From contig NZ_JAWDIC010000003.1 of assembly GCF_032464895.1 (NCBI RefSeq), forward strand, positions 1-64,000: DNA of 64,000 nt. Reading direction: 5' to 3'. Shown here in pieces: positions 1 through 64,000 of this stretch. Both the position numbers and the translations under genes were made by a program. This stretch comes from Phycicoccus sp. M110.8 (GTDB taxonomy: Bacteria; Actinomycetota; Actinomycetes; Actinomycetales; Dermatophilaceae). The notes beneath the pieces are model-generated. The model saw nothing but the letters and a program-made list of their open reading frames with translations, was not told the origin of the DNA and ran no database searches. Numbering within the stretch: the stretch's first letter is position 1; the number at the start of each line of letters is the position of its first letter.

Positions 1-165
1 TTCCCCCCCGCGGGGGCCACCTTAGCCGAGCGGGCGGCCCCGGGCCCCCTTTTGCCCCAAGTGCGACCCGAACCGGGTCGACCCCGCCCCCACCCCCCCC
101 CCCCCCCCCCCCCCCCCCCGTGGTCCTCCCCCGGGTCCACCCGGGCGGCCGTCTCTCGTGGAGGC
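1..165. other. Gene-free window start with C-rich sequence
   Basis: No credible gene lies before the mutase stop codon at 166. The stretch is extremely C-rich. It includes a short inverted repeat (cgacccg-aa-ccgggtcg, about 64-79) and a long pure C run. The composition is unlike the rest of the window. It may be the ragged end of a contig or a hairpin-rich spacer downstream of the mutase gene. An open frame continues through it on the plus strand, but that frame is a shadow of the mutase gene. Confidence 0.5.
93..119. repeat. 27-base C homopolymer
   Basis: An uninterrupted run of about 27 C follows a nearly pure C stretch that starts near position 81. Runs of this length are rare even in high-GC genomes. 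They are prone to slippage in the cell and to error in sequencing. It lies about 50 bases downstream of the stop codon of the minus-strand mutase gene, so on that transcript it would be a G run. Confidence 0.8.
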
Positions 166-2259
166 TCAGGCCGGCTGTGCAGCCGAGGCGGGCAGCCCCC
201 GCGAGGCCCGGATGACCTGCACGAACCGGCCCATGATCTCGGTCAGCCCGAAGTCCTTCGGGGTGAAGACCTCGGCCACCCCGAGCTCCTTCAGGGCGCG
301 CGCGTCGGCCTCCGGGATGATCCCGCCGACGATGACCGGCACGTCGCCCGCGCCGGCCCGCTGGAGTCCCTCGAGGATCTCCGGCACCAGCGCCATGTGC
401 GACCCGGACAGGATCGAGATGCCGACGAGGTGGACGTCCTCGGCGACGGCCGCTGCCACGATCTGCTCCGGCGTCAGCCGGATGCCCTGGTAGACGACCT
501 CGAACCCGGCGTCCCGGGCGCGGACGGCCACCTGCTCGGCCCCGTTGCTGTGCCCGTCCAGCCCCGGCTTGGCCACGAGCACCCGCAGCCGCTCCCCGAG
601 CTCCTCGCCGGTCCGGCGCACCTGCTCGCGCACCGCCCGCAGCTCGGCGCTGCCCGCCTCCCCGGTCACGCCCACGGAGCCGCTGACCCCCGTGGGGGCC
701 CGGAACTCGCCGAACACGTCGCGGAGCGCCTGCGCCCACTCCCCCGTGGTCACGTCGGCGCGCGCCGCCTCGAGCGAGGCGGCCATGAGGTTGGTGCCCG
801 TACGCGCGTCCTCGCGCAGGCGCGCCAGCGCGTCCGCCGCCCGCTCCCGGCGGCCCGGGTCGGCGTCGCGCTCCTCGCGCCACCGGCGGACCGCCTCCGC
901 GGCCTTGACCTCGACGTCGTGGTCGACGGTCTGGATGGCTGCGTCGAGGTCTGCGGTGAGCGGGTTGGGCTCGGTGGTCTCGAACTTGTTGACGCCGACG
1001 ACGACGTCCTCGCCGGACTCGATCCGCGCCCGGCGCAGCGAGTGCGACGCCACGAGCGCGGACTTCATGTAGCCGCTCTCCACCGCGGCCACCGCCCCGC
1101 CCATCTCCTGCACCCGGGCGATCTCCGCCCGCGCCCCCTCGAGCAGCTCCGCCACCTTGGCCTCGACCACGGTGGACCCGGTGAACAGGTCGTCGTACTC
1201 GAGCAGGTCGGACTCGTACGCGAGGACCTGCTGCATCCGCAGCGACCACTGCTGGTCCCACGGCCGCGGCAGCCCGAGGGCCTCGTTCCACGCCGGCAGC
1301 TGCACCGCCCGTGCCCTGGCGTCCTTGCTCAGCGTCACCGCGAGCATCTCCAGGACGATCCGCTGGACGTTGTTCTCCGGCTGGGCCTCGGTGAGCCCGA
1401 GGCTGTTGACCTGCACGCCGTACCGGAAGCGCCGCTGCTTCGGGTCCTGCACGCCGTACCGCTCCCGGGTGAGCTCGTCCCACAGCTCGACGAAGGCGCG
1501 CATCTTGCACATCTCCTCGACGAACCGCACCCCGGCGTTGACGAAGAAGGAGATCCGCGCCACGACCTCGCCGAACCGCTCCGGCGGGACCTGGCCCGAG
1601 TCGCGCACGGCGTCCAGGACCGCGATGGCGGTGCACATGGAGTACGCGATCTCCTGCACGGGGGTCGCCCCCGCCTCCTGCAGGTGGTAGCTGCAGATGT
1701 TGGTCGGGTTCCACTTCGGGATCTCGGCCACCGTGTAGGCGACCATGTCGGTGATCAGCCGCAGCGACGGCCCCGGCGCGAACACGTAGGTCCCGCGCGA
1801 CAGGTACTCCTTGATGATGTCGTTCTGCGTGGTCCCGGCGAGCGCACGCACGGCCTGCGCCGGGTCCCTGCCGTCGGCGACCGCCTGCTCCTCGGCCACG
1901 ACCTGGTACATCGCCAGCAGCCACATGGCGGTCGCGTTGATGGTCATCGAGGTGTTCATCCGGTCGAGCGGGATGGAGTCGAACAGCGCCCGCATGTCCC
2001 CCACGTGCGAGATCGGCACCCCGACCTTGCCGACCTCGCCCCGGGCGAGCGGGTGGTCGGGGTCGTACCCGGTCTGCGTGGGCAGGTCGAAGGCCACCGA
2101 CAGGCCGGTCTGCCCCTTGTCGAGGTTGCGGCGGTAGAGCGCGTTGCTCGCCGCGGCGCTGGAGTGGCCGGCATACGTGCGCATGACCCAGGGACGGTCG
2201 CGCTGCGGACGGGCGGGCGCGGCGGCGTCGGGCACGGGGACGTCGGTGGGCTCGGCCAT
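166..2259 (-). CDS. meaA: B12-dependent acyl-CoA mutase, MeaA type
   Basis: This is a 697-residue adenosylcobalamin-dependent carbon-skeleton mutase of the methylmalonyl-CoA mutase family. The N-terminal barrel shows the conserved run YAGHSSAAASNALYRR (residues 29-44) and FDLPTQTGYDPDHP (57-70). The C-terminal cobalamin domain has the base-off motif GLDGHSNG (566-573), where His570 would be the lower cobalt ligand. Both domains in one chain, and this particular substrate-domain sequence, resemble MeaA/ethylmalonyl-CoA mutase proteins of Streptomyces more than the two-subunit MutAB enzyme. Substrate (ethylmalonyl- versus methylmalonyl-CoA) cannot be settled by eye. I start at the ATG at 2259; upstream extension gives low-complexity sequence. 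A cobalamin adenosyltransferase gene about 1.9 kb away could supply the cofactor. Confidence 0.85.
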   Translation of the reverse strand: MAEPTDVPVPDAAAPARPQRDRPWVMRTYAGHSSAAASNALYRRNLDKGQTGLSVAFDLPTQTGYDPDHPLARGEVGKVGVPISHVGDMRALFDSIPLDRMNTSMTINATAMWLLAMYQVVAEEQAVADGRDPAQAVRALAGTTQNDIIKEYLSRGTYVFAPGPSLRLITDMVAYTVAEIPKWNPTNICSYHLQEAGATPVQEIAYSMCTAIAVLDAVRDSGQVPPERFGEVVARISFFVNAGVRFVEEMCKMRAFVELWDELTRERYGVQDPKQRRFRYGVQVNSLGLTEAQPENNVQRIVLEMLAVTLSKDARARAVQLPAWNEALGLPRPWDQQWSLRMQQVLAYESDLLEYDDLFTGSTVVEAKVAELLEGARAEIARVQEMGGAVAAVESGYMKSALVASHSLRRARIESGEDVVVGVNKFETTEPNPLTADLDAAIQTVDHDVEVKAAEAVRRWREERDADPGRRERAADALARLREDARTGTNLMAASLEAARADVTTGEWAQALRDVFGEFRAPTGVSGSVGVTGEAGSAELRAVREQVRRTGEELGERLRVLVAKPGLDGHSNGAEQVAVRARDAGFEVVYQGIRLTPEQIVAAAVAEDVHLVGISILSGSHMALVPEILEGLQRAGAGDVPVIVGGIIPEADARALKELGVAEVFTPKDFGLTEIMGRFVQVIRASRGLPASAAQPA

Positions 2260-2299
2260 GGGCCGAACGTACCCGCGGGTAGCGCGTGCAGGGAGGGGC

Positions 2300-2665
2300 T
2301 CAGGCGGTGACGGCCACCACAGGCTCGGCGCCCTCGGCGTCGCGGAGCACGAGCGCGCGGTCGAGCCGTGACGCACGCAACAGGCGGCCGGTGCGCTCGG
2401 TCATGTCGACGACGGCCAGGCGGCGGCCGGCCCGGCGGGCCCGGTTGTAGGCCTCGACGAGGACCCCCAGACCGGTGGCGTCACCGATCTCCGCGCCAGC
2501 GAGGCGCATGTGCACGTCGCCGTTCCCGGTGTCGATGATCTCGTGCAGCAGCAGCCGGACGTCGGGCACGGAGTGGACGTCGATGCGCCCGGTGATGGCG
2601 ACCTCCTGGCCCCCGCCCACCGCGCGGACCGCGACCGGCAGGGCCCCCTCGCTGCTGACCGACAT
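2300..2665 (-). CDS. STAS-domain protein (anti-sigma factor antagonist-like)
   Basis: This is a 121-residue single STAS domain. The segment ITGRIDVHSVPDVRLLLHE is followed by the signature GDATGLGVLVEAYNRA. In SpoIIAA-type antagonists the phosphorylated residue sits in D-S-S-G-L-G; here the equivalent position is Thr64 (D-A-T-G-L-G), so phospho-regulation is possible but unproven. The start at 2665 is preceded by GAGGGGG at good spacing; an upstream ATG would add nine residues but lacks this site. No anti-sigma kinase or sigma factor gene lies next to it, so its partner must be elsewhere. It is 40 bases upstream of the mutase gene on the same strand. Confidence 0.8.
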   Translation of the reverse strand: MSVSSEGALPVAVRAVGGGQEVAITGRIDVHSVPDVRLLLHEIIDTGNGDVHMRLAGAEIGDATGLGVLVEAYNRARRAGRRLAVVDMTERTGRLLRASRLDRALVLRDAEGAEPVVAVTA

Positions 2666-2789
2666 GCGAACCCCCTCGTCCGTTGCAGACATTCACCCAC
2701 ACCGACGGGCGAACGGGGGTCCACGGTTGTCCCGGGCATGGTCAAGATCCGGTAACGGCCCGCACGACCGTCAGGCGGACCAGGGCAGG

Positions 2790-4079
2790 TCAGAGGTAGG
2801 GGGCGTCGTCCGGCTCGCGCGTGACGTCGGCCCCGAGCCCCTGCATCGCCTCGGCGAAGCCGGCGTACCCGCGGTCGATGTGCTGGGCCCCGCTCACGGT
2901 GGTGACCCCGTCGGCCACCAGCCCGGCGATGACGAGGGCGGCCCCGGCCCGGATGTCGCTGGCCTCCACCGGGGCGCCGGAGAGCCGCTCGACGCCGTGG
3001 ACCATGACGTGGTGCCCGTCGATGCGGGTCTCGGCGCCGAGCCGGTTGAGCTCCTGCACGGTGCGGAACCGCGCCTCGAAGAGGTTCTCGGTGATCATGG
3101 CCGAGCCGTCGGCCACCGCGTTCGCGGCGAGGGCGAAGGGCTGCAGGTCGGTCGGGAACCCCGGGTACGGCAGCGTCGCCACGTCGAAGGCGGTCGCGCG
3201 CCGGCCACCGGTGTCGACCCGGAACCCGCGCGCCGTCGGCTCGACCGTGGCGCCGCTGGCCCGGACGAGCTCGAGCGCCGCAGTGAGGTGCTCCGGGACG
3301 CCGCCCACCACCTCGACGGTGCCCCGCGTCGCCACCGCGGCGAAGGCCCACGTGCCGGCGGCGATGCGGTCTGCGACCACGGCGTGCTCGGTCGGGCGCA
3401 GGGCCTCGACGCCCTCGATCTCGACGACGGACGTCCCGGCGCCGGTGACCCTGGCGCCCATCGAGTTGAGCATCTCGGCGAGGTCGACGATCTCCGGCTC
3501 GCGGGCGGCGTTCTCCAGGCGGGTCGTCCCGCGCGCCAGCACCGATGCGGTGAGGACGTTCTCGGTGGCGCCGACGCTCGGGAACTCCAGGTGGATCTCG
3601 GCCCCGGAGAGGCCGCGCGGCGCCTCGGCGACGAGGAAGCCGTGGGTGACGTGCACGCTCGCGCCGAGCGCCTCGAGGCCGGCGGCGTGCAGGTCCAGCC
3701 CCCGGGAGCCGATGGCGTCGCCGCCGGGGATCGCGACATCGGCCGCGCCCGTGCGGGCGACCAGCGGCCCGAGGACCGCGGTCGACGCGCGCAGGGCGCG
3801 GACGAGGTCGTAGTCGGCGCGGTGGCCGACCTGCTCCGGGACGTCGATCTCGACGACCCCGGTCGGGGCGTCGTAGTCGACGGTGCAGCCGAGCCGGCGC
3901 AGCAGCTCGGCCATGATGGTCACGTCGAGGATGGCCGGGACGTTGGTCAGGCGGGTCCGGCCCACGGCCAGCAGGGCCGCCGCCATCAGCTTGAGGGCAC
4001 TGTTCTTGGCGCCCCACACGGGCACCTCGCCCTGCAGGCTGGCACCACCCACGACACGGAATCTCTCGGCCACCGGCAC
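2790..4079 (-). CDS. murA: UDP-N-acetylglucosamine 1-carboxyvinyltransferase
   Basis: This 429-residue MurA catalyses the first committed step of peptidoglycan synthesis, transfer of enolpyruvate from PEP to UDP-GlcNAc, in the cytoplasm. The N-terminal [15 protein letters not shown] motif (23-37) and the two-domain EPSP-synthase-like fold pattern are clear. The active-site loop reads PGGDAIGSR: the position of the usual catalytic Cys (Cys115 in E. coli) is Asp121, codon at 3717-3719. The same Cys-to-Asp change occurs in M. tuberculosis MurA and makes the enzyme insensitive to fosfomycin. The start is GTG at 4079. The gene is divergent from the adenosyltransferase gene, with 66 bases between them, as in the M. 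tuberculosis order. Confidence 0.95.
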
Positions 4080-4145
4080 ACCCTACCGACGGCGCCCGCC
4101 CCGGCCCGTCGCGGAGCCGCTGCTCCCCCGGCATACGCTCCTCCC

Positions 4146-4772
4146 ATGGTGAACCTGACGCGCATCTACACCCGCACGGGCGACGACGGCCACACGCACC
4201 TCGGGGACATGAGCCGCACGAGCAAGACCGACGTGCGGCTGCTCGCGTACGCGGACACCAACGAGGCGAACGCCCAGATCGGCGTCGCCCTGGCCACCGG
4301 CGAGCTGCCCGAGGACGTCCGCGCCACGCTGCTGCGGGTGCAGAACGACCTCTTCGACGTCGGCGCGGACCTGTGCACGCCGCTGCAGCCGGAGTACGAG
4401 TTCCCGCCGCTGCGCGTGCAGCAGCAGTGGGTCGACGAGCTCGAGGCCGACTGCGACCGGTACCTCGAGCGCGTGGAGAAGCTGCGCTCGTTCATCCTCC
4501 CGGGCGGCACGCCGGGGTCGGCGCACCTGCACGTGGCCACCACGGTCGTGCGCCGTGCCGAGCGAGCGGCCTGGGCGGCCATCGACGCCTACGGCGACCA
4601 GCCCGGTGACGGCACGAAGGGCCACGGCGGCGTCAACGTGCTCACGGCGAAGTACCTCAACCGGCTGTCGGACCTGTTGTTCGTGCTGGCCCGCGTCGCC
4701 AACCTGCCGATCGGCGGCGACGTGCTCTGGCAGCCCGGTGGCGGACGGGCCGAGGGACCCTCGAAGCGCTGA
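4146..4772 (+). CDS. pduO: Cob(I)alamin adenosyltransferase, PduO type
   Basis: This is a 208-residue ATP:corrinoid adenosyltransferase that makes adenosylcobalamin. It has the PduO-type N-terminal TRIYTRTGDDGHTHLGD ATP-binding segment, the RRAERAAWA helix and the C-terminal YLNRLSDLLFVLARVAN motif. Length is normal for the family. The ATG at 4146 is chosen because the family starts just before this ATP motif. Its neighbour across murA is a B12-dependent mutase, the likely consumer of the cofactor. One copy of the CGGCATAC word lies at 4129-4136, just upstream of the start codon. Confidence 0.93.
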   Translation: MVNLTRIYTRTGDDGHTHLGDMSRTSKTDVRLLAYADTNEANAQIGVALATGELPEDVRATLLRVQNDLFDVGADLCTPLQPEYEFPPLRVQQQWVDELEADCDRYLERVEKLRSFILPGGTPGSAHLHVATTVVRRAERAAWAAIDAYGDQPGDGTKGHGGVNVLTAKYLNRLSDLLFVLARVANLPIGGDVLWQPGGGRAEGPSKR

Positions 4773-4808
4773 GCCGCGAGGCGGCGGCCACGCCGGCTGC
4801 GGCGGCCC

Positions 4809-4875
4809 TCAGGCGACGTTGACGTCGACGCCGTCAGGCGACGTTGACGTCGCCGCAGTCAGGCGACGTTGACGT
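4809..4875. repeat. 25-bp tandem repeat, about 2.7 copies, copying a gene end
   Basis: Copies begin at 4809, 4834 and 4859, each opening with tcaggcgacgttgacgt. The last copy is the real 3' end of the DUF2550 gene, including its stop codon. The other two lie just downstream of it, so the minus strand carries the terminal Asn/Asp-Val-Asn-Val-Ala-stop coding pattern three times. Copies one and two differ at only a few bases. The period of 25 is not a multiple of three, so this is duplication at the DNA level rather than a protein repeat. It fills the gap between two convergent genes. Confidence 0.9.
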
Positions 4876-5287
4876 TGAAGCCCGGGGGCGAGCTCTCGAG
4901 CCAGCTGCGCATGGCGGTGTAGGCCGCCGGGGCGAGGGCGACCTCGAAGGTGTCGGTGCGGTACCGGCACTCGACGGTCACGGCCTCGGGCAGCCCGGCG
5001 ATCGGGCTCGCCGGCGGTCGGGGCGGGCCGAGCTCGAGCAGCGGCCGCTCCCAGGTGCGCGCGGGCCGCGGCGAGGGGCCCACCAGGGTGAACCACTCCA
5101 GCGCGTTGCCCGAGAACCGCAACAGCCCCAGGCGGTACTGGGTACCGCCGTGGGGCCGGAGGGCGCAGAGCATGAGCGGCGCGCCCGAGGAGAGCAGCCG
5201 CCGTCGTACGAAGATGTAGAGCAGGGCCGTGAGGACGAGCACGATGAGCACGCCGGCAAGGATCTCCCCGGAGACCACGAGCGACAT
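4859..5287 (-). CDS. DUF2550 membrane protein
   Basis: This is a 142-residue protein with one N-terminal membrane helix (about residues 4-26, rich in V/L/I) followed by RRRLLSSG and a soluble domain containing RLGLLRFSGNALEWF. It matches the DUF2550 family, found just after the ATP synthase operon in many actinobacteria (Rv1312 in M. tuberculosis is the positional equivalent). Function is unknown. It begins 28 bases after atpC on the same strand, so it is probably co-transcribed with the ATP synthase genes. Its last codons are the source of a tandem repeat. Confidence 0.85.
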   Translation of the reverse strand: MSLVVSGEILAGVLIVLVLTALLYIFVRRRLLSSGAPLMLCALRPHGGTQYRLGLLRFSGNALEWFTLVGPSPRPARTWERPLLELGPPRPPASPIAGLPEAVTVECRYRTDTFEVALAPAAYTAMRSWLESSPPGFNVNVA

Positions 5288-5315
5288 GCGAACCGCCCTC
5301 CCTCGCAGCCCCGGG

Positions 5316-5582
5316 TCAGCCGACCTGCGAGGCGTCGACCGCCTCGGCGACGATGATGACCTTGTCCCGGTCGACCGACAGGAAGCCGCTGTCGATGGTG
5401 GCGGTGCTCGTGCCGCCGGCGGACTTGATCCGCACCTCGCCCTCGACGAGGACGCCCAGCAACGGGGTGTGGCCGGGCAGGATGCCCAGCTCGCCGTCGA
5501 CGGTGCGGGCCTGGACCATGTCCGCCTCGCCCTCCCAGACCTTGCGGTCCGCGGCGACGAGTTCAACCTGCAGGGTGCTCAC
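5316..5582 (-). CDS. atpC: ATP synthase F1 epsilon subunit, short form
   Basis: This is an 88-residue epsilon subunit of F1. The N-terminal beta-sandwich is complete: LQVELVAADRKVWEGEADMV, then GELGILPGHTPLLGVL, then VIIVAEAV at the end. The protein stops there. The C-terminal pair of helices that inhibits ATP hydrolysis in E. coli (138 residues in total) is absent, so regulation by that arm is not available. A GTG start at 5582 is used. The gene is separated from atpD by 132 bases that contain a strong hairpin, unlike the tighter spacing elsewhere in the operon. Confidence 0.93.
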   Translation of the reverse strand: MSTLQVELVAADRKVWEGEADMVQARTVDGELGILPGHTPLLGVLVEGEVRIKSAGGTSTATIDSGFLSVDRDKVIIVAEAVDASQVG

Positions 5583-5664
5583 GGGATCCTCCGTTGGTAC
5601 GGCACGTGTCGTGCGACGTTCTCACTCTATCCACCCGGCGCCGGGGACCGGCGGCCGGTATGCC

Positions 5665-5692
5665 GTGGGGCCGGCCGAGCGGCCGGCCCCAC
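5665..5692. terminator. Perfect 12-bp hairpin between atpD and atpC
   Basis: Arms gtggggccggcc (5665-5676) and ggccggccccac (5681-5692) pair perfectly around a 4-base loop. The hairpin sits 23 bases after the atpD stop codon on the transcribed strand, with no T-run after it. It could be a partial terminator, an attenuator lowering epsilon relative to beta, or an RNA-stability element. A GTATGCCG word overlaps its left edge (5658-5665). Confidence 0.6.
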
Positions 5693-5714
5693 TGTGACCC
5701 GCTGTGGTGCTGGG

Positions 5715-7193
<1,479 letters not shown>

Positions 7194-8093
7194 TCAACTC
7201 GCGTCGGCGAGGGCGCTGGCGCCGCCCACGATCTCGCTGATCTCTTGGGTGATCTCGGCCTGGCGGGCCTGGTTGGCCAGCCGGGTGTACTTCTTGATGA
7301 GCTCTTCGGCGTTGTCGGTGGCGGACTTCATCGCCTTCTGGCGCGAGGCCAGCTCGGACGCGGCCGCCTGGAGCAGGCAGTTGTAGATGCGCGCACCGAC
7401 GTACTTCGGCAGCAGCGCGTCGAGGACCTGCTCGGCACTCGGCTCGAACTCGTAGAGCGGCAGCACGTCGTCGGGGTCGGGGGCCTCCTCGCCCTCGACG
7501 ACCTCCAGCGGCAGCATGCGGATGACGTCCGGCTCCTGGGTGACCATGTTGACGAAGCGCGTGAAGACCACGTGCACCTCGTCGACGCCGCCCTCGTCGT
7601 AGGGCTGGTTGAACGCGGCCACGAGGGCCTCGCCGATCTCCTTGGCCACGTCGAACGTCGGCTGGTCCGTGAAGCCGGTCCAGTCCTGGGCGTACTCGCG
7701 CTTGCGGAACTTGTAGAAGCCCACCGCCTTGCGACCCACGAGGTACGGCACGACCTCCTTGCCGGCCTCACGGAGCTCGCCGATGAGGCGCTCGCTCTCC
7801 TTGATCACCGACGAGCTGTACGCACCGGCGAGACCACGGTCGGAGGTGACCACCAGGACCGCTGCACGGCGGACGTCGTCGTGCTCGGTGGTCAGCGGGT
7901 GGTCGACGTTGGAGTACGTCGCCACGGCGGACACCGCACGCGTCAGCGCCCGGGCGTAGGGCGAGGACTCCTTGACCCGCTGCTGGGCCTTCACGACGCG
8001 CGAGGCTGCGATGAGCTCCATCGCGCGGGTGATCTTCTTGGTGGCCTGGACGGACCGGATGCGCTGGCGGTAGACCCGCATCTGCGCTCCCAT
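7194..8093 (-). CDS. atpG: ATP synthase F1 gamma subunit
   Basis: This is the 299-residue rotor stalk subunit gamma. The N-terminus [22 protein letters not shown] and the C-terminal helix ending in [19 protein letters not shown] are hallmarks of the family; [15 protein letters not shown] is the conserved middle motif. The start at 8093 is supported by AAGGAGAGG eight to ten bases upstream; the frame is open further upstream but that part is not family-like. It lies between atpA and atpD in the usual order. Confidence 0.97.
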
Positions 8094-8187
8094 ATCTGTG
8101 CCGCCTCTCCTTGGTTCTCGTTCGGGGGTGGTGTGCCGGTGGCCGGCGGTGCCGGGTGCGCACGAGGTGCGCACCCGGCATACCGCG

Positions 8188-9825
8188 TCAGCGCTTCTGC
8201 TTGACGATCTGCTCCTGCTCGACCTCGTGCTCGAGCTCGCCCGGGTCGGCCTCGTGGCCGACGGGGGTGTTCTCGGTGCCGGAGGCGGCGAACTGCTCCT
8301 TGAACGCCTTCACGGCGTCCTCGAGCCCGGAGCGGGTCTCGTCCTCGAACTTCTTGGACTCGCGGATCGCGTCGAGCAGGCCCTTCTTCTCCCGGCGCAG
8401 GTAGTCGAGGAACTCGGCCTCGAAGCGGCGGACGTCCTCGACGGCGACCGAGTCGAGCTGGCCGGAGGTGCCGGCCCAGATCGAGACGACCTGCTCCTCG
8501 ACGGGGTACGGCGAGGCGGACGGCTGCTTCAGGAGCTCGACGAGGCGGGCGCCCTTGGCGAGCTGGGCGCGCGAGGCGGGGTCCAGGTCGGACGCGAACA
8601 TCGCGAAGGCCTCCATCGCGCGGTACTGCGCGAGGTCGAGCTTCAGGCGGCCCGAGACGTCCTTCATGGCCTTGATCTGCGCGGCGCCACCGACACGCGA
8701 GACGGACACACCCACGTCGATCGCCGGGCGGACGTTGGCGTTGAACAGGTCGGCCTGCAGGTAGATCTGGCCGTCGGTGATCGAGATGACGTTGGTCGGG
8801 ATGTACGCGGAGACGTCACCGGCCTTGGTCTCGATGATCGGCAGACCCGTCATCGAGCCGGCGCCGAGCTCGTCGGAGAGCTTGGCGCAGCGCTCGAGCA
8901 GCCGGCTGTGCAGGTAGAAGACGTCACCGGGGTACGCCTCGCGGCCCGGCGGGCGGCGCAGCAGCAGCGACACCGCGCGGTAGGCCTCGGCCTGCTTGGA
9001 CAGGTCGTCGAAGACGATGAGGACGTGCTTGCCCTGGTACATCCAGTGCTGGCCGATGGCCGAGCCGGTGTAGGGGGCGAGGTACTTGAAGCCGGCCGAG
9101 TCGGACGCCGGGGCCGCCACGATCGTGGTGTACTCCAGCGCGCCGGCCGCCTCGAGGGTGCCGCGCACCGAGGCGATGGTCGAGCCCTTCTGGCCGATGG
9201 CGACGTAGATGCAGCGGACCTGCTTCTCCGGGTCGCCCGACTCCCAGAACTCCTTCTGGTTGATGATCGTGTCGACCGCGACCGTGGTCTTGCCGGTCTG
9301 GCGGTCGCCGATGATGAGCTGGCGCTGGCCACGGCCGATGGGGGTCATGGCGTCGACGGCCTTGAGGCCGGTCTGCAGCGGCTGGTGGACCGACTTGCGC
9401 TGCACCACGGTCGGCGCCTGCAGCTCGAGCGCGCGGCGCTCGGTGGCGCCGATCTCGCCGAGGCCGTCGATCGGCTGGCCGAGCGGGTTGACGACGCGGC
9501 CGAGGTACTCGTCGCCGACGGGGACCGAGAGGACCTCGCCGGTGCGCTTGACCTCCTGGCCCTCCTCGATCTTGGAGAAGTCACCGAGGATGACGACGCC
9601 GATCTCGTGGACGTCGAGGTTGAGCGCCAGGCCCAGCGTGCCGTCCTCGAACTCGAGCAGCTCGTTGGTCATGGCCGAGGGCAGGCCCTCGACGTGGGCG
9701 ATGCCGTCACCGGCGTCGACGACGCGGCCGACCTCTTCGCGGGAGGCCGCGCCGGGCTCGTAGGACTGAACGAAGTTGTCCAGTGCGTCCCGGATCTCCT
9801 CCGGACGGATCGAAAGCTCCGTCAT
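8188..9825 (-). CDS. atpA: ATP synthase F1 alpha subunit
   Basis: This is the 545-residue non-catalytic nucleotide-binding subunit alpha. It has the P-loop GDRQTGKT, the [15 protein letters not shown] segment, and the family ending motif [13 protein letters not shown] before a charged tail that is longer than in E. coli, as is usual for actinobacteria. It forms the alpha3beta3 head with AtpD. About 100 bases separate it from atpH. Confidence 0.98.
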
Positions 9826-9928
9826 CTGACTCTCTTCTCCCTTGGTGGTGCAGCTGCCGGCTCGGGCTGAGCCGACCTCTGTCGTGTGTCCTGCGTTGTC
9901 GGTTGGGGGTGCAGGCGGCGCGCGGCCG

Positions 9929-10743
9929 TCAGCTCCCGGTGATGTGCCGTCGCGCCTCGTCGAGCCGCCGCAGCACGGTGCCGTCGACGACCTCGTCGCC
10001 GACCTGCACCCGGATGCCGCCCATGACGTGCGGGTCGAGGACCTGCTGGAGCTGCACCGGCTTGCCGTAGATGTTCTGCAGTGCGGAGGCGAGCCGCTCG
10101 CGCTGCTGGGCCGTGAGGTCGTGCGCCACCGTGACGACGGCGGTCACCTGCTCGCGCCGCTGGGCGGCGAGGGCGAGGTATGCCTCGAGGGTCCGGTCGA
10201 GCTTGCGGCCGCGGGGGGCGAGCACCGCCTGGCGGGCCAGGCGCAGCGTCTCCGGTGCGGCCTTGCCCTCGAGCAGCTGCTGGACGAGTCCGGCCTTGGC
10301 CGTGGCGTCGCCCTGGCGGTTGGTCAGCGCGTCGCGAAGCTCGGGGTTGGCGGCCACGGTCCGCTCGAAGCGGAAGAGCTCGTCCTCGACGCGGTCGATG
10401 CGACCGGACTGCTCGGCGCCCGCGAGGACGGCCGAGATGCCGAGCTCCTCCACGGTGTCGGGCAGGTCCCGCTCGGCGGCCCACCGCTGGCCGACGAGGT
10501 TCTTCACCACGACGACCGTCTCGGGCGTGACCTTGCCGGTGAGCAGGCGCTCGGCCAGGGCCGACTTGTCCGCCGCCTCGCGCGAGGGGTCGGCGAGGGC
10601 ACGGCGCAGCGTGGCGGAGCCGTCGATGGTGGCCGCGACCGCGAGCAGCTCGTCACCGAGCGTGCTGCGGTCGACGCCCCCGGCGAGCGCGGCGTCGAGC
10701 GCCTTGCTGCCGGCGAGCGCGGCGGCCCGCGACGAACCACGCA

Positions 10744-10744
<1 letters not shown>
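9929..10744 (-). CDS. atpH: ATP synthase delta subunit
   Basis: This is a 271-residue delta subunit that links the F1 head to the peripheral stalk. The length matches Streptomyces-type delta and is longer than the 177 residues of E. coli. It is a separate gene and not the b-delta fusion found in mycobacteria. The C-terminal part [34 protein letters not shown] is the diagnostic signature. The start overlaps the atpF stop by one base (TGATG), indicating translational coupling. Confidence 0.95.
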
Positions 10745-11361
<617 letters not shown>

Positions 11362-11372
11362 CTAGGGGAAGG

Positions 11373-11582
11373 TCAGCCCTTGAAGACGAACGCGAACACC
11401 AGACCGAGGATCGCGAGCGCCTCGGTGATGGCCATGCCGGTGAAGGCGATGGTCTGGAGCATTCCGCGAGCCTCGGGCTGGCGGGCGACACCGTTGATGT
11501 AGGCGGCGAAGATCAGGCCGACACCGATGCCGGGGCCGATCGCGGCGAGGCCGTAGCCGAGGAAGGCGATGTTGCCGGTCAT
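11373..11582 (-). CDS. atpE: ATP synthase Fo subunit c
   Basis: This is a 69-residue proteolipid that forms the rotating c-ring. It has two membrane helices joined by the polar loop ARQPEA; the proton-carrying carboxylate is the Glu in [13 protein letters not shown] of helix two. The glycine-rich first helix ([17 protein letters not shown]) is typical. The ATG at 11582 has AAAGGA six bases upstream, so I prefer it to an in-frame start seven codons earlier. Confidence 0.97.
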
Positions 11583-11679
11583 TTTCGATCCTTTCGGTGG
11601 CACCGGGACGGGTTCCCGGTGTCGTGGGTGTGTGTTCAGTTGGTGGTGCGGACGGGACCGGGGCCCCGGGACTGTGGGG

Positions 11680-12513
11680 TCAGTGGTGCTCGGAGACCGC
11701 GTCGGCGATGTAGAGCGCGGCCAGCAGGGTGAAGATGAACGCCTGCAGGAACTCGATGAGCAGCTCGAAGAAGGTCATGCCGATCGAGAAGCCGAAGGAC
11801 AGCACGCCGGAGAACTTCAGGAAGAGGTTGTCGCCGTGCAGCAGGAGGTACTCACCGCCGAGGATGAACACCAGGAGCATCAGGTGGCCGGCGAGCATGT
11901 TGCCCATGAGTCGCAGCGCGAGGGTGAGCGGCCGGATCACGAAGTAGGTGAGGAACTCGAGCACGAACAGGATCGGCTTGAGCCAGCCCGGCAGCCCCGG
12001 CGGGACGAGGGACTTGAAGTAGGGCAGGACGCCGTGCTTCCGGCGGATCGCGACCGTGTGGTACGTGATGTAGACGATCAGGGTCAGCACCAGCGGGATG
12101 CCGAGGCGGCTCATCGTCGGGAACTGCACGAACGGCACGATCCCGAAGACGTTGTTGAGCAGGATCAGCGTGAAGAGGGTGAACAGCAGCGGCAGGAACT
12201 GCAGGAAGTCCTTGCTGCCGATGATGTCGCGGCCGATGGTGTTGCGCACGAAGTTGTACGTGCCCTCGACGAGGAACTGGCGCCGGCTCGGGACGATGGA
12301 GAGCTTGCTGCTCGTGCCGACGAAGAACCACGCGAGGATGCCGACCGAGATGAGCAGGACGAGCGCGGGCCGCGTGAAGGTCCAGGGGCCTTCCCCGTTG
12401 ACGGGGAGGATGGGCCACCAGAAGTTCGCGACGCCCGGCGTCTCGAACCCGCCTCCGCCGCCGGCGGCGGGGATGGCTCCCGCAATGTGCATGGGCACCA
12501 CGTTCAGGCTCAC
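11680..12513 (-). CDS. atpB: ATP synthase Fo subunit a
   Basis: This is a 277-residue membrane subunit a forming the proton half-channels. The essential Arg is in the [20 protein letters not shown] helix, and the penultimate helix motif [21 protein letters not shown] is intact. I start at the GTG at 12513 because GGAGGAGA precedes it at good distance; the frame is open much further upstream but is Arg-rich shadow sequence there. It opens the structural atp genes after the AtpI-like gene. Confidence 0.95.
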
Positions 12514-12673
12514 AGCCTCTCCTCCAGTGAAGTGTCGAGCAGCCGCACCGCCGCTCCGGGTCGGGGGCCAGTGCAGCGGGAACTGCGCGGACGGACGCTG
12601 GCCGGGGTCGTGGCGGACGACAGCCCGTACGCTACCCGACCTGCGCGACCATCCGCGACGCGGGCTGCGGCGC

Positions 12674-13120
12674 TCACGGCCGCACCGTCCCGCTGTCCGG
12701 CTCGTCGTAGACCGGCACGCGGGCGTGCCGCCACGCGAGCACCTGCGCCGCCTGCCAGACGAGCACGGTGACGAGCATCGCGACACCGGCCGCGACGCTG
12801 TCGAACGAGTCGATCCGGCGGACGACGACGAGCACGCCCAGGAGCACGAGCACCTGGGCGAAGTAGACCGCCATGCCGACGGCCATGAAGAGCATCGGCT
12901 CGCTCCGGTCGCGGACGAACCGGCCGACCATCACCAGGCCTGACGCGAAGAACGCCAGGGCGATGACGACGCCGATGACGCCGGCCACTCCCCCGGCGAG
13001 GCCGCGGACGACGCCGAGCACGACCGACGTCACGACGCCGGCGACCGCCGCGGGGACCAGGGCCCGGCCGAGCACCACGTGGAAGAGGTTGTCACCCCTG
13101 GGCGTGGTCTGCTGCGACAT
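12674..13120 (-). CDS. AtpI-like membrane protein of the ATP synthase operon
   Basis: This is a 148-residue protein with four predicted membrane helices (about 20-40, 45-62, 76-100, 110-132) and short polar ends. Position directly upstream of atpB, size and four-helix layout fit the poorly conserved AtpI (ATP synthase protein I) group, which is thought to help c-ring assembly. Sequence recognition alone is weak; the assignment rests on position and topology. The same place in M. tuberculosis holds Rv1303. Confidence 0.7.
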   Translation of the reverse strand: MSQQTTPRGDNLFHVVLGRALVPAAVAGVVTSVVLGVVRGLAGGVAGVIGVVIALAFFASGLVMVGRFVRDRSEPMLFMAVGMAVYFAQVLVLLGVLVVVRRIDSFDSVAAGVAMLVTVLVWQAAQVLAWRHARVPVYDEPDSGTVRP

Positions 13121-13311
13121 GGTCTGGCCTGCCTGGTTCGTCGGGGCTGAATGCCTGGCGAAAGAGGGTCGGGACGCCGTCTCCGGCGCTTGTGAAAGCT
13201 ATCACAAGCTCCCTCCCGAGCCCAAACGCCGCCCACCATCTCTGCGGTCATGCCCGGCACCTCGCCCGGGAACCCGCGCCCACGAGCCATCCTCCCGGAC
13301 GCAGACGCCGG

Positions 13312-13343
13312 GGAGCCCCGCCCCGAGATCGGGACGGGGCTCC
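13312..13343 (-). terminator. Hairpin terminator after the membrane protein gene
   Basis: The arms starting ggagccccgcccc and ending gggacggggctcc pair with one mismatch, 26 bases beyond the stop codon at 13369. No clear T-run follows. If it stops transcription, the ATP synthase operon is insulated from the upstream genes and starts from its own promoter within 13121-13311. Confidence 0.55.
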
Positions 13344-13368
13344 AGCCGGCGCTCGTGCGGTGCGGCCG

Positions 13369-13890
13369 TCAGCCGCGCGAGCGCATGAGCCGTCGCAACG
13401 TGCCGAAGATCCCGAGCGCGGCGAAAACGACGAACATGACGAGGTCGGACCCGTACGAGCCGAGCACCTTGGGGTCGAAGAGGTTGGCCGCGACCATGTC
13501 CAGGGCGGAGGGGTAGCCGAGGGCCTGCCCCTCGGGGGTGCCGTGGTAGTCCACGATGTCCGCCGCCACGATGGCGAGGAAGGACAGGACCACCCCGGCG
13601 ACGATGACGCCGACCAGCGCGACTAGGCCGCGGCGCGGAACCGCACGGGCGCCCTTGGTGTACAGCCAGGTGGCGAGCCCGGCGATGAGGAAGCTGGAGA
13701 TGGAGGCGATGTAGCCGAGCTTCCAGATGAGCACCGACGCGAGCATGCCGAGCGGGATCGCGGCCAGCGACCAGAGGATGCCCCGCGGGACGATCTCGAC
13801 CGGCTGCGCTGCCGGCGCGGGGTCTGTGGCGGGCGCCTGCGGCCGGTCGGGCAGCGCGTGGTCGGCGGCGGTGTGGTCGAACGAGCTCAT
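13369..13890 (-). CDS. Hypothetical four-helix membrane protein
   Basis: This is a 173-residue protein of unknown function. The first 45 residues are polar and Pro/Ala-rich; then come about four hydrophobic helices (about 49-68, 71-87, 95-118, 146-166) and a short basic tail RRLMRSRG. The ATG at 13890 follows a GGAGGGGG-type ribosome site. It lies between wecA and the atp operon on the same strand. I do not recognise the family. Confidence 0.7.
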   Translation of the reverse strand: MSSFDHTAADHALPDRPQAPATDPAPAAQPVEIVPRGILWSLAAIPLGMLASVLIWKLGYIASISSFLIAGLATWLYTKGARAVPRRGLVALVGVIVAGVVLSFLAIVAADIVDYHGTPEGQALGYPSALDMVAANLFDPKVLGSYGSDLVMFVVFAALGIFGTLRRLMRSRG

Positions 13891-14057
13891 GGTGTGGGTC
13901 CCCCCTCTGGTCCTGGAACGGAGCGGGGGCACCGTACGGCCGGACGGGGTCGCGCGGGGGGCGAATCGGGCGAACTCGCCCCGATCGGCCGATCCCGGCG
14001 GCGGCGGCCCGTCGGGCATCGGGCGCGCCCGGCGTCAGGCGACCGCGGGGCCGGAGG

Positions 14058-15176
14058 TCAGGCGATCCGGCGGGGCCGGTGGCCGGGCGCGGACCAGCGG
14101 GGCAGCCAGACCGTGAGCACGCCGGCGACGACGACCGCCACGAGGACGCCGATCGCCGCGACGAGGGGGTCGGGCACCAGGACGAAGCTGACCGACCCCA
14201 GGGACGTCACCGCCGCCCACAGCCACAGCAGCAGGACCGCCCGCCGGTGCCCGTGCCCGATCTGCAGCATGCGGTGGTGCAGGTGCTGCTTGTCCGGCTG
14301 CCAGGGCCGCTCCCCCCGGCGCGTGCGGCGCACGACCGCGAGCAGGATGTCGACGAGCGGCAGCAGGATGATCGCCAGCGGCACGACGAGCGGCAGCAGG
14401 GTGGCCGCGACCGGGTTGGTGCTCACCTGGGACGGCGTGACGTTGCCCGTCGTCGAGATGGTCGCCGCGGCCAGCAGGAGCCCGAGCAGCAGGGCGCCGG
14501 AGTCCCCCATGAACAGCCGGGCCGGGTGGTAGTTGTGCGGCAGGAACCCCAGGCAGCAGCCGATGAGGGCTGCCGAGATCAGGGTCGCCGAGGAGAACAC
14601 GTTCGGCGGGTCGAAGGTGCGGGAGATGCCGTAGCTGTAGATGAAGAACGACGTCGCCGCGATGACGACCACCCCGGCCGCCAGGCCGTCGAGCCCGTCG
14701 ATGAAGTTGACGGCGTTGGTGAAGACGACGACGGCGAAGACGGTGAGCCCCACCATGATCGGCGTGGGCAGCACCGTCACCCCGCCGATCGGCAGCTGGA
14801 AGAGCTGGATGCCGCTGAACGCCATGATCCCTGCGGCGATCATCTGGCCGCCCATCTTGGTCAGCCAGTCCATCTCGCGGATGTCGTCGATCGCGCCGAT
14901 GAGGCACACGATCGCCGCGCCGTAGAGCACGCCCTTGAGCTCGGGCCCGAGGACGAAGACCTGGCCGAGGAACGGCAGGTGGCTCGCCGCAAGCATCGAC
15001 GCCGCGAAGCCCAGGAAGATCGCCACTCCCCCGAGGCGCGGGATCGGGGCCGAGTGCACGTCGCGGTCACGGACCGGCGTGAACGCCCCGAGGCGCACGG
15101 CGACGGCACGCAGCAGCGGCGTCGCGGCATACGTCACCACCGCGGCGACCATCAGGACCAGGAGGTACTCGCGCAC
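14058..15176 (-). CDS. wecA: Polyprenyl-phosphate GlcNAc-1-phosphate transferase
   Basis: This is a 372-residue integral membrane enzyme of the MraY/WecA/TagO family. It transfers a sugar-1-phosphate, most likely GlcNAc-1-P, to the lipid carrier to start cell-wall linker or surface-polymer synthesis. Key motifs: RDVHSAPIPRLGG near the N-terminus, DDIREMDWLTKMGGQ, and NAVNFIDGLDGLAAG with catalytic Asp residues; KQHLHHRML is the WecA/Rfe-type histidine motif. About ten membrane helices. The start is GTG at 15176. The equivalent position in M. tuberculosis is rfe (Rv1302), needed for arabinogalactan linkage, which also requires dTDP-rhamnose like that made by the rfb genes in this window. Confidence 0.92.
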   Translation of the reverse strand: MREYLLVLMVAAVVTYAATPLLRAVAVRLGAFTPVRDRDVHSAPIPRLGGVAIFLGFAASMLAASHLPFLGQVFVLGPELKGVLYGAAIVCLIGAIDDIREMDWLTKMGGQMIAAGIMAFSGIQLFQLPIGGVTVLPTPIMVGLTVFAVVVFTNAVNFIDGLDGLAAGVVVIAATSFFIYSYGISRTFDPPNVFSSATLISAALIGCCLGFLPHNYHPARLFMGDSGALLLGLLLAAATISTTGNVTPSQVSTNPVAATLLPLVVPLAIILLPLVDILLAVVRRTRRGERPWQPDKQHLHHRMLQIGHGHRRAVLLLWLWAAVTSLGSVSFVLVPDPLVAAIGVLVAVVVAGVLTVWLPRWSAPGHRPRRIA

Positions 15177-15231
15177 CCACGTGCCTCTCGGGTGGGATCG
15201 GGGACCGGGCGTCCGGGCTCTGCGCCGGCGG

Positions 15232-16512
15232 TCAGCCCCGAGGGTATGCCGGGAAGCTGGTGACGAGCTCCGTCACGCCCGCGCGGACCTCCTTGGAGAC
15301 CGCGTGGTCGGGGTCGGCGTCACCCTCGACGACCGCCTTGGCGATGAGGTCGGCGATGGTGCGCATCTGCTCGGTGCCCATGCCCTGGGTGGTGACGCAG
15401 GGGGTGCCGACGCGGATGCCGCTGGCGATGTTCGGCTTCTGCGGGTCGAACGGGATCGCGTTCTTGTTGAGCACGATGCCGGCCGCGTCGGCACGGGCCT
15501 CGGCGTCGGCGCCAGTGACGCCCACGCGCTGCAGGTCGTGCAGCGACAGGTGGGTGTCGGTGCCACCGGTTGTGGGCCGGATCCCCTTCTCCCCCAGTGC
15601 GGTTGCCAAGACAGACGCGTTCTCGATGACCTGCTTGGCGTACGCCTGGTACTCGGGCGTCGCGCACTCCTTGAAGTTGACCGCCTTGGCCGCGATGGTG
15701 TGCATCTGCGGGCCGCCCTGCATCATCGGGAACACGGCCTTGTCGAGCTTGGCGGCGTGCTCCTCCTTGCACACCAGGGCGCCCGAGCGCGGGCCGCGCA
15801 GCACCTTGTGCGTCGTGAACGTGACGACGTCGGCGTACGGCACGGGGCTGGGGATGGCCTTGCCCGCGACGAGGCCGATGAAGTGGGCGGCGTCGACCCA
15901 GAAAATCGCGCCGACCTCGTCGGCCAGCTTGCGGAAGAACTCGAAGTCGATGAGGCGCGGGATCGCCGAGCCGCCGGCGAGGATGACCTTGGGCTTGTGC
16001 TCCTTGGCGAGGCGCTCGACCTCGGCGTAGTCGATGTCCTCGGTCTGCTTGTCGACGCCGTAGTGGACGGCGTTGAACCACTTGCCGGAGAACGAGACCT
16101 TGGTGCCGTGGGTCAGGTGGCCGCCCATCGGGAGGGCCATCGCGAGGATCGTGTCGCCGGGCTGCATGAAGGCGCCGTAGACCGCCTGGTTCGCGCTGGC
16201 GCCCGAGTGCGGCTGGACGTTCGCGTGGTCGGCGTCGAAGAGGGCCTTGCACCGCTCGATGGCGAGGTTCTCGGCCTTGTCGACCTCAGAGCAGCCGCCG
16301 TAGTAGCGGCGGCCGGGGTAGCCCTCGGCGTACTTGTTGCTCAGGGTCGAGCCGAGGGCGGTGAGCACCTCGGGGCTGGACATGTTCTCGCTGGCGATGA
16401 GCTGCAGGCCGCTGCGGATGCGGTCGAGCTCGGAGACGAGCACACCGGCGACCTCCGGGTCGAAGGCCTCCAGCGCCCCGAAGTCGGAGCCGTAGAAGGT
16501 GTCAGCGCTCAT
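15232..16512 (-). CDS. glyA: Serine hydroxymethyltransferase
   Basis: This is a 426-residue PLP enzyme interconverting serine and glycine with tetrahydrofolate, feeding one-carbon metabolism. The PLP-lysine motif is TFTTHKVLRGPRSGALV; the N-terminal LIASENMSSPEVLTALGS and YAEGYPGRRYYGGCSEVD blocks are intact. The start at 16512 is preceded by GGGAGAG and lies inside the 3' end of the sua5 gene (11-base overlap), so the two are translationally linked. Confidence 0.97.
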   Translation of the reverse strand: MSADTFYGSDFGALEAFDPEVAGVLVSELDRIRSGLQLIASENMSSPEVLTALGSTLSNKYAEGYPGRRYYGGCSEVDKAENLAIERCKALFDADHANVQPHSGASANQAVYGAFMQPGDTILAMALPMGGHLTHGTKVSFSGKWFNAVHYGVDKQTEDIDYAEVERLAKEHKPKVILAGGSAIPRLIDFEFFRKLADEVGAIFWVDAAHFIGLVAGKAIPSPVPYADVVTFTTHKVLRGPRSGALVCKEEHAAKLDKAVFPMMQGGPQMHTIAAKAVNFKECATPEYQAYAKQVIENASVLATALGEKGIRPTTGGTDTHLSLHDLQRVGVTGADAEARADAAGIVLNKNAIPFDPQKPNIASGIRVGTPCVTTQGMGTEQMRTIADLIAKAVVEGDADPDHAVSKEVRAGVTELVTSFPAYPRG

Positions 16513-17260
16513 GGGTCTCTCCCGGGGTGTCGGCGGCGGGCTCGGAGGTCGGGGGCAACTCTAGGGCGTCCTCGCCGGGCCTCCCGGTGGCGTCCGCGGA
16601 CGCCACGGCGGACGGCTCGGGCTCCGCCGGGCGCTCGAGCACGGCGTCGATCTGGTCCTGGGTGATCGCGCCGGCGCGCAGGACCGTAGGCGTCGGGCCC
16701 GTGCAGTCGACGATGGTGGACACCTCCATGCTCGTCGTGGGGCCACCGTCGAGGTAGACCGAGACGGCGGCGCCGAGCTGCGCGGCGGCGTCGGTGACCG
16801 TGGTCGCAGGCGGCTGGCCGGTGAGGTTGGCGCTCGTCACGGCCAGCGGGCCCACCTCGGTGAGCAGCGCGAGCGCGACGTCGTCCTGCGGCATCCGCAG
16901 GGCGACCGTGCCGTTGGTGTCGCCGAGGTCCCACATGAGCGACGCCTGCGCGGTCAGGACGAGGGTGAGCGGCCCCGGCCAGAACTCGGCGATGAGGTCG
17001 CGGGCGTAGGCCGGCACGTCGGTGGCGAGGCCGTCGACGGTGCGGACGCTGGGGACCAGGACCGGGGGCGGCATCTCGCGCCCGCGGCCCTTGGCCGCCA
17101 GCACGGAGGCGACCGCCTCGGCGGAGAACGCGTCGGCGCCGACGCCGTACACGGTGTCGGTCGGGAGGACCACCACCTCCCCGGCGCGTACTGCCTCGGC
17201 GGCCTTGGCGACCCCCTCGGCGCGACCCTCGTCGGTGGTGCAGTCGTAGACCGGGCTCAT
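16502..17260 (-). CDS. sua5: L-threonylcarbamoyladenylate synthase (Sua5/YrdC family)
   Basis: This is a 252-residue enzyme that makes threonylcarbamoyl-AMP for the t6A37 modification of ANN-decoding tRNAs. The core (about 1-205) shows VVVLPTDTVYGVGADAFS, the KGRGREMPPPVLV basic stretch and VTSANLTGQPP. The last 45 residues are an acidic, disordered tail that is probably not part of the fold. The ATG at 17260 begins just before the conserved core. The 3' end overlaps glyA. It follows prfA-prmC, the usual translation-related neighbourhood. Confidence 0.93.
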   Translation of the reverse strand: MSPVYDCTTDEGRAEGVAKAAEAVRAGEVVVLPTDTVYGVGADAFSAEAVASVLAAKGRGREMPPPVLVPSVRTVDGLATDVPAYARDLIAEFWPGPLTLVLTAQASLMWDLGDTNGTVALRMPQDDVALALLTEVGPLAVTSANLTGQPPATTVTDAAAQLGAAVSVYLDGGPTTSMEVSTIVDCTGPTPTVLRAGAITQDQIDAVLERPAEPEPSAVASADATGRPGEDALELPPTSEPAADTPGETHER

Positions 17261-17337
17261 GCGGCACAGCCTATTCCGGTGGCGCCGCGACCCGACTAAG
17301 GGCCCGGCTCCGCTCCGCCGCGCCTCGGGAATGTGAC

Positions 17338-17369
17338 TTCGGGCCACTGGCCCCCGGGGCCCGTGGCCC
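17338..17369. repeat. Degenerate copy of an inverted-repeat element (acttcgggccac)
   Basis: The 12-mer acttcgggccac is shared with the element at 40708-40766. Here gggccac (17341-17347) pairs with gtggccc (17363-17369), but the outer arm is lost. A second short pair, ggccactg (17342-17349) with cagtggcc (17391-17398), overlaps it. It lies in the 152-base gap between prmC and sua5. Confidence 0.45.
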
Positions 17370-17412
17370 ACACCGCGGCTCAGTGGCCACGAGTGCGAGA
17401 GTGGCGTGAGGG

Positions 17413-18273
17413 TCAGGCGCGCGTGGCGACGGTCGCGCGGGGGCGACCGGTGAGGTCCGGGTGGTCGACGACGTCGGCCCACTCCCCCGTGCGGCGCAGG
17501 GCCGCCGGGAGCGTCTGGCCCTGGCTGTCGGCGTGCTCCATCACGAGGGTGCCGCCCGGGCGCAGCAGGCCGGCTGCTCGGCGCGCCACCGCGAGCGGGA
17601 TGGCGAGACCGTCCTCGCTGCCGCCGTAGAGCGCCACCTCGGGGTCGTGGTCGCGGACCTCGGGGTCCAGCGGCACCATCCCGACGGGGATGTAGGGCGG
17701 GTTGGACACCACGACGTCGACCGTGCCGTCGAGCTCGGGGTATGCCGTGGTGGCGTCGCCGAGGCGCAGCTGCACCGGCAGCCCGGTCGCCTCGACGTTG
17801 CGCGCCGCCCAGGCGTGCGCGTCGACCGAGAGCTCGACCGCGTGGACCGTGGCGCCGGGCAGCTCGTCGGCCACCGCGAGCGCGATGGCGCCCGCCCCCG
17901 TGCAGAGGTCCACGACCACCGGGGTGGGACCGCAGGCGCGCGCCGCCTCGATGGCGAACCCGGCCACGACCTCGGTCTCCGGGCGCGGGGTGAAGACCCC
18001 GGGCCCGACGCTGAGGGTGAGGTGGCGGAAGTGCGCCTGCCCGGTCAGGTGCTGCAGCGGCAGCCGCGCAGCGCGCTCGGCGACGAGCCCGGCATACCGG
18101 TCGGCGACGCCGGCGTCGCACTCCTCCAGCAGCACCATCCGTCGGCGGACGTCGGAGACCTCGCAGCCGAGGGCGTGCGCCGCGAGCGCGAGCGCGTCGG
18201 CCTCCGGCGACGGCACGCCGGCGTCCGCGAGGGCACGGGTGGCGGCGAGGACCTCCGCCCGGAGCGTGCTCAC
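17413..18273 (-). CDS. prmC: Release factor glutamine methyltransferase
   Basis: This is a 286-residue S-adenosylmethionine-dependent enzyme that methylates the Gln of the GGQ motif in release factors. It has the helical N-terminal substrate domain, then [16 protein letters not shown] (AdoMet motif I) and the catalytic [10 protein letters not shown]. The GTG start at 18273 overlaps the prfA stop codon by four bases (GTGA), so enzyme and substrate are made from one message. Confidence 0.95.
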
Positions 18274-19346
18274 CCCTCGGCGACGGCGGCCATGCGGGCA
18301 GCCTCGTCGGCGTCGACAGCGGACTGGACGACCGGGTCGAGCTCGCCGTCGAGGACCGTGTCGAGGTTGTAGGCCTTGAACCCGGTCCGGTGGTCGGAGA
18401 TGCGGTTCTCGGGGAAGTTGTAGGTGCGGATCCGCTCGCTGCGGTCGACCGTGCGCACCTGGCTCTTGCGCGCCTCGGCGGAGGCGGCCGCGGCCTCGTC
18501 CATGGCCAGCTGGTGCAGCCGTGCGCGCAGCACCCGCATCGCCGACTCCTTGTTCTGGAGCTGGCTCTTCTCGTTCTGGCAGGAGACGACGACACCGGTC
18601 GGCAGGTGCGTGATGCGCACGGCGGAGTCGGTCGTGTTGACCGACTGCCCGCCGGGGCCGGACGAGCGGTAGACGTCGATCTTGAGGTCGTTCGGGTCGA
18701 GCTCGACCTCGACCTCCTCGGCCTCCGGCATGACCCAGACACCCGCGGCGGAGGTGTGGATCCGGCCCTGGCTCTCGGTGACGGGCACGCGCTGGACGCG
18801 GTGCACCCCGCCCTCGTACTTGAGCCGCGCCCACGGGGCGTCGCCCGGCTCTGGCGTGCCCTTGGCCTTGATGGCCACCTGGACGTCCTTGTAGCCGCCG
18901 AGGTCGGACTCCGTCGCGTCGATGACCTCGGTCCTCCAGCCGCGGCGCTCGGCGTAGCGCAGGTACATCCGCAGCAGGTCGCCGGCGAACAGGGCCGACT
19001 CGTCGCCACCCTCGCCCGCCTTGACCTCGAGGATGACGTCGCGGTCGTCGTCGGGGTCGCGCGGCACGAGCAGCCGGCGCAGCTTCTCCTCCGCAGCGGC
19101 CAGGGACTGCTCCATCGCGGGGACCTCGTCGGCGAACGAGGCGTCCTCGGTGGCGAGCTCGCGGGCGGCGGCCAGGTCGTCCCGGGCCGCGTGCCACGCG
19201 TGGTACGCGGCGACGGTGGGCGCCAGCGCGGCATACCGCTTGTTCAGCTGGCGCACCTTGTCCTGGTCGCCGAAGACGGCGGGGTCGGCCAGCTGCGCCT
19301 CCAGGGCGGCGTGCTCCTCGACGAGGGCGGCGGCGGACTCCAGCAT
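18270..19346 (-). CDS. prfA: Peptide chain release factor 1
   Basis: This is a 358-residue class I release factor reading UAA and UAG. The catalytic loop is [20 protein letters not shown]. The N-terminal helical domain and the C-terminal segment [20 protein letters not shown] are typical of RF1. A tandem repeat and the rpmE terminator lie just upstream. Confidence 0.97.
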
Positions 19347-19405
19347 CGATGCTCTCCGGTCTCGGGGGTGGCCACGCGGCGACGGCGCGGCGGCGGGTGG
19401 GGGGT

Positions 19406-19450
19406 GTCTCTCGGGAAGGTGTCTCTCGGGAAGACGTCTCTCGGGAAGAC
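19406..19450. repeat. 15-bp tandem repeat, three copies
   Basis: The unit gtctctcgggaagac occurs at 19406, 19421 and 19436; the first copy ends in gt instead of ac. It lies between the rpmE terminator and prfA, in the region that should contain the prfA leader. On the transcribed strand the unit reads GTCTTCCCGAGAGAC, an imperfect inverted repeat (GTCT...AGAC), so each copy could form a small hairpin. Confidence 0.85.
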
Positions 19451-19452
19451 AA

Positions 19453-19491
19453 ATGCGCCGGCCCCGACCGTGGAGGTCGGGACCGGCGCAT
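19453..19491 (-). terminator. Terminator of rpmE
   Basis: Arms atgcgccggccccgacc and ggtcgggaccggcgcat pair with one mismatch around a short loop. It lies nine bases after the rpmE stop codon. On the minus strand it is followed by TTTGTCTT. It is a strong intrinsic terminator candidate and would leave prfA dependent on its own promoter or on readthrough. Confidence 0.75.
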
Positions 19492-19499
19492 CGCGGAAG

Positions 19500-19715
19500 C
19501 TACTTGGCGGCCTTCTTGCCGTAGCGCGCCTCGAAGCGGGCCACGCGGCCACCGGTGTCGAGGATCTTCTGCTTGCCGGTGTAGAACGGGTGGCAGTTCG
19601 AGCAGACCTCGGCGTGGATGGCGCCGTTCGCAGCGGTGCTGCGGGTCTCGAACGTGTTGCCACAGGTACAGGTCACCGTGGTGGCGACGTACTCCGGGTG
19701 GATGTCCTTCTTCAA
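19500..19715 (-). CDS. rpmE: 50S ribosomal protein L31, zinc form
   Basis: This is a 71-residue L31 of the Zn-binding type. CTCG and CSNC carry four Cys in CxC...CxxC arrangement, followed by [20 protein letters not shown]. The start is TTG at 19715, preceded by AAGGAG six bases upstream; no ATG or GTG fits. Zinc-dependent L31 acts as a zinc reserve in other bacteria. In many actinobacteria rpmE follows rho directly; here a four-gene operon separates them. Confidence 0.96.
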
Positions 19716-19814
19716 AGCGTGCTCCTTGAGTCGGTGTGGCCGGGTCCGCGGGATCTGCCCGTGCTGCGGTGAACCGGTCAGCGGTCAAGTGTGCCAGACG
19801 TGGCGCACCTTCTC

Positions 19815-21932
19815 CTAAACGGCGTCGAGGCGGGCGGCATTCCCCGCCGGGACCGGGCCGACGAGGGGCAGCCGCACCCGGATCGTCGTCCCCCTGCCCT
19901 CGACCGACTCCAGCTCGAGGTCCCCGCCGTGCCCGGCGACGATGGACCGGGCGATGGCCAGCCCCAGGCCGGTGCCGGGGATGGCCTTGTGGGTGGCGTT
20001 GCTGGCGCGGAAGAACCGCTGGAACAGGTTCGCCTGCTCCGAGGCCGGGATGCCGATCCCCGTGTCGGACACCGTCACGACCACGCGCTCCCCGTCCGCG
20101 CGGGCCGAGAGGTCCACCCGCCCGCCGGCGGGGGTGAACTTCACGGCGTTGGAGCCCAGGTTGATGAAGGTCCGCTCCATGTGCTGCTGGTCCACCCGCA
20201 CCACGAGACCCGGGTCGACGGGCGCCAGCTGCAGCTCGACCCCGGCGGCCGCGGCGCTGGGACGCAGCACCTCCACGACACCACCGAGCAGGCGGGCGAC
20301 GGACACGTCCTGCAGGCTGGGCTGGACGCCCGAGGCCTCGATCCGGTTGAGCACGAGGAGGTCCTCGATCATCCCCCGGAGCCGGACGGCGTTGCGCCGG
20401 ATCGTGCCCAGGGCGTCGAGCTGGGGACGGGTGAGCTCGCCGTAGTCGCCGTCCTCGAGCATCTCGAGGTAGCCGGCGATCGAGGTCAGCGGGGTTCGCA
20501 GCTCGTGCGACACGGTCGCGAGGAAGTCCGTCTTCTGCCGGTCGAGCTCGGTGAGCCGGGTGACCTGGTCGTCCTGCAGCTCGCGCAGCCGCAGCGAGAC
20601 GATCGACTGCGCGACGTACCCGGCGCACTGCTGGGCCGCCTGGATCTCGTGCCGGCGCCACCGGCGGGGGCCGTCGACCATCATGACGGACAGGACGCCG
20701 AGTCCTCGCTGGCCGGCCCCCAGGGGGACCATGAGCAGGCTGCGCGCCCCGGTGGCCCGGTAGAAGCGCCGGGCCCGGTCCTGCTCCTGCACCACCGGCT
20801 CGAGGAAGTCGGGCACGGCGAAGAACGTGCCGGCCCCGCGGAGCTCCTCGTTGACCAGCGCGACCTCCTGACCGAGCGACGGCGGGAGCGGCGGCAGGTC
20901 GGGCAGGTCGTACCGGCGCCACTGGGTGCGCTGGTCGACCCTGCCCTCCTCGTCGTGGGTGTAGAGCAGGACCCGGTCGGCCCCCAGGCCCTCCCCGAGC
21001 ATGGCGCACACGGCATACACGGCGGAGTCGATGTCGGGGGCGTCGTGGACGACCCTGGCGACGTCGAGCGCGAGCTGGTGCAGCAGCAGGACGGAGGCCT
21101 GCTGCTCCTGGAGGACGAGGTTGGCCCGGGTCAGTCCGTTGAAGTCGGCCGCCAGCCCGCGCACCTCGGCGGCCCCGGTGGTGTCGTCGGCCGCGGCGTC
21201 GCGGTCGCCGTCGCGGTGCCGCGCCACGACCGAGCGCAGCCGCTCGAGCGGACGCGAGACCGAGCGCCGCAGCAGCATCCCCCACAGGGCCAGCAGCACG
21301 GTCGTGAGCACCACGGCCACGGCGAGCAGCGCGGTGGCGGTGCCGGAGGACGCGCGCACCTCCCGCCGGGCGGAGTCGCGCTCGGTCCGGAGGGCGGCGG
21401 CCAGGGCCCGGTTGCTGTCGCGCACGTCCCGGTAGGCCCGGATGGCGTCCGCCTCCGCGGTGCTCGTGGTCGACAGGGACTGGCCGAGGTCGGCCTCGGC
21501 CCGGTCGGCGGCCTCGAACCAGGCCCGGACCGCCGAGCGCTGCGTCGCGAGGAGGGGCGCGTAGCGGCCGCGGCGGGAGTCGTCGAGGGAGTCCGAGGCG
21601 ATGGCACCGGCCACGCGGTCGAGGTCCGCGGTGACGATGTCCTCCTTGAGCCGGTAGCGGATCACCGGGACGGCGCCGTTGACCTCCTGGCTCCACCCCG
21701 CCTCCGCCTCGGTCATGTCGAGCAGCGCGGTGTTGTTGAACTCGAAGGCCGGTCCGAGCGAGAGCGTGAGCACCGAGGCGGCCTGGCTCTGGTGCACCAG
21801 CTGGGCGAAGACCAGGCCGAAGAGCACCGGCAGGACCACGAGGAGGCTCCCGGCCAGGACGCGGACCTGCACGCCGACCGACCGGCTGGCCAGGCCCGCC
21901 CCTCCTCGACGCCGGCCCGGACCCCTCGTCAC
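19815..21932 (-). CDS. Membrane sensor histidine kinase with HAMP and GAF domains
   Basis: This is a 705-residue kinase. The N-terminal membrane helix (about 24-46) and a second one (about 198-222) flank an extracytoplasmic helical sensor of about 150 residues that resembles CHASE3 four-helix modules. Then HAMP (222-275), GAF (about 290-445), the dimerisation domain with phospho-acceptor His476 in VSHELRTPL, and the ATPase domain with N591, DTGIGI (623-628) and GTGLGLAIAR (653-662). It ends without a receiver domain. The GTG start overlaps the glycosyltransferase stop by four bases. It is last in an operon whose first gene is a receiver protein, its likely partner. Confidence 0.92.
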   Translation of the reverse strand: MTRGPGRRRGGAGLASRSVGVQVRVLAGSLLVVLPVLFGLVFAQLVHQSQAASVLTLSLGPAFEFNNTALLDMTEAEAGWSQEVNGAVPVIRYRLKEDIVTADLDRVAGAIASDSLDDSRRGRYAPLLATQRSAVRAWFEAADRAEADLGQSLSTTSTAEADAIRAYRDVRDSNRALAAALRTERDSARREVRASSGTATALLAVAVVLTTVLLALWGMLLRRSVSRPLERLRSVVARHRDGDRDAAADDTTGAAEVRGLAADFNGLTRANLVLQEQQASVLLLHQLALDVARVVHDAPDIDSAVYAVCAMLGEGLGADRVLLYTHDEEGRVDQRTQWRRYDLPDLPPLPPSLGQEVALVNEELRGAGTFFAVPDFLEPVVQEQDRARRFYRATGARSLLMVPLGAGQRGLGVLSVMMVDGPRRWRRHEIQAAQQCAGYVAQSIVSLRLRELQDDQVTRLTELDRQKTDFLATVSHELRTPLTSIAGYLEMLEDGDYGELTRPQLDALGTIRRNAVRLRGMIEDLLVLNRIEASGVQPSLQDVSVARLLGGVVEVLRPSAAAAGVELQLAPVDPGLVVRVDQQHMERTFINLGSNAVKFTPAGGRVDLSARADGERVVVTVSDTGIGIPASEQANLFQRFFRASNATHKAIPGTGLGLAIARSIVAGHGGDLELESVEGRGTTIRVRLPLVGPVPAGNAARLDAV

Positions 21933-23374
21933 GGAGTGTCGCCGCCCTCGAACCCCGTGCGCGTCATGACGCCCCACACCTGCTTGCGCCCCCGCAGGCT
22001 GGCCCACCAGCCCTCGAGGCGCCACCACACGGTGAGCTGGCGGTACCCGACGTTCTCGAGCACCGAGGACAGCAGGATCAGGCCGAGGTCCCGCCAGCGC
22101 TCGTGCCGGTGGAAGGCCCACTCCTCCACGGCCAGGGCGGCCAGGGTGACGAAGACGGCATACCCGTAGGCGAGCAGGAGGAACAGCAGCGCGAAGGGCA
22201 CGTCCACCACGTCCAGCCACAGCGCGAGCGGGAGGATGACGATGCCGTACGCCTCGAGCAGCGGCGCGACCAGCTCGAACAGCCAGTAGTACGGCAGGGC
22301 GACCCAGCCGACCCGGCCGTACCGCTTGCGCAGCAGCATTCCGCGGTAGGCCCACAGGGTCTCCCACAGCCCGCGGTGCCAGCGACGGCGCTGGTTGCGC
22401 ATCACGCGGAAGGTCGAGGGCGCCTCGGTCCACGAGACCGGTTCCGGGACGAACTGCACGCGGTAGTCCCGGTCCTCGTCGCGCAGGTGCCGGTGGATCC
22501 GCATCACGAGCTCGAAGTCCTCGCCGATGCTGGTGTGGTCCAGGCCCCCGACCTCCACCAGGATGTCGCGGCGGAACAGGCCGAACGCACCGCTGATGAG
22601 GATGAGGCCACCGAGGCGGGACCAGCCGGTGCGGCCGAGCAGGAACGCCCGGAAGTACTCGACCACCTGGATCCGCGGCAGCCACGTGCGCGGGAGGCCG
22701 ACCTTGACCACGCGCCCCGACACCACGCGGCACCCGTTGACGGCGCGGATGGTGCCGCCGGTCGCCACCATGCGGGTGGGGTCGTCGGAGAACGGCTGGG
22801 CGACCCGCAGCAGGGCGTCGGGCTCGAGCACGGAGTCGGCGTCGATGACGGCGACCAGCGGCTCGGTGGCCGCGTTGATGCCGGTGTTGACCGCCTCGGT
22901 CTTGCCGGAGTTGTCCTTGGTCACGACCAGCAGCCGCGTGCGCCCGTCGCGGGGCACGTAGACGCCGCGCAGGGCGGCCTCGACGTGGACGTCCTGGGGC
23001 AGGACCCGCGGGATCTGCACGAGGTCGAAGGCCTCGACGAGCCGGGCCAGCGTCTGGTCGGTGCTGCCGTCGTCGACGACGACGACCTCGTGGCGCGGGT
23101 GGCGCAGCGAGAGCAGGGCCTTGACCGACGTGACGATCCCGGCCTCCTCGTTGTGCGCCGGTACGAGGACCGACACCCCCGGCGTCAGCGACCGTCCCAT
23201 CGTCTGGACGCCGGCCTCGTCACGGCGGCGCTGGGCCCGGATCTCCAGGGCTGCCAGCGCGATGGTGACGAGGTAGGAGGAGTTGATGAGGACGAAGTAG
23301 ACGAGCACCGGGACCGTCGTGACCTCCAGCAGCCACACGACACCCGGGCGCAGCGACTCCAGGAAGTCGGTCAC
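21929..23374 (-). CDS. Processive family 2 glycosyltransferase (polysaccharide synthase-like)
   Basis: This is a 481-residue membrane synthase. One or two N-terminal helices (about 11-46) precede the GT2 domain: VSVLVPAHNEE (68-77), DDGSTD (101-106), DADS (178-181), ED at 285-286, and QRRRW at 328-332. The spaced D,D,D,QxxRW set is that of processive synthases such as hyaluronan, cellulose and PgaC poly-GlcNAc synthases. Four or so C-terminal helices (about 360-455) would form the export channel. It probably extrudes a linear polysaccharide; the sugar cannot be read from sequence. The GTG start overlaps the HEAT gene by four bases. Confidence 0.88.
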   Translation of the reverse strand: MTDFLESLRPGVVWLLEVTTVPVLVYFVLINSSYLVTIALAALEIRAQRRRDEAGVQTMGRSLTPGVSVLVPAHNEEAGIVTSVKALLSLRHPRHEVVVVDDGSTDQTLARLVEAFDLVQIPRVLPQDVHVEAALRGVYVPRDGRTRLLVVTKDNSGKTEAVNTGINAATEPLVAVIDADSVLEPDALLRVAQPFSDDPTRMVATGGTIRAVNGCRVVSGRVVKVGLPRTWLPRIQVVEYFRAFLLGRTGWSRLGGLILISGAFGLFRRDILVEVGGLDHTSIGEDFELVMRIHRHLRDEDRDYRVQFVPEPVSWTEAPSTFRVMRNQRRRWHRGLWETLWAYRGMLLRKRYGRVGWVALPYYWLFELVAPLLEAYGIVILPLALWLDVVDVPFALLFLLLAYGYAVFVTLAALAVEEWAFHRHERWRDLGLILLSSVLENVGYRQLTVWWRLEGWWASLRGRKQVWGVMTRTGFEGGDTP

Positions 23375-24510
23375 CGGGCGCTCCCCGGGGCGTCCGTCGA
23401 ACCCTGCCCCAGCGGGTCGGGCACGCCGTCCCGAAGCGCGGCCACCGTGACGGCGGACGCGACCGGCAGGCCACGCCGGTCGTCCCAGGCACCCTCCTGC
23501 GCCGTGCGGGCCTCCTCCTCCTCGACCGGGGCGACGACCGCCCGGCCGCGTGGCCCGAGCTCCAGCAGGCTGCTGGCGGCGATCTCGGCCAGCCGCGGGT
23601 CGGGGTCGGAGAGCAGGGCGCTGAGGTGCGGGACCGCGGCGGGGTCGCCGAGGGCGCCGAGCGCCTCCGCGCAGATGCGCCGCAGCGGCAGCGGGTGCGC
23701 GGCGCCGGTGTGCTCGGCGAGCACCTCCACGTCGTCGGCCGCGCCGATGTTGCCCAGCGCCGTCGCGCTGGTCTCCCGGACGGTGAGGTCGGGGTCGGAC
23801 CGGACGAGCTCGCGCAGAGCCGGGACGCTGCGGCGGAAGCTCCCCACGCCGCTGACGTACGCCGCCACCGTGCGGGTGGTCGAGCTGCCCGATCCCAGGG
23901 CGTCCACGAGTGCCGGTGCGACGCCGACGCCGAGGCTGCTCACCGCGTCGGCACCGATGCCGGCCGGTATGCCGTGCTCGGCGCCCACCGCCGCCAGCAG
24001 CGGCGCTGCCGCGGTCGGCTCGCCGAGCTGGCCCAGCGCCTGGGCGGCGGCCACCCGGACCTCGAGCGAGGAGTCCTGCAACGCCGTGATGAGCAGCGGC
24101 AGGGCGCTCCCGACGCGGCACAGGCCGAGCATCTGCGCGGCGCGGGCCCGCTCGCGCTCGCTGCGGCTGCGCAGGTGGTGCGGCGCGCGTTCGAGGGCGC
24201 CGTGGGTCAGCAGAACCATGGAGAGCTCGTCGGTCGGCGCCCCGCGGACCTTCTGCAGGAACTCGACGACCGCGTCGTCGACGACGCCGTGGACGGCGGC
24301 GGGCGCCTCCATGAGCGCCTGCAGGTGGCTGCCGTCCTCGTCCTCCCCCGCGGCCAGGGCCACGAGGTGGAGGCGGTACGGGGCGAGGGCGGCCCGGGCC
24401 GCCTGCTCACGCCGGGTGCGCAGCACCTTGGTGAGGACCACGACCACCGCCAGTGCCACGACGCCCACGAGGACGACGAGCGTCGCGACGACCAGCGTGT
24501 GCCAGCTCAT
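23371..24510 (-). CDS. Membrane-anchored HEAT-repeat protein
   Basis: This is a 379-residue protein. A single N-terminal helix (about 5-27) is followed by a basic stop-transfer segment and about 190 residues of HEAT/PBS-lyase-type repeats. Examples are ARAAQMLGLCRVGSALPLLITAL, VRVAAAQALGQLGEPTAAAPLLAAV, VRETSATALGNIGAADDVEVL and ICAEALGALGDPAAVPHLSALL. The C-terminal 50 residues are polar and variable. HEAT solenoids are protein-binding scaffolds. Between a receiver gene and a synthase gene it is most simply an adaptor coupling the phosphorylated receiver to the synthase. Both ends overlap neighbours by four bases. Confidence 0.82.
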   Translation of the reverse strand: MSWHTLVVATLVVLVGVVALAVVVVLTKVLRTRREQAARAALAPYRLHLVALAAGEDEDGSHLQALMEAPAAVHGVVDDAVVEFLQKVRGAPTDELSMVLLTHGALERAPHHLRSRSERERARAAQMLGLCRVGSALPLLITALQDSSLEVRVAAAQALGQLGEPTAAAPLLAAVGAEHGIPAGIGADAVSSLGVGVAPALVDALGSGSSTTRTVAAYVSGVGSFRRSVPALRELVRSDPDLTVRETSATALGNIGAADDVEVLAEHTGAAHPLPLRRICAEALGALGDPAAVPHLSALLSDPDPRLAEIAASSLLELGPRGRAVVAPVEEEEARTAQEGAWDDRRGLPVASAVTVAALRDGVPDPLGQGSTDAPGSAR

Positions 24511-24890
24511 CGCGCCCGGGAGAGGATCCCGTTCACGCGGTGCAGGAGCTCGCGGGGGCTGAACGGCTTGATGACGTAGTCGTCCGCCCCGACCGCGAAC
24601 CCCGTGTCGACGTCGGTGTCACGCGACTTCGCCGAGAGCAGCAGGACGGGGGTGGTGGGGGTCTCGCTGTCGCGGATCTTGCGCAGGACGTCGATACCGG
24701 ACAGCCCCGGCATCATGACGTCGAGGATGACCAGGGCGGGGGCCTCCTCCTGGAAGGCCTCCCACGCCGCGAGGCCGTCGGGGACGGCTTGCACGGTGTA
24801 GCCGGCCTGGCTGAGCTTGAAGTCGACGAGGTCTCGGATGTCCGGGTCGTCGTCGGCGACGAGCACCCGGGTCCCCTGTGGCGTGGTCAA
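24507..24890 (-). CDS. Single-domain response regulator
   Basis: This is a 127-residue stand-alone receiver. It has acidic pocket DDD (13-15), phospho-acceptor Asp57 in VILDVMMPG, Ser86 in LLLSAKSR and Lys108 in DYVIKPFSP. There is no output domain, so it must act by protein contact rather than by DNA binding. The start is TTG at 24890 with AGAGGA six bases upstream. It is the first gene of the receiver-HEAT-synthase-kinase operon. Confidence 0.9.
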   Translation of the reverse strand: MTTPQGTRVLVADDDPDIRDLVDFKLSQAGYTVQAVPDGLAAWEAFQEEAPALVILDVMMPGLSGIDVLRKIRDSETPTTPVLLLSAKSRDTDVDTGFAVGADDYVIKPFSPRELLHRVNGILSRAR

Positions 24891-25069
24891 CGTCGGTCCT
24901 CTCTGGCTGCCCGCGCGTGTACGGGCTCAAATGTACGGTGCCGCAGGCCACCGCGACGGTCGAGACATGCAGGGTGGACCGGATGTGCGCGAACGGAGGA
25001 CCGGCAGGGGGCCGTCCGGTCACCGGCGGGTCCGTCACGAGCACCCCGCTCACCGGGGACCCGGTCAGC

Positions 25070-25106
25070 CCGAGGGCCCGGCACCTGTTCGGTGCCGGGC
25101 CCTCGG
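25070..25106 (-). terminator. Terminator of rho
   Basis: A perfect 16-bp stem (ccgagggcccggcacc at 25070-25085 with ggtgccgggccctcgg at 25091-25106) with a 5-base loop lies 42 bases after the rho stop codon. It separates rho from the inserted four-gene operon, which therefore needs its own promoter in 24891-25069. Confidence 0.8.
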
Positions 25107-25147
25107 ACGGATTGCGCGGACGACCGGCGTCCACGCGGGATGGTGCG

Positions 25148-27223
25148 TCAGTCGTCCTTGTCGTCGTCGATCCTGATCGAGGACGCCTGCTGGACCTGCA
25201 TGAGGAACTCGATGTTGCTCTTCGTCTTCTTGATCCGGTCGATGAGCAGCTCGATGCCCTGCTGCTGGTCGAGTGCGGCGAGCACCCGGCGCAGCTTCCA
25301 CATGATCTTGAGCTCCTCGGAGGAGAGCAGGATCTCCTCCTTGCGGGTGCCGGAGTTGTTGACGTCGACCGCGGGGAAGATCCGGCGGTTGGCCAGCCCA
25401 CGGTCGAGCTTGAGCTCCATGTTCCCGGTGCCCTTGAACTCCTCGAAGATCACCTCGTCCATCCGCGAGCCGGTCTCGACCAGTGCGGTGGCCAGGATGG
25501 TGAGCGAGCCGCCGTTCTCGATGTTGCGCGCGGCGCCGAAGAACTTCTTCGGCGGGTAGAGCGCAGCGGAGTCGACACCACCGGACAGGATGCGTCCGCT
25601 TGCCGGGGCGGCGAGGTTGTAGGCGCGACCCAGCTTGGTGATCGAGTCGAGGAGCACGACCACGTCGTGCCCCATCTCGACGAGCCGCTTGGCGCGCTCG
25701 ATCGCCAGCTCGGCGACCGTCGTGTGGTCCTCGGCCGGCCGGTCGAAGGTCGAGGAGATGACCTCGCCCTTGACCGCGCGCTGCATGTCGGTGACCTCCT
25801 CGGGACGCTCGTCGACGAGGACGACCATGAGGTGGCACTCGGGGTTGTTCGTCGTGATGGCGTTGGCGATCGCCTGCATCACCATCGTCTTGCCGGCCTT
25901 GGCCGGGGCGACGATGAGGCCGCGCTGGCCCTTGCCGATCGGGGCGACGAGGTCGATGACCCGGGTGGTGAGGATGTGCGGCTCGGTCTCCAGGCGCAGG
26001 CGCTGCTGCGGGTACAGCGGCGTCAGCTTGCCGAACTCGACCCGCTTGCGCGCGTCGTCGGGGCTCATGCCGTTGACCGTGTCGAGGCGCACCAGCGCGT
26101 TGAACTTCTGGCGCTGCGCCTGCTGGTCGTCGTGCTGCGCCTTGACCGCGCCCGTGACGGCGTCGCCCTTGCGCATGCCGTTCTTCTTGACCATGCCGAG
26201 CGGCACGTACACGTCGTTCGGGCCGGGCAGGTAGCCGGACGTGCGGACGAAGGCGTAGTTGTCGAGCACGTCGAGGATGCCGGCCACGGGCACGAGGACG
26301 TCGTCCTCGGTCACCTGCGGCTCGCCCTCGTAGTCACCGAAGTCGCCGCGGCCACCGCGACGCTTGTCCCGGTTGCGGTTCCGGTTGCGGTTGCGTCGAC
26401 GCCCACGGCCCTCGCCGTCGTCGTCGAAGCCGCCCTGGCCCGCGTTCTGGCCGCGGCCCTGCTGCCGGTCCTCACCGGAGCGGTCGTCGCGGCCGTCCTG
26501 GTCGCGGTCCCGCCGGGTGCCCCCCTGGCGGTTGTCGCCCTGGCGGTTGTCGTTCTGGCGGGTGTCACGGGCGTCCGCGTCGCGGTCGTGGTCACGGCGG
26601 GTGTCGCCCTGCCGGTTGTCGCCCTGTCGGTTGTCGCCCTGGCGGGTGTCGCCCTGACGACCGTCGCCCTCGCGGCGGCCCTCACGGTTCTCGACCCCCT
26701 CGCGGCTCCCCTGCCGGTCACCGCGCTGGTCGCCACGGTCACCGCGCTGGTCGCCACGGCGCTCGTCGCCACGACGGTCGCCACGGGCGTCCTCGCCGCG
26801 GTCGGCACGGTCGGCGCGGCGGTCACCACGGCCCGCCTCGTCGCGGGCGGGTCGGTCCTCGCGGGTGTCGCCAGCGCGGTCGGCGCGGACGTCGCCCTCG
26901 GTCCGGGCGGCACCCTCGGTCCGGGCGGCACCCTCGGCGCCGGGAGCGCCCTCGACGCGGGCGGCACGGCGCGGCGCACGGTCGGCGGCCGGCGTGCGGG
27001 CGGCCTCCGGCCGGGTCTCCTGGCGGACCGGCGCGCTCCCCCCGGACTGGCGGTCCTTGATGGCGGTCACGAGGTCGTTCTTGCGCATCTTCGCGGTGCC
27101 GGTGATGCCCATGCTCGCCGCGAGGCCCTGGAGCTCAGCCACCTTCATGGTGCTGAGGGCGCCGGAACGTCGCGGCTTCTCGTCCTGCGGGCTCGCAGTG
27201 TCGAGAGTGGTGGTGTCTGTCAC
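25148..27223 (-). CDS. rho: Transcription termination factor Rho with large disordered insert
   Basis: This is a 691-residue hexameric RNA helicase that ends transcription. It has a Rho N-terminal helical domain (about 25-60), then a 235-residue insert (61-295) made almost only of Arg, Asp, Gly, Gln, Asn and Glu, with NRQGD-type repeats. Next come the RNA-binding OB fold (about 305-375), P-loop APAKAGKT (439-446), and the VVVLLDSITKLGRAYN and SRMDEVIFEEFKGTGNMEL motor motifs. E. coli Rho has 419 residues; the extra length is all insert. Actinobacterial Rho proteins are known to carry such charged inserts that add RNA affinity. The start is GTG at 27223, with AAGGA inside the palindrome aaggatcctt. 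Confidence 0.97.
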   Translation of the reverse strand: MTDTTTLDTASPQDEKPRRSGALSTMKVAELQGLAASMGITGTAKMRKNDLVTAIKDRQSGGSAPVRQETRPEAARTPAADRAPRRAARVEGAPGAEGAARTEGAARTEGDVRADRAGDTREDRPARDEAGRGDRRADRADRGEDARGDRRGDERRGDQRGDRGDQRGDRQGSREGVENREGRREGDGRQGDTRQGDNRQGDNRQGDTRRDHDRDADARDTRQNDNRQGDNRQGGTRRDRDQDGRDDRSGEDRQQGRGQNAGQGGFDDDGEGRGRRRNRNRNRNRDKRRGGRGDFGDYEGEPQVTEDDVLVPVAGILDVLDNYAFVRTSGYLPGPNDVYVPLGMVKKNGMRKGDAVTGAVKAQHDDQQAQRQKFNALVRLDTVNGMSPDDARKRVEFGKLTPLYPQQRLRLETEPHILTTRVIDLVAPIGKGQRGLIVAPAKAGKTMVMQAIANAITTNNPECHLMVVLVDERPEEVTDMQRAVKGEVISSTFDRPAEDHTTVAELAIERAKRLVEMGHDVVVLLDSITKLGRAYNLAAPASGRILSGGVDSAALYPPKKFFGAARNIENGGSLTILATALVETGSRMDEVIFEEFKGTGNMELKLDRGLANRRIFPAVDVNNSGTRKEEILLSSEELKIMWKLRRVLAALDQQQGIELLIDRIKKTKSNIEFLMQVQQASSIRIDDDKDD

Positions 27224-27433
27224 GAAGGATCCTTCCCCCTCGTATGCGGACCGGTCAGATTCGGTCCGGTGCTTGGGTCAGAGACTGACCAGTTGGGTCA
27301 CATGCGGCACGACAGGGCCACGGCAGCATCGGGGCGGCCGACATGTGGTGGGTGCAGCTCACCGGGGGATGCTTCGCCAAAAGGGGGCATCTCGGGGAGG
27401 CGCGCACTCAATGTAACACCGTTGCCGGGGCGG
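27224..27433 (-). promoter_or_regulatory. rho leader and thrB-rho spacer
   Basis: This 210-base gap after thrB holds the rho leader. It contains inverted segments on the minus strand (GGTCAG-tct-CTGACC, and a GACCG/CGGTC pair) and the palindrome at the ribosome site. rho leaders are autoregulated in other bacteria, which would fit, but no specific promoter could be fixed by eye. Confidence 0.35.
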
Positions 27434-28396
27434 TCAGTCCCGTGTCTGGGAAATCGGGCCACCGCGTGTCCGGCGTACCGCCTGCGCCCCCACCGCGGGG
27501 ATCCCGGGCCGGCTGACGAGCCAGTCCCGGGGCGCTGCTCCCGCCGCTTCGTCGAGGTCCCCGGACCGGCCCAGCACGAGGACCGAGGGCCCGGCCCCGG
27601 AGATGACCGCGGCGTGGCCCCGGTCGCGCAACAGGTCCACGAGCTGCATCGACGCGGCGAAGGACTCGCGCCGCGCCTCCTGGTGCAACCACTCCCTCGT
27701 GGCCGGCAGGAGCAGCCCCGGGTCGGCGGTGAGGGCGTGCACCAGCAGGGCCGCCCGGGCCGAGTTCCGCGCCGCGTCGGCGTGCCGGACGTGGGTCGGC
27801 AGGACCGACCTGGCCGTGGCCGTGGACAGCTGCGCACCGGGGACGAGGACGAGCACGTCCAGGTCGGGGTGCGGCCTCAGCCGGACGGTGCCGGTGTGCC
27901 CCTCCCCCTCGGACCAGGACAGCGTCAACCCACCGAAGACCGAGGCCGAGGAGTTGTCGGGATGGCCCTCGAGCCGGGCTGCGAGGTCGTTGGTGAAGGC
28001 GAGATCGAGGTCCTCGCCGGCCCCACGGCATACGTCATGGATCGCTTGTGCCGCAACGATTCCCGTGACGATCGCAGTCGCGGACGAGCCGAGGCCACGG
28101 CCGTGCGGCACGGAGTTGCGACAGCGCAGGTGCAGCCCCTCCGGCGGGGCGACCCCGAGCTCGCCCCACGCCCGCAGCATGGTGCGGACCACGAGGTGCG
28201 AGGCGTCTCGCGGGACCTCTCCGGCACCCTGGCCCTCGACGTCGACCACCACGCCGGGCTCCTCGGTGACGGTCGCCGTGCAGGAGTCCCAGATGCCGAG
28301 GGCGAGACCGACGGAGTCGAAGCCCGGGCCGAGGTTGGCGCTGCTCGCCGGGACCCGCACCTCGACGCAGGCCCCCGGGGCCAGGCGGTCGGCCAT
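27434..28396 (-). CDS. thrB: Homoserine kinase
   Basis: This is a 320-residue GHMP-family kinase making O-phospho-L-homoserine for threonine synthesis. The N-terminal VRVPASSANLGPGFDSVGLAL and the ATP motif PHGRGLGSSATAIVTG are diagnostic; GHPDNSSASVFGG follows. The ATG at 28396 overlaps the thrC stop by one base (TGATG). It is third in the hom-thrC-thrB operon. Confidence 0.96.
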   Translation of the reverse strand: MADRLAPGACVEVRVPASSANLGPGFDSVGLALGIWDSCTATVTEEPGVVVDVEGQGAGEVPRDASHLVVRTMLRAWGELGVAPPEGLHLRCRNSVPHGRGLGSSATAIVTGIVAAQAIHDVCRGAGEDLDLAFTNDLAARLEGHPDNSSASVFGGLTLSWSEGEGHTGTVRLRPHPDLDVLVLVPGAQLSTATARSVLPTHVRHADAARNSARAALLVHALTADPGLLLPATREWLHQEARRESFAASMQLVDLLRDRGHAAVISGAGPSVLVLGRSGDLDEAAGAAPRDWLVSRPGIPAVGAQAVRRTRGGPISQTRD

Positions 28397-29481
28397 CAGC
28401 CCTCGAAGCCGAGGGCGACCGCGGCCGAGTAGGCGTCGACCGGGATGCGCGTCGGCTGCACCTCCGAGCCGTCCGCCTGGCGCAGGGCCCACTGCGGGTC
28501 CTTGAGGCCGTGGCCGGTCACCGTGCACACGATGCGCGCCCCGGACGGGACCTGCCCGGCCGCGTGGGCCTGCAGCAGGCCCGCGACCGAGGCGGCCGAC
28601 GCCGGCTCGACGAAGATGCCCTCCTCCGCCGAGAGGATGCGGTGGGCGGCGAGGATCTGCTCGTCGGTGACCGACTCGATGCGGCCACCGGACTCGTCGC
28701 GGGCAGCTTCCGCCTGCCGCCACGAGGCGGGGTTGCCGATGCGGATCGCCGTGGCGAGCGTGTCGGGCTCGTCGACGGGGTGGCCGAGGACGATGGGCGC
28801 CGCACCGGCTGCCTGGAAGCCCCACATCTGCGGCAGCTGCGACGCCGGTCCGGGGGTCGGCGAGCCCTGGTGGTACTCGCGGTAGCCCTTCCAGTACGCG
28901 GTGATGTTGCCGGCGTTGCCCACGGGCAGGCAGTGGATGTCGGGCGCGTCGCCGAGGGCGTCGACGACCTCGAAGGACGCGGTCTTCTGGCCCTCGATGC
29001 GAGCCGGGTTCACCGAGTTGACGAGCTCCACGGGGTAGGACTCCGCGAGCTTGCGCGACACGGTGAGGCAGTCGTCGAAGTTGCCCTCGACCTGCAGCAG
29101 CGTGGCGCCGTGGGCGATCGCCTGGCTGAGCTTGCCCATGGCGATCTTGCCGTCGGGCACGAGCACGGCGCACGCCATGCCCGCCTTGACGGCGTAGGCC
29201 GCGGCGCTGGCGCTGGTGTTGCCGGTCGAGGCGCAGATGACGGCCTTGGCACCGTGCTTGGCGGCCATGGAGATCGCTGCGGTCATGCCCCGGTCCTTGA
29301 ACGAGCCGGTCGGGTTGAGCCCCTCGTACTTGACGAACACCTCGGCGCCCACGCGCTCGCTGAGCCGCTCGGCCGGGATGAGCGGGGTGCCGCCCTCCTG
29401 CAGGGTGACCACCGGGGCACCCTCGAGCATGGGCAGCCGGTCGGCATACTCGCGGATGACCCCGCGCCACAGATGTGCCAT
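28396..29481 (-). CDS. thrC: Threonine synthase
   Basis: This is a 361-residue PLP enzyme converting phosphohomoserine to threonine. The PLP-lysine motif is [14 protein letters not shown] and the phosphate-binding loop is [15 protein letters not shown]. It is the short, fold-type II form typical of actinobacteria. Start and stop each share one base with the neighbouring genes, so the three threonine genes are tightly coupled. Confidence 0.96.
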
Positions 29482-30854
29482 CAGGCTCCCTCCACCCGCA
29501 TGACCGAGGTGACCTCGCGGACCGTCTCGAGCTCGGCCAGCGCCTCCACCGTCGCGGCGAGCGCCGCGTCCGGGGCGGTGTGCGTGACGACCACGAGCTG
29601 CGCGCGGGTGCTGGGCGCGCCGTCGTCGCCCGGGTGCTCGACGATCCGCTGGCGGACCGTCTCGATCGACACGTCGTGCGCGGCGAAGGCGGTCGCCACC
29701 TGCGCCAGGACACCCGGGCGGTCGGCCACGTCGAGGCTGATGTGGTACCTCGTCAGGGCGCGCCCCATGGGCAGCACGGGCAGGTCCGCGTATGCCGACT
29801 CGCCCGGTCCACGTCCGCCGCCCACGCGGTGGCGCGCGACGGCGACGACGTCGCCGAGGACGGCGCTGGCCGTGGGGTCGCCGCCCGCGCCCTTGCCGTA
29901 GAACATGAGCTGGCCGGCGGCGTCCGCCTCGACGAAGACGGCGTTGAACGCGTCGCGCACCCCGCCGAGCGGGTGGCTGCGCGGGATCATCGCCGGGTGC
30001 ACCCGGACGCTGACGCCGGGGGTCGGGCGACCCTCGTCGTCGACCGTCTCGGTGCGCTCGCAGATCGCGAGCAGCTTGACCACGCAGTCCATGTCGCGCG
30101 CAGCCTGGACGTCGGCGGCCGACACCTCGGTGATGCCCTCGCGGTGGACCTGGTCGCTGGAGACGCGGGTGTGGAACGCCAGCGACGCGAGGATGGCGGC
30201 CTTGGCGGCGGCGTCGAAGCCCTCGACGTCGGCGGTCGGGTCGGCCTCGGCGTAGCCCAGCGCCTGGGCCTGCTCGACGGCCTCGGCGAAGCCCTGGCCG
30301 GTCGTGTCCATCTTGTCGAGGACGTAGTTGGTGGTGCCGTTGACGATGCCGAGGACCCGGCGCACGTCGTCACCGGCGAGCGACTCGCGGATCGGGCGCA
30401 GGATAGGGATGGCGCCGGCGACGGCTGCCTCGTAGTAGAGGTCGACTCCGTGCTCGGCCGCCGCGGCGTAGAGAGCCGGTCCCGCCTCGGCCAGCAGCGC
30501 CTTGTTGGCGGAGACGACCGAGGCACCGTGCTTCATGGCCGACTCGATGAGCGACCTCGCCGGCTCGATGCCGCCGATGACCTCGACGACGATGTCGGCG
30601 CGGGTGACCAGCTCCTCGGCGTCCGCGGTGAACAGGCTCGGGTCGACGGGCACGTCGGGACGCTCCCGGCCCGGACGGCGCACGGCGATGCCGACCAGCT
30701 CGAGGGGGCGGCCCACGCGGGCCGCGAGGTCGTCGGCGTGCTCGGTGAGCATGCGCGCGACCGACGACCCGACGACGCCGCAACCCAGCAGGGCGACGCG
30801 CAACGGCGTCGTGGCCTGCTGGGTCTCCTGCCCCTCGCGTCCCGCCTCGCTCAC
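29481..30854 (-). CDS. hom: Homoserine dehydrogenase with ACT domain
   Basis: This enzyme of about 457 residues reduces aspartate semialdehyde to homoserine. It has NAD(P)-binding [18 protein letters not shown], then [11 protein letters not shown] and the catalytic segment [14 protein letters not shown], and [21 protein letters not shown]-terminal ACT domain ([20 protein letters not shown]) is present, so threonine feedback inhibition is likely. Two GTG starts are possible: 30854 (GAGGAG upstream) and 30875 (GGGGGAGG upstream); the shorter begins nearer the conserved fold and is used here. About 200 bases separate it from lysA, so it may have its own promoter. Confidence 0.94.
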
Positions 30855-31055
30855 CGACCGCTCCTCGTTCAGCACCGGCCCATCCTCCCCCGGTGTCCAC
30901 CCTGTGGACCCGCGTGGTCCGCGATCCGGACGCCGGCGGGCCCGTGACCGGACCCTACCGGCCGCGCGGCGCCGGGCGCGCGGGGCGCGCGGCCGCGGGC
31001 GCGCCGGGGGCGCTCCCGCGGCCACCAGCCGCGACGGTGCGGTCGGCGCCCGGTG

Positions 31056-32492
31056 TCAGCCGACGTCGAGGGCGAGCAGGTCCTCGACCGTCTCGCGGCG
31101 CACCAGCACCCGGGCCACACCGTCACGGACGGCCAGGACCGGCGGACGCGGGGTGTGGTTGTACTGGCTCGCCATGCTGCGGCAGTACGCGCCCGTGCCG
31201 GGCACGGCGACGAGGTCACCGGGCGCGATGTCGTCGGGCAGGTACTCGTCCATCACGACGATGTCGCCGGACTCGCAGTGCCGGCCGACGACCCGGGCCA
31301 GCCGGGGCGCGGCGTCGGAGCGGCGACTCGCCAGCGTGCACGAGTAGTCGGCGTCGTAGAGCGCCGTACGGATGTTGTCGCTCATCCCGCCGTCGACGCT
31401 GACGTAGGTGCGCTTGGCTCCCCCGCCCAGGTCGACGTCCTTGACGGTGCCGACCTCGTAGAGGGTGAACGTGCTCGGCCCGACGATCGCGCGGCCGGGC
31501 TCGATCGAGATCCGCGGCGCCGGGGTGTCGGGGCCGCCGTCGCCGACCGCCTTGAGCTCGCGGCGCACGAGGTCGGCCATCTGCTCGCCGAGGGCGCGCG
31601 GTGACAACGGGGTGTGCTCCGAGGTGTAGGCGATGCCGTAGCCGCCGCCGAGGTCCATCTCGGGCAGGTGCACGCCGTGGACGTGCGCGACCTCGGCGTG
31701 CAGCCCGACCAGCCGCCGGGCCGACACCTCGAAGCCGGAGGTGTCGAAGATCTGGCTGCCGATGTGGGAGTGCAGGCCCCGCAGGTCAAGGGCGTCCGGC
31801 CGGGCGAGGATGCGCGCGACGGCCTCCGCCGCCTGGCCGCCCGCCAGCGAGAAGCCGAACTTCTGGTCCTCGTGGGCGGTCGCGATGAACTCGTGCGTGT
31901 GGGCCTCGACGCCGACGGTCACGCGCACCATGACGGGGGCGCGCATGCCCAGGTCCGTCGCGACCGAGGCCACCCGGTCGATCTCCTCGAAGGAGTCGAC
32001 GACGATGCGGCCGACGCCGTACTCGAGCGCCTGGCGGATCTCGGCGAGGCTCTTGTTGTTGCCGTGCATGCCGATCCGCTCCGCCGGGAAGCCGGCCCGC
32101 TGCGCGACCGCGAGCTCACCGCCGCTGCAGACGTCGAGCGAGAGCCCCTCCTGGGCCACCCACCGGGCGACCTCCGTGCACAGGAACGCCTTGCCCGCGT
32201 AGTAGACGTCCACCCCACCGAGGTCGCCGAACGGCGCCGCGAAGTCGTCGCGGAACGCGCGCGCCCGGGCGCGGAAGTCCTCCTCGTCCACGACGTATGC
32301 CGCGGTGCCGAACTCGCGCGCGATGCTCACCACGTCGAGGCCGCCGACGGTCAGCCGGCCCTGCTCGTCACGGCCGATGGTCTGCGGCCAGAGCTGCGGC
32401 AGCAGCTCCATGACGTCGGTCGGCCAGGGCAGCCAGTGGGGCGGCCCGCCGTAGCCCTCGGCGTGGAGCGCCCCTGCCTCGTGTGCACGCAT
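31056..32492 (-). CDS. lysA: Diaminopimelate decarboxylase
   Basis: This is a 478-residue PLP enzyme of the alanine-racemase fold making L-lysine from meso-diaminopimelate. The PLP-lysine motif is VYYAGKAFLC, followed by DVCSGGELAVA; GSQIFDTSGF and EPGRAIVGPSTFTLYEVG are intact, and the late Cys motif is GRHCESGDI. The gene starts at the ATG at 32492, three bases after the argS stop codon, so the two form a pair. Confidence 0.96.
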   Translation of the reverse strand: MRAHEAGALHAEGYGGPPHWLPWPTDVMELLPQLWPQTIGRDEQGRLTVGGLDVVSIAREFGTAAYVVDEEDFRARARAFRDDFAAPFGDLGGVDVYYAGKAFLCTEVARWVAQEGLSLDVCSGGELAVAQRAGFPAERIGMHGNNKSLAEIRQALEYGVGRIVVDSFEEIDRVASVATDLGMRAPVMVRVTVGVEAHTHEFIATAHEDQKFGFSLAGGQAAEAVARILARPDALDLRGLHSHIGSQIFDTSGFEVSARRLVGLHAEVAHVHGVHLPEMDLGGGYGIAYTSEHTPLSPRALGEQMADLVRRELKAVGDGGPDTPAPRISIEPGRAIVGPSTFTLYEVGTVKDVDLGGGAKRTYVSVDGGMSDNIRTALYDADYSCTLASRRSDAAPRLARVVGRHCESGDIVVMDEYLPDDIAPGDLVAVPGTGAYCRSMASQYNHTPRPPVLAVRDGVARVLVRRETVEDLLALDVG

Positions 32493-32495
32493 GGG

Positions 32496-34142
32496 CTACA
32501 TCCTGTCGGGTGCCGAGACCCCCAGCAGGTCCAGTCCGTTGGCCAAGACCTGGCGGGTGGCGTCGTTGAGCCACAGGCGCGTGCGGTGCACGTCGGTGAT
32601 CTGCTCGTCGGCGCTCATCGGACGCACCCGGCACGTGTCGTACCACTTGTGGAAGCGGCCGGCGAGGTCCTCGAGGTAGCGCGCCACCCGGTGCGGCTCG
32701 CGCAGGTGCGCGGCCTGGGCGACGACCCGGGGGAAGTCGCCGAGGATCGCCAGCAGCGCGGCCTCGGTCGGGTCCGACAGCAGGCTCGGGTCGAACCCGT
32801 CCTCGCGGCGGACGCCGTCCTCGTTCGCGAGCCGCGCCACGTTCGAGGTCCGGGCGTGGGCGTACTGCACGTAGAAGACGGGGTTGTCGTTGGTCTGCTT
32901 GCGCAGCTCCTCGCCGTCGAGCGACAGCGGGCTGTCGGACGGGTAGCGCGCCAGGGAGTACCGGATCGCGTCCGTGCCGATCCAGTCGATGAGGTCGCGC
33001 AGCTCGATGATGTTGCCGGCGCGCTTGGACAGGCGCGCACCGCCCAGGTTGACCAGCTGGCCGATCTTGACCTCGATGTTGTGCTCGGGGTCGTCCCCCG
33101 CGCAGGCAGCGATGGCCTTGAGCCGGTTGATGTAGCCGTGGTGGTCGGCGCCGAGCAGGTAGATCTTCTCGTCGAACCCGCGGTCCTTCTTGGACAGGTA
33201 GTACGCGGCGTCGGCGGCGAAGTACGTCGGCTCGCCGTTGGCCCGGATGAGCACCCGGTCCTTGTCGTCGCCGAAGTCGGTGGTGCGCAGCCAGATGGCG
33301 TCGTCCTGGTCGAAGACGTGCCCCTGCTCCCGCAGCCGGGCGACCGCCTGCTCGACCGCGCCCTCGTCGTGCAGCGTCTTCTCCGAGAACCAGACGTCGA
33401 AGTGCACGCCGAACGCCTCGAGCGTCTCGCGGATGTCGGCCAGCTGCAGCGGGTACGCGAGCTCGCGGGCGACGGCCATCGCCTCGTCCTCGGGCAGCCC
33501 GGGCAGGTCCGGGCGCTGCTGGAGCACGGCGGCGGCGAGGGTGTCGATGTACTCGCCGGGGTACCCACCCTCCGGCGTCGGCTCCCCCTTGGCACGGGCG
33601 ACGACGCTGCGCGCGAACTTGTCCATCTGCGCGCCGGCGTCGTTGAGGTAGTACTCGGTCGTCAACGTCGCGCCGGACGCCTTGAGCAGGCGGGCCATGG
33701 CGTCGCCGAGCGCGGCCCACCGGGTGTGGCCGAGGTGCAGCGGTCCGGTGGGGTTGGCCGAGATGTACTCGAGGTTGATGACGTGGCCGGCCTCGGACTC
33801 GTTGCGGCCGTAGGCGAGGCCGGCCTCGACGATGCTGCGCGCCAGCTCGCCGGCAGAGGCGGCGTCGAGGGTGATGTTGAGGAAGCCGGGACCCGCGACA
33901 TCGACGGCCTTGACCCCGTCGACCGCGCCGAGGCGGGCGGCGAGCTGCGTCGCGAGCTCGCGCGGCGGCACACCTGCACCCTTGGCGAGCTGCATGGCGA
34001 CGTTGGTGGACCAGTCCCCGTGGTCGCGGTTGCGCGGTCGCTCCACGCGCACCTGCTCCGGCACGTCCACGCGGAGCTCGCCGGCGGCGACGGCGTCGGC
34101 GAGGGCGGTGCGGATGGCGGTGGAGAGCTCTTCGGGGGTCAC
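32496..34142 (-). CDS. argS: Arginyl-tRNA synthetase
   Basis: This is a 548-residue class I synthetase. The HIGH motif is ANPTGPLHLGHTR and the KMSKS-like loop is GARLSKRAGN. The C-terminal DALR anticodon domain ends in LGVSAPDRM. The GTG start at 34142 is used. It lies 472 bases from a tRNA-Arg gene on the opposite strand, so enzyme and one of its substrates are neighbours. Confidence 0.97.
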   Translation of the reverse strand: MTPEELSTAIRTALADAVAAGELRVDVPEQVRVERPRNRDHGDWSTNVAMQLAKGAGVPPRELATQLAARLGAVDGVKAVDVAGPGFLNITLDAASAGELARSIVEAGLAYGRNESEAGHVINLEYISANPTGPLHLGHTRWAALGDAMARLLKASGATLTTEYYLNDAGAQMDKFARSVVARAKGEPTPEGGYPGEYIDTLAAAVLQQRPDLPGLPEDEAMAVARELAYPLQLADIRETLEAFGVHFDVWFSEKTLHDEGAVEQAVARLREQGHVFDQDDAIWLRTTDFGDDKDRVLIRANGEPTYFAADAAYYLSKKDRGFDEKIYLLGADHHGYINRLKAIAACAGDDPEHNIEVKIGQLVNLGGARLSKRAGNIIELRDLIDWIGTDAIRYSLARYPSDSPLSLDGEELRKQTNDNPVFYVQYAHARTSNVARLANEDGVRREDGFDPSLLSDPTEAALLAILGDFPRVVAQAAHLREPHRVARYLEDLAGRFHKWYDTCRVRPMSADEQITDVHRTRLWLNDATRQVLANGLDLLGVSAPDRM

Positions 34143-34152
34143 CCGCCTGATT

Positions 34153-34557
34153 CTAGGGCGCGGACGGGGCGCCCCTGCCGCCGGCCACGAAGCCCCTGAC
34201 CAGCGCGATCAGGTCGTCGGGGTCGAACGGCTTGGCGACGAACGCGTCGAGCCCCGATCCGGTGGCCTGCGCGCGGTCGTGCTGGTGGACCGACGCCGTC
34301 ACCATGATCACCGGGATCCCCGCCAGCCGGGTGTCCTCGCGGATCCGGGCGATGGCCCACCAGCCGTCGCGCGGCAGCATCTGGGCGTCGAGGGTGATGA
34401 CGTCGGGGAGCTGCTCGACCTCGCGCAACCGGCCGAGGAGCGCCTCGCCGTCGCCGAGCTCCTCGACGTCGTAGCCCTCGAGCTCGAGGTTGAGCCGGAT
34501 GAGGCGGCGGATCTGCTCGGTGTCGTCGCAGACCCACACCAGTCCCCCGGTTTCCAT
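34153..34557 (-). CDS. Single-domain response regulator
   Basis: This is a 134-residue stand-alone receiver. It has acidic DD at 11-12, phospho-acceptor Asp57 in ITLDAQMLP, Thr87 in IMVTAS and Lys109 in FVAKPFDPDD. There is no output domain. An alternative GTG start three codons upstream exists; neither has a strong ribosome site, so a leaderless message is possible. It lies ten bases upstream of argS. No kinase gene is adjacent. Confidence 0.85.
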   Translation of the reverse strand: METGGLVWVCDDTEQIRRLIRLNLELEGYDVEELGDGEALLGRLREVEQLPDVITLDAQMLPRDGWWAIARIREDTRLAGIPVIMVTASVHQHDRAQATGSGLDAFVAKPFDPDDLIALVRGFVAGGRGAPSAP

Positions 34558-34614
34558 GGGAGCCACCCTAGGCTGCTAACCTCTGCGGGCGCCCTGTTGC
34601 GGGGCGCACGTGTC

Positions 34615-34689
34615 GCCCCCGTAGCTCAGGGGATAGAGCACCGCCCTCCGGAGGCGGGAGCGCAGGTTCGAATCCTGCCGGGGGCACCA
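34615..34689 (+). tRNA. tRNA-Arg, anticodon CCG
   Basis: The cloverleaf is complete. The acceptor stem gcccccg pairs with cgggggc. The D-arm gctcaggggatagagc and the T-arm with ggttcgaatcc are present. The anticodon stem ccgcc/ggcgg holds loop ctCCGga. The anticodon CCG reads CGG Arg codons. CCA is encoded at 34687-34689. A strong hairpin follows four bases later. Confidence 0.96.
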
Positions 34690-34692
34690 CAC

Positions 34693-34731
34693 CGCCGAAG
34701 GGCCGGCCGCACTGCGGCCGGCCCTTCGGCG
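34693..34731 (+). terminator. Long palindromic terminator after tRNA-Arg
   Basis: A near-perfect 39-base palindrome (arms of 19 bases: cgccgaagggccggccgca and tgcggccggcccttcggcg) starts four bases after the tRNA CCA. It sits between the tRNA and the convergent DUF1996 gene and could stop transcription from both sides. Confidence 0.8.
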
Positions 34732-34786
34732 TCGGTGGCTCAGGACGCTCCCGGAGCCCTGCCCGGGTCCTGCCGGTCCGCGGGCA

Positions 34787-36061
34787 TCAGTGCCCCATCC
34801 CCGCCATCGTCATCGTGGTCGAGGACGCGGTGGGCGTGGGCTCCTGGAGGTTGCGGCCGTCCCAGGGCGAGGTGGTGGGGTACTTCGTCATGTCGATCGT
34901 GATCGGCTCGGGGTCGTAGTCCGGGCGGAACAGGGTGGTGCCGTCGCGGTTCATGTCGCCGCACTCACGAGCCTTGTTCAGGCAGGCCGCGACCAAGGCG
35001 TTCTGCACCTGGTTGTCCCAGTCGGCGAAGAAGTCGCCGTGCATCGAGTAGATGCCACCGCTGGCGAGGAAGTAGTCAGGACCGCCATGGATGCCGGAGT
35101 ACTCCAGCTCGAAGGTGACCTGTGGAAGGGACACGGGGTGGTCCGACGGACACGTGCCGTCGGCAGCGGCATACGCCATGTGGGACTTGTGGTCGGCACT
35201 GTCGAGGTGCACGCCGTCCCAGCAGCTCGGGAAGACCAGCGACGCGTGGATCTCTCGTGACGGGTCGCTGGGGCACTGGTACATGTGCGGGAGCTCCTGG
35301 CCGCCCGTGCAGTCCCACTGGACGATGGAGATCGATTGGTCCGACGTCGCCTTGGCGTTGCCCGCGATCATCCTGAGGCCCTTGGGGAAGGGCAGCACTC
35401 CGGGACCCCTGCCGCCGCCGGCCCGGCGGTAGTACACGACGTCGGTCTGGTCGCTCTGGACCCAGGTGGTGGTGCCGTCGGAGTTCTTCTTCATGAGCGA
35501 TGGCACCCAGTAGGCCGAGAGGTCGCTCGTCCCCATGCCGCGACCGCAGCTCGAGGGGCTGCTCGCCGACAGGCTGGCCAGGGTCGTGGCGGCGTTCGTG
35601 GACCTGTTCCCGTAGAAGGTGTGCTGGTGGGAGGCCCCCGGCGCGCCGGGGAACACGATCGGGTCGTCCCTGAGGAAGTGGTCGGAGGTGCACAGCACGT
35701 TCCACTGCGCGACGTGGTCGGCGTAGACGACCCCTGACGGGGTGGGCATCGTGCCGCTCGGCGCGGTGGTCGTCGAGGACGTGGTCGAGGTCTTGCTGGT
35801 CGTCGAGGAGGTGGCTGTGCTCGAGGTGGAGCTCGACGTCGTGGAGCTGGTCGCAGAGGCGGTCGTGCTCGACGACGACGGAGATGTGGTCTTGGTGACG
35901 TGGTGGACGTGCCTGGAGGACGGCGACACGGCAATGGCGACAGGGGTGGAACCTCCTCCGACGGGGCGGGCGATGGCCGCCGCGACACCGAGGGTGGGTA
36001 CGGTCAGCGCCGCGATGACGCCGAGCACGAGGCCGTACCTGGGGACGGAAACAGTTCTCAT
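34787..36061 (-). CDS. Secreted DUF1996 protein with Ser/Thr-rich linker
   Basis: This is a 424-residue exported protein. An N-terminal signal-like helix (about 10-31) ends near Ala; a low-complexity Ser/Thr linker (about 58-98) follows. Then a globular domain runs from VVYADHVAQWNVLCTSDHFLRDDPIVFPG to the end. ASHQHTFYGN, DLSAYWVPSL, CPSDPSREIHASLVFPSCWDG and FELEYSGIHGG identify the DUF1996 family, which occurs in actinobacteria and fungi and has no proven activity. The His-rich motifs suggest metal or substrate binding. The linker could be glycosylated. The C-terminal tail is Thr/Met/His-rich. Confidence 0.85.
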   Translation of the reverse strand: MRTVSVPRYGLVLGVIAALTVPTLGVAAAIARPVGGGSTPVAIAVSPSSRHVHHVTKTTSPSSSSTTASATSSTTSSSTSSTATSSTTSKTSTTSSTTTAPSGTMPTPSGVVYADHVAQWNVLCTSDHFLRDDPIVFPGAPGASHQHTFYGNRSTNAATTLASLSASSPSSCGRGMGTSDLSAYWVPSLMKKNSDGTTTWVQSDQTDVVYYRRAGGGRGPGVLPFPKGLRMIAGNAKATSDQSISIVQWDCTGGQELPHMYQCPSDPSREIHASLVFPSCWDGVHLDSADHKSHMAYAAADGTCPSDHPVSLPQVTFELEYSGIHGGPDYFLASGGIYSMHGDFFADWDNQVQNALVAACLNKARECGDMNRDGTTLFRPDYDPEPITIDMTKYPTTSPWDGRNLQEPTPTASSTTMTMAGMGH

Positions 36062-36281
36062 CGAGAAACCTCACGATCTCCCTGCGCGTCGGAGGCTAGC
36101 CGCTCGAGGGTGCCTGCGGGCGGCAGAGCGCAGACATTTCCCGCCGATAGGACCGATTCGCCCCGAAGTGTCCTCAGCCAGGTGAGGGTGCCGGCCACGA
36201 TGTGGACCTGCTAGCAGCGGACCGCCCCGGCGCGTCGGGACCTCCCAGCCGTCCCGGGCAACCTGCCGGTCAACCTACCGG

Positions 36282-37316
36282 TCAGCGCTGCGAGGCGTCG
36301 GCGACCTCGCCGACGAGCTCCTCGATGACGTCCTCGAGGAAGACGACGCCGACGTCCGACCCCTCCGGGTCGACGACCCGGGCGAGGTGGGCCCCGGTGC
36401 GCTGCATCGTGCGCAGCACCTCCTCGACCTCGTCGGCCTCCTGCACCGTCGCGAGCTTGCGCACGCGCTTGACCGGCACGGCGATGTCGCGCTCGGACTC
36501 GTCGGCATACAGGACGTCCTTGAGGTGCAGGTACCCCGCGAGCGCACCGGCGCGGTTGACGAGCGGGTACCGCGAGAAGCCGCGCTTGGCCACGAGCCGT
36601 TCGACGTCGTCGGGCGTCGCGGTCAGCGGCAGGGTGACGAGCTCGGAGAGGGGCACCGCCACGTCGACGGCGTCCTTGTCGCTGAACTCCAGCGCCGCGC
36701 CGACGAGGAACTGCTGGCCCTCCTCGATCAGGCCCTCGTGGTGGCTCTCGGCGAGGATGCTCTCGACCTCCTCGACCGTGAACGTCGAGGCGATCTCGTC
36801 CTTGGGCTCGACCCGGAACAGCCGCACCAGCGACTTGGCGATCCGCTCCATGACAGTGATGACCGGCCGCAGGACGCGCGTGATCGTCATGAGCACGGGC
36901 ACCAGGAGGATCGCGGCCCGCTCCGGGCCGGCGATCGCGAGGTTCTTGGGGATCATCTCCCCCACCACGACGTGCAGGTAGACGACGAGGAGCAGCGCGA
37001 GCGCCAGTGCGAGGCCGTCGGCGACACCGGTGGGCAGGCCGACGAGCTCCACGACGGGCTCGAGGGCGTGGTGCAGGGCCGCCTCGGAGATCGCACCGAG
37101 CAGCACCGAGCAGACGGTGATGCCGAGCTGGGCGCAGGCGAGCAGCGAGCCCATCTGCTCCAGCGCGTCGAGACAGGTCTGGGCGCGCCGCGAGCCGGCC
37201 GCGGCGAGCGGCTCGAGCTGCGAGCGCCGCGCCGCCATCGCCGCGAACTCCGCGCCCACGAAGAAGGCGTTGAGCAGCAGCAGGAGCACCGTGACGACCA
37301 CGGCCCAGGCGCTCAT
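36282..37316 (-). CDS. DUF21/CBS-domain membrane protein, second of pair
   Basis: This is a 344-residue protein of the CNNM/CorC (hemolysin C-like) group. A four-helix DUF21 transmembrane domain (about 1-170, with NAFFVGAEFA and GEMIPKNLAIAGPE) precedes a cytoplasmic CBS pair (about 200-335). Family members are implicated in Mg2+ or Na+ export. The third (CorC_HlyC) domain present in its partner is missing here. The ATG overlaps the upstream partner gene by four bases (ATGA), so both are made together. Confidence 0.88.
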   Translation of the reverse strand: MSAWAVVVTVLLLLLNAFFVGAEFAAMAARRSQLEPLAAAGSRRAQTCLDALEQMGSLLACAQLGITVCSVLLGAISEAALHHALEPVVELVGLPTGVADGLALALALLLVVYLHVVVGEMIPKNLAIAGPERAAILLVPVLMTITRVLRPVITVMERIAKSLVRLFRVEPKDEIASTFTVEEVESILAESHHEGLIEEGQQFLVGAALEFSDKDAVDVAVPLSELVTLPLTATPDDVERLVAKRGFSRYPLVNRAGALAGYLHLKDVLYADESERDIAVPVKRVRKLATVQEADEVEEVLRTMQRTGAHLARVVDPEGSDVGVVFLEDVIEELVGEVADASQR

Positions 37317-38674
37317 CGCCCGTCCTCCGTGGCCTCGCGCGCACCCTGACCGGCCGCACCGGCCTCGGCCGGCTCGTCCTCACCCACCGGCACGAAGCGC
37401 AGCCGGTCGGCGCGCATCCCGTCCATCGCCACCACCGAGATCTCCCAGCCGGGGATCGACACGGTGTCCCCCACGACCGGGATGCGACCGAGCTCGGCCA
37501 TGACGAAGCCGCCGGTGGTCTCGTATGCCGGCCCGTCCGGCACGTCGGCGCCGAGCCGCTCGCGGACCTCGTCCGGGCGCCACAGGCCGGGGACCGTCCA
37601 CGACCCGTCGGTGAGCTCGCGGCCGGTGGTGCGGAAGACGTCGTGCTCGTCCGACACCTCGCCGACGATCTCCTCCACGACGTCCTCGAGGGTGACGATG
37701 CCCGCGGTACCGCCGTACTCGTCCACGACGATGGCCAGCTGCAGCCCCTTCCCGCGCAGCATGAGCAGCAGCGGGTCCAGGCGGATCGTCTCCGGCACGA
37801 GCAGCGGCGGCACCATGAGGGCGGATACCGGCACGTCGGGCCGGCGGTCGTGCGGGACGGCGATGGCCTTCTTGACGTGGACCACGCCGTCGATGTCGTC
37901 CCAGTCCTCACCCGTGACGGGGAAGCGCGAGTGCCCGGTGCGCCGCGCCAGCCGCACGACGTCCTCGGCGGTGGCCGTGCGCTCGATCGACGTGGCCCGG
38001 GCCCGGGGACTCATGACGTCGGCGGCGGTCTGCTCGCCGAAGCCGAGGGACTTGGTGACCAGGCGCGCCGTGCCGACGTCGAGGGTGCCGGCCTCGGCGG
38101 AGTGGCGGACGAGCGAGGCCAGCTCCTGGGGGGTGCGCGCGCCGGACAGCTCCTCCTGCGGGGTGACCCCGAGGGAGCGCAGGAACAGGTTGGCCGAGCC
38201 GTTGAGCACCGCGATCAGGGGCCGGGCGACGACGGCGAAGACGCGCACGGGCCCGGCGACGACCTTGGCAGTGGGCAGTGGCGCCGAGATGCCGAGGAAC
38301 TGCGGCAGCAGCTCGCCGAACACCATGGAGAACAGGGTCGCGATGGTGAGGGCCAGGACCGCGGCGACCGAGTCGAGGGTGCTCCCCCGCAGCCCCAGGG
38401 CCCGCAGCGGCGTCTCGAGGAGCACGCCGATCGACGGGGTGGCGATGAAGCCGAGCACCAGGGTGGTCAGGGTGATCCCGACCTGGGCCGCGGACAGCTG
38501 CGTCGACAGCCGCCTCAGCGAGCCCAGGACCATGGTCGCCCGGGCGTCGCCGGCGTCCGAGGCCTTCTGCACCGCGGGCCGGTCGAGGGCGACGAGGCTG
38601 AACTCGGTGGCCACGAAGATCGCCGTGCCCACGGTCAGCCCGACGCCGGCAAGGACCCCCAACCACTCGGTCAT
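37313..38674 (-). CDS. DUF21/CBS/CorC-domain membrane protein, first of pair
   Basis: This is a 453-residue CNNM/CorC family protein. DUF21 membrane domain (about 1-190, ATEFSLVALDRPAVQ and GELLPQFLGISAPLP), then two CBS motifs (about 215-340) and a C-terminal CorC_HlyC domain with GGFVMAELGRIPVVGD (about 365-430). It lacks the acidic tail of some transporters. With the overlapping second gene it probably forms a hetero-oligomeric divalent-cation efflux unit. The start is ATG at 38674. Confidence 0.88.
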   Translation of the reverse strand: MTEWLGVLAGVGLTVGTAIFVATEFSLVALDRPAVQKASDAGDARATMVLGSLRRLSTQLSAAQVGITLTTLVLGFIATPSIGVLLETPLRALGLRGSTLDSVAAVLALTIATLFSMVFGELLPQFLGISAPLPTAKVVAGPVRVFAVVARPLIAVLNGSANLFLRSLGVTPQEELSGARTPQELASLVRHSAEAGTLDVGTARLVTKSLGFGEQTAADVMSPRARATSIERTATAEDVVRLARRTGHSRFPVTGEDWDDIDGVVHVKKAIAVPHDRRPDVPVSALMVPPLLVPETIRLDPLLLMLRGKGLQLAIVVDEYGGTAGIVTLEDVVEEIVGEVSDEHDVFRTTGRELTDGSWTVPGLWRPDEVRERLGADVPDGPAYETTGGFVMAELGRIPVVGDTVSIPGWEISVVAMDGMRADRLRFVPVGEDEPAEAGAAGQGAREATEDGR

Positions 38675-38728
38675 AGTGCGGCCATCCTAGGGTCGCCGGC
38701 CCCGGGTGGTCGCGCCGCGCCCCGGCGG

Positions 38729-38800
38729 CCGGACCCCTCGGGCGGCACAGATCGCCGCCCGCCGGACCCCTCGGGCGGCACGGATCACCGCCCGCCGGAC
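38729..38800. repeat. 33-bp tandem repeat, two copies plus a fragment
   Basis: The unit begins ccggacccctcgggcggcac and recurs at 38729 and 38762, with the start of a third copy at 38795. The two full copies differ at two positions. It occupies the divergent promoter region between a CorC-type gene and an ABC transporter operon. Confidence 0.85.
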
Positions 38801-38896
38801 CTCAACGGAACGCCGCCACGCCGGCCCGCAACCCGTTTGACCCTCCCCCTGCGTCAGTTGGGAGGATGCCGGCATGGCATCTGGACCGGGGGACAC

Positions 38897-39877
38897 ATGA
38901 CGACCACGACGACCACGAGCACGACGACCGGCGCACGCATCCACGTGCAGGACCTGACCAAGCGGTTCGGCGACTTCACCGCCGTCGACCACCTCTCCTT
39001 CTCCGTGGAGCCCGGGCGCATCACCGGCTTCCTCGGACCCAACGGCGCGGGCAAGACCACGACCCTGCGCATGCTGCTGGGCCTGATCCGCCCGTCCGGC
39101 GGCTCCGCGACGATCGACGGGCACCGGTACCAGGACATCGAGACGCCGATGTCCGTCGTCGGCTCGGCGCTGGAGGCGACGAACTTCCACCCCGGCCGCA
39201 CCGGTCGCGACCACCTGCGGGTCCTCGCCGACACCGCGGGCGTCAGCACGGCCCGCGTCGACGAGATGCTCGAGCTGGTCGGCATACCGGCCGCCGCCCG
39301 CAAGCGCGCCGGCGGCTACTCGATGGGCATGCGCCAGCGCCTCGGCCTGGCCGCCGCCCTCCTCGGCGACCCGCGCGTGCTCATCCTCGACGAGCCCGCC
39401 AACGGCCTCGACCCCGAGGGCATCCGCTGGCTGCGTGGCTTCCTGCGGCACCTCGCCGGCCAGGGCAAGACGATCCTCATCTCGAGCCACATGCTGCAGG
39501 AGGTCGAGCAGACCGTCGACGACGTCGTCATCATCAGCAACGGCCGCCTGGTCAAGCAGGGCGCCATGGCCGACCTGCACGGGGACAGCCAGGTCGTCGT
39601 GCGCACCTCCGACACCGACGCCCTCGCCGGCGCCCTGCGCGTCGCCGACGTCACGACCCACGTCGAGGACGGCGCCCTCCTGGCCGCCACCGACGACATG
39701 CGGCTCATCGGGGACGTCGCCCTGCGCGCCGGCCTGCCGCTGTACGAGCTGCGCAAGGCGCACACCGACCTCGAGGCGCTGTTCTTCGAGCTGACCGAGG
39801 GCACCAACCGCAACCTCGGGACGGCGGCCGCCCCCGAGCGGGACGCCGTCGCCGGGCAGGAAGGAGGCACCGAGTGA
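38897..39877 (+). CDS. ABC transporter ATP-binding protein
   Basis: This is a 326-residue DrrA-type ATPase. Walker A is GPNGAGKTT, the signature is YSMGMRQRLGLAAAL and Walker B is VLILDEPANGLDP; the H-loop is ISSHMLQE. An N-terminal run of Thr residues precedes the domain. A C-terminal extension of about 100 residues after the ATPase core is typical of the DrrA/CcmA export group. The stop codon overlaps the GTG start of the permease gene by four bases. Confidence 0.94.
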   Translation: MTTTTTTSTTTGARIHVQDLTKRFGDFTAVDHLSFSVEPGRITGFLGPNGAGKTTTLRMLLGLIRPSGGSATIDGHRYQDIETPMSVVGSALEATNFHPGRTGRDHLRVLADTAGVSTARVDEMLELVGIPAAARKRAGGYSMGMRQRLGLAAALLGDPRVLILDEPANGLDPEGIRWLRGFLRHLAGQGKTILISSHMLQEVEQTVDDVVIISNGRLVKQGAMADLHGDSQVVVRTSDTDALAGALRVADVTTHVEDGALLAATDDMRLIGDVALRAGLPLYELRKAHTDLEALFFELTEGTNRNLGTAAAPERDAVAGQEGGTE

Positions 39878-40689
39878 GCGCCGCCATCCGCTCGGAGTTC
39901 CGCAAGTTCTTCACCACCCGCATGTGGTGGGGCATGGCCATCGCCATGTTCGTCGCCGGGGCCGGCCTCGCGGTCGCCTTCGGCTTCCTCTACACCAGCA
40001 ACGCGATGAGCGGGGGTGGCCCGGGCCAGGGCCAGGGCGCCCCGACGGGCACCCCGGTGCAGGTCGCCAACACCGTCTACACCGGCTACCTCAGCATCGG
40101 CTACCTGCTGACGCTCGTCATCGGCGTCATGCAGATCGGCTCGGAGTACCGTCACAAGACCATCACGAGCACCTTCCTCGGCACGCCTCGGCGCGGTCGC
40201 GTCATGGGGGCCAAGGTCGTCGCCCTGCTCGGCATCGGCGCGCTCTACGGCCTGCTCTCGATCGTGGGGTCGGTCGTCGCCGGCGCGATCGTGCTCAACG
40301 CCCGGGGCGCCGACGCGTTCCCCGGCACCGAGGTGCTGCGCTCCCTGGCCCTGAGCCTTCTCGTCCTCGGGCTGTGGGCGCTCATCGGCCTCGGCGCCGG
40401 GATCCTCATCCCCAACCAGGTGGCGGCCCTGCTGATCTCGGTGGGCGTCGCGTGGATCCTGGAGCCGATCGCGGGCCTGCTGCTGAGCTTCTGGGACTTC
40501 GGGCGCGAGCACGTCGTCCCCTACCTGCCGACCCAGGCCACGAACGCGATCGTCAGCGGGGTCACGCAGACGGGCGCGAACGCCGTCAAACCGCTCACCT
40601 GGTGGGTGGCCGCCCTCGTCCTCGCCGCGTATGCCGTGGTGCTGGCCGGCTTCGGCTCGTGGCGGACCGCCCGCAGCGACATCAGCTGA
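39874..40689 (+). CDS. ABC transporter permease
   Basis: This is a 271-residue ABC-2 type permease with about six membrane helices (about 17-37, 70-90, 112-136, 147-170, 177-199, 240-262). The GTG start has AAGGAGG upstream. Between helices one and two is a glycine- and glutamine-rich loop (GGGPGQGQG). The pair with the preceding ATPase forms an exporter; the substrate is unknown. Confidence 0.9.
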   Translation: MSAAIRSEFRKFFTTRMWWGMAIAMFVAGAGLAVAFGFLYTSNAMSGGGPGQGQGAPTGTPVQVANTVYTGYLSIGYLLTLVIGVMQIGSEYRHKTITSTFLGTPRRGRVMGAKVVALLGIGALYGLLSIVGSVVAGAIVLNARGADAFPGTEVLRSLALSLLVLGLWALIGLGAGILIPNQVAALLISVGVAWILEPIAGLLLSFWDFGREHVVPYLPTQATNAIVSGVTQTGANAVKPLTWWVAALVLAAYAVVLAGFGSWRTARSDIS

Positions 40690-40707
40690 GCCCGTCCCAC
40701 CCCTCGC

Positions 40708-40766
40708 ACTTCGGGCCACCCGGCACCGGTCAGCCGCGCCTGGCCGGGGGTCGGGTGGCCCGAAGT
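40708..40766. terminator. Inverted-repeat element, likely terminator of the ABC operon
   Basis: Perfect 15-base arms acttcgggccacccg (40708-40722) and cgggtggcccgaagt (40752-40766) enclose 29 bases that are themselves GC-rich and partly self-complementary. It lies 18 bases after the permease stop codon. A decayed relative is at 17338, so this may be a small dispersed element and not only a terminator. Confidence 0.6.
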
Positions 40767-40922
40767 CGCGGGGGAAGGTGAGCCCTCGGCATACCGGGGC
40801 GAACGTGTCCGACGCCGCACGAAACGGGTCCATCCCACCGCAGCGGTGGGCAGGCGGCAGGGCTAGGCTGGGACGTATCCATGTGAGCGTCCGTGCCTAC
40901 CCGTGAAAGAGGCGTATCCGCC

Positions 40923-43900
40923 GTGCCCGACCAGTCCCCGACCAACGACCCCCTGGCGGCCTTCGGGCCGAACGAGTGGCTCGTGGACGAGCTGTATGAG
41001 CAGTACAAGCAGGACCGCAACCAGGTCGACAAGGCGTGGTGGTCCTTCTTCGAGGGATACGAGCCGGGCCAGGGCGCCAGCGGGAACGGCGCCGCCGGGT
41101 CCAACGGGTCCGCCAACGGCCGCTCCTCGGGCGCGACGGCTCCCGCGGCCCCCGCCGCGAGCGTGGCCCCGGCGCCGTCGGCGCCCCCCGCCCAGCGGCC
41201 GGCGCAGGCCGCCCCCGCCGCTCAGACCGCCACTGCCGCGCAGGCCGCGCCCGCCGCCCAGGCAACCCAGTCCGCGTCCGCCACCAAGGAGGCCGCCGGA
41301 GGCAGCACCGGCCTGCGCCCCGCCGGTCTCGCGCAGCCCGCTTCCGACAAGGCGGCCGGCGACAAGGCAGCCGGCGAGAAGGCCGCCGACAAGGCGCCGT
41401 CCGCCCGCACCGAGGAGAAGGGCGAGGCGCCGGTCAAGGAGACGCCCAAGCCGCGCGACCCCGAGCGCCCCAAGGAGACCGGCACCGTCCACCAGGACGA
41501 GGTCAAGCCGCTGCGCGGCGCCAGCGCCCGGGTCGTCACCAACATGGAGACCTCGCTGACCGTCCCGACGGCCACGAGCGTGCGCGCCGTCCCGGCCAAG
41601 CTGCTCATCGACAACCGCGTCGTCATCAACAACCACCTCGCCCGCTCCCGCGGCGGCAAGGTGTCGTTCACCCACATCATCGGCTACGCCCTGGTCAAGG
41701 CGCTGGGCCACATGCCCGAGATGAACAACGGGTTCACCGAGGAGAACGGCAAGCCCGCCCTCGTCGTCCCGGGCCACGTCAACCTCGGCCTGGCCATCGA
41801 CCTGGCCAAGCCCGACGGCACCCGCCAGCTGCTCGTGCCGAGCATCAAGGCCGCCGAGACGATGGACTTCGCCCACTTCTGGTCCGCCTACGAGGACGTC
41901 GTCCGCAAGGCCCGCGGCGGCAAGCTCACGGTCGAGGACTTCCAGGGCACGACCATCTCGCTGACCAACCCGGGCACCATCGGCACCGTCCACTCCGTGC
42001 CGCGCCTGATGTCCGGCCAGGGCGCGATCATCGGCGTCGGCGCGCTGGAGTACCCCGCCGAGTGGCAGGGCGCGAGCCAGGAGACCATCAACCGCAACGC
42101 CGTCAGCAAGATCCTCACGCTGACGAGCACCTACGACCACCGCATCATCCAGGGCGCGCAGTCCGGTGACTTCCTGCGGATCGTGCACCAGCTGCTGCTC
42201 GGCGAGAACGGCTTCTACGACGAGATCTTCGAGTCGCTGCGCCTGCCCTACGAGCCGGTCCGCTGGGTCCAGGACATCTCGGCCCACCACGACGACGACG
42301 TCAACAAGACGGCCCGCGTCCAGGAGCTGATCCACGCCTACCGCGTGCGCGGCCACCTCATGGCCGACACCGACCCGCTGGAGTACCGCCAGCGCCGCCA
42401 CCCCGACCTCGACGTCACCAGCCACGGCCTGACCCTGTGGGACCTCGAGCGCGACTTCGCGACCGGCGGCTTCGGCGGTGCCCCGATGCTGCGGCTGCGC
42501 AAGATCCTGGGCATCCTGCGCGACTCGTACTGCCGCACCATCGGCACCGAGTACATGCACATTCAGGACCCCGAGCAGCGCCGCTGGCTGCAGTCCAAGA
42601 TCGAGGTCGGCTACGCCAAGCCGGGTCCGGACGAGCAGCTGCGCATCCTGCGCCGGCTCAACGCCGCCGAGGCGTTCGAGACGTTCCTGCAGACCAAGTT
42701 CGTCGGCCAGAAGCGGTTCAGCCTCGAGGGCGGCGAGTCCGTCATCGCGCTGCTCGACCGCATCCTGTGCCGCGCCGCCGCCGACCGCATGGACGAGGTC
42801 TGCATCGGTATGCCGCACCGCGGGCGCCTCAACGTGCTCGCCAACATCGCGGGCAAGTCCTACGGCCAGATCTTCCGCGAGTTCGAGGGCCGGCAGGACC
42901 CCAAGTCGGTCCAGGGCTCGGGCGACGTCAAGTACCACCTCGGCACCGAGGGCGAGTTCGTCGCGGAGGACGGCAGCAAGACCAAGGTCTACCTCGCCGC
43001 CAACCCCTCCCACCTCGAGGCCGTCAACCCGGTGCTCGAGGGCATCGCCCGGGCCAAGCAGGACCGCCTCGACCTCGCGGGCGAGGACTTCACCGTGCTG
43101 CCGCTGCTGCTGCACGGTGACGCGGCCTTCGCCGGCCAGGGTGTCGTCGCCGAGACGCTGAACCTGTCCCAGCTGCGCGGCTACCGCACTGGCGGGACGA
43201 TCCACATCGTCATCAACAACCAGGTCGGGTTCACGACCTCGCCGTCGGCCTCGCGGTCCTCGACCTACTCCACCGACGTCGCCCGGATGATCCAGGCGCC
43301 GATCTTCCACGTGAACGGCGACGACCCCGAGGCCTGCGTCCGGGTCGCCGAGCTCGCGTACGAGTTCCGGCAGGAGTTCAACAAGGACGTCGTCATCGAC
43401 ATGGTGTGCTACCGCCGCCGTGGCCACAACGAGGGCGACGACCCGTCGATGACCCAGCCGCTCATGTACAACCTCATCGAGGCCAAGCGCTCGGTCCGCA
43501 AGCTGTACACCGAGGCCCTCATCGGCCGCGGCGACATCAGCCAGGAGGACGCCGAGGCGGCGCTGCGGGACTACCAGCAGCAGCTCGAGCGGGTGTTCGT
43601 GGAGACCAAGGAGGCGCTCAAGGCGCCGGCCGAGGCCCCGCAGGACGACACCAAGACCGGCACCGACGCCGAGGGCCACTCCGGCCTCGAGCCGCCGAGC
43701 GCGCAGTCGGCCGACACGACCACCCGGTCGGCGACCGACACCGCGATCCCGGCCGACCAGCTCCAGCACATCGGTGACGCGTTCGTGAACCCGCCGCCGG
43801 GCTTCACGATCCACCCGAAGCTGGCGCAGGCCATGGAGAAGCGGGCCGAGTCGGTCCGCAAGGGCGGCATCGACTGGGCGACCGGCGAGCTGCTGGCCTT

Positions 43901-44903
43901 CGGCTCGCTGCTCATGGAGGGCACCCCGGTCCGCCTCGCCGGCCAGGACAGCCGCCGCGGCACGTTCGTGCAGCGGCACGCCGTGCTCATCGACAAGAAC
44001 ACGGCCGAGGAGTGGACGCCGCTGCTCTACCTCGGTGAGGGCCAGGCCCGGTTCTGGGTCTACGACTCGCTGCTGTCCGAGTTCGCGGCCATGGGCTTCG
44101 AGTACGGCTACTCGGTCGAGCGCCCCGACGCGCTCGTGCTGTGGGAGGCGCAGTTCGGCGACTTCTTCAACGGCGCCCAGACCATCGTCGACGAGTTCGT
44201 GTCGTCCTCGGAGCAGAAGTGGGGGCAGCGCTCGTCCGTCGTGCTGCTGCTCCCCCACGGCTACGAGGGCCAGGGCCCGGACCACTCCTCCGCGCGCATC
44301 GAGCGGTTCCTGCAGATGTTCGCCGAGGACAACATGACGATCGCCTACCCGTCGACGCCGGCGAGCTACTTCCACCTGCTGCGCCGTCAGGCGTACGCCC
44401 GGCCGCGCCGCCCGCTCATCGTCTTCACCCCGAAGTCGATGCTGCGGCTCAAGGCGGCCGGCAGCATGCCGGAGGACTTCACCACGGGCACGTTCCGCCC
44501 GGTCCTGCCCGACCGCGCGCAGCTCGACGCCTCGGCCGTGACCCGGGTGCTGCTCGCGAGCGGCAAGGTCGTGTACGACCTGGAGGCCGCGCGTGACAAG
44601 GCCGGCGACACGACCACGGCGATCGTCCGGGTCGAGCAGCTCGCCCCGATCCCGGCCGCGGAGATCGCCGCCGAGCTCGCGTCGTACCCGAACGCCGACG
44701 TGGTCTGGGTGCAGGACGAGCCGCGCAACCAGGGTGCGTGGCCGTTCATGGCGCTCAACCTGCCTCAGGCCCTCGCCGAGATCGGCGAGACCCGGCAGCT
44801 CACGGTGGTCTCGCGCAAGGCCTCGGCCTCGCCGGCGACCGGGTCGAGCAAGCGGCACGCCGAGCAGCAGGCCGAGCTCGTGGCGCAGGCCTTCGCCCGC
44901 TGA
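40923..44903 (+). CDS. kgd: Multifunctional 2-oxoglutarate dehydrogenase/decarboxylase
   Basis: This is a protein of about 1326 residues of the actinobacterial Kgd/OdhA type, in which an E2 succinyltransferase-like domain is fused to the thiamine-diphosphate E1 decarboxylase. The N-terminus ([18 protein letters not shown]) is followed by an Ala/Pro/Lys-rich linker (about 45-190). The acyltransferase domain (about 195-440) ends in TYDHRIIQG, and the E1 part shows [31 protein letters not shown] and [13 protein letters not shown]. It converts 2-oxoglutarate in the TCA cycle. The GTG at 40923 is preferred because the family begins just before NEWLV; an earlier in-frame GTG at 40893 exists. Confidence 0.96.
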
Positions 44904-44916
44904 CCCGAAAGTCCTC

Positions 44917-44987
44917 CGCAAAACGGCGGTTGCTCGACGAAACGCGCGTTGTCAACGCGCGGGATGTCGAGCAACCGCCGTTTTGCG
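44917..44987. repeat. Long nested perfect palindrome after kgd
   Basis: Perfect 22-base arms (44917-44938 and 44966-44987, opening cgcaaaacggcggttgctcg) enclose a second perfect inverted repeat, cgcgcgttg-t-caacgcgcg. The whole 71-base unit can fold into one long interrupted hairpin. It starts 14 bases after the kgd stop codon. It may be the kgd terminator, but the length and the perfect outer arms are more than a terminator needs. Confidence 0.85.
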
Positions 44988-45062
44988 TGTTCAGGCCAGA
45001 GCGCGGGGGTATGCCGCGTGCCTGCCGCAAGTGCGCAGGTCACCTCCCGTAGCCTTGCAGCC

Positions 45063-45239
45063 GTGTACTTCACCGACCGTGGCATCGAGGAGCTGGCTGC
45101 TCGACGTGGCGAGGAGGAGGTCACCTTCGAGTGGCTCGCCGACCAGCTGCGCACGTTCGTGGACCTGAACCCCGAATTCGAGACCCCCGTCGAGCGACTG
45201 GCCACCTGGCTGGCCCGGCTCGACGACGACGAGGACTGA
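45063..45239 (+). CDS. Small conserved actinobacterial protein (DUF6104-like)
   Basis: This is a 58-residue acidic protein. I recognise YFTDRGIEELAARRGEEEVTFEWLADQLRTFVDLNPEF as a highly conserved short protein annotated DUF6104 in Streptomyces and relatives; function unknown. The GTG at 45063 begins at the conserved start of the family. The next gene begins four bases after the stop codon. A CGGCATAC-type word lies upstream at 45009. Confidence 0.8.
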   Translation: MYFTDRGIEELAARRGEEEVTFEWLADQLRTFVDLNPEFETPVERLATWLARLDDDED

Positions 45240-45242
45240 CGC

Positions 45243-45893
45243 GTGAGCGAGCCGACCTTCACCCCGAGCGCCGAGTTCCTGGTGTCCACCGAGGGCCAGC
45301 GTGACGTCGCGCTGGTGTTCCTCGGCGCGTCCATGGTGGCGGGGGTCGGCGACCCCAAGGGCCAGGGCTGGGTGACCAGGGTCGTCGGGCGCACGCAGCA
45401 CCCGGACCTGGCGCTCACGGCATACAACCTCGGGGTCCGTGGGGACACCACCGCCGACCTGCTCGGCCGCTGGAAGGCCGAGTGCGCACCGCGCTGGGCG
45501 GGCCGGTCCGAGAAGCGGCTGGTCGTCTCGATCGGCGGCAACGACGCGGCAGCGGGAGTCTCGCTGGCCCGGCACCGGCTCAACCTGGCCAACATCCTCG
45601 ACGACGCGGCCAGCGCGGGCATCGGGACGTTCGTCGTCAGCCCCGCACCCACCGACGACGTCGAGGTGAACGAGAAGCTCGACGTGCTCGTCGAGGCGCA
45701 GGGCGACGTGTGCTCACGGCGCGGGGTGCCGTTCGTCGACTGCTTCAGCCCGCTGCTGGGGCACGAGCAGTGGCAGAGCGACCTCGCGGCCAGCTCCGTG
45801 CCGCACCACCCGGGGCAGGCCGGCTACGGCCTCATCGCGTGGCTCGTGCTGCACAACGGCTGGTACGACTGGCTGCAGATCAGCCCGCGCTGA
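45243..45893 (+). CDS. SGNH/GDSL-family hydrolase
   Basis: This is a 216-residue cytoplasmic-looking SGNH hydrolase. Block I is VFLGASMVAGVG with the nucleophile Ser, block III is VSIGGNDAA, and the catalytic His is in SSVPHHPGQAGYGLIAW. There is no signal peptide. Family members are esterases or lipases; the substrate is unknown. The GTG start lies four bases after the small conserved gene, suggesting co-transcription. Confidence 0.85.
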   Translation: MSEPTFTPSAEFLVSTEGQRDVALVFLGASMVAGVGDPKGQGWVTRVVGRTQHPDLALTAYNLGVRGDTTADLLGRWKAECAPRWAGRSEKRLVVSIGGNDAAAGVSLARHRLNLANILDDAASAGIGTFVVSPAPTDDVEVNEKLDVLVEAQGDVCSRRGVPFVDCFSPLLGHEQWQSDLAASSVPHHPGQAGYGLIAWLVLHNGWYDWLQISPR

Positions 45894-45939
45894 CGCGAGC
45901 AGAGGCACGGCCCGACGGGAGCGCCTCTGCTCGCGTCAG
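45890..45939. terminator. Bidirectional terminator between convergent genes
   Basis: Perfect 17-base arms ctgacgcgagcagaggc (45890-45906) and gcctctgctcgcgtcag (45923-45939) overlap the stop codon of the SGNH gene. The hairpin ends 17 bases before the convergent RCC1 gene stop, so it can serve both transcripts. Confidence 0.8.
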
Positions 45940-45955
45940 GTCGGCCATCCTGGTG

Positions 45956-48900
45956 TCAGAGTCCGCTGACTCGTTGTGGCACCGCGTACACCTGGCTGGT
46001 GCCGTTGCCGAGCTCACCGGAGTAGCTCGTGCCCCAGCACTGGACGGCCCCGGAACTGAGCCGGACGCATGCCGCCGAGGACCCGACCGACACCTCCACG
46101 GCAGAGCTGATACCCGTGAGCGTGCCGGGCGTGCTGCGACTCGAGATCGCCTCGTCGCCGAGCAGTCCGTTGTATGCCGTGCCCCAACACCGGACAGTGC
46201 CGTCGCTGAGCCTGGCACAGCTCGTCGACGATCCCAGTGACACCTGGGTGGCGGTCGTGATATCGGAAACCGTGACCGGGCCGACGTGCTCGACCTCATC
46301 CCCAGCGCCGAGCTGACCGTCGAAGTTGCTGCCCCAGCACTTCATCCCACCGGAGGACAGGACCGCACAGGCATAGTCGTCGCCGGCCGCGACCGACGTG
46401 ACGCCCGTGAGACCGGGCACCTTCTGGGGCGTGTTCGCCTGGTTCCCCGGGGCGGTGCCCAGCTGGCCTGCATCGTTGGAGCCCCAACACCAGACGTTGC
46501 CCCCGCTGACCGCACAGGTGAAGTACCCAGCAGCCGCCAGCGACGTCACGGAAGTCAGCCCCGGCACGGCGACAGGATCAGGCGAGTCCACGGCGTTGCC
46601 GTCCCCGAGCTGCCCGGCCCAGCCTGACCCCCAACAGCTCACGGTGCCACCGCTTCGCAGGACGCAGGCGTGCTCGCGCCCTGCCACGAGACGCTGCGCG
46701 TCGGTCACGCCCGGCACATCGACGGGGAGGGCGCTGAAGTCGCCGGTGGAGGTTCCAAGCTGGGAGTACCAGTTCTGCCCCCAGCAAGACACTGTTCCCG
46801 TGCCGCGGCGCGCGCACCTGAAGTTCGCACCCACGGCAACCTGGGTCGCGTTCGCGAGCCCGGACACCGTGACCGGGACCAGTCCGAGGGTGAAGCGGGT
46901 GCCGTTGCCGAGTTCACCGTTGCTGTTGGAACCCCAGCACTTCACGGTTCCGCCGACGACCGCACACGACCCCGAGTCGCCAGACCCGAGCGAGCTCGCG
47001 CCTGACCCGATACCAGTCACGGGTGACGGCGTCAGCGAGACCGCGCTCAGTCCATCGCCGAGCTGGCCGTCGTCGTCGCCGCCCCAGCACCGGACGGAGC
47101 CGCCGGTCACGACGACGCACGCATTGTGGTAGCCGACGGAGATCGTCCTGGCAATGGTCCCGCTGACGCCCGTCACAGCCGTGGGGCCCGCGGCGCCGTC
47201 GTACCAGTTCCCGTCGCCACGGGTCCCGCTGCCGGGCTGGCCCCAGCAGAGGGCACCCGTGGACGTCTGCGCGCAGGCTGAGGCGTTGGAGACACTGACA
47301 GAGCCGGCCCCGCTGACCCCCGACACCGCGGTCGGGGTCTCGCTGAATCCCGTGCCCCAGCAGGACACGGCGCCGTCAGCGGTCGCCGCACAGGAGGTCC
47401 CGTCGTCCGTCTCGAGGTCCGTTGCTCCCGACGCAAGCGCCGTGACGGGGACGAGGCTGTCGTCGAAGGTGCCGTTGCCCAGTTCACCGTTGCCGTTGGA
47501 ACCCCAGCACTTCACCGCTCCCGAAGGCCCGGACACACAGGTGGACGACGCTCCAGCGCTGACCTTGGTCACGCCGGACAGCCCGGCGACCTGGGTCGGC
47601 ACGAGGACGCGGGCGCTCAGGCTGCCGGTGCCGACCTGGCCCAGCTCGTTGAATCCCCAGCACCATACGGCCCCGCCGGCCGCGACGGCGCAGGCGTGCG
47701 CGCTGCCTGCCGACACCTGGGAGACCCCGCTGAGCGGCACCGGGACGGGAACGGTCCGGTCGGTGGTCGTGCCGTCGCCGAGCTGGCCGTAGAGATTGGC
47801 ACCCCAGCAGTACGCCTTGCCGTCCGAGGTGCGCGCACACGTGAAGCTGTCGCCCGCGGACACCTGGGTGACGTTGGCGAGGCCGACGACCTCGCGCGGG
47901 GTCGACGAGCTCTCAGCGGTCGTGCCCGTCCCGAGCTCACCGCTCCAGTTCGAGCCCCAGCACCTCACCTTGCCGCCCACCACTGCGCACGAGTGCGACT
48001 GCCCAACCGACACCGCTGTCGCGGTTGCCGGGGCGTTCACGAGCAGGTTGAGGCTACGAGTCGAAGCTCGCGCGCCGCTGTCGGTGACCTTCACGGTGAC
48101 CGTGACGCTGCCGGAGGCGGTGGGCGTCCCCGTGATCTGCCCGTCACCGGAGAGAGTGAGGCCTGGTGGAAGGGCGCCCGACGTCAGGGACCACGCGTAC
48201 GGCTTGACTCCGCCGGTGGCCGAGAGCCGTGTGTCATACCTCGAACCCACCGCTGCCGGGGGCACCGAGGTCGTGGTGACCGCCAATGGGGCAGGGGCGA
48301 CCGTCATGCTGTAGGCCTTGGTGGCTGCAGCCTGCCCGTCATCCGTGGCGCGCAGCGTGAAGGTGTATGTCCCAGGCGTCGTCGGGCTGCCCTCCAGCTG
48401 CCAGCAGCAGGTGTCGGTCTGGCTGAGGAACAGGCCGTCCGGAAGCGCACCAGCGGCCACGTCCCAGGACATCGGGGGGTTGCCTCCGCTGGAGACGAGC
48501 GAGGCGGTGTATGCCGCACCGGCCTGTCCGTTGGGCACCGAGGCCGTCGTGATCCCGACCGCCGTGCCGGTGGGGTACACCTTCACCGTGACCGGGGCTC
48601 CGCCACGAAGGCCTGTCGCATCGGCGACGCCGACGGTGAAGGCGTAGGTGCCCGCCTGGGTGGCGGTTCCCGACACCACGCCGGTGGCGCCGTTCACCGT
48701 GAGTCCAGGGGGAAGGGTGCCGGTGGTGGTCCACGCGTAGGGGCTCGTTCCCCAGGCTCGTGGCTTCAGAACGGTCGCAGCCAGGCCCACCGTGGTGTTC
48801 TGTGAGGGCGCCTCGACGGACAATTCGTTGACGAAGATGCGGTAGCTTCGCGACGCCGTTGCGCCGGTCGCGTCCTTGACCGCCGCGGTGAATTGCACCT

Positions 48901-51484
48901 CCGTGTATGTGTCAGGCGTCATGCCGGAGAGCTGGCCCGTGGTCGCGTCGAGCGCCATGCTGCTGGGAAGGGATCCGCTCGACACGGTCCATGTGTACGG
49001 ACTCGTCCCGCCGAAGGCGCTGAGAGAGGCGTCGTACTGGCTCGACACGAAGCTCCAGGCAAGCTCCTGGGTCTCGATGGTGAGCGGCGCGTCGACCACC
49101 TTGATCGTGTAGCTCTTGGTAGCGACGGTCCCACCGCAATCAGCGCGGACGGTGAACGACGTCGACCCCGCGGTGGTCGGGCGCCCGTCGAGGAGGAAAC
49201 CGTCACCGTCGTAGTCCAGGAGTATGCCGTTGGGCAGCGCACCCGAGCTTATGATCACGCGGCAGGCCCATTGCGGTGCGGCGCCGCCGGTGGTCTCGAT
49301 GCGTTGGAAGTACTTCTTTTCGACCGTGGCGTCCGGAAGCGTGGCAGGGCCGATGACGACGGGCGGCACGGTGACCGTCAGCGTGGCAGCGAGGGTCGCA
49401 GTCTGAGCGGTCGGGGAGGTGCTGTCCGTCACCTTGAGGGTGAAGGAGGTGGTACCGCCCGAGATGGGCGTTCCCGTGATGGTGCCCGTGTCACTCAGGG
49501 TCAGACCGGCCGGCAGGCCACTGTTCGGGGCAGACCACGTGTAGGGGCCGCTGCCCCCCTGTGCCTTCAGCGCGAGCGAGTACGGCTGGTTCAGAGTCGC
49601 GCTGGGCAGCTGGGCGCTGGTGGTGATCGACAGGCCTGCCTGGGCGATCTGCAGGCTCAACTGCTTGGTGGCCGTGCCGCCCCCGGTGACCTGGACCGTG
49701 AACGTGGCAGACCCCGCCGCCGTCGGTGTGCCGGACAGCACTCCGGCGGTGCTCAGGGTCAGTCCGCTCGGCACGGCCCCCTGGACGACAGTCCAGGTGT
49801 AGGGCTTCGTGCCGCCCGAGGCTGCAAGCGTCTGGCTGTAGGCAGTGGACACCGTTCCGCCCGGCAGGGACGCGGTGGTGACGCTCAGGGGGGCCGCGAC
49901 GACTGTGATCGTGAGCGTGGCCGACCCGATCTGCTGCGGCGTCGAGGCGTCCTTCGCCGTCACGGTGAAGGTGCTGGTCCCGGCCGCACTGGGGGTGCCC
50001 GCGATGATCCCTGCAGAGCTGAGCGACAGTCCAGCGGGAAGGGCGCCGCCGGCGAGGCTCCAGGTGTACGGCCCCAAACCCCCGCTCGCGGCAAGCGGCT
50101 GGCTGTACGCCGTCCCGGCGACCGCGCCGGGCATCGGGCTCGAGGTCGTCACTGTCACGGGCGACGACGTCGGCGGGGCCGCGAACCATCCAGCGACGTC
50201 CGTGAGCAGATCGACCGTGCCGGACTTGTTGAAGAGGCGCACCTTCCCGTTGCTCCCGACCTTCGCGATGACCAGGTTGGGGCGGATCTCACCCCTCGCG
50301 AGGTTGAGGTTGGAGGCATTCGGCTGCGGCTCACCTGCGGGATAGGCCGTGACGAAGGTCGTTGCCGTGGGCGCGACGCCGGTGACGTTGAGGACCACGG
50401 CGGCGACCCCGGTTGCAGGGATGCCGGCGCGCCCGTTGACCTGGACATCCACAGTCCCTCCGGGGCCAACGGCGCCGGTGCGCTGACCTGCTCCGTCCAC
50501 CGTCGCGCCTGTGGCGCGCGTGTCCAGGAGGCGGGCGGGGGCCAGCGGCGTGTACGACGACGAGGCGGGTATCCAGCCCGCGACGTCGGCCAGCAGGTCC
50601 ATCGATCCCGAGCCCACCGCGAAGGACACCTTTCCCCCTGACCCGAGCTTCGCAATGACCAGGTTGGGCTTGACCTCTCCTGCTGCAAGGTTGAGGTTGG
50701 AGGCGTTCGGCTTCGTGGAGCCGGTCGGCCACACCGTGGCGAACGTCGCGCGGGTCGGGGCGACACCGGTGACGTTCAGGACCACCGCGCCGACGCCGCT
50801 CGTCGGGATGCCGTATCTGCCAGTGATCTGCAGGTCACGGGTCGTCCCGCCCGCCACCGCGCCCGTGCGACTGCCCTGGCCGTCCACCGTGGCACCGGTG
50901 GACCGTGTGTCCATGAGGCGAGCTGGTGAGAGCGGGGTGTAGCTGGACCCCGTCGGGAAGTAGCCCGCCACGTCCGCGAGCACATCGCTCGACCCGGCGG
51001 AGACGAAGATCCCCACAGCACCGCCAGAACCGACCTTGACGGTCACGAGGTTGGGCGACACCTCCCCGGCGCGGACGTTGAGGTTGGAGGCGTTGGGCAC
51101 CTTCTCGCCCGCGGGAAAGGCCGTGACGTAGCCTGCCTTGGTCGGCAGCACCGCCGTGACGTTGAGCACGACTGCGCCGACCCCGCCGGCAGGGACACCT
51201 CCCCGACCCGTGACGGTGACGGTCTTGAACGTGCCGCCGGCGATGGCTCCGATCCGCGCGAACTTGCCGTCCACGGTCTGGCCGCTGAGCTTGCGGGTGT
51301 CCAACAACCGGGCAGGCGACAGGGGCACGTAACCCGAGGGCGCAGTGGTCGCTGCCCCTACCCCCGTAGGGGATGCTGAAGACATAGCGCTCGCGGGAGC
51401 GGCCACTACTGTGGCGAGTGCCGTCGCGGCGCAGGCCGCCCAGACAACCAGCGTGCCGAAACCACGTCGCGTCCGAGTACCCAC
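45956..51484 (-). CDS. Giant secreted protein: PARLLDTR, Ig-like and RCC1 repeats
   Basis: This is an 1842-residue exported protein. Signal peptide about 1-33 (ending APASA). Three repeats of about 125 residues follow (about 50-440), each with PLxPARLLDTR or [26 protein letters not shown] and DVAGWF/YF. Then eight Ig-like He_PIG repeats (about 440-1130, with PYTWS, LPAGLTLS and GTP motifs), then fourteen RCC1-type blades of about 50 residues to the end (CWGSNxxGQLGxG). Nearly every blade has a Cys pair, one in the CA or CV strand and one in CWG, likely forming disulfides outside the cell. Fourteen blades equal two seven-bladed propellers. No sorting motif or terminal membrane helix is present. 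The GTG start has AGGGGG upstream. Function is probably adhesion or surface binding. Confidence 0.88.
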   Translation of the reverse strand: MGTRTRRGFGTLVVWAACAATALATVVAAPASAMSSASPTGVGAATTAPSGYVPLSPARLLDTRKLSGQTVDGKFARIGAIAGGTFKTVTVTGRGGVPAGGVGAVVLNVTAVLPTKAGYVTAFPAGEKVPNASNLNVRAGEVSPNLVTVKVGSGGAVGIFVSAGSSDVLADVAGYFPTGSSYTPLSPARLMDTRSTGATVDGQGSRTGAVAGGTTRDLQITGRYGIPTSGVGAVVLNVTGVAPTRATFATVWPTGSTKPNASNLNLAAGEVKPNLVIAKLGSGGKVSFAVGSGSMDLLADVAGWIPASSSYTPLAPARLLDTRATGATVDGAGQRTGAVGPGGTVDVQVNGRAGIPATGVAAVVLNVTGVAPTATTFVTAYPAGEPQPNASNLNLARGEIRPNLVIAKVGSNGKVRLFNKSGTVDLLTDVAGWFAAPPTSSPVTVTTSSPMPGAVAGTAYSQPLAASGGLGPYTWSLAGGALPAGLSLSSAGIIAGTPSAAGTSTFTVTAKDASTPQQIGSATLTITVVAAPLSVTTASLPGGTVSTAYSQTLAASGGTKPYTWTVVQGAVPSGLTLSTAGVLSGTPTAAGSATFTVQVTGGGTATKQLSLQIAQAGLSITTSAQLPSATLNQPYSLALKAQGGSGPYTWSAPNSGLPAGLTLSDTGTITGTPISGGTTSFTLKVTDSTSPTAQTATLAATLTVTVPPVVIGPATLPDATVEKKYFQRIETTGGAAPQWACRVIISSGALPNGILLDYDGDGFLLDGRPTTAGSTSFTVRADCGGTVATKSYTIKVVDAPLTIETQELAWSFVSSQYDASLSAFGGTSPYTWTVSSGSLPSSMALDATTGQLSGMTPDTYTEVQFTAAVKDATGATASRSYRIFVNELSVEAPSQNTTVGLAATVLKPRAWGTSPYAWTTTGTLPPGLTVNGATGVVSGTATQAGTYAFTVGVADATGLRGGAPVTVKVYPTGTAVGITTASVPNGQAGAAYTASLVSSGGNPPMSWDVAAGALPDGLFLSQTDTCCWQLEGSPTTPGTYTFTLRATDDGQAAATKAYSMTVAPAPLAVTTTSVPPAAVGSRYDTRLSATGGVKPYAWSLTSGALPPGLTLSGDGQITGTPTASGSVTVTVKVTDSGARASTRSLNLLVNAPATATAVSVGQSHSCAVVGGKVRCWGSNWSGELGTGTTAESSSTPREVVGLANVTQVSAGDSFTCARTSDGKAYCWGANLYGQLGDGTTTDRTVPVPVPLSGVSQVSAGSAHACAVAAGGAVWCWGFNELGQVGTGSLSARVLVPTQVAGLSGVTKVSAGASSTCVSGPSGAVKCWGSNGNGELGNGTFDDSLVPVTALASGATDLETDDGTSCAATADGAVSCWGTGFSETPTAVSGVSGAGSVSVSNASACAQTSTGALCWGQPGSGTRGDGNWYDGAAGPTAVTGVSGTIARTISVGYHNACVVVTGGSVRCWGGDDDGQLGDGLSAVSLTPSPVTGIGSGASSLGSGDSGSCAVVGGTVKCWGSNSNGELGNGTRFTLGLVPVTVSGLANATQVAVGANFRCARRGTGTVSCWGQNWYSQLGTSTGDFSALPVDVPGVTDAQRLVAGREHACVLRSGGTVSCWGSGWAGQLGDGNAVDSPDPVAVPGLTSVTSLAAAGYFTCAVSGGNVWCWGSNDAGQLGTAPGNQANTPQKVPGLTGVTSVAAGDDYACAVLSSGGMKCWGSNFDGQLGAGDEVEHVGPVTVSDITTATQVSLGSSTSCARLSDGTVRCWGTAYNGLLGDEAISSRSTPGTLTGISSAVEVSVGSSAACVRLSSGAVQCWGTSYSGELGNGTSQVYAVPQRVSGL

Positions 51485-51645
51485 GTAATGCCCCCTGAAG
51501 ACCGATTACTCGCATCGTGCGAGCAGAGTCTTCACCCCGGCCGCCCGCGTTGTGGGCATTTCACGAAAACCGGACCAGGAGGCGCCCCCTGGGCGCGCCG
51601 AGGTCCTGGGCACGCCCGGAGGGCGTCGTCGGGGGCCGGGTCAGC

Positions 51646-51873
51646 TCAGAGAGCGTCGTCAGCGAGGTCCTTGAGGGCCTTGAGCGTCTCGCGGGTCGTG
51701 CGCTGGCCGTCCTCCCACGGCTCGATGATCGCGCGCATCTCGTCGCCGAGGTGGGGGTGGTGGCCAGGACCGGCCTCGGACGCAGGAGTCTCCGGCTTCG
51801 TCCGCATCAAGCGAGTCCACCGGGGGTCGATCACCTCGTCCGGGGAGTGTGGCTGGTGCGGTTGTTCCGTCAT
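51646..51873 (-). CDS. Small hypothetical acidic protein
   Basis: This is a 75-residue soluble protein of unknown family. It begins MTEQPHQPHSPDEVID and has a C-terminal helix DGQRTTRETLKALKDLADDAL. The strong ribosome site AAGGAGAC directly before the ATG at 51873 argues that it is real. It stands alone between the giant secreted protein gene and an oxidoreductase gene on the same strand. Confidence 0.65.
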   Translation of the reverse strand: MTEQPHQPHSPDEVIDPRWTRLMRTKPETPASEAGPGHHPHLGDEMRAIIEPWEDGQRTTRETLKALKDLADDAL

Positions 51874-51973
51874 GTCTCCTTGATACGCCTGATTCCTGAA
51901 AGCCGCCTCAACGACTCAAGGGGTGACCCCGGGCAGATCGGACCAAATGGCTCCATGCGCAGGCAACGCCGGC

Positions 51974-52945
51974 TCACGAGACGGTGAAGACGACCTTGCC
52001 GAACACCTCACCGTTCGCCATCCGCTCGAACCCGGTGCGCGCGTCCGCCAGCGGCAGGACGCTGTCCACCACCGGCTCGATCCCGCGCTGCACCACGAAC
52101 CGCGCCAGCCGTTCCAGCTCGAGACGGGTGCCCATGGTCGAGCCGACGACCCGCAGCTGCTTGAAGAAGATCTTGGTCAGCTCCGCCTTGGCCGGGGCAT
52201 CGCCCGAGGTGGCACCCGAGATCACGATCGTCCCGCCGGGGTTCAACGAGTTCACCGAGTGCGACCAGGTCGCCGCGCCGACGGTCTCCATCACCGCGTC
52301 GACCCGCTCGGGCAGCCGCTCGCGGTTCGCGAACGCCCGGTCTGCGCCGATCTCGAGCGCGCGCTGCGCCTTGGACTCGTCGCGCGAGGTGACCCACATG
52401 CGGTAGCCGGCGGCCTCGCCCAGCTGCACCAGGGCGGTGGCGACGCCGCCACCAGCGCCCTGTACGAGCACGGTCGCGCCGGGCGTGAGCCCGGCGTTCG
52501 TGAACAGCATCCGGTATGCCGTGAGCCACGCCGTGGACAGGCAGGCCGCGTGCTCCCAGGACAGGCCCTCGGGCTTGGGCACCAGGTTGTGCCGCGGCAG
52601 GGCGACCTTCTCGGCCAGCGTGCCGTCGTGAAGCTCGGACAACAGCGTGCGCCGGGGGTCGAGGGTCTCGTCGCCCTGCCAGCCGTCGCTGGGCACGACG
52701 GCGTGGACGATGACCTCGTTGCCGTCCTCGTCCACCCCTGCACCGTCGCAGCCGAGGATCATCGGCAGCCGGTCGGCGGACAGCCCGACGCCCTTGAGCG
52801 ACCAGACGTCGTGGTGGTTCAGGCCGGCGGTGCGCAGCGTGACGGTGGCCCATCCCTCGCGCGGACTGGGGTCGGGGCGCTCCCCCACCTCCAGGCCGGA
52901 CAGCGGGTCGTCGGCGGACTGGGACTTCGCGTAGACGGCGAGCAT
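51974..52945 (-). CDS. Zinc-independent MDR oxidoreductase (quinone reductase-like)
   Basis: This is a 323-residue medium-chain dehydrogenase/reductase. The GroES-like part has AGLNHHDVWSLKGVG and LGCDGAGVD; the NAD(P)-binding part has VLVQGAGGGVATALVQLGEAAG. The structural zinc Cys cluster and catalytic zinc ligands are absent, which points to a quinone oxidoreductase or enoyl reductase-like enzyme. The substrate is unknown. It is divergent from a nucleotidyltransferase gene with 58 bases between them. Confidence 0.88.
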   Translation of the reverse strand: MLAVYAKSQSADDPLSGLEVGERPDPSPREGWATVTLRTAGLNHHDVWSLKGVGLSADRLPMILGCDGAGVDEDGNEVIVHAVVPSDGWQGDETLDPRRTLLSELHDGTLAEKVALPRHNLVPKPEGLSWEHAACLSTAWLTAYRMLFTNAGLTPGATVLVQGAGGGVATALVQLGEAAGYRMWVTSRDESKAQRALEIGADRAFANRERLPERVDAVMETVGAATWSHSVNSLNPGGTIVISGATSGDAPAKAELTKIFFKQLRVVGSTMGTRLELERLARFVVQRGIEPVVDSVLPLADARTGFERMANGEVFGKVVFTVS

Positions 52946-52991
52946 GGCTCGACCCTAGTGCGACCTGCCGCTGACGCGCCGTGGCCGGTGT

Positions 52992-53003
52992 CATACTCCG
53001 CGG
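52992..53003 (+). promoter_or_regulatory. Possible promoter of a leaderless message
   Basis: The hexamer CATACT at 52992-52997 fits a -10 element and lies seven bases before the GTG start at 53004. No ribosome site is visible upstream of that start. This spacing is what is expected if transcription begins at or next to the start codon, which is common in actinobacteria. Confidence 0.4.
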
Positions 53004-53957
53004 GTGGGCAGCGGCACTCCCGGCGGTCAGGCCGAGCTCCGCCAGGACGAGGCGGTGCTCCTGGCCCACGCCCTGGTCGCACGGCTCGCGGAGCAGGTGG
53101 GCGCCCGGGCGCTCTTCATCAAGGGCCCTACCGCGGTGGCGCAGGGCGTGCGACCGCCGCGCGGCTCGAGCGACGTCGACGTCCTGGTCGAGCCGTCGGC
53201 CTTCCCAGCCATGTGCGCGGCGACGGAATCGGCCGGCTGGCAGCTGCGCACCCCTATCGGGACGCTGCGGTATGCCGGTGAGTTCGCCTTCGACCACTCC
53301 GCCCACTACATCCACACCGAGTGGCCCATCGACGTCGACATCCACTACAGCTTCCCGGGCTTCCTCGCCGAACCCGAGTCGGTCTTCGGGGCACTCTGGG
53401 CACGCCGGACCACCGTCGAGGTCGCGGGACGGGCTGTGCCCACGCCAGACCTACTGGGGCAGTCCCTGGTCGTGGGACTCCACGCCCTCAGAGACCCCGA
53501 GAAGCCGCAGTCGCAGGAGGATCTGGCGCACCTGGCGGCCGCCCTGGGGGATCTCGGAGCCGCCGACCGTGACGCGCTCCGAGACCTTGCTCGGGACGCG
53601 GGAGCCTCACGATCGGGCGCAGAAGTCCTCCGCCTGGCCGGCGTCGAGCCATACCCCTTGTCGCCCCGAGAAGCGCAGCGGGTCACCGACTGGGAGCTGC
53701 GACAGCAGGGCCACGGCATTGCGACGGCGTGGCTCTTCGAGCTCGGCCGCGCGCCGTGGCGTGATCGGCCCGTAGTCCTCCGCCGAGCGCTCTTCCCGCC
53801 GGCCGAGCACTTCGTCGCGTCCACCTCCGCTTCAGGACTGACCCGCGCGCAGCTCGCTGGTCTTCGCCTGCGCCGGTGGGGCCGAGGGGTCGTCGGCGTC
53901 CCCCACGCGCTCGGGGTGCTGCTTCGCCGCCGCCGGACCCGGCGTCCCACCGTTTAG
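53004..53957 (+). CDS. Nucleotidyltransferase-fold protein
   Basis: This is a 317-residue protein with a minimal nucleotidyltransferase core. FIKGPTAVAQGV is followed by RGSSDVDVLVEP (the GS-x-DxD metal-binding signature) and WPIDVDIHYSFPGF with a third acidic site. It matches the uncharacterised NTP_transf_5 (PF14907) group, often found near polysaccharide or peptide biosynthesis genes. The C-terminal 130 residues are helical, with a basic tail. The target is unknown. Confidence 0.78.
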   Translation: MGSGTPGGQAELRQDEAVLLAHALVARLAEQVGARALFIKGPTAVAQGVRPPRGSSDVDVLVEPSAFPAMCAATESAGWQLRTPIGTLRYAGEFAFDHSAHYIHTEWPIDVDIHYSFPGFLAEPESVFGALWARRTTVEVAGRAVPTPDLLGQSLVVGLHALRDPEKPQSQEDLAHLAAALGDLGAADRDALRDLARDAGASRSGAEVLRLAGVEPYPLSPREAQRVTDWELRQQGHGIATAWLFELGRAPWRDRPVVLRRALFPPAEHFVASTSASGLTRAQLAGLRLRRWGRGVVGVPHALGVLLRRRRTRRPTV

Positions 53958-53984
53958 GGGGCACAACGACCGCGGCATGCCAAT

Positions 53985-54004
53985 CACCCCGCCGACGCGG
54001 GGTG
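53985..54004. terminator. Small hairpin between convergent genes
   Basis: Perfect 8-base arms caccccgc and gcggggtg with a 4-base loop lie between the stop codons of the nucleotidyltransferase gene (53957) and the HNH gene (54015). It is suitable as a shared terminator. Confidence 0.55.
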
Positions 54005-54014
54005 CGGGACGAGG

Positions 54015-55394
54015 TCATGGTCGGGGCGGCGATCCTGCCCGAGCGCACTGCAGACGGAACTGTTCCAGGTAGGCGTCATACGAGTCGGGCCTGAGGTCCC
54101 AGACCACCCGCGGGCCGCGCGGCCCTGCCTCCACCCGACCGCCATAGCGTTCCCGGTGCACGACCGTGTGGTGAGCCCGGCACAACAACGCGGCGTTGCC
54201 GACGTCGCTCGGCCCGTCGTCGACCCAGTGGACGAGGTGGTGGGCGTCGGTCCACCCGGGCGGCTTGGAGCATCCTGGGAACGTGCAGTGCCGATCCCTC
54301 TGCCAGAGGTGGCGCACCTGCGGTCGCGTGAACAGGCGTACAGCCTGCCCCTGCTCCAGGACCTCGCCGTGGCTACCCAGCACCGCCGGGACCACGTGCG
54401 CATCGCACGCGAGCCTTCTCACCGTCTCGGCAGTGAGGTGCGAGCCGTCTGGCAGGACACCTGCGCCGCGACACCGCCGCTGCAGCACCTCGAGGGGCAC
54501 GGTCACCGCCACCATGGCCTTGGGCTGCTTGGGCTGCCCGTCGGGCGCGGCCACGGCACGAGCGACAAGGTCGACCAGGGCGTCTGCGCGTCGAGCAGCA
54601 GGTGTGCGCGGATCGTGCTCGCCCGTGTCGGCATCGGGTCGGGGACGGGACAGCGCGTCGACCGCTGCGTCGACAACGGCAGCGCCCTCCTCGTCGAGGA
54701 GGAGCGTGTAACGCGACATCCCGCACGGCCCCCTGGACTTGGCCAGTGACCGGTGGGCCCGCCGGACATCGGCATCGTGCTCCACCAGCCGATCAGGACG
54801 CAGCAGGTCTGCGGTGCGGCGCACGGCTGTCGCGACGTCCTTCTCGCTGAGCCCACCCGGACCCTGGGCCCCATCGAGGAGCTCCCGGGTGGCCGACTCC
54901 AGGTGCTCCGCCTCTGCCAACCCCCGCAGCGTGGCGTGAAGACGCACCAGCTGCGCGGCCTTCCCGACCGGGAGCACCGACTCTCGATGTGACTCGTCAC
55001 GGGCTCCGCACGACGCACCGGCGCTTACTGCGTCGAGCACTTCGGACAGCCGCAGGTCGCCCATCGCCCGAGCCACCTCATGGGCGTCGAGCAGCATCCG
55101 GACCGGCAGCATCGGCGCCTGCGCCTTCGCCCAGTCGACCGTGCCCCATCCCTCCCCACTGCCGAGACTGCGCTGTCCCGCTTCGGCCAGCACCGCCACC
55201 AGCAGCGCCGAGGTCGCGGTGGCAAGGTCGGCGAGCCCACTCAACGACTGCGCCACTTCGTCGTCGGTCAGTGCCCAGATGCGCTCGGGCACCGACCCAC
55301 CCAGCGCGGCCACACCCGCTCGCACCCCACCAAGCACCGGCCGCCCTGCGGGGTCAGCTCCCGCGGGCGGCAGGTCGGTGTGGTGGATCGCCAT
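54015..55394 (-). CDS. DUF222/HNH endonuclease-domain protein (13E12 family)
   Basis: This is a 459-residue protein with an N-terminal DUF222 helical region and a C-terminal HNH nuclease motif: RHLWQRDRHCTFPGCSKPPGWTDAHHLVHW, then ALLCRAHHTVVH. Cys pairs (CTFPGC and the later Cys-His) would hold a structural zinc. This family is multi-copy in actinobacterial genomes (13E12 repeat proteins of mycobacteria) and is suspected to be mobile or selfish, though activity is unproven. It lies at the edge of the surface polysaccharide locus. Confidence 0.88.
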   Translation of the reverse strand: MAIHHTDLPPAGADPAGRPVLGGVRAGVAALGGSVPERIWALTDDEVAQSLSGLADLATATSALLVAVLAEAGQRSLGSGEGWGTVDWAKAQAPMLPVRMLLDAHEVARAMGDLRLSEVLDAVSAGASCGARDESHRESVLPVGKAAQLVRLHATLRGLAEAEHLESATRELLDGAQGPGGLSEKDVATAVRRTADLLRPDRLVEHDADVRRAHRSLAKSRGPCGMSRYTLLLDEEGAAVVDAAVDALSRPRPDADTGEHDPRTPAARRADALVDLVARAVAAPDGQPKQPKAMVAVTVPLEVLQRRCRGAGVLPDGSHLTAETVRRLACDAHVVPAVLGSHGEVLEQGQAVRLFTRPQVRHLWQRDRHCTFPGCSKPPGWTDAHHLVHWVDDGPSDVGNAALLCRAHHTVVHRERYGGRVEAGPRGPRVVWDLRPDSYDAYLEQFRLQCARAGSPPRP

Positions 55395-55471
55395 GAACCA
55401 ACACTAGGTGCGACCACCGACAGCGCCGCCTCGTCGAACGGTGCCCCCGGCTCCCCCAACGGAGCTGGCCG

Positions 55472-56356
55472 TCAGGCCTGGGGAGGTGCTGGCGGCTGCA
55501 GCGCGACGACATCTGGCAGGGCCTTGGCCAGGCTCTCGCGCCAGTTCGGCAGCGGTGCGATCCTCGCCATCCGCCACGCGTCGTGGCCAAGGACTGAGTA
55601 GGCCGGCCGCGGCGCGGGTACCGGGTACTGGTCGCTCGTGATTCCCTGCACGCGCTCGGGGTCGTGACCGAGCCCCTCGAACACCGCCCGCGCGAATCCG
55701 CACCACGTCGTCTCGCCCTGGCTCGTGGCGTGCCAGACGCCGTAGGGAGCCCGCTCGCCCACCAGCCGCAGGATCGCCTCGGCCACGTCCATCGTCCACG
55801 TGGGCTGGCCGCGCTGGTCGTCGACGACCGACAGGGTGTCGCGCTCGGCCGCCAGCCTCGCCATTGTCTTTACGAAGTTGGGGCCGCCACCGCCGTAGAG
55901 CCAGGCCGTGCGGACGATCCACGACTGCGGGCAGTGCGCCTCGACGGCCCACTCGCCCGCGGCCTTGGTGCGTCCGTAGGCCGACTTGGGATCGAGCGGT
56001 GCGTCCTCGGCATACGGCTCCTGGGCGTCGCCGGAGAAGACGTAGTCGGTGGAGACGTGCACCAGGCGTGTGCCGGTCTCGCGGCATGCGGCGGCGATGT
56101 TGGCCGCGCCCACCGCATTGACGGCGAACGCCTCCGCCTCGTGGGTCTCCGCGGCGTCGACCTTGGTGTAGGCAGCGCAGTTGACGACGACGTCGTGGCC
56201 GCGGACGGCCTCGCGGACGGCATCACGGTCGGTGACGTCGAGGTCGGAGCGCTCGAGAGCGGTCACGGACTTCTCGTCGACACCCGACACCGCCAGCGCC
56301 ACCTGGAGGTCGAGCCCGAGCTGGCCCCCGGCGCCGGTGACGGCCCAGCGGGTCAC
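55472..56356 (-). CDS. rfbD: dTDP-4-dehydrorhamnose reductase
   Basis: This is a 294-residue short-chain reductase for the last step of dTDP-L-rhamnose synthesis. It has NAD(P)H motif VTGAGGQLGLDL, then VVNCAAYTKVDAAE, and the catalytic YVFSGDA...YGRTKAAGE with Tyr and Lys. The GTG start at 56356 directly abuts the rfbB stop codon with no gap. Confidence 0.95.
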   Translation of the reverse strand: MTRWAVTGAGGQLGLDLQVALAVSGVDEKSVTALERSDLDVTDRDAVREAVRGHDVVVNCAAYTKVDAAETHEAEAFAVNAVGAANIAAACRETGTRLVHVSTDYVFSGDAQEPYAEDAPLDPKSAYGRTKAAGEWAVEAHCPQSWIVRTAWLYGGGGPNFVKTMARLAAERDTLSVVDDQRGQPTWTMDVAEAILRLVGERAPYGVWHATSQGETTWCGFARAVFEGLGHDPERVQGITSDQYPVPAPRPAYSVLGHDAWRMARIAPLPNWRESLAKALPDVVALQPPAPPQA

Positions 56357-57479
<1,123 letters not shown>

Positions 57480-57496
<17 letters not shown>

Positions 57497-58757
57497 ACCA
57501 GCCAGCCACGTCGGCGACGAGGTTGGTGCTGCCGCTGTTGTTGTAGAGGCGCACCTTCCCGCCGGTCCCCACCTTGACGATGACCAGGATCGGGCGCACC
57601 TCACCGGCCGAGAGGTTGAGGTTGGACGCGTTCGGCCGTGCCACCCCGGTCGGGTAGGCGGTGACGTACGTGGGGGTGGCAGCCAGGCCCGTGAGGTTCA
57701 GGACGACCGCGGACACCCCGCTGGCCGGTATGCCGTCCCGGCCGGTGACCTGGAGGTCCAGCACCGCCTTGGGCCCCAACGGTCCCTGGCCCGCCGCCTG
57801 CCCGTCGACCGTCGTGCCACCGGCCCGGGTGTCGAGGAGGCGCCCCGGCGTCATGGGGGTGTACGAGGACCCGGCTGCGGCGAACCAGCCGACGACGTCG
57901 GCGACCACGTGGATCGACCCGGAGTTGTTGTAGAAGGACACCTTCCCGCCCGTGCCCACCGTCGCGATGACCAGGTTGGGCCGCACCTCCCCCGTCCTGA
58001 GGTTGAGGTTCGAGGCGCTGGGACGCGGCTGGCCGGTGGGCCAGACGGTGAGGAAGGTGGCAGCCGTGGGAGCCACGCCGGTCACGTTGAGGACCACGGC
58101 GCCGACGCCGGAGGCCGGGATGCCGTCGCGACCCCCGACCTGCAGGGTCCGCTCCGACCCGGCAGCAAGGGCACCACCTGCCTGCGCCTGCCCGTCGACC
58201 GTCGTACCAGCGGGGCGGGTGTCCATGAGACGGGCCGGCAGCAGGCTGTGGAAGCTGGCCTGCGGCGGGTCACCGGGGTCTGGGAAGTACCCCACCACGT
58301 CGACGACGACGTGGCTCGATCCGGCTCCCACCGTGATGGCGACGGATCCGGCGTTGCCTTGGGCGACGACGACGAGGTTCGAGGTGACCTCGCCCTTGCG
58401 CACGTTGAGGTTGGAGGCGTTCGGCGGCGTGCAGCTGAAGCAGCTCGCGGGCCACACCGTCAGGTAGGTGTCCCGGCTGGGGGCGACGGCCGTGACGTTG
58501 AGCGCCACGGCGTTGAACTGGAAGGTGTCCACCCCTCCGCGGGTGGTCACGGCGAGGATGGCGGTGCCGGTGATGGCTCCGGTGCCCGCATAGCGTCCGT
58601 CGACCGTGGTGCCACCGGGACGGGTGTCCATGAGCCGAGCCGGCGTGAGCGGGATGTAACCGGTCGGTTCCGGCGCAGCTTGTGCAACGGCCGGGTTCAG
58701 GAGTGCCGCGGCCAGGACGACGACCGCCGCGGCGCGCGTGAAGAGAGAACGGGCCAT
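57480..58757 (-). CDS. Secreted protein of three PARLLDTR-type repeats
   Basis: This is a 425-residue exported protein. The signal peptide (about 1-28) ends AQAAPE. Three repeats of about 130 residues follow, each with PARLMDTR or [38 protein letters not shown] and DVVGWF or DVAGWF. These are the same module as the N-terminal part of the giant RCC1 protein at 45956. The first repeat carries an extra CFSC loop. The start at 58757 has GGAGGAGAC directly upstream. It sits between the two halves of the dTDP-rhamnose gene set, suggesting a surface or polysaccharide-binding role. I know no named family for the module. Confidence 0.8.
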
Positions 58758-58899
58758 GTCTCCTCCAAGGGCCTCGAAACTGTGCGCCCCTCCGCACGCC
58801 AGATTCTGGGCCCCGGTGCCGCCGCCGGGCAGCCACAATCTGCGTAATCACATCGGCCGACCCCGGGTCGTCCCCCGTCACCCGGTAACGTCAGCCTCC

Positions 58900-59784
58900 A
58901 TGAAGGGCATCATCCTGGCCGGCGGCTCGGGCACCCGGCTGCACCCGATCACCCTCGGGATCAGCAAGCAGCTCATGCCCATCTACGACAAGCCGATGAT
59001 CTACTACCCGCTCTCCACGCTGATGATGGCGGGCATCCGCGAGGTCCTGGTCATCACGACCCCGGATGACGCGGACCAGTTCCGCCGCCTCCTCGGGGAC
59101 GGCTCGCAGTGGGGCATCGAGCTCTCGTATGCCGTGCAGCCGGCGCCCGAGGGCCTGGCTCAGGCGTTCGTCATCGGCGCGGACTTCATCGGCTCGGACT
59201 CGGTCGCCCTCGTGCTCGGGGACAATATCTTCTACGGCACCGGCCTTGGCACGGCCCTTCGCGGCAACACCGACGTCACCGGCGGCCACGTGTTCGCTTA
59301 CCACGTCAACGAGCCCTCGGCCTACGGCGTGGTGGAGTTCGCCGAGGACGGACGGGTGCTCTCGATCGAGGAGAAGCCGGCGAAGCCGAAGAGCTCGTAT
59401 GCCGTGCCCGGCCTGTACTTCTACGACAACGACGTGGTGCAGATCGCCCGCGAGCTCGAGCCCAGCGAGCGTGGCGAGCTGGAGATCACCGGCGTCAACA
59501 ACGCCTACCTGGAGCGCGGCACCCTCACCGTCACCGTGCTGGAGCGCGGCACCGCGTGGCTCGACACGGGCACGTTCGAGGGGCTGATGGACGCCTCGCA
59601 GTTCGTGCACGTGGTGCAGCAGCGGCAGGGACACAAGATCGGCTGCGTCGAGGAGATCGCCTGGCGCAACGGCTGGCTCTCGGACGACGAGCTCGGCCGG
59701 CTCGCCGAGTCGCTCGCCAAGAGCGGGTACGGCGGATACCTGCACGGGCTGCTCGCCGAGCGCCGGCGGGGAGTGGACGGCTGA
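58900..59784 (+). CDS. rfbA: Glucose-1-phosphate thymidylyltransferase
   Basis: This is a 294-residue enzyme making dTDP-glucose, the first step of dTDP-L-rhamnose synthesis. It has nucleotide-binding [33 protein letters not shown] and [18 protein letters not shown]. It contains two copies of the GTATGCCG word (59127 and 59397), both in the codon pair TAT-GCC. The ATG at 58900 is the only family-like start. Confidence 0.96.
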
Positions 59785-60386
59785 TGCAGATCCGTCCCCT
59801 CTCGGTTGTCGACGCCTACGAGGTCACCCCGCGGCAGTTCCCCGACGAACGTGGCCTGTTCCTCGAGTCGTTCCGCGGCGACCTCCTCGCCGAGCACGTC
59901 GGGCACGCGCCCCGGATCGTCCAGACCAACGTCTCGGTCTCCTCGCGCGGGACGGTGCGCGGCATCCACTTCGCCGACGTCCCGCCGTCGCAGGCCAAGT
60001 ACATCACCGCGTTGACGGGCTCCCTGATCGACTTCGTCGTCGACATCAGGGTGGGTTCCCCGACGTTCGGCCAGTGGGACTCCGTGCTGCTCGACACGCG
60101 CGACCGCCGGGCGGTGTACCTCCCCGAAGGCATGGGCCACGCCTTCGTCGCCCTGGAGGACCACACCACGGCGATGTACCTCGTCACCGCTCCCTACAAC
60201 CCGGGACGCGAGCACGGCATCCACCCACTTGACCCCGAGGTCGGACTCACCCTCCCCGACGGCATGGAGTCGCCGCTGCTGTCCCCCAAGGACGCTTCGG
60301 CGCCCTCCTTGGCCGAGGCGCAGGCATCCGGGCTGCTCCCCCGATATGCAGACTGTCAAGATTGGTACCGCGGGCTGCTCACTTGA
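59784..60386 (+). CDS. rfbC: dTDP-4-dehydrorhamnose 3,5-epimerase
   Basis: This is a 200-residue cupin-fold epimerase. GLFLESFRGD, QTNVSVSSRGTVRGIHF with the catalytic His, and YLPEGMGHAFVALED are diagnostic. The ATG overlaps the rfbA stop codon by one base (TGATG). With rfbA, rfbB and rfbD the dTDP-rhamnose pathway is complete in this window. Confidence 0.95.
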   Translation: MQIRPLSVVDAYEVTPRQFPDERGLFLESFRGDLLAEHVGHAPRIVQTNVSVSSRGTVRGIHFADVPPSQAKYITALTGSLIDFVVDIRVGSPTFGQWDSVLLDTRDRRAVYLPEGMGHAFVALEDHTTAMYLVTAPYNPGREHGIHPLDPEVGLTLPDGMESPLLSPKDASAPSLAEAQASGLLPRYADCQDWYRGLLT

Positions 60387-60550
60387 TGGGCACCCCGGAC
60401 GATTAGCGTGCGGAACGGCGTTGCTGCTGGTCACAGCCTCGAAGGCGCGTCAACATGGCCTCAAGGGACTTGGTGAGGTGGTCAGGTCCGCGGCTTTTGA
60501 CCTGTAAACTTCCAAAGGTTTGGTCAGGCAACAACACGGAGGACGGGCCG

Positions 60551-62386
60551 ATGCCCCCCAGTAGACGTCAGCATCGCGAACGCCTTACACGCTGGACGTG
60601 GGCCCTCATCGACTCCTCGGCATGGCTTGTCGCGGTATTCCTTGCGGCTTGGCTTCGCTACGACCTGGACCTCGACCTCACAATCACATCCGCCATGGCG
60701 TGGTTCTCAGTGGGCGCGATCCTCGCCCAAGTGCTGTTCGGGACCGTCTTCGGCCCGTATGCCGTAGGGCACGAGCGTGGATCGTTCGAGGAGACCTACG
60801 ACGTCGGCCGCACCGTGGCCCTGACCACACTCGTGCTGCTCACCCTGGTCTTCGCCTTTCACCTCAGCCCAATTCCACGCAGCGTTCCGTTCACTGCCCC
60901 GGCTTTCGCCATGATCGGCATGTTTGCCGCTCGCTTCATCATCCGGTCCTGGAGAGCTCGCCAAGCGCTCCTCGCAAAGGAGGAGCAGCGAGCGGTCATC
61001 TTCGGGGCAGGAGAGGCTGGGCGACGACTAACACGGAGCCTGATCCGGGACGCTGGAAGCGGCTACGCGCCTGTGGCTCTCCTTGACGATGACCGCGCTA
61101 AGGCACGTCTTCGCTTCGAAGGCGTCCGCGTGCGCGGGACGCGCAGCGACATGGCGGCCGTGGCGGAGAAGCACAGCGCGCAGGTCCTCATCATCGCCCT
61201 TCCGCTCGCGGAGGCCCCTACCATCCGTGAACTCACCAGCCTCGGGGAGGACGCCGGACTCGAGGTGCTCACCCTGCCGCCCATCAAGGACATCATCGGA
61301 GGACGGCCGACGGCCGGTCACCTGCGCAATGTCGACGTCGCCGACCTGCTCGGGCGTCGCCCCGTTAATCTGGACACCGCCGTGATCGCCGACCAGATCG
61401 CCGGCAAGAGCATCCTCGTGACGGGGGCGGGGGGCTCGATCGGATCGGAGCTGTGCCGGCAGATCGCCCGCTTCGGGCCGGCCAAGCTCTACATGCTCGA
61501 CCGCGACGAGTCCGGCCTGCAGTCCACGCAGATGAGCCTGGACGGGCACGGCCTGCTCAACACCGAGACGGTCGTCCTCGCCGACATCCGAGACGTCGCC
61601 CGCATGCGCGAGGTGTTCACCCAGACCCGTCCCGACATCGTCTTCCACGCGGCCGCTCTCAAGCACCTGCCCCTGCTCGAAGCCAACCCGATGGAGGCGT
61701 GGAAGAGCAACGTTCTAGGCACCCACAACGTGCTCCAAGCGGCCGCCGAAGTCGGCGTCGGCACGTTCGTCAACATCTCCACCGACAAGGCGGCAAATCC
61801 CACCTGCGTGCTTGGCTACAGCAAGCGGATCGCCGAGCGCCTCACTGCTGACTTCGCGCGCCGGGAGCCTGGTCGGTACGTCTCGGTCCGCTTCGGCAAT
61901 GTGCTGGGGTCCCGTGGATCTGTAGTCCACGCGTTCACGGCCCAGATCGAGCGGGGCGGACCGATCACAGTCACCCATCCCGATGTCGAGCGCTATTTCA
62001 TGCTCATCCCCGAGGCCTGCCAGCTTGTCCTTGAGGCAGCATCGATCGGCTCGGACGGCGAGGTCATGGTCCTTGACATGGGCCAACAGGTGAGGATCGT
62101 TGAGGTGGCCAAGACGCTCATCCGTATGAGCGGGCGTCGCGACATCGAGATCACCTACACCGGCCTGCGCCCTGGCGAGAAGCTGGGCGAAGAGCTTTTC
62201 TCACCCGACGAAGGTCGTCGTCAAACGGCCCACCCCCTGGTCAGCAGCGTCGACGTCCCCGCCCTAGCCGCAGCCCACGTCTCGACGATCGTCCACCCTG
62301 ACGCTCCAAGCGCGGTGGAGTGGATGCGCAAGGAAGCGTTCGTGTCGGTTCGTCCCCGTGGGGAAAGCGTCGGCGTCGACCGGTGA
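60551..62386 (+). CDS. CapD-like nucleotide-sugar epimerase/dehydratase
   Basis: This is a 611-residue membrane protein of the CapD/FlaA1 polysaccharide group. About four N-terminal helices (about 14-130), then a CoA-binding-like fold with FGAGEAGRRLTRSL, then the catalytic extended SDR domain with VTGAGGSIGSELCRQIA, NISTDKAANPTCVLGYSKRIAE and RFGNVLGSRGSV. It converts a UDP-HexNAc, typically by 4,6-dehydration with or without 5-epimerisation, for a capsule or glycan. The Met-Lys-type motif of the SDR is SKR in place of YxxxK-only proteins. The ATG at 60551 has GGAGG eight bases upstream. Codon use is less GC-rich than in the core genes. Confidence 0.9.
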   Translation: MPPSRRQHRERLTRWTWALIDSSAWLVAVFLAAWLRYDLDLDLTITSAMAWFSVGAILAQVLFGTVFGPYAVGHERGSFEETYDVGRTVALTTLVLLTLVFAFHLSPIPRSVPFTAPAFAMIGMFAARFIIRSWRARQALLAKEEQRAVIFGAGEAGRRLTRSLIRDAGSGYAPVALLDDDRAKARLRFEGVRVRGTRSDMAAVAEKHSAQVLIIALPLAEAPTIRELTSLGEDAGLEVLTLPPIKDIIGGRPTAGHLRNVDVADLLGRRPVNLDTAVIADQIAGKSILVTGAGGSIGSELCRQIARFGPAKLYMLDRDESGLQSTQMSLDGHGLLNTETVVLADIRDVARMREVFTQTRPDIVFHAAALKHLPLLEANPMEAWKSNVLGTHNVLQAAAEVGVGTFVNISTDKAANPTCVLGYSKRIAERLTADFARREPGRYVSVRFGNVLGSRGSVVHAFTAQIERGGPITVTHPDVERYFMLIPEACQLVLEAASIGSDGEVMVLDMGQQVRIVEVAKTLIRMSGRRDIEITYTGLRPGEKLGEELFSPDEGRRQTAHPLVSSVDVPALAAAHVSTIVHPDAPSAVEWMRKEAFVSVRPRGESVGVDR

Positions 62387-63465
62387 GTTCGCTGGCGTCC
62401 GAGGACGGGCCGCTCCTTTCGGTCATCGTCCCCGTATATAACGCGGAGACGCACCTTCTGGAGTGCCTGGAGAGTATTGCCGGCCAGACATTTGCCGACT
62501 TCGAGGTCATCGTCGTCGATGACGGTTCGACTGACGGCTCGCGCGGCATCGCAGAAGCGTTTGCGAACGAGGACGAACGCTTCACCGTGATCAACATCCC
62601 CAACGGGGGTGTCTCACGCGCTCGCAACTTGGGTCTCGACCACGCACAAGGCGAGTACGTGACCTTTGTGGACGCCGATGACTGGCTCGCTGACAACACT
62701 TACTCGGACTTGATGCAGCCGACGCAGCACGGGACCTTTGATGCTGTGGCGGGCGACCTGACGGTTGAGTCGAGCTCAGGCAAGCACGCAGTAGAGCAGA
62801 CGACACTGCCCGGGGGCCGCTACGACGCTGAAAAAGTCCGCTCCTTGATCCTCCCGATGCTCATCAGCACGGACGTTCTCACCCGCGAGTGGCCCTTCCG
62901 CATTGTTACAAAGGTCTTTCGGCGGGCACACCTCCGTGAGCACGGGATCCTGTTCTCACCGGGCCTCCGGGCCGCTCAGGACTTCGTGTTTTCGGTTGCA
63001 GCTATGGAGCGCACGACCAGCTTTTACTACGCCAAGGGCTCTGCGGGCTACCACTACCGTTGGAATCCACAATCGCGCACCCGTTCGGCCTTAACGTCGG
63101 CGTGGGAGAACTACCGAGCGGTCGACCACGCACTCCGTGCGGCAGTCAACGATCGCCCGGAGTACGCAGGACAACTGGTGTTGGCCGAGCTCCACGGAGA
63201 CCTCTCGGCGATGACCTACCTGTACCGTGCCTGTCGCCTTCGCGACTCGAAAGCGCTCTATCGGGTCATGCGTCGCAATCTGTCCTCGGTCGACCGCACC
63301 CCGGCTTACCGACTGCTGAGGTGGGAGGCAGTGCCCATTGGCAAGAGGGTCGTGTGCCGCTTGATGCGCGCCCGTCAGTACCGCACCCTGCACTGCCTGC
63401 TCACGGCGCGTGGACTTGCTCAGAGACTCCAACAGCGTAGGTCGGTTAGGAGGCGCTCCAGATGA
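62383..63465 (+). CDS. Family 2 glycosyltransferase
   Basis: This is a 360-residue soluble GT2. VSVIVPVYNAETHLLECLES-type start (LSVIVPVYNAE), VVDDGSTDGS and VDADDW are the nucleotide- and metal-binding motifs. It has no membrane helices and no QxxRW, so it is a non-processive transferase adding one sugar to a repeat unit. The GTG start overlaps the CapD-like gene by four bases. Lower GC and AT-richer codons mark it as part of the variable polysaccharide section. Confidence 0.9.
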   Translation: MSSLASEDGPLLSVIVPVYNAETHLLECLESIAGQTFADFEVIVVDDGSTDGSRGIAEAFANEDERFTVINIPNGGVSRARNLGLDHAQGEYVTFVDADDWLADNTYSDLMQPTQHGTFDAVAGDLTVESSSGKHAVEQTTLPGGRYDAEKVRSLILPMLISTDVLTREWPFRIVTKVFRRAHLREHGILFSPGLRAAQDFVFSVAAMERTTSFYYAKGSAGYHYRWNPQSRTRSALTSAWENYRAVDHALRAAVNDRPEYAGQLVLAELHGDLSAMTYLYRACRLRDSKALYRVMRRNLSSVDRTPAYRLLRWEAVPIGKRVVCRLMRARQYRTLHCLLTARGLAQRLQQRRSVRRRSR

Positions 63466-64000
63466 GGCGCAAAGTGGCCTTCATTTGCAACAACCTCAAC
63501 ATTGGAGGCCCTCAAAAGGGACTGATAGGCCTATTGGACCGACTCGATCCTGAGCAGTTCTCGTGCACGGTCATCTCGCTACAGCCCGGGGGCGACTTGC
63601 GGCCTTACCTGGAAGAGCGATTTCGAGTGATCGACGTGGAGCCTTTGGCACGCAGCCTACAAGTGAACCGGGACCGAGTTGCCGCTGACGTGTGGTGCCT
63701 CGTCAGGCACCGGCTCTGGAAGTCGATACTGATGTACGCCTTCGCGATCCTCGCGGGTGCTGCTGGCCGCCCTGTTAATCCGTGGCGCCAACGGGTCTGG
63801 TTCTCTGGGCGCTCGGGGTTGCAACGGGTCGCCGAGCACTTCGACGCGGCGTTCGCTGTGTCGTCCGGCCCTTCGACGTACTTCTTGGTCGACTGCGTCG
63901 AATCGTCCCGCAGCTATCACTGGGTCATCGGCGACTACAGCCAGACCCCGATCGCACGGCGCGTGGACGTCCACTACCTCTCTCAACTTCGCGGTGGCCT
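63462..64000 (+). CDS. Glycosyltransferase, 5' part only (cut by window end)
   Basis: About 179 residues are visible: the start MRRKVAFICNNLNIGGPQKG, then GLLDRLDPEQFSCTVISL. The N-GGPQKG loop and Rossmann-like N-terminal half are those of family 4 (GT-B) glycosyltransferases. The ATG overlaps the previous gene by four bases (ATGA). The donor-binding C-terminal half lies beyond the window, so the substrate cannot be judged. Confidence 0.75.
   Translation, partial: MRRKVAFICNNLNIGGPQKGLIGLLDRLDPEQFSCTVISLQPGGDLRPYLEERFRVIDVEPLARSLQVNRDRVAADVWCLVRHRLWKSILMYAFAILAGAAGRPVNPWRQRVWFSGRSGLQRVAEHFDAAFAVSSGPSTYFLVDCVESSRSYHWVIGDYSQTPIARRVDVHYLSQLRGG

Follow-up and report, generated by a model that had tools for sequence, protein, structure and literature searches.

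The window analyzed here, the 64,000-nucleotide stretch at positions 1..64,000 of contig NZ_JAWDIC010000003.1 of Phycicoccus sp. M110.8 (genome G000), carries 37 exact copies of the octamer CGGCATAC spread over 2169..60764. Eighteen lie on the forward strand, at 2169..2176, 4129..4136, 8176..8183, 11157..11164, 15125..15132, 18090..18097, 19229..19236, 21011..21018, 22156..22163, 28026..28033, 29442..29449, 35167..35174, 36503..36510, 39280..39287, 40787..40794, 45418..45425, 56008..56015, and 57238..57245. The other 19 are on the reverse strand, at 5658..5665, 15244..15251, 17740..17747, 23967..23974, 29790..29797, 32295..32302 (within a lysA-type gene at 31056-32492, PF02784/PF00278), 37523..37530, 40629..40636, 42808..42815, 45009..45016, 46172..46179, 48509..48516, 49222..49229, 52514..52521, 53270..53277, 57728..57735, 59127..59134, 59397..59404, and 60757..60764. 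An earlier note on this DNA had reported about 37 copies, divided 19 to 18, where chance predicts about two; our recount gave the same numbers, and 100 dinucleotide-preserving shuffles of the window contained a mean of 1.07 copies (maximum, 4).

The same note had made a whole-genome count one of two tests of its claim, and the word proved far more frequent than expected. The 4.12-Mb genome contains 2,476 copies, almost equally divided between the two orientations (1,242 and 1,234), against 135 copies (61 and 74) of the reversed word used as a control. A ranking of 8-mers in 464 kb of this genome (the window together with 400 kb from the start of contig C1) placed CGGCATAC as the most overrepresented one under Markov models of orders 2, 3, and 4, with 293 copies seen and 8.1, 14.7, and 79 expected, respectively; the order-4 expectation is too high, since copies of the word contribute to the 5-mer frequencies behind that model. 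CGGCATAC is nonpalindromic: its reverse complement reads GTATGCCG. Its one-mismatch variants, taken together, showed no excess (309 seen versus 337 expected, order 2), and the bases flanking the copies carried little information. Copies were dispersed along the chromosome (coefficient of variation [CV] of the spacing, 0.83), and the balanced orientation claimed earlier held locally as well, with 135 forward and 121 reverse copies in the 400 kb and near-even numbers in every 50 kb. Called genes contained 210 of the 293 copies (83 sense and 127 antisense), while the densities in C1 were 0.60 per kb in coding and 0.77 per kb in noncoding DNA, based on homemade gene calls that missed some genes. 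Like known uptake sequences, CGGCATAC is a short nonpalindromic word with thousands of copies in both orientations and in coding and noncoding DNA alike.

The majority of coding copies specify Tyr-Ala or Ala-Tyr, and the earlier claim that they use otherwise rare codons turned out to be stronger than first stated, with these codons largely limited to the word. The second refuting condition of the note, equal use of ATA, TAT, and GCA away from the word, did not hold. The Tyr codon TAT was used in 121 of 148 cases in the word context G-TAY-GCC-G versus 40 of 2,168 elsewhere, the Ala codon GCA in 65 of 102 cases in CG-GCN-TAC (2.5 to 6.4% in other contexts), and the Ile codon ATA in 18 of 64 cases in C-GGC-ATH-C versus 10 of 3,312 elsewhere. 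The 13 word-negative genomes compared had TAT in 0 of 46 cases, and where the word differs by dialect (see below), the favored codon shifts with it (GAT, 28/41 in the C dialect; AAT, 9/9 in the T dialect). The internal control pointed out in the note is also real: the protein at 57480 contains the same 10-residue peptide twice, with ATC in one repeat and ATA in the other, and the ATA codon creates the copy at 57728..57735. CGGCATAC is a signal at the DNA level.

Family distribution, dialects, and acquired DNA

The word or a variant of it was present in 55 of the 89 genomes of the family (Intrasporangiaceae/Dermatophilaceae type) and, by the same cutoff, which is our own, in 0 of 272 genomes from other families of the same order. 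Whole genera of the family lack it, and the word label changed eight times on a 63-row ComEC tree. Related lineages and genera use one-letter variants, counted in 80 of the 89 family genomes for each dialect: CGGCATTC reached 3,135 copies in G022, and CGGCATCC reached 3,816 in G026, 3,838 in G073, and 3,949 in G036. Within the family these dialects follow phylogeny, as expected of uptake sequences. In 8 of 10 comparisons with congeners, the CGGCATAC sites of M110.8 were conserved at about the background rate, and single sites therefore do not look essential.

Scarcity in recently acquired DNA, another property of uptake sequences, was found in six large insertions in the same chromosomes, which held 20 words versus 127 expected at host density (about 6-fold poorer), although more than the 6 predicted from composition alone; their flanks held 39 versus 43.5 expected. 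These insertions support the earlier suggestion that newly gained DNA lacks the word. The last 3.2 kb of the window (64% GC), originally offered as the example, does not: it has no copy, but this means little alone because only about two would be expected there.

Competence and Tad genes

The family possesses the machinery that transformation would require. ComEC was found in 79 of 80 genomes, a ComEA-like motif adjoined it in 39 of 42 loci, and several classes of Tad ATPase were present. One of these, tadA-C, was detected (counting broken copies) in 46 of the 47 genomes that carry the word and in 23 of the 33 that do not, an association corrected for phylogeny only as far as one vote per genus; the word-positive G056 gave no tadA-C match. 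ComEA/ComEC and Tad ATPases occur in word-negative genomes too, so the presence of the word cannot be predicted from this machinery by itself. The type IVa pilus protein PilM appeared in only 4 of 80 genomes, and the machinery known to serve the DNA uptake sequence (DUS) is therefore not what is used here.

Large insertions split tadA-C in G003, G009, and G017, tadA-B in G006 and in M110.8 itself, and comEC in G088 and G058, in a survey limited to Tad ATPase and comEC genes. A large serine recombinase stood at an insertion junction in five of these seven genomes. Since its own tadA-B is interrupted, strain M110.8 may not be competent at present.

Alternative explanations

A binding site for chromosome organization or a nucleoid protein could need many dispersed, orientation-free copies kept by selection on each chromosome, with changes of specificity producing dialects. 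The chromosome-wide spread (CV, 0.83), the lack of local orientation bias, the dialects, and the scarcity in insertions would all follow. However, whole genera without the word would be unusual for an essential organizer, the sites turn over at about the background rate, and the hairpin pairs described below, as well as the insertions in tadA and comEC, would be coincidences. We consider this explanation unlikely.

Less probable still is a word like HIP1 that is unconnected with uptake and is kept up in resident DNA by a methyltransferase or by a bias in repair or gene conversion. HIP1 of cyanobacteria is a palindromic octamer, GCGATCGC, extremely overrepresented in coding and noncoding DNA, and its function is debated. 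CGGCATAC is likewise a hugely overrepresented octamer of both kinds of DNA, a short sharp word without an overall mismatch halo, dense and balanced in orientation. Unlike HIP1, it is not a palindrome, it has dialects that shift at one position, and the large insertions are poor in it, so a process of this kind is not acting quickly on all resident DNA. Compared with the targets of restriction-modification systems, the site is enriched, not avoided.

Close inverted (-+) pairs of the word could point to selection for hairpins that spread it as a regulatory or transcription-termination element. The 464 kb contain six such pairs, all of them intergenic by our gene calls, with folding energies of -22 to -38 kcal/mol; five lie 10 to 44 bp past the end of a called gene. 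Pairs numbered 2 to 195 in each of the 31 word-positive genomes examined (of 55), with 23 in M110.8 and the maximum in G052, and 0 in each of 8 word-negative genomes. Nevertheless, the 23 pairs are a small minority among the 2,476 copies in M110.8, most copies (210/293) fall within called genes, and none of the six hairpins has a downstream T-run. In addition, G014, G056, and G088 are word positive with pair numbers no higher than about chance by our own arithmetic. Such an origin of the word appears very unlikely; inverted pairs are themselves typical of uptake sequences, even if here they do not exceed chance in every genome.

Also very unlikely is an oriented recombination or segregation signal, to which an 8-bp word dispersed over the chromosome might otherwise correspond: the orientation of Chi and KOPS depends strongly on the replichore, unlike that of CGGCATAC (19/18 in the window and 135/121 in 400 kb). 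Codon usage, tRNA, or amino acid effects, despite the Tyr-Ala and Ala-Tyr of most coding copies, are refuted, since these codons are avoided wherever they do not form part of the exact 8-mer and the enriched codon changes with the dialect.

Proposed mechanism and known systems

We infer, with a probability of about 0.76, that CGGCATAC serves naturally transformable actinobacteria as a DNA uptake sequence and would work through a Tad pilus; most likely it is the mark by which these bacteria recognize DNA from their own kind and import it. The first reading had left the choice between an uptake and a HIP1-like sequence, and the dialects, the scarcity in insertions, the hairpin pairs, and the insertions in Tad and comEC genes now favor uptake. 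In competent cells, word-bearing DNA would be bound at the surface by a receptor that probably belongs to the Tad (Flp) pilus, as a minor pilin or a DNA-binding subunit; the pilus would pull the DNA in, and ComEA and ComEC would pass one strand into the cell, where it would recombine. Because word-bearing DNA would be taken up and recombined more often, word-bearing alleles would displace wordless ones, and this transformation-driven turnover would build up the word wherever proteins tolerate it, to near saturation of the synonymous chances. Drift of receptor specificity would carry the word with it and produce dialects; once competence is lost, the word would decay.

To our knowledge, two families, the Gram-negative Neisseriaceae and Pasteurellaceae, are known to take up DNA sequence-specifically by means of a genomic word. 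We think it probable that this is a further, independently evolved case of self-DNA recognition for transformation, the first reported in Gram-positives as far as our literature search shows. In it, a Tad pilus would take the place of the type IVa pilus, and the word would exist in at least three dialects, distinguished by A, T, or C at position 7, with CGGCGTAC as a probable fourth. The system would have been lost or gained several times within one family and would be a target of mobile elements, which insert into comEC and Tad ATPase genes, in some cases at identical sites in separate species. If true, an actinobacterial family combining dialects, losses, and insertions in uptake genes would allow the reasons for the evolution of such words to be tested anew, be it mating preference, receptor bias, or defense against foreign DNA. 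It would also imply a DNA receptor on Tad pili and allow a prediction of which members of the group are transformable and with what tagged DNA.

The uptake signal sequence (USS) consists of a 9-bp core flanked by T-rich stretches, and in Haemophilus one-mismatch variants of the uptake word are in excess; CGGCATAC differs in its uninformative flanks and in the lack of such an excess (309 versus 337). It resembles the Pasteurellaceae USS in its high copy number and its orientation preference in genes (83 sense and 127 antisense of 210): the USS is described as having hundreds to thousands of copies, with one orientation more frequent in the reading frame than the other (PMC2346458), in a family with a family-wide history of competence (PMC1626085). 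The Neisseriaceae DUS, as set out in PMC3630211, is overrepresented within and between genes, has dialects that follow phylogeny, two of which can coexist in one genome, and forms inverted pairs tied to terminators. These features, including two dialects in one genome, recur here, with the inverted pairs forming hairpins between genes, but with a different, 8-bp word, in Actinomycetota, and without a PilM match in 76 of 80 genomes; a Tad pilus would have to serve. Micrococcus luteus has been described as possessing a comEA/comEC locus along with two tad clusters, each of them required for transformation, in a study whose main text does not contain the term “uptake sequence” (PMC4322843). The family studied here similarly has ComEA-ComEC and several Tad ATPase classes, among them tadA-B and tadA-C. 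Mobile elements are described as disrupting the competence genes comK, comYC, comFA, and comEC (PMC4774983). The tadA gene of the Tad pilus is not among the targets named in the relevant part of that source, whereas the insertions found here lie within both comEC and tadA, with a large serine recombinase at a junction in five of seven genomes, and resemble such competence-disrupting elements.

The word, its sharpness and its imprint on codon choice

The window contains exactly 37 copies of the non-palindromic 8-mer CGGCATAC, 19 in one orientation and 18 in the other, as the earlier note had estimated (about 37), while shuffled sequence gave 1.07. Throughout the genome of Phycicoccus sp. M110.8 (G000; 4,117,279 bases in 7 contigs, the window being C3:1-64000), we counted 1,242 + 1,234 copies, a mean spacing of one per 1.7 kb, against 61 + 74 for the reversed word used as the control. 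In a 464-kb sample (the window together with 400 kb from the start of contig C1), CGGCATAC was the top 8-mer, with 293 copies where an order-2 model predicts 8.1 and an order-3 model 14.7. No halo of one-mismatch variants was seen in this sample, all 24 totaling 309 versus 337 expected (order 2). Together, the top rank and the lack of an overall mismatch excess indicate that the word is sharp and 8 bp long. Three variants were mildly high, CGGCATTC (14 versus 3 to 5), CGGCATCC (73 versus 43 to 47) and CGGCGTAC (61 versus 36 to 47), and these are dialects or possible dialects in other genomes. A longer motif was rejected, the flanks being nearly uninformative except for codon phase, C at -2 (193/293) and A at -1 (87/293).

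Genes were predicted with a home-made caller based on codon usage, which assigned 0.71 of the window and 0.77 of C1 to coding sequence; it misses genes, so that noncoding counts are upper bounds. Called genes contained 210 of the 293 copies (83 on the sense strand and 127 on the antisense strand). Within the called genes of the 464 kb, Tyr was encoded by TAT in 121 of 148 cases in the context G-TAY-GCC-G, versus 40 of 2,168 elsewhere; this corresponds, by our own arithmetic, to a shift in odds of ca. 240-fold and a scaled bias of ca. 5.5, and 121 of all 161 TAT codons were located in the word. Similarly, Ala was encoded by GCA in 65 of 102 cases in CG-GCN-TAC (2.5 to 6.4% in other contexts), and Ile by ATA in 18 of 64 in C-GGC-ATH-C (10 of 3,312 elsewhere). 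The internal control proposed previously also holds, with the same ten-residue peptide occurring twice, using ATC in one copy and ATA in the other. These contrasts identify CGGCATAC as a DNA-level signal and, with the window and genome counts, bear out the observation of the earlier note. Four fifths of the synonymous chances for TAT in the word context are already used, which may explain the missing mismatch halo.

Distribution in the family and one-letter dialects

Genomes were considered positive when they had at least 400 copies of CGGCATAC and over twice the count of the reversed word, or a dialect. Among 147 relatives, own genome included, enrichment of the word was seen in each of the 10 congeners and was patchy across the family (f1, Intrasporangiaceae/Dermatophilaceae type), where 55 of 89 genomes were positive; by genus, 31 of 53 were positive, 21 negative and 1 mixed. 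Four negatives (G029, G030, G057 and G075) had a slight excess below the cutoff. None of 272 genomes from other families of the order passed (top count, 177; control, 135), and some very large ones showed a small excess, e.g., 131 versus 45 in the 9.4 Mb of G202. In loci of 12 to 22 kb, among the matches listed, 3 to 22 copies were found in Knoellia remsis, Phycicoccus elongatus, Intrasporangium oryzae, Humibacillus xanthopallidus, Terrabacter, Arsenicicoccus and Ornithinimicrobium, and none in Janibacter indicus, Intrasporangium flavum, an uncultured Phycicoccus and Dermacoccus abyssi. On a ComEC tree built rapidly from 63 rows, the word label switched 8 times, versus a shuffle mean of 21.

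No candidate for a similar word outside the family was prominent in 58 loci (L077 to L134, with L104 belonging to Ornithinimicrobium). Other apparent words were rejected as local repeats (L114, L132 and L148) or mostly a single cluster (L144). In L144:6899-7328 (G029), CTCGACCGG / ACGCCGGT repeats cluster near 7 kb in both orientations; L148:12149-12228 (G046) has long G tracts and C tracts close by in a short stretch, and L132:1855-2194 (Actinokineospora) has an 8-bp unit with TGCGGCACT in two tandem arrays.

The counts of each dialect variant cover 80 of the 89 family genomes. The T dialect, CGGCATTC, reached 3,135 copies in G022 (plus 1,025 of CGGCATAC) and 730 in G060 (plus 2,311). The C dialect, CGGCATCC, reached 3,816 in G026, 3,838 in G073 and 3,949 in G036, while G053 and G087 had about 2,100 to 2,200 plus about 1,200 of CGGCATAC. 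Codon bias tracks the dialect: Asp was encoded by GAT in 28 of 41 cases in context versus 101 of 2,602 elsewhere in G036 and G026, and in G022, AAT was used for Asn in 9/9 (36/234 elsewhere) and TAT for Tyr in 9/10 (56/258 elsewhere). In 13 word-negative genomes, TAT was found in 0 of 46 word contexts, and the dialect contexts of the own genome gave GAT in 4/94 and AAT in 5/34. G026 and G036 are sisters in the ComEC tree, as are G022 and G060 (81% support). Drifting specificity of a DNA-binding receptor would leave such one-letter shifts.

A fourth dialect may be represented by CGGCGTAC, with 55 copies versus 9.4 in 80 kb of G057 (L152 and L187 to L189), ca. six-fold, and GCG in 21 of 22 CG-GCN-TAC contexts (19/38 otherwise); G049 (L149 and L190 to L192) was weaker (15/20 and 17/37, respectively). 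Other GTACG words were likewise high in both genomes. Within genus g2, CGGCATCC had 1,336 copies in G011 versus 614 in G062, possibly a weak or decaying dialect.

Orientation, turnover and word-poor insertions

Along 400 kb of C1, the word was found 135 times in forward and 121 times in reverse orientation. The two were nearly balanced in every 50-kb segment, evidence against Chi and KOPS sites. Neighboring pairs within 80 bp were as frequent as expected in the 464 kb (12 versus 13), and half of them had the form GTATGCCG...CGGCATAC (the reverse complement followed by the word), 24 to 30 bp apart. All six of these fall outside the called genes, in the intervals between them; five form perfect hairpins 10 to 44 bp past the end of a called gene, and the sixth, imperfect, lies between divergent genes. 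Their energies range from -22 to -38 kcal/mol, and none of the six is followed by a T-run. The arrangement GTATGCCG N6-20 CGGCATAC occurred 23 times in the own genome, 2 to 195 times in 31 examined word-positive genomes (of 55) and never in 8 word-negative ones; reversed-word pairs were absent from 37 genomes, with one each in G017 and G031. Given the word density, pairs were in excess in the own genome (23 versus ca. 6), G001 (90 versus 14) and G052 (195 versus 10). This habit is not universal, since G014 (8 versus 10), G056 and G088 (4 and 2 versus 2 to 3 expected) were near chance.

Own sites were aligned in each of 10 congeners (19 to 26 sites at 80 to 83% identity). Deep site conservation was rejected, as 8 of the 10 retained 21 to 41% of sites, about the rate of anagram 8-mers (29 to 39%). 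Higher values were found in G001, the word-richest congener (16/23, 70%), and G004 (14/26, 54%). Codon maintenance at shared sites was mixed, on small numbers: GCA was kept in 23/59 in words and 32/272 outside, TAT in 42/68 and 8/10, and ATA in 0/14. Between 13 and 51 kb of the window, on few copies, density was 0.66 words per kb where 8 to 10 congeners align and 0.47 where 0 to 2 do. Single sites turn over at constant density, as expected of population-level drive and not of fixed functional sites.

Insertions interrupted tadA (Tad pilus ATPase) or comEC (DNA import) genes in seven genomes, all word positive except G058. They break tadA-C in G003 (C1:2353520-2424097, L215 to L218; 70.6 kb), G009 (two insertions, C11:595537-674170, L219 to L223; 78.6 kb) and G017 (11.0 kb), comEC in two genera, in G088 (L225 to L227; 40.4 kb) and G058 (L153 and L228; 27.7 kb), and tadA-B in the own genome (C1:2163157-2220997, L197 from 11157 and L235 to L237; 57.8 kb) and G006 (25.4 kb). 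A large serine recombinase lies at a junction in five of the seven, namely, G003, G017, G088 and G009 (Pfam confirmed in these four) and G058; none was found by motif in the insertions of the own genome and G006. Breaks in tadA-C occur either in the Walker A motif (residues 198 to 206; G017 and the first G009 insertion) or at residue 230 (G003 and the second G009 insertion). In G027, tadA-C also stops at Walker A, with no remainder within the fetched 20 kb, and may be an eighth interrupted gene. A second recombinase-like ORF in G009 ends ca. 20 bp from the far end of the first insertion. The G003 cargo includes homologues of DpdA, B, D, F, H and J, which belong to a DNA-modification defense system. 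By eye, the own 57.8-kb insertion has similar inverted ends. As controls, tadA-A gave a single-piece match in all 16 genomes having it (19 examined), and lysA in 11/11 genomes of the genus.

With G058 excluded because its host lacks the word, the six remaining insertions had 20 words, versus 127 predicted from the density in their hosts and 6 predicted from composition (4 versus about 35 at host density in the own one); their flanks had 39 versus 43.5. Such scarcity is not what would be left by a process that works on resident DNA throughout, unless that process is slow.

Pilus genes and comparison with known uptake sequences

ComEC was present in 79/80 genomes of the family and was rejected as a marker of the word; a ComEA-type motif was present in an ORF adjoining comEC in 39 of 42 loci. 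Type IVa pili were rejected as the uptake machine (PilM, PF11104, in 4/80 genomes, unlinked to the word), as was any Tad ATPase as a marker (PF00437, 80/80 genomes among the matches listed, with no simple link). Tad ATPases split into several classes, and tadA-C (own copy at C1:604074-605282, adjoining a T2SSF protein) had matches with E values no higher than 1e-60 in 69/80 genomes. Counting broken copies as present, along with partial matches in G027, G031 (on a 3.3-kb contig) and G044 (without the first 75 residues), it occurred in 46 of 47 word-positive versus 23 of 33 word-negative genomes (Fisher P = 0.0004), and in 26/27 versus 13/20 with the first genome per genus (P = 0.007). Hence, 10 of the 11 genomes without it were word negative and one (G056) positive. 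Two adjacent frames, by frameshift or assembly error, make up comEC in G004 (C1:1517076-1517881) and tadA-B in G007 (C10:355493-356547).

The best explanation, to which we give a probability of about three in four, is that CGGCATAC is a DNA uptake sequence (DUS) tied to Tad-pilus transformation. From these genomic patterns we infer sequence-specific uptake, a receptor and present competence, all three. Among 5.39 million open full-text papers, CGGCATAC or its complement appeared only in one unrelated paper, and none of the titles listed, mainly of open-access papers, described an uptake sequence in this group. In Micrococcus luteus, transformation requires both tad clusters (PMC4322843).

The word is presented as a candidate DUS, one that behaves like its known counterparts. 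Neisseriaceae DUS have dialects, which the one-letter variants resemble, and form inverted pairs at terminators (PMC3630211); the six inverted pairs described above lie between called genes, with no T-run after them. Elements disrupting competence genes are already known (PMC4774983), and the insertions in tadA and comEC resemble them.
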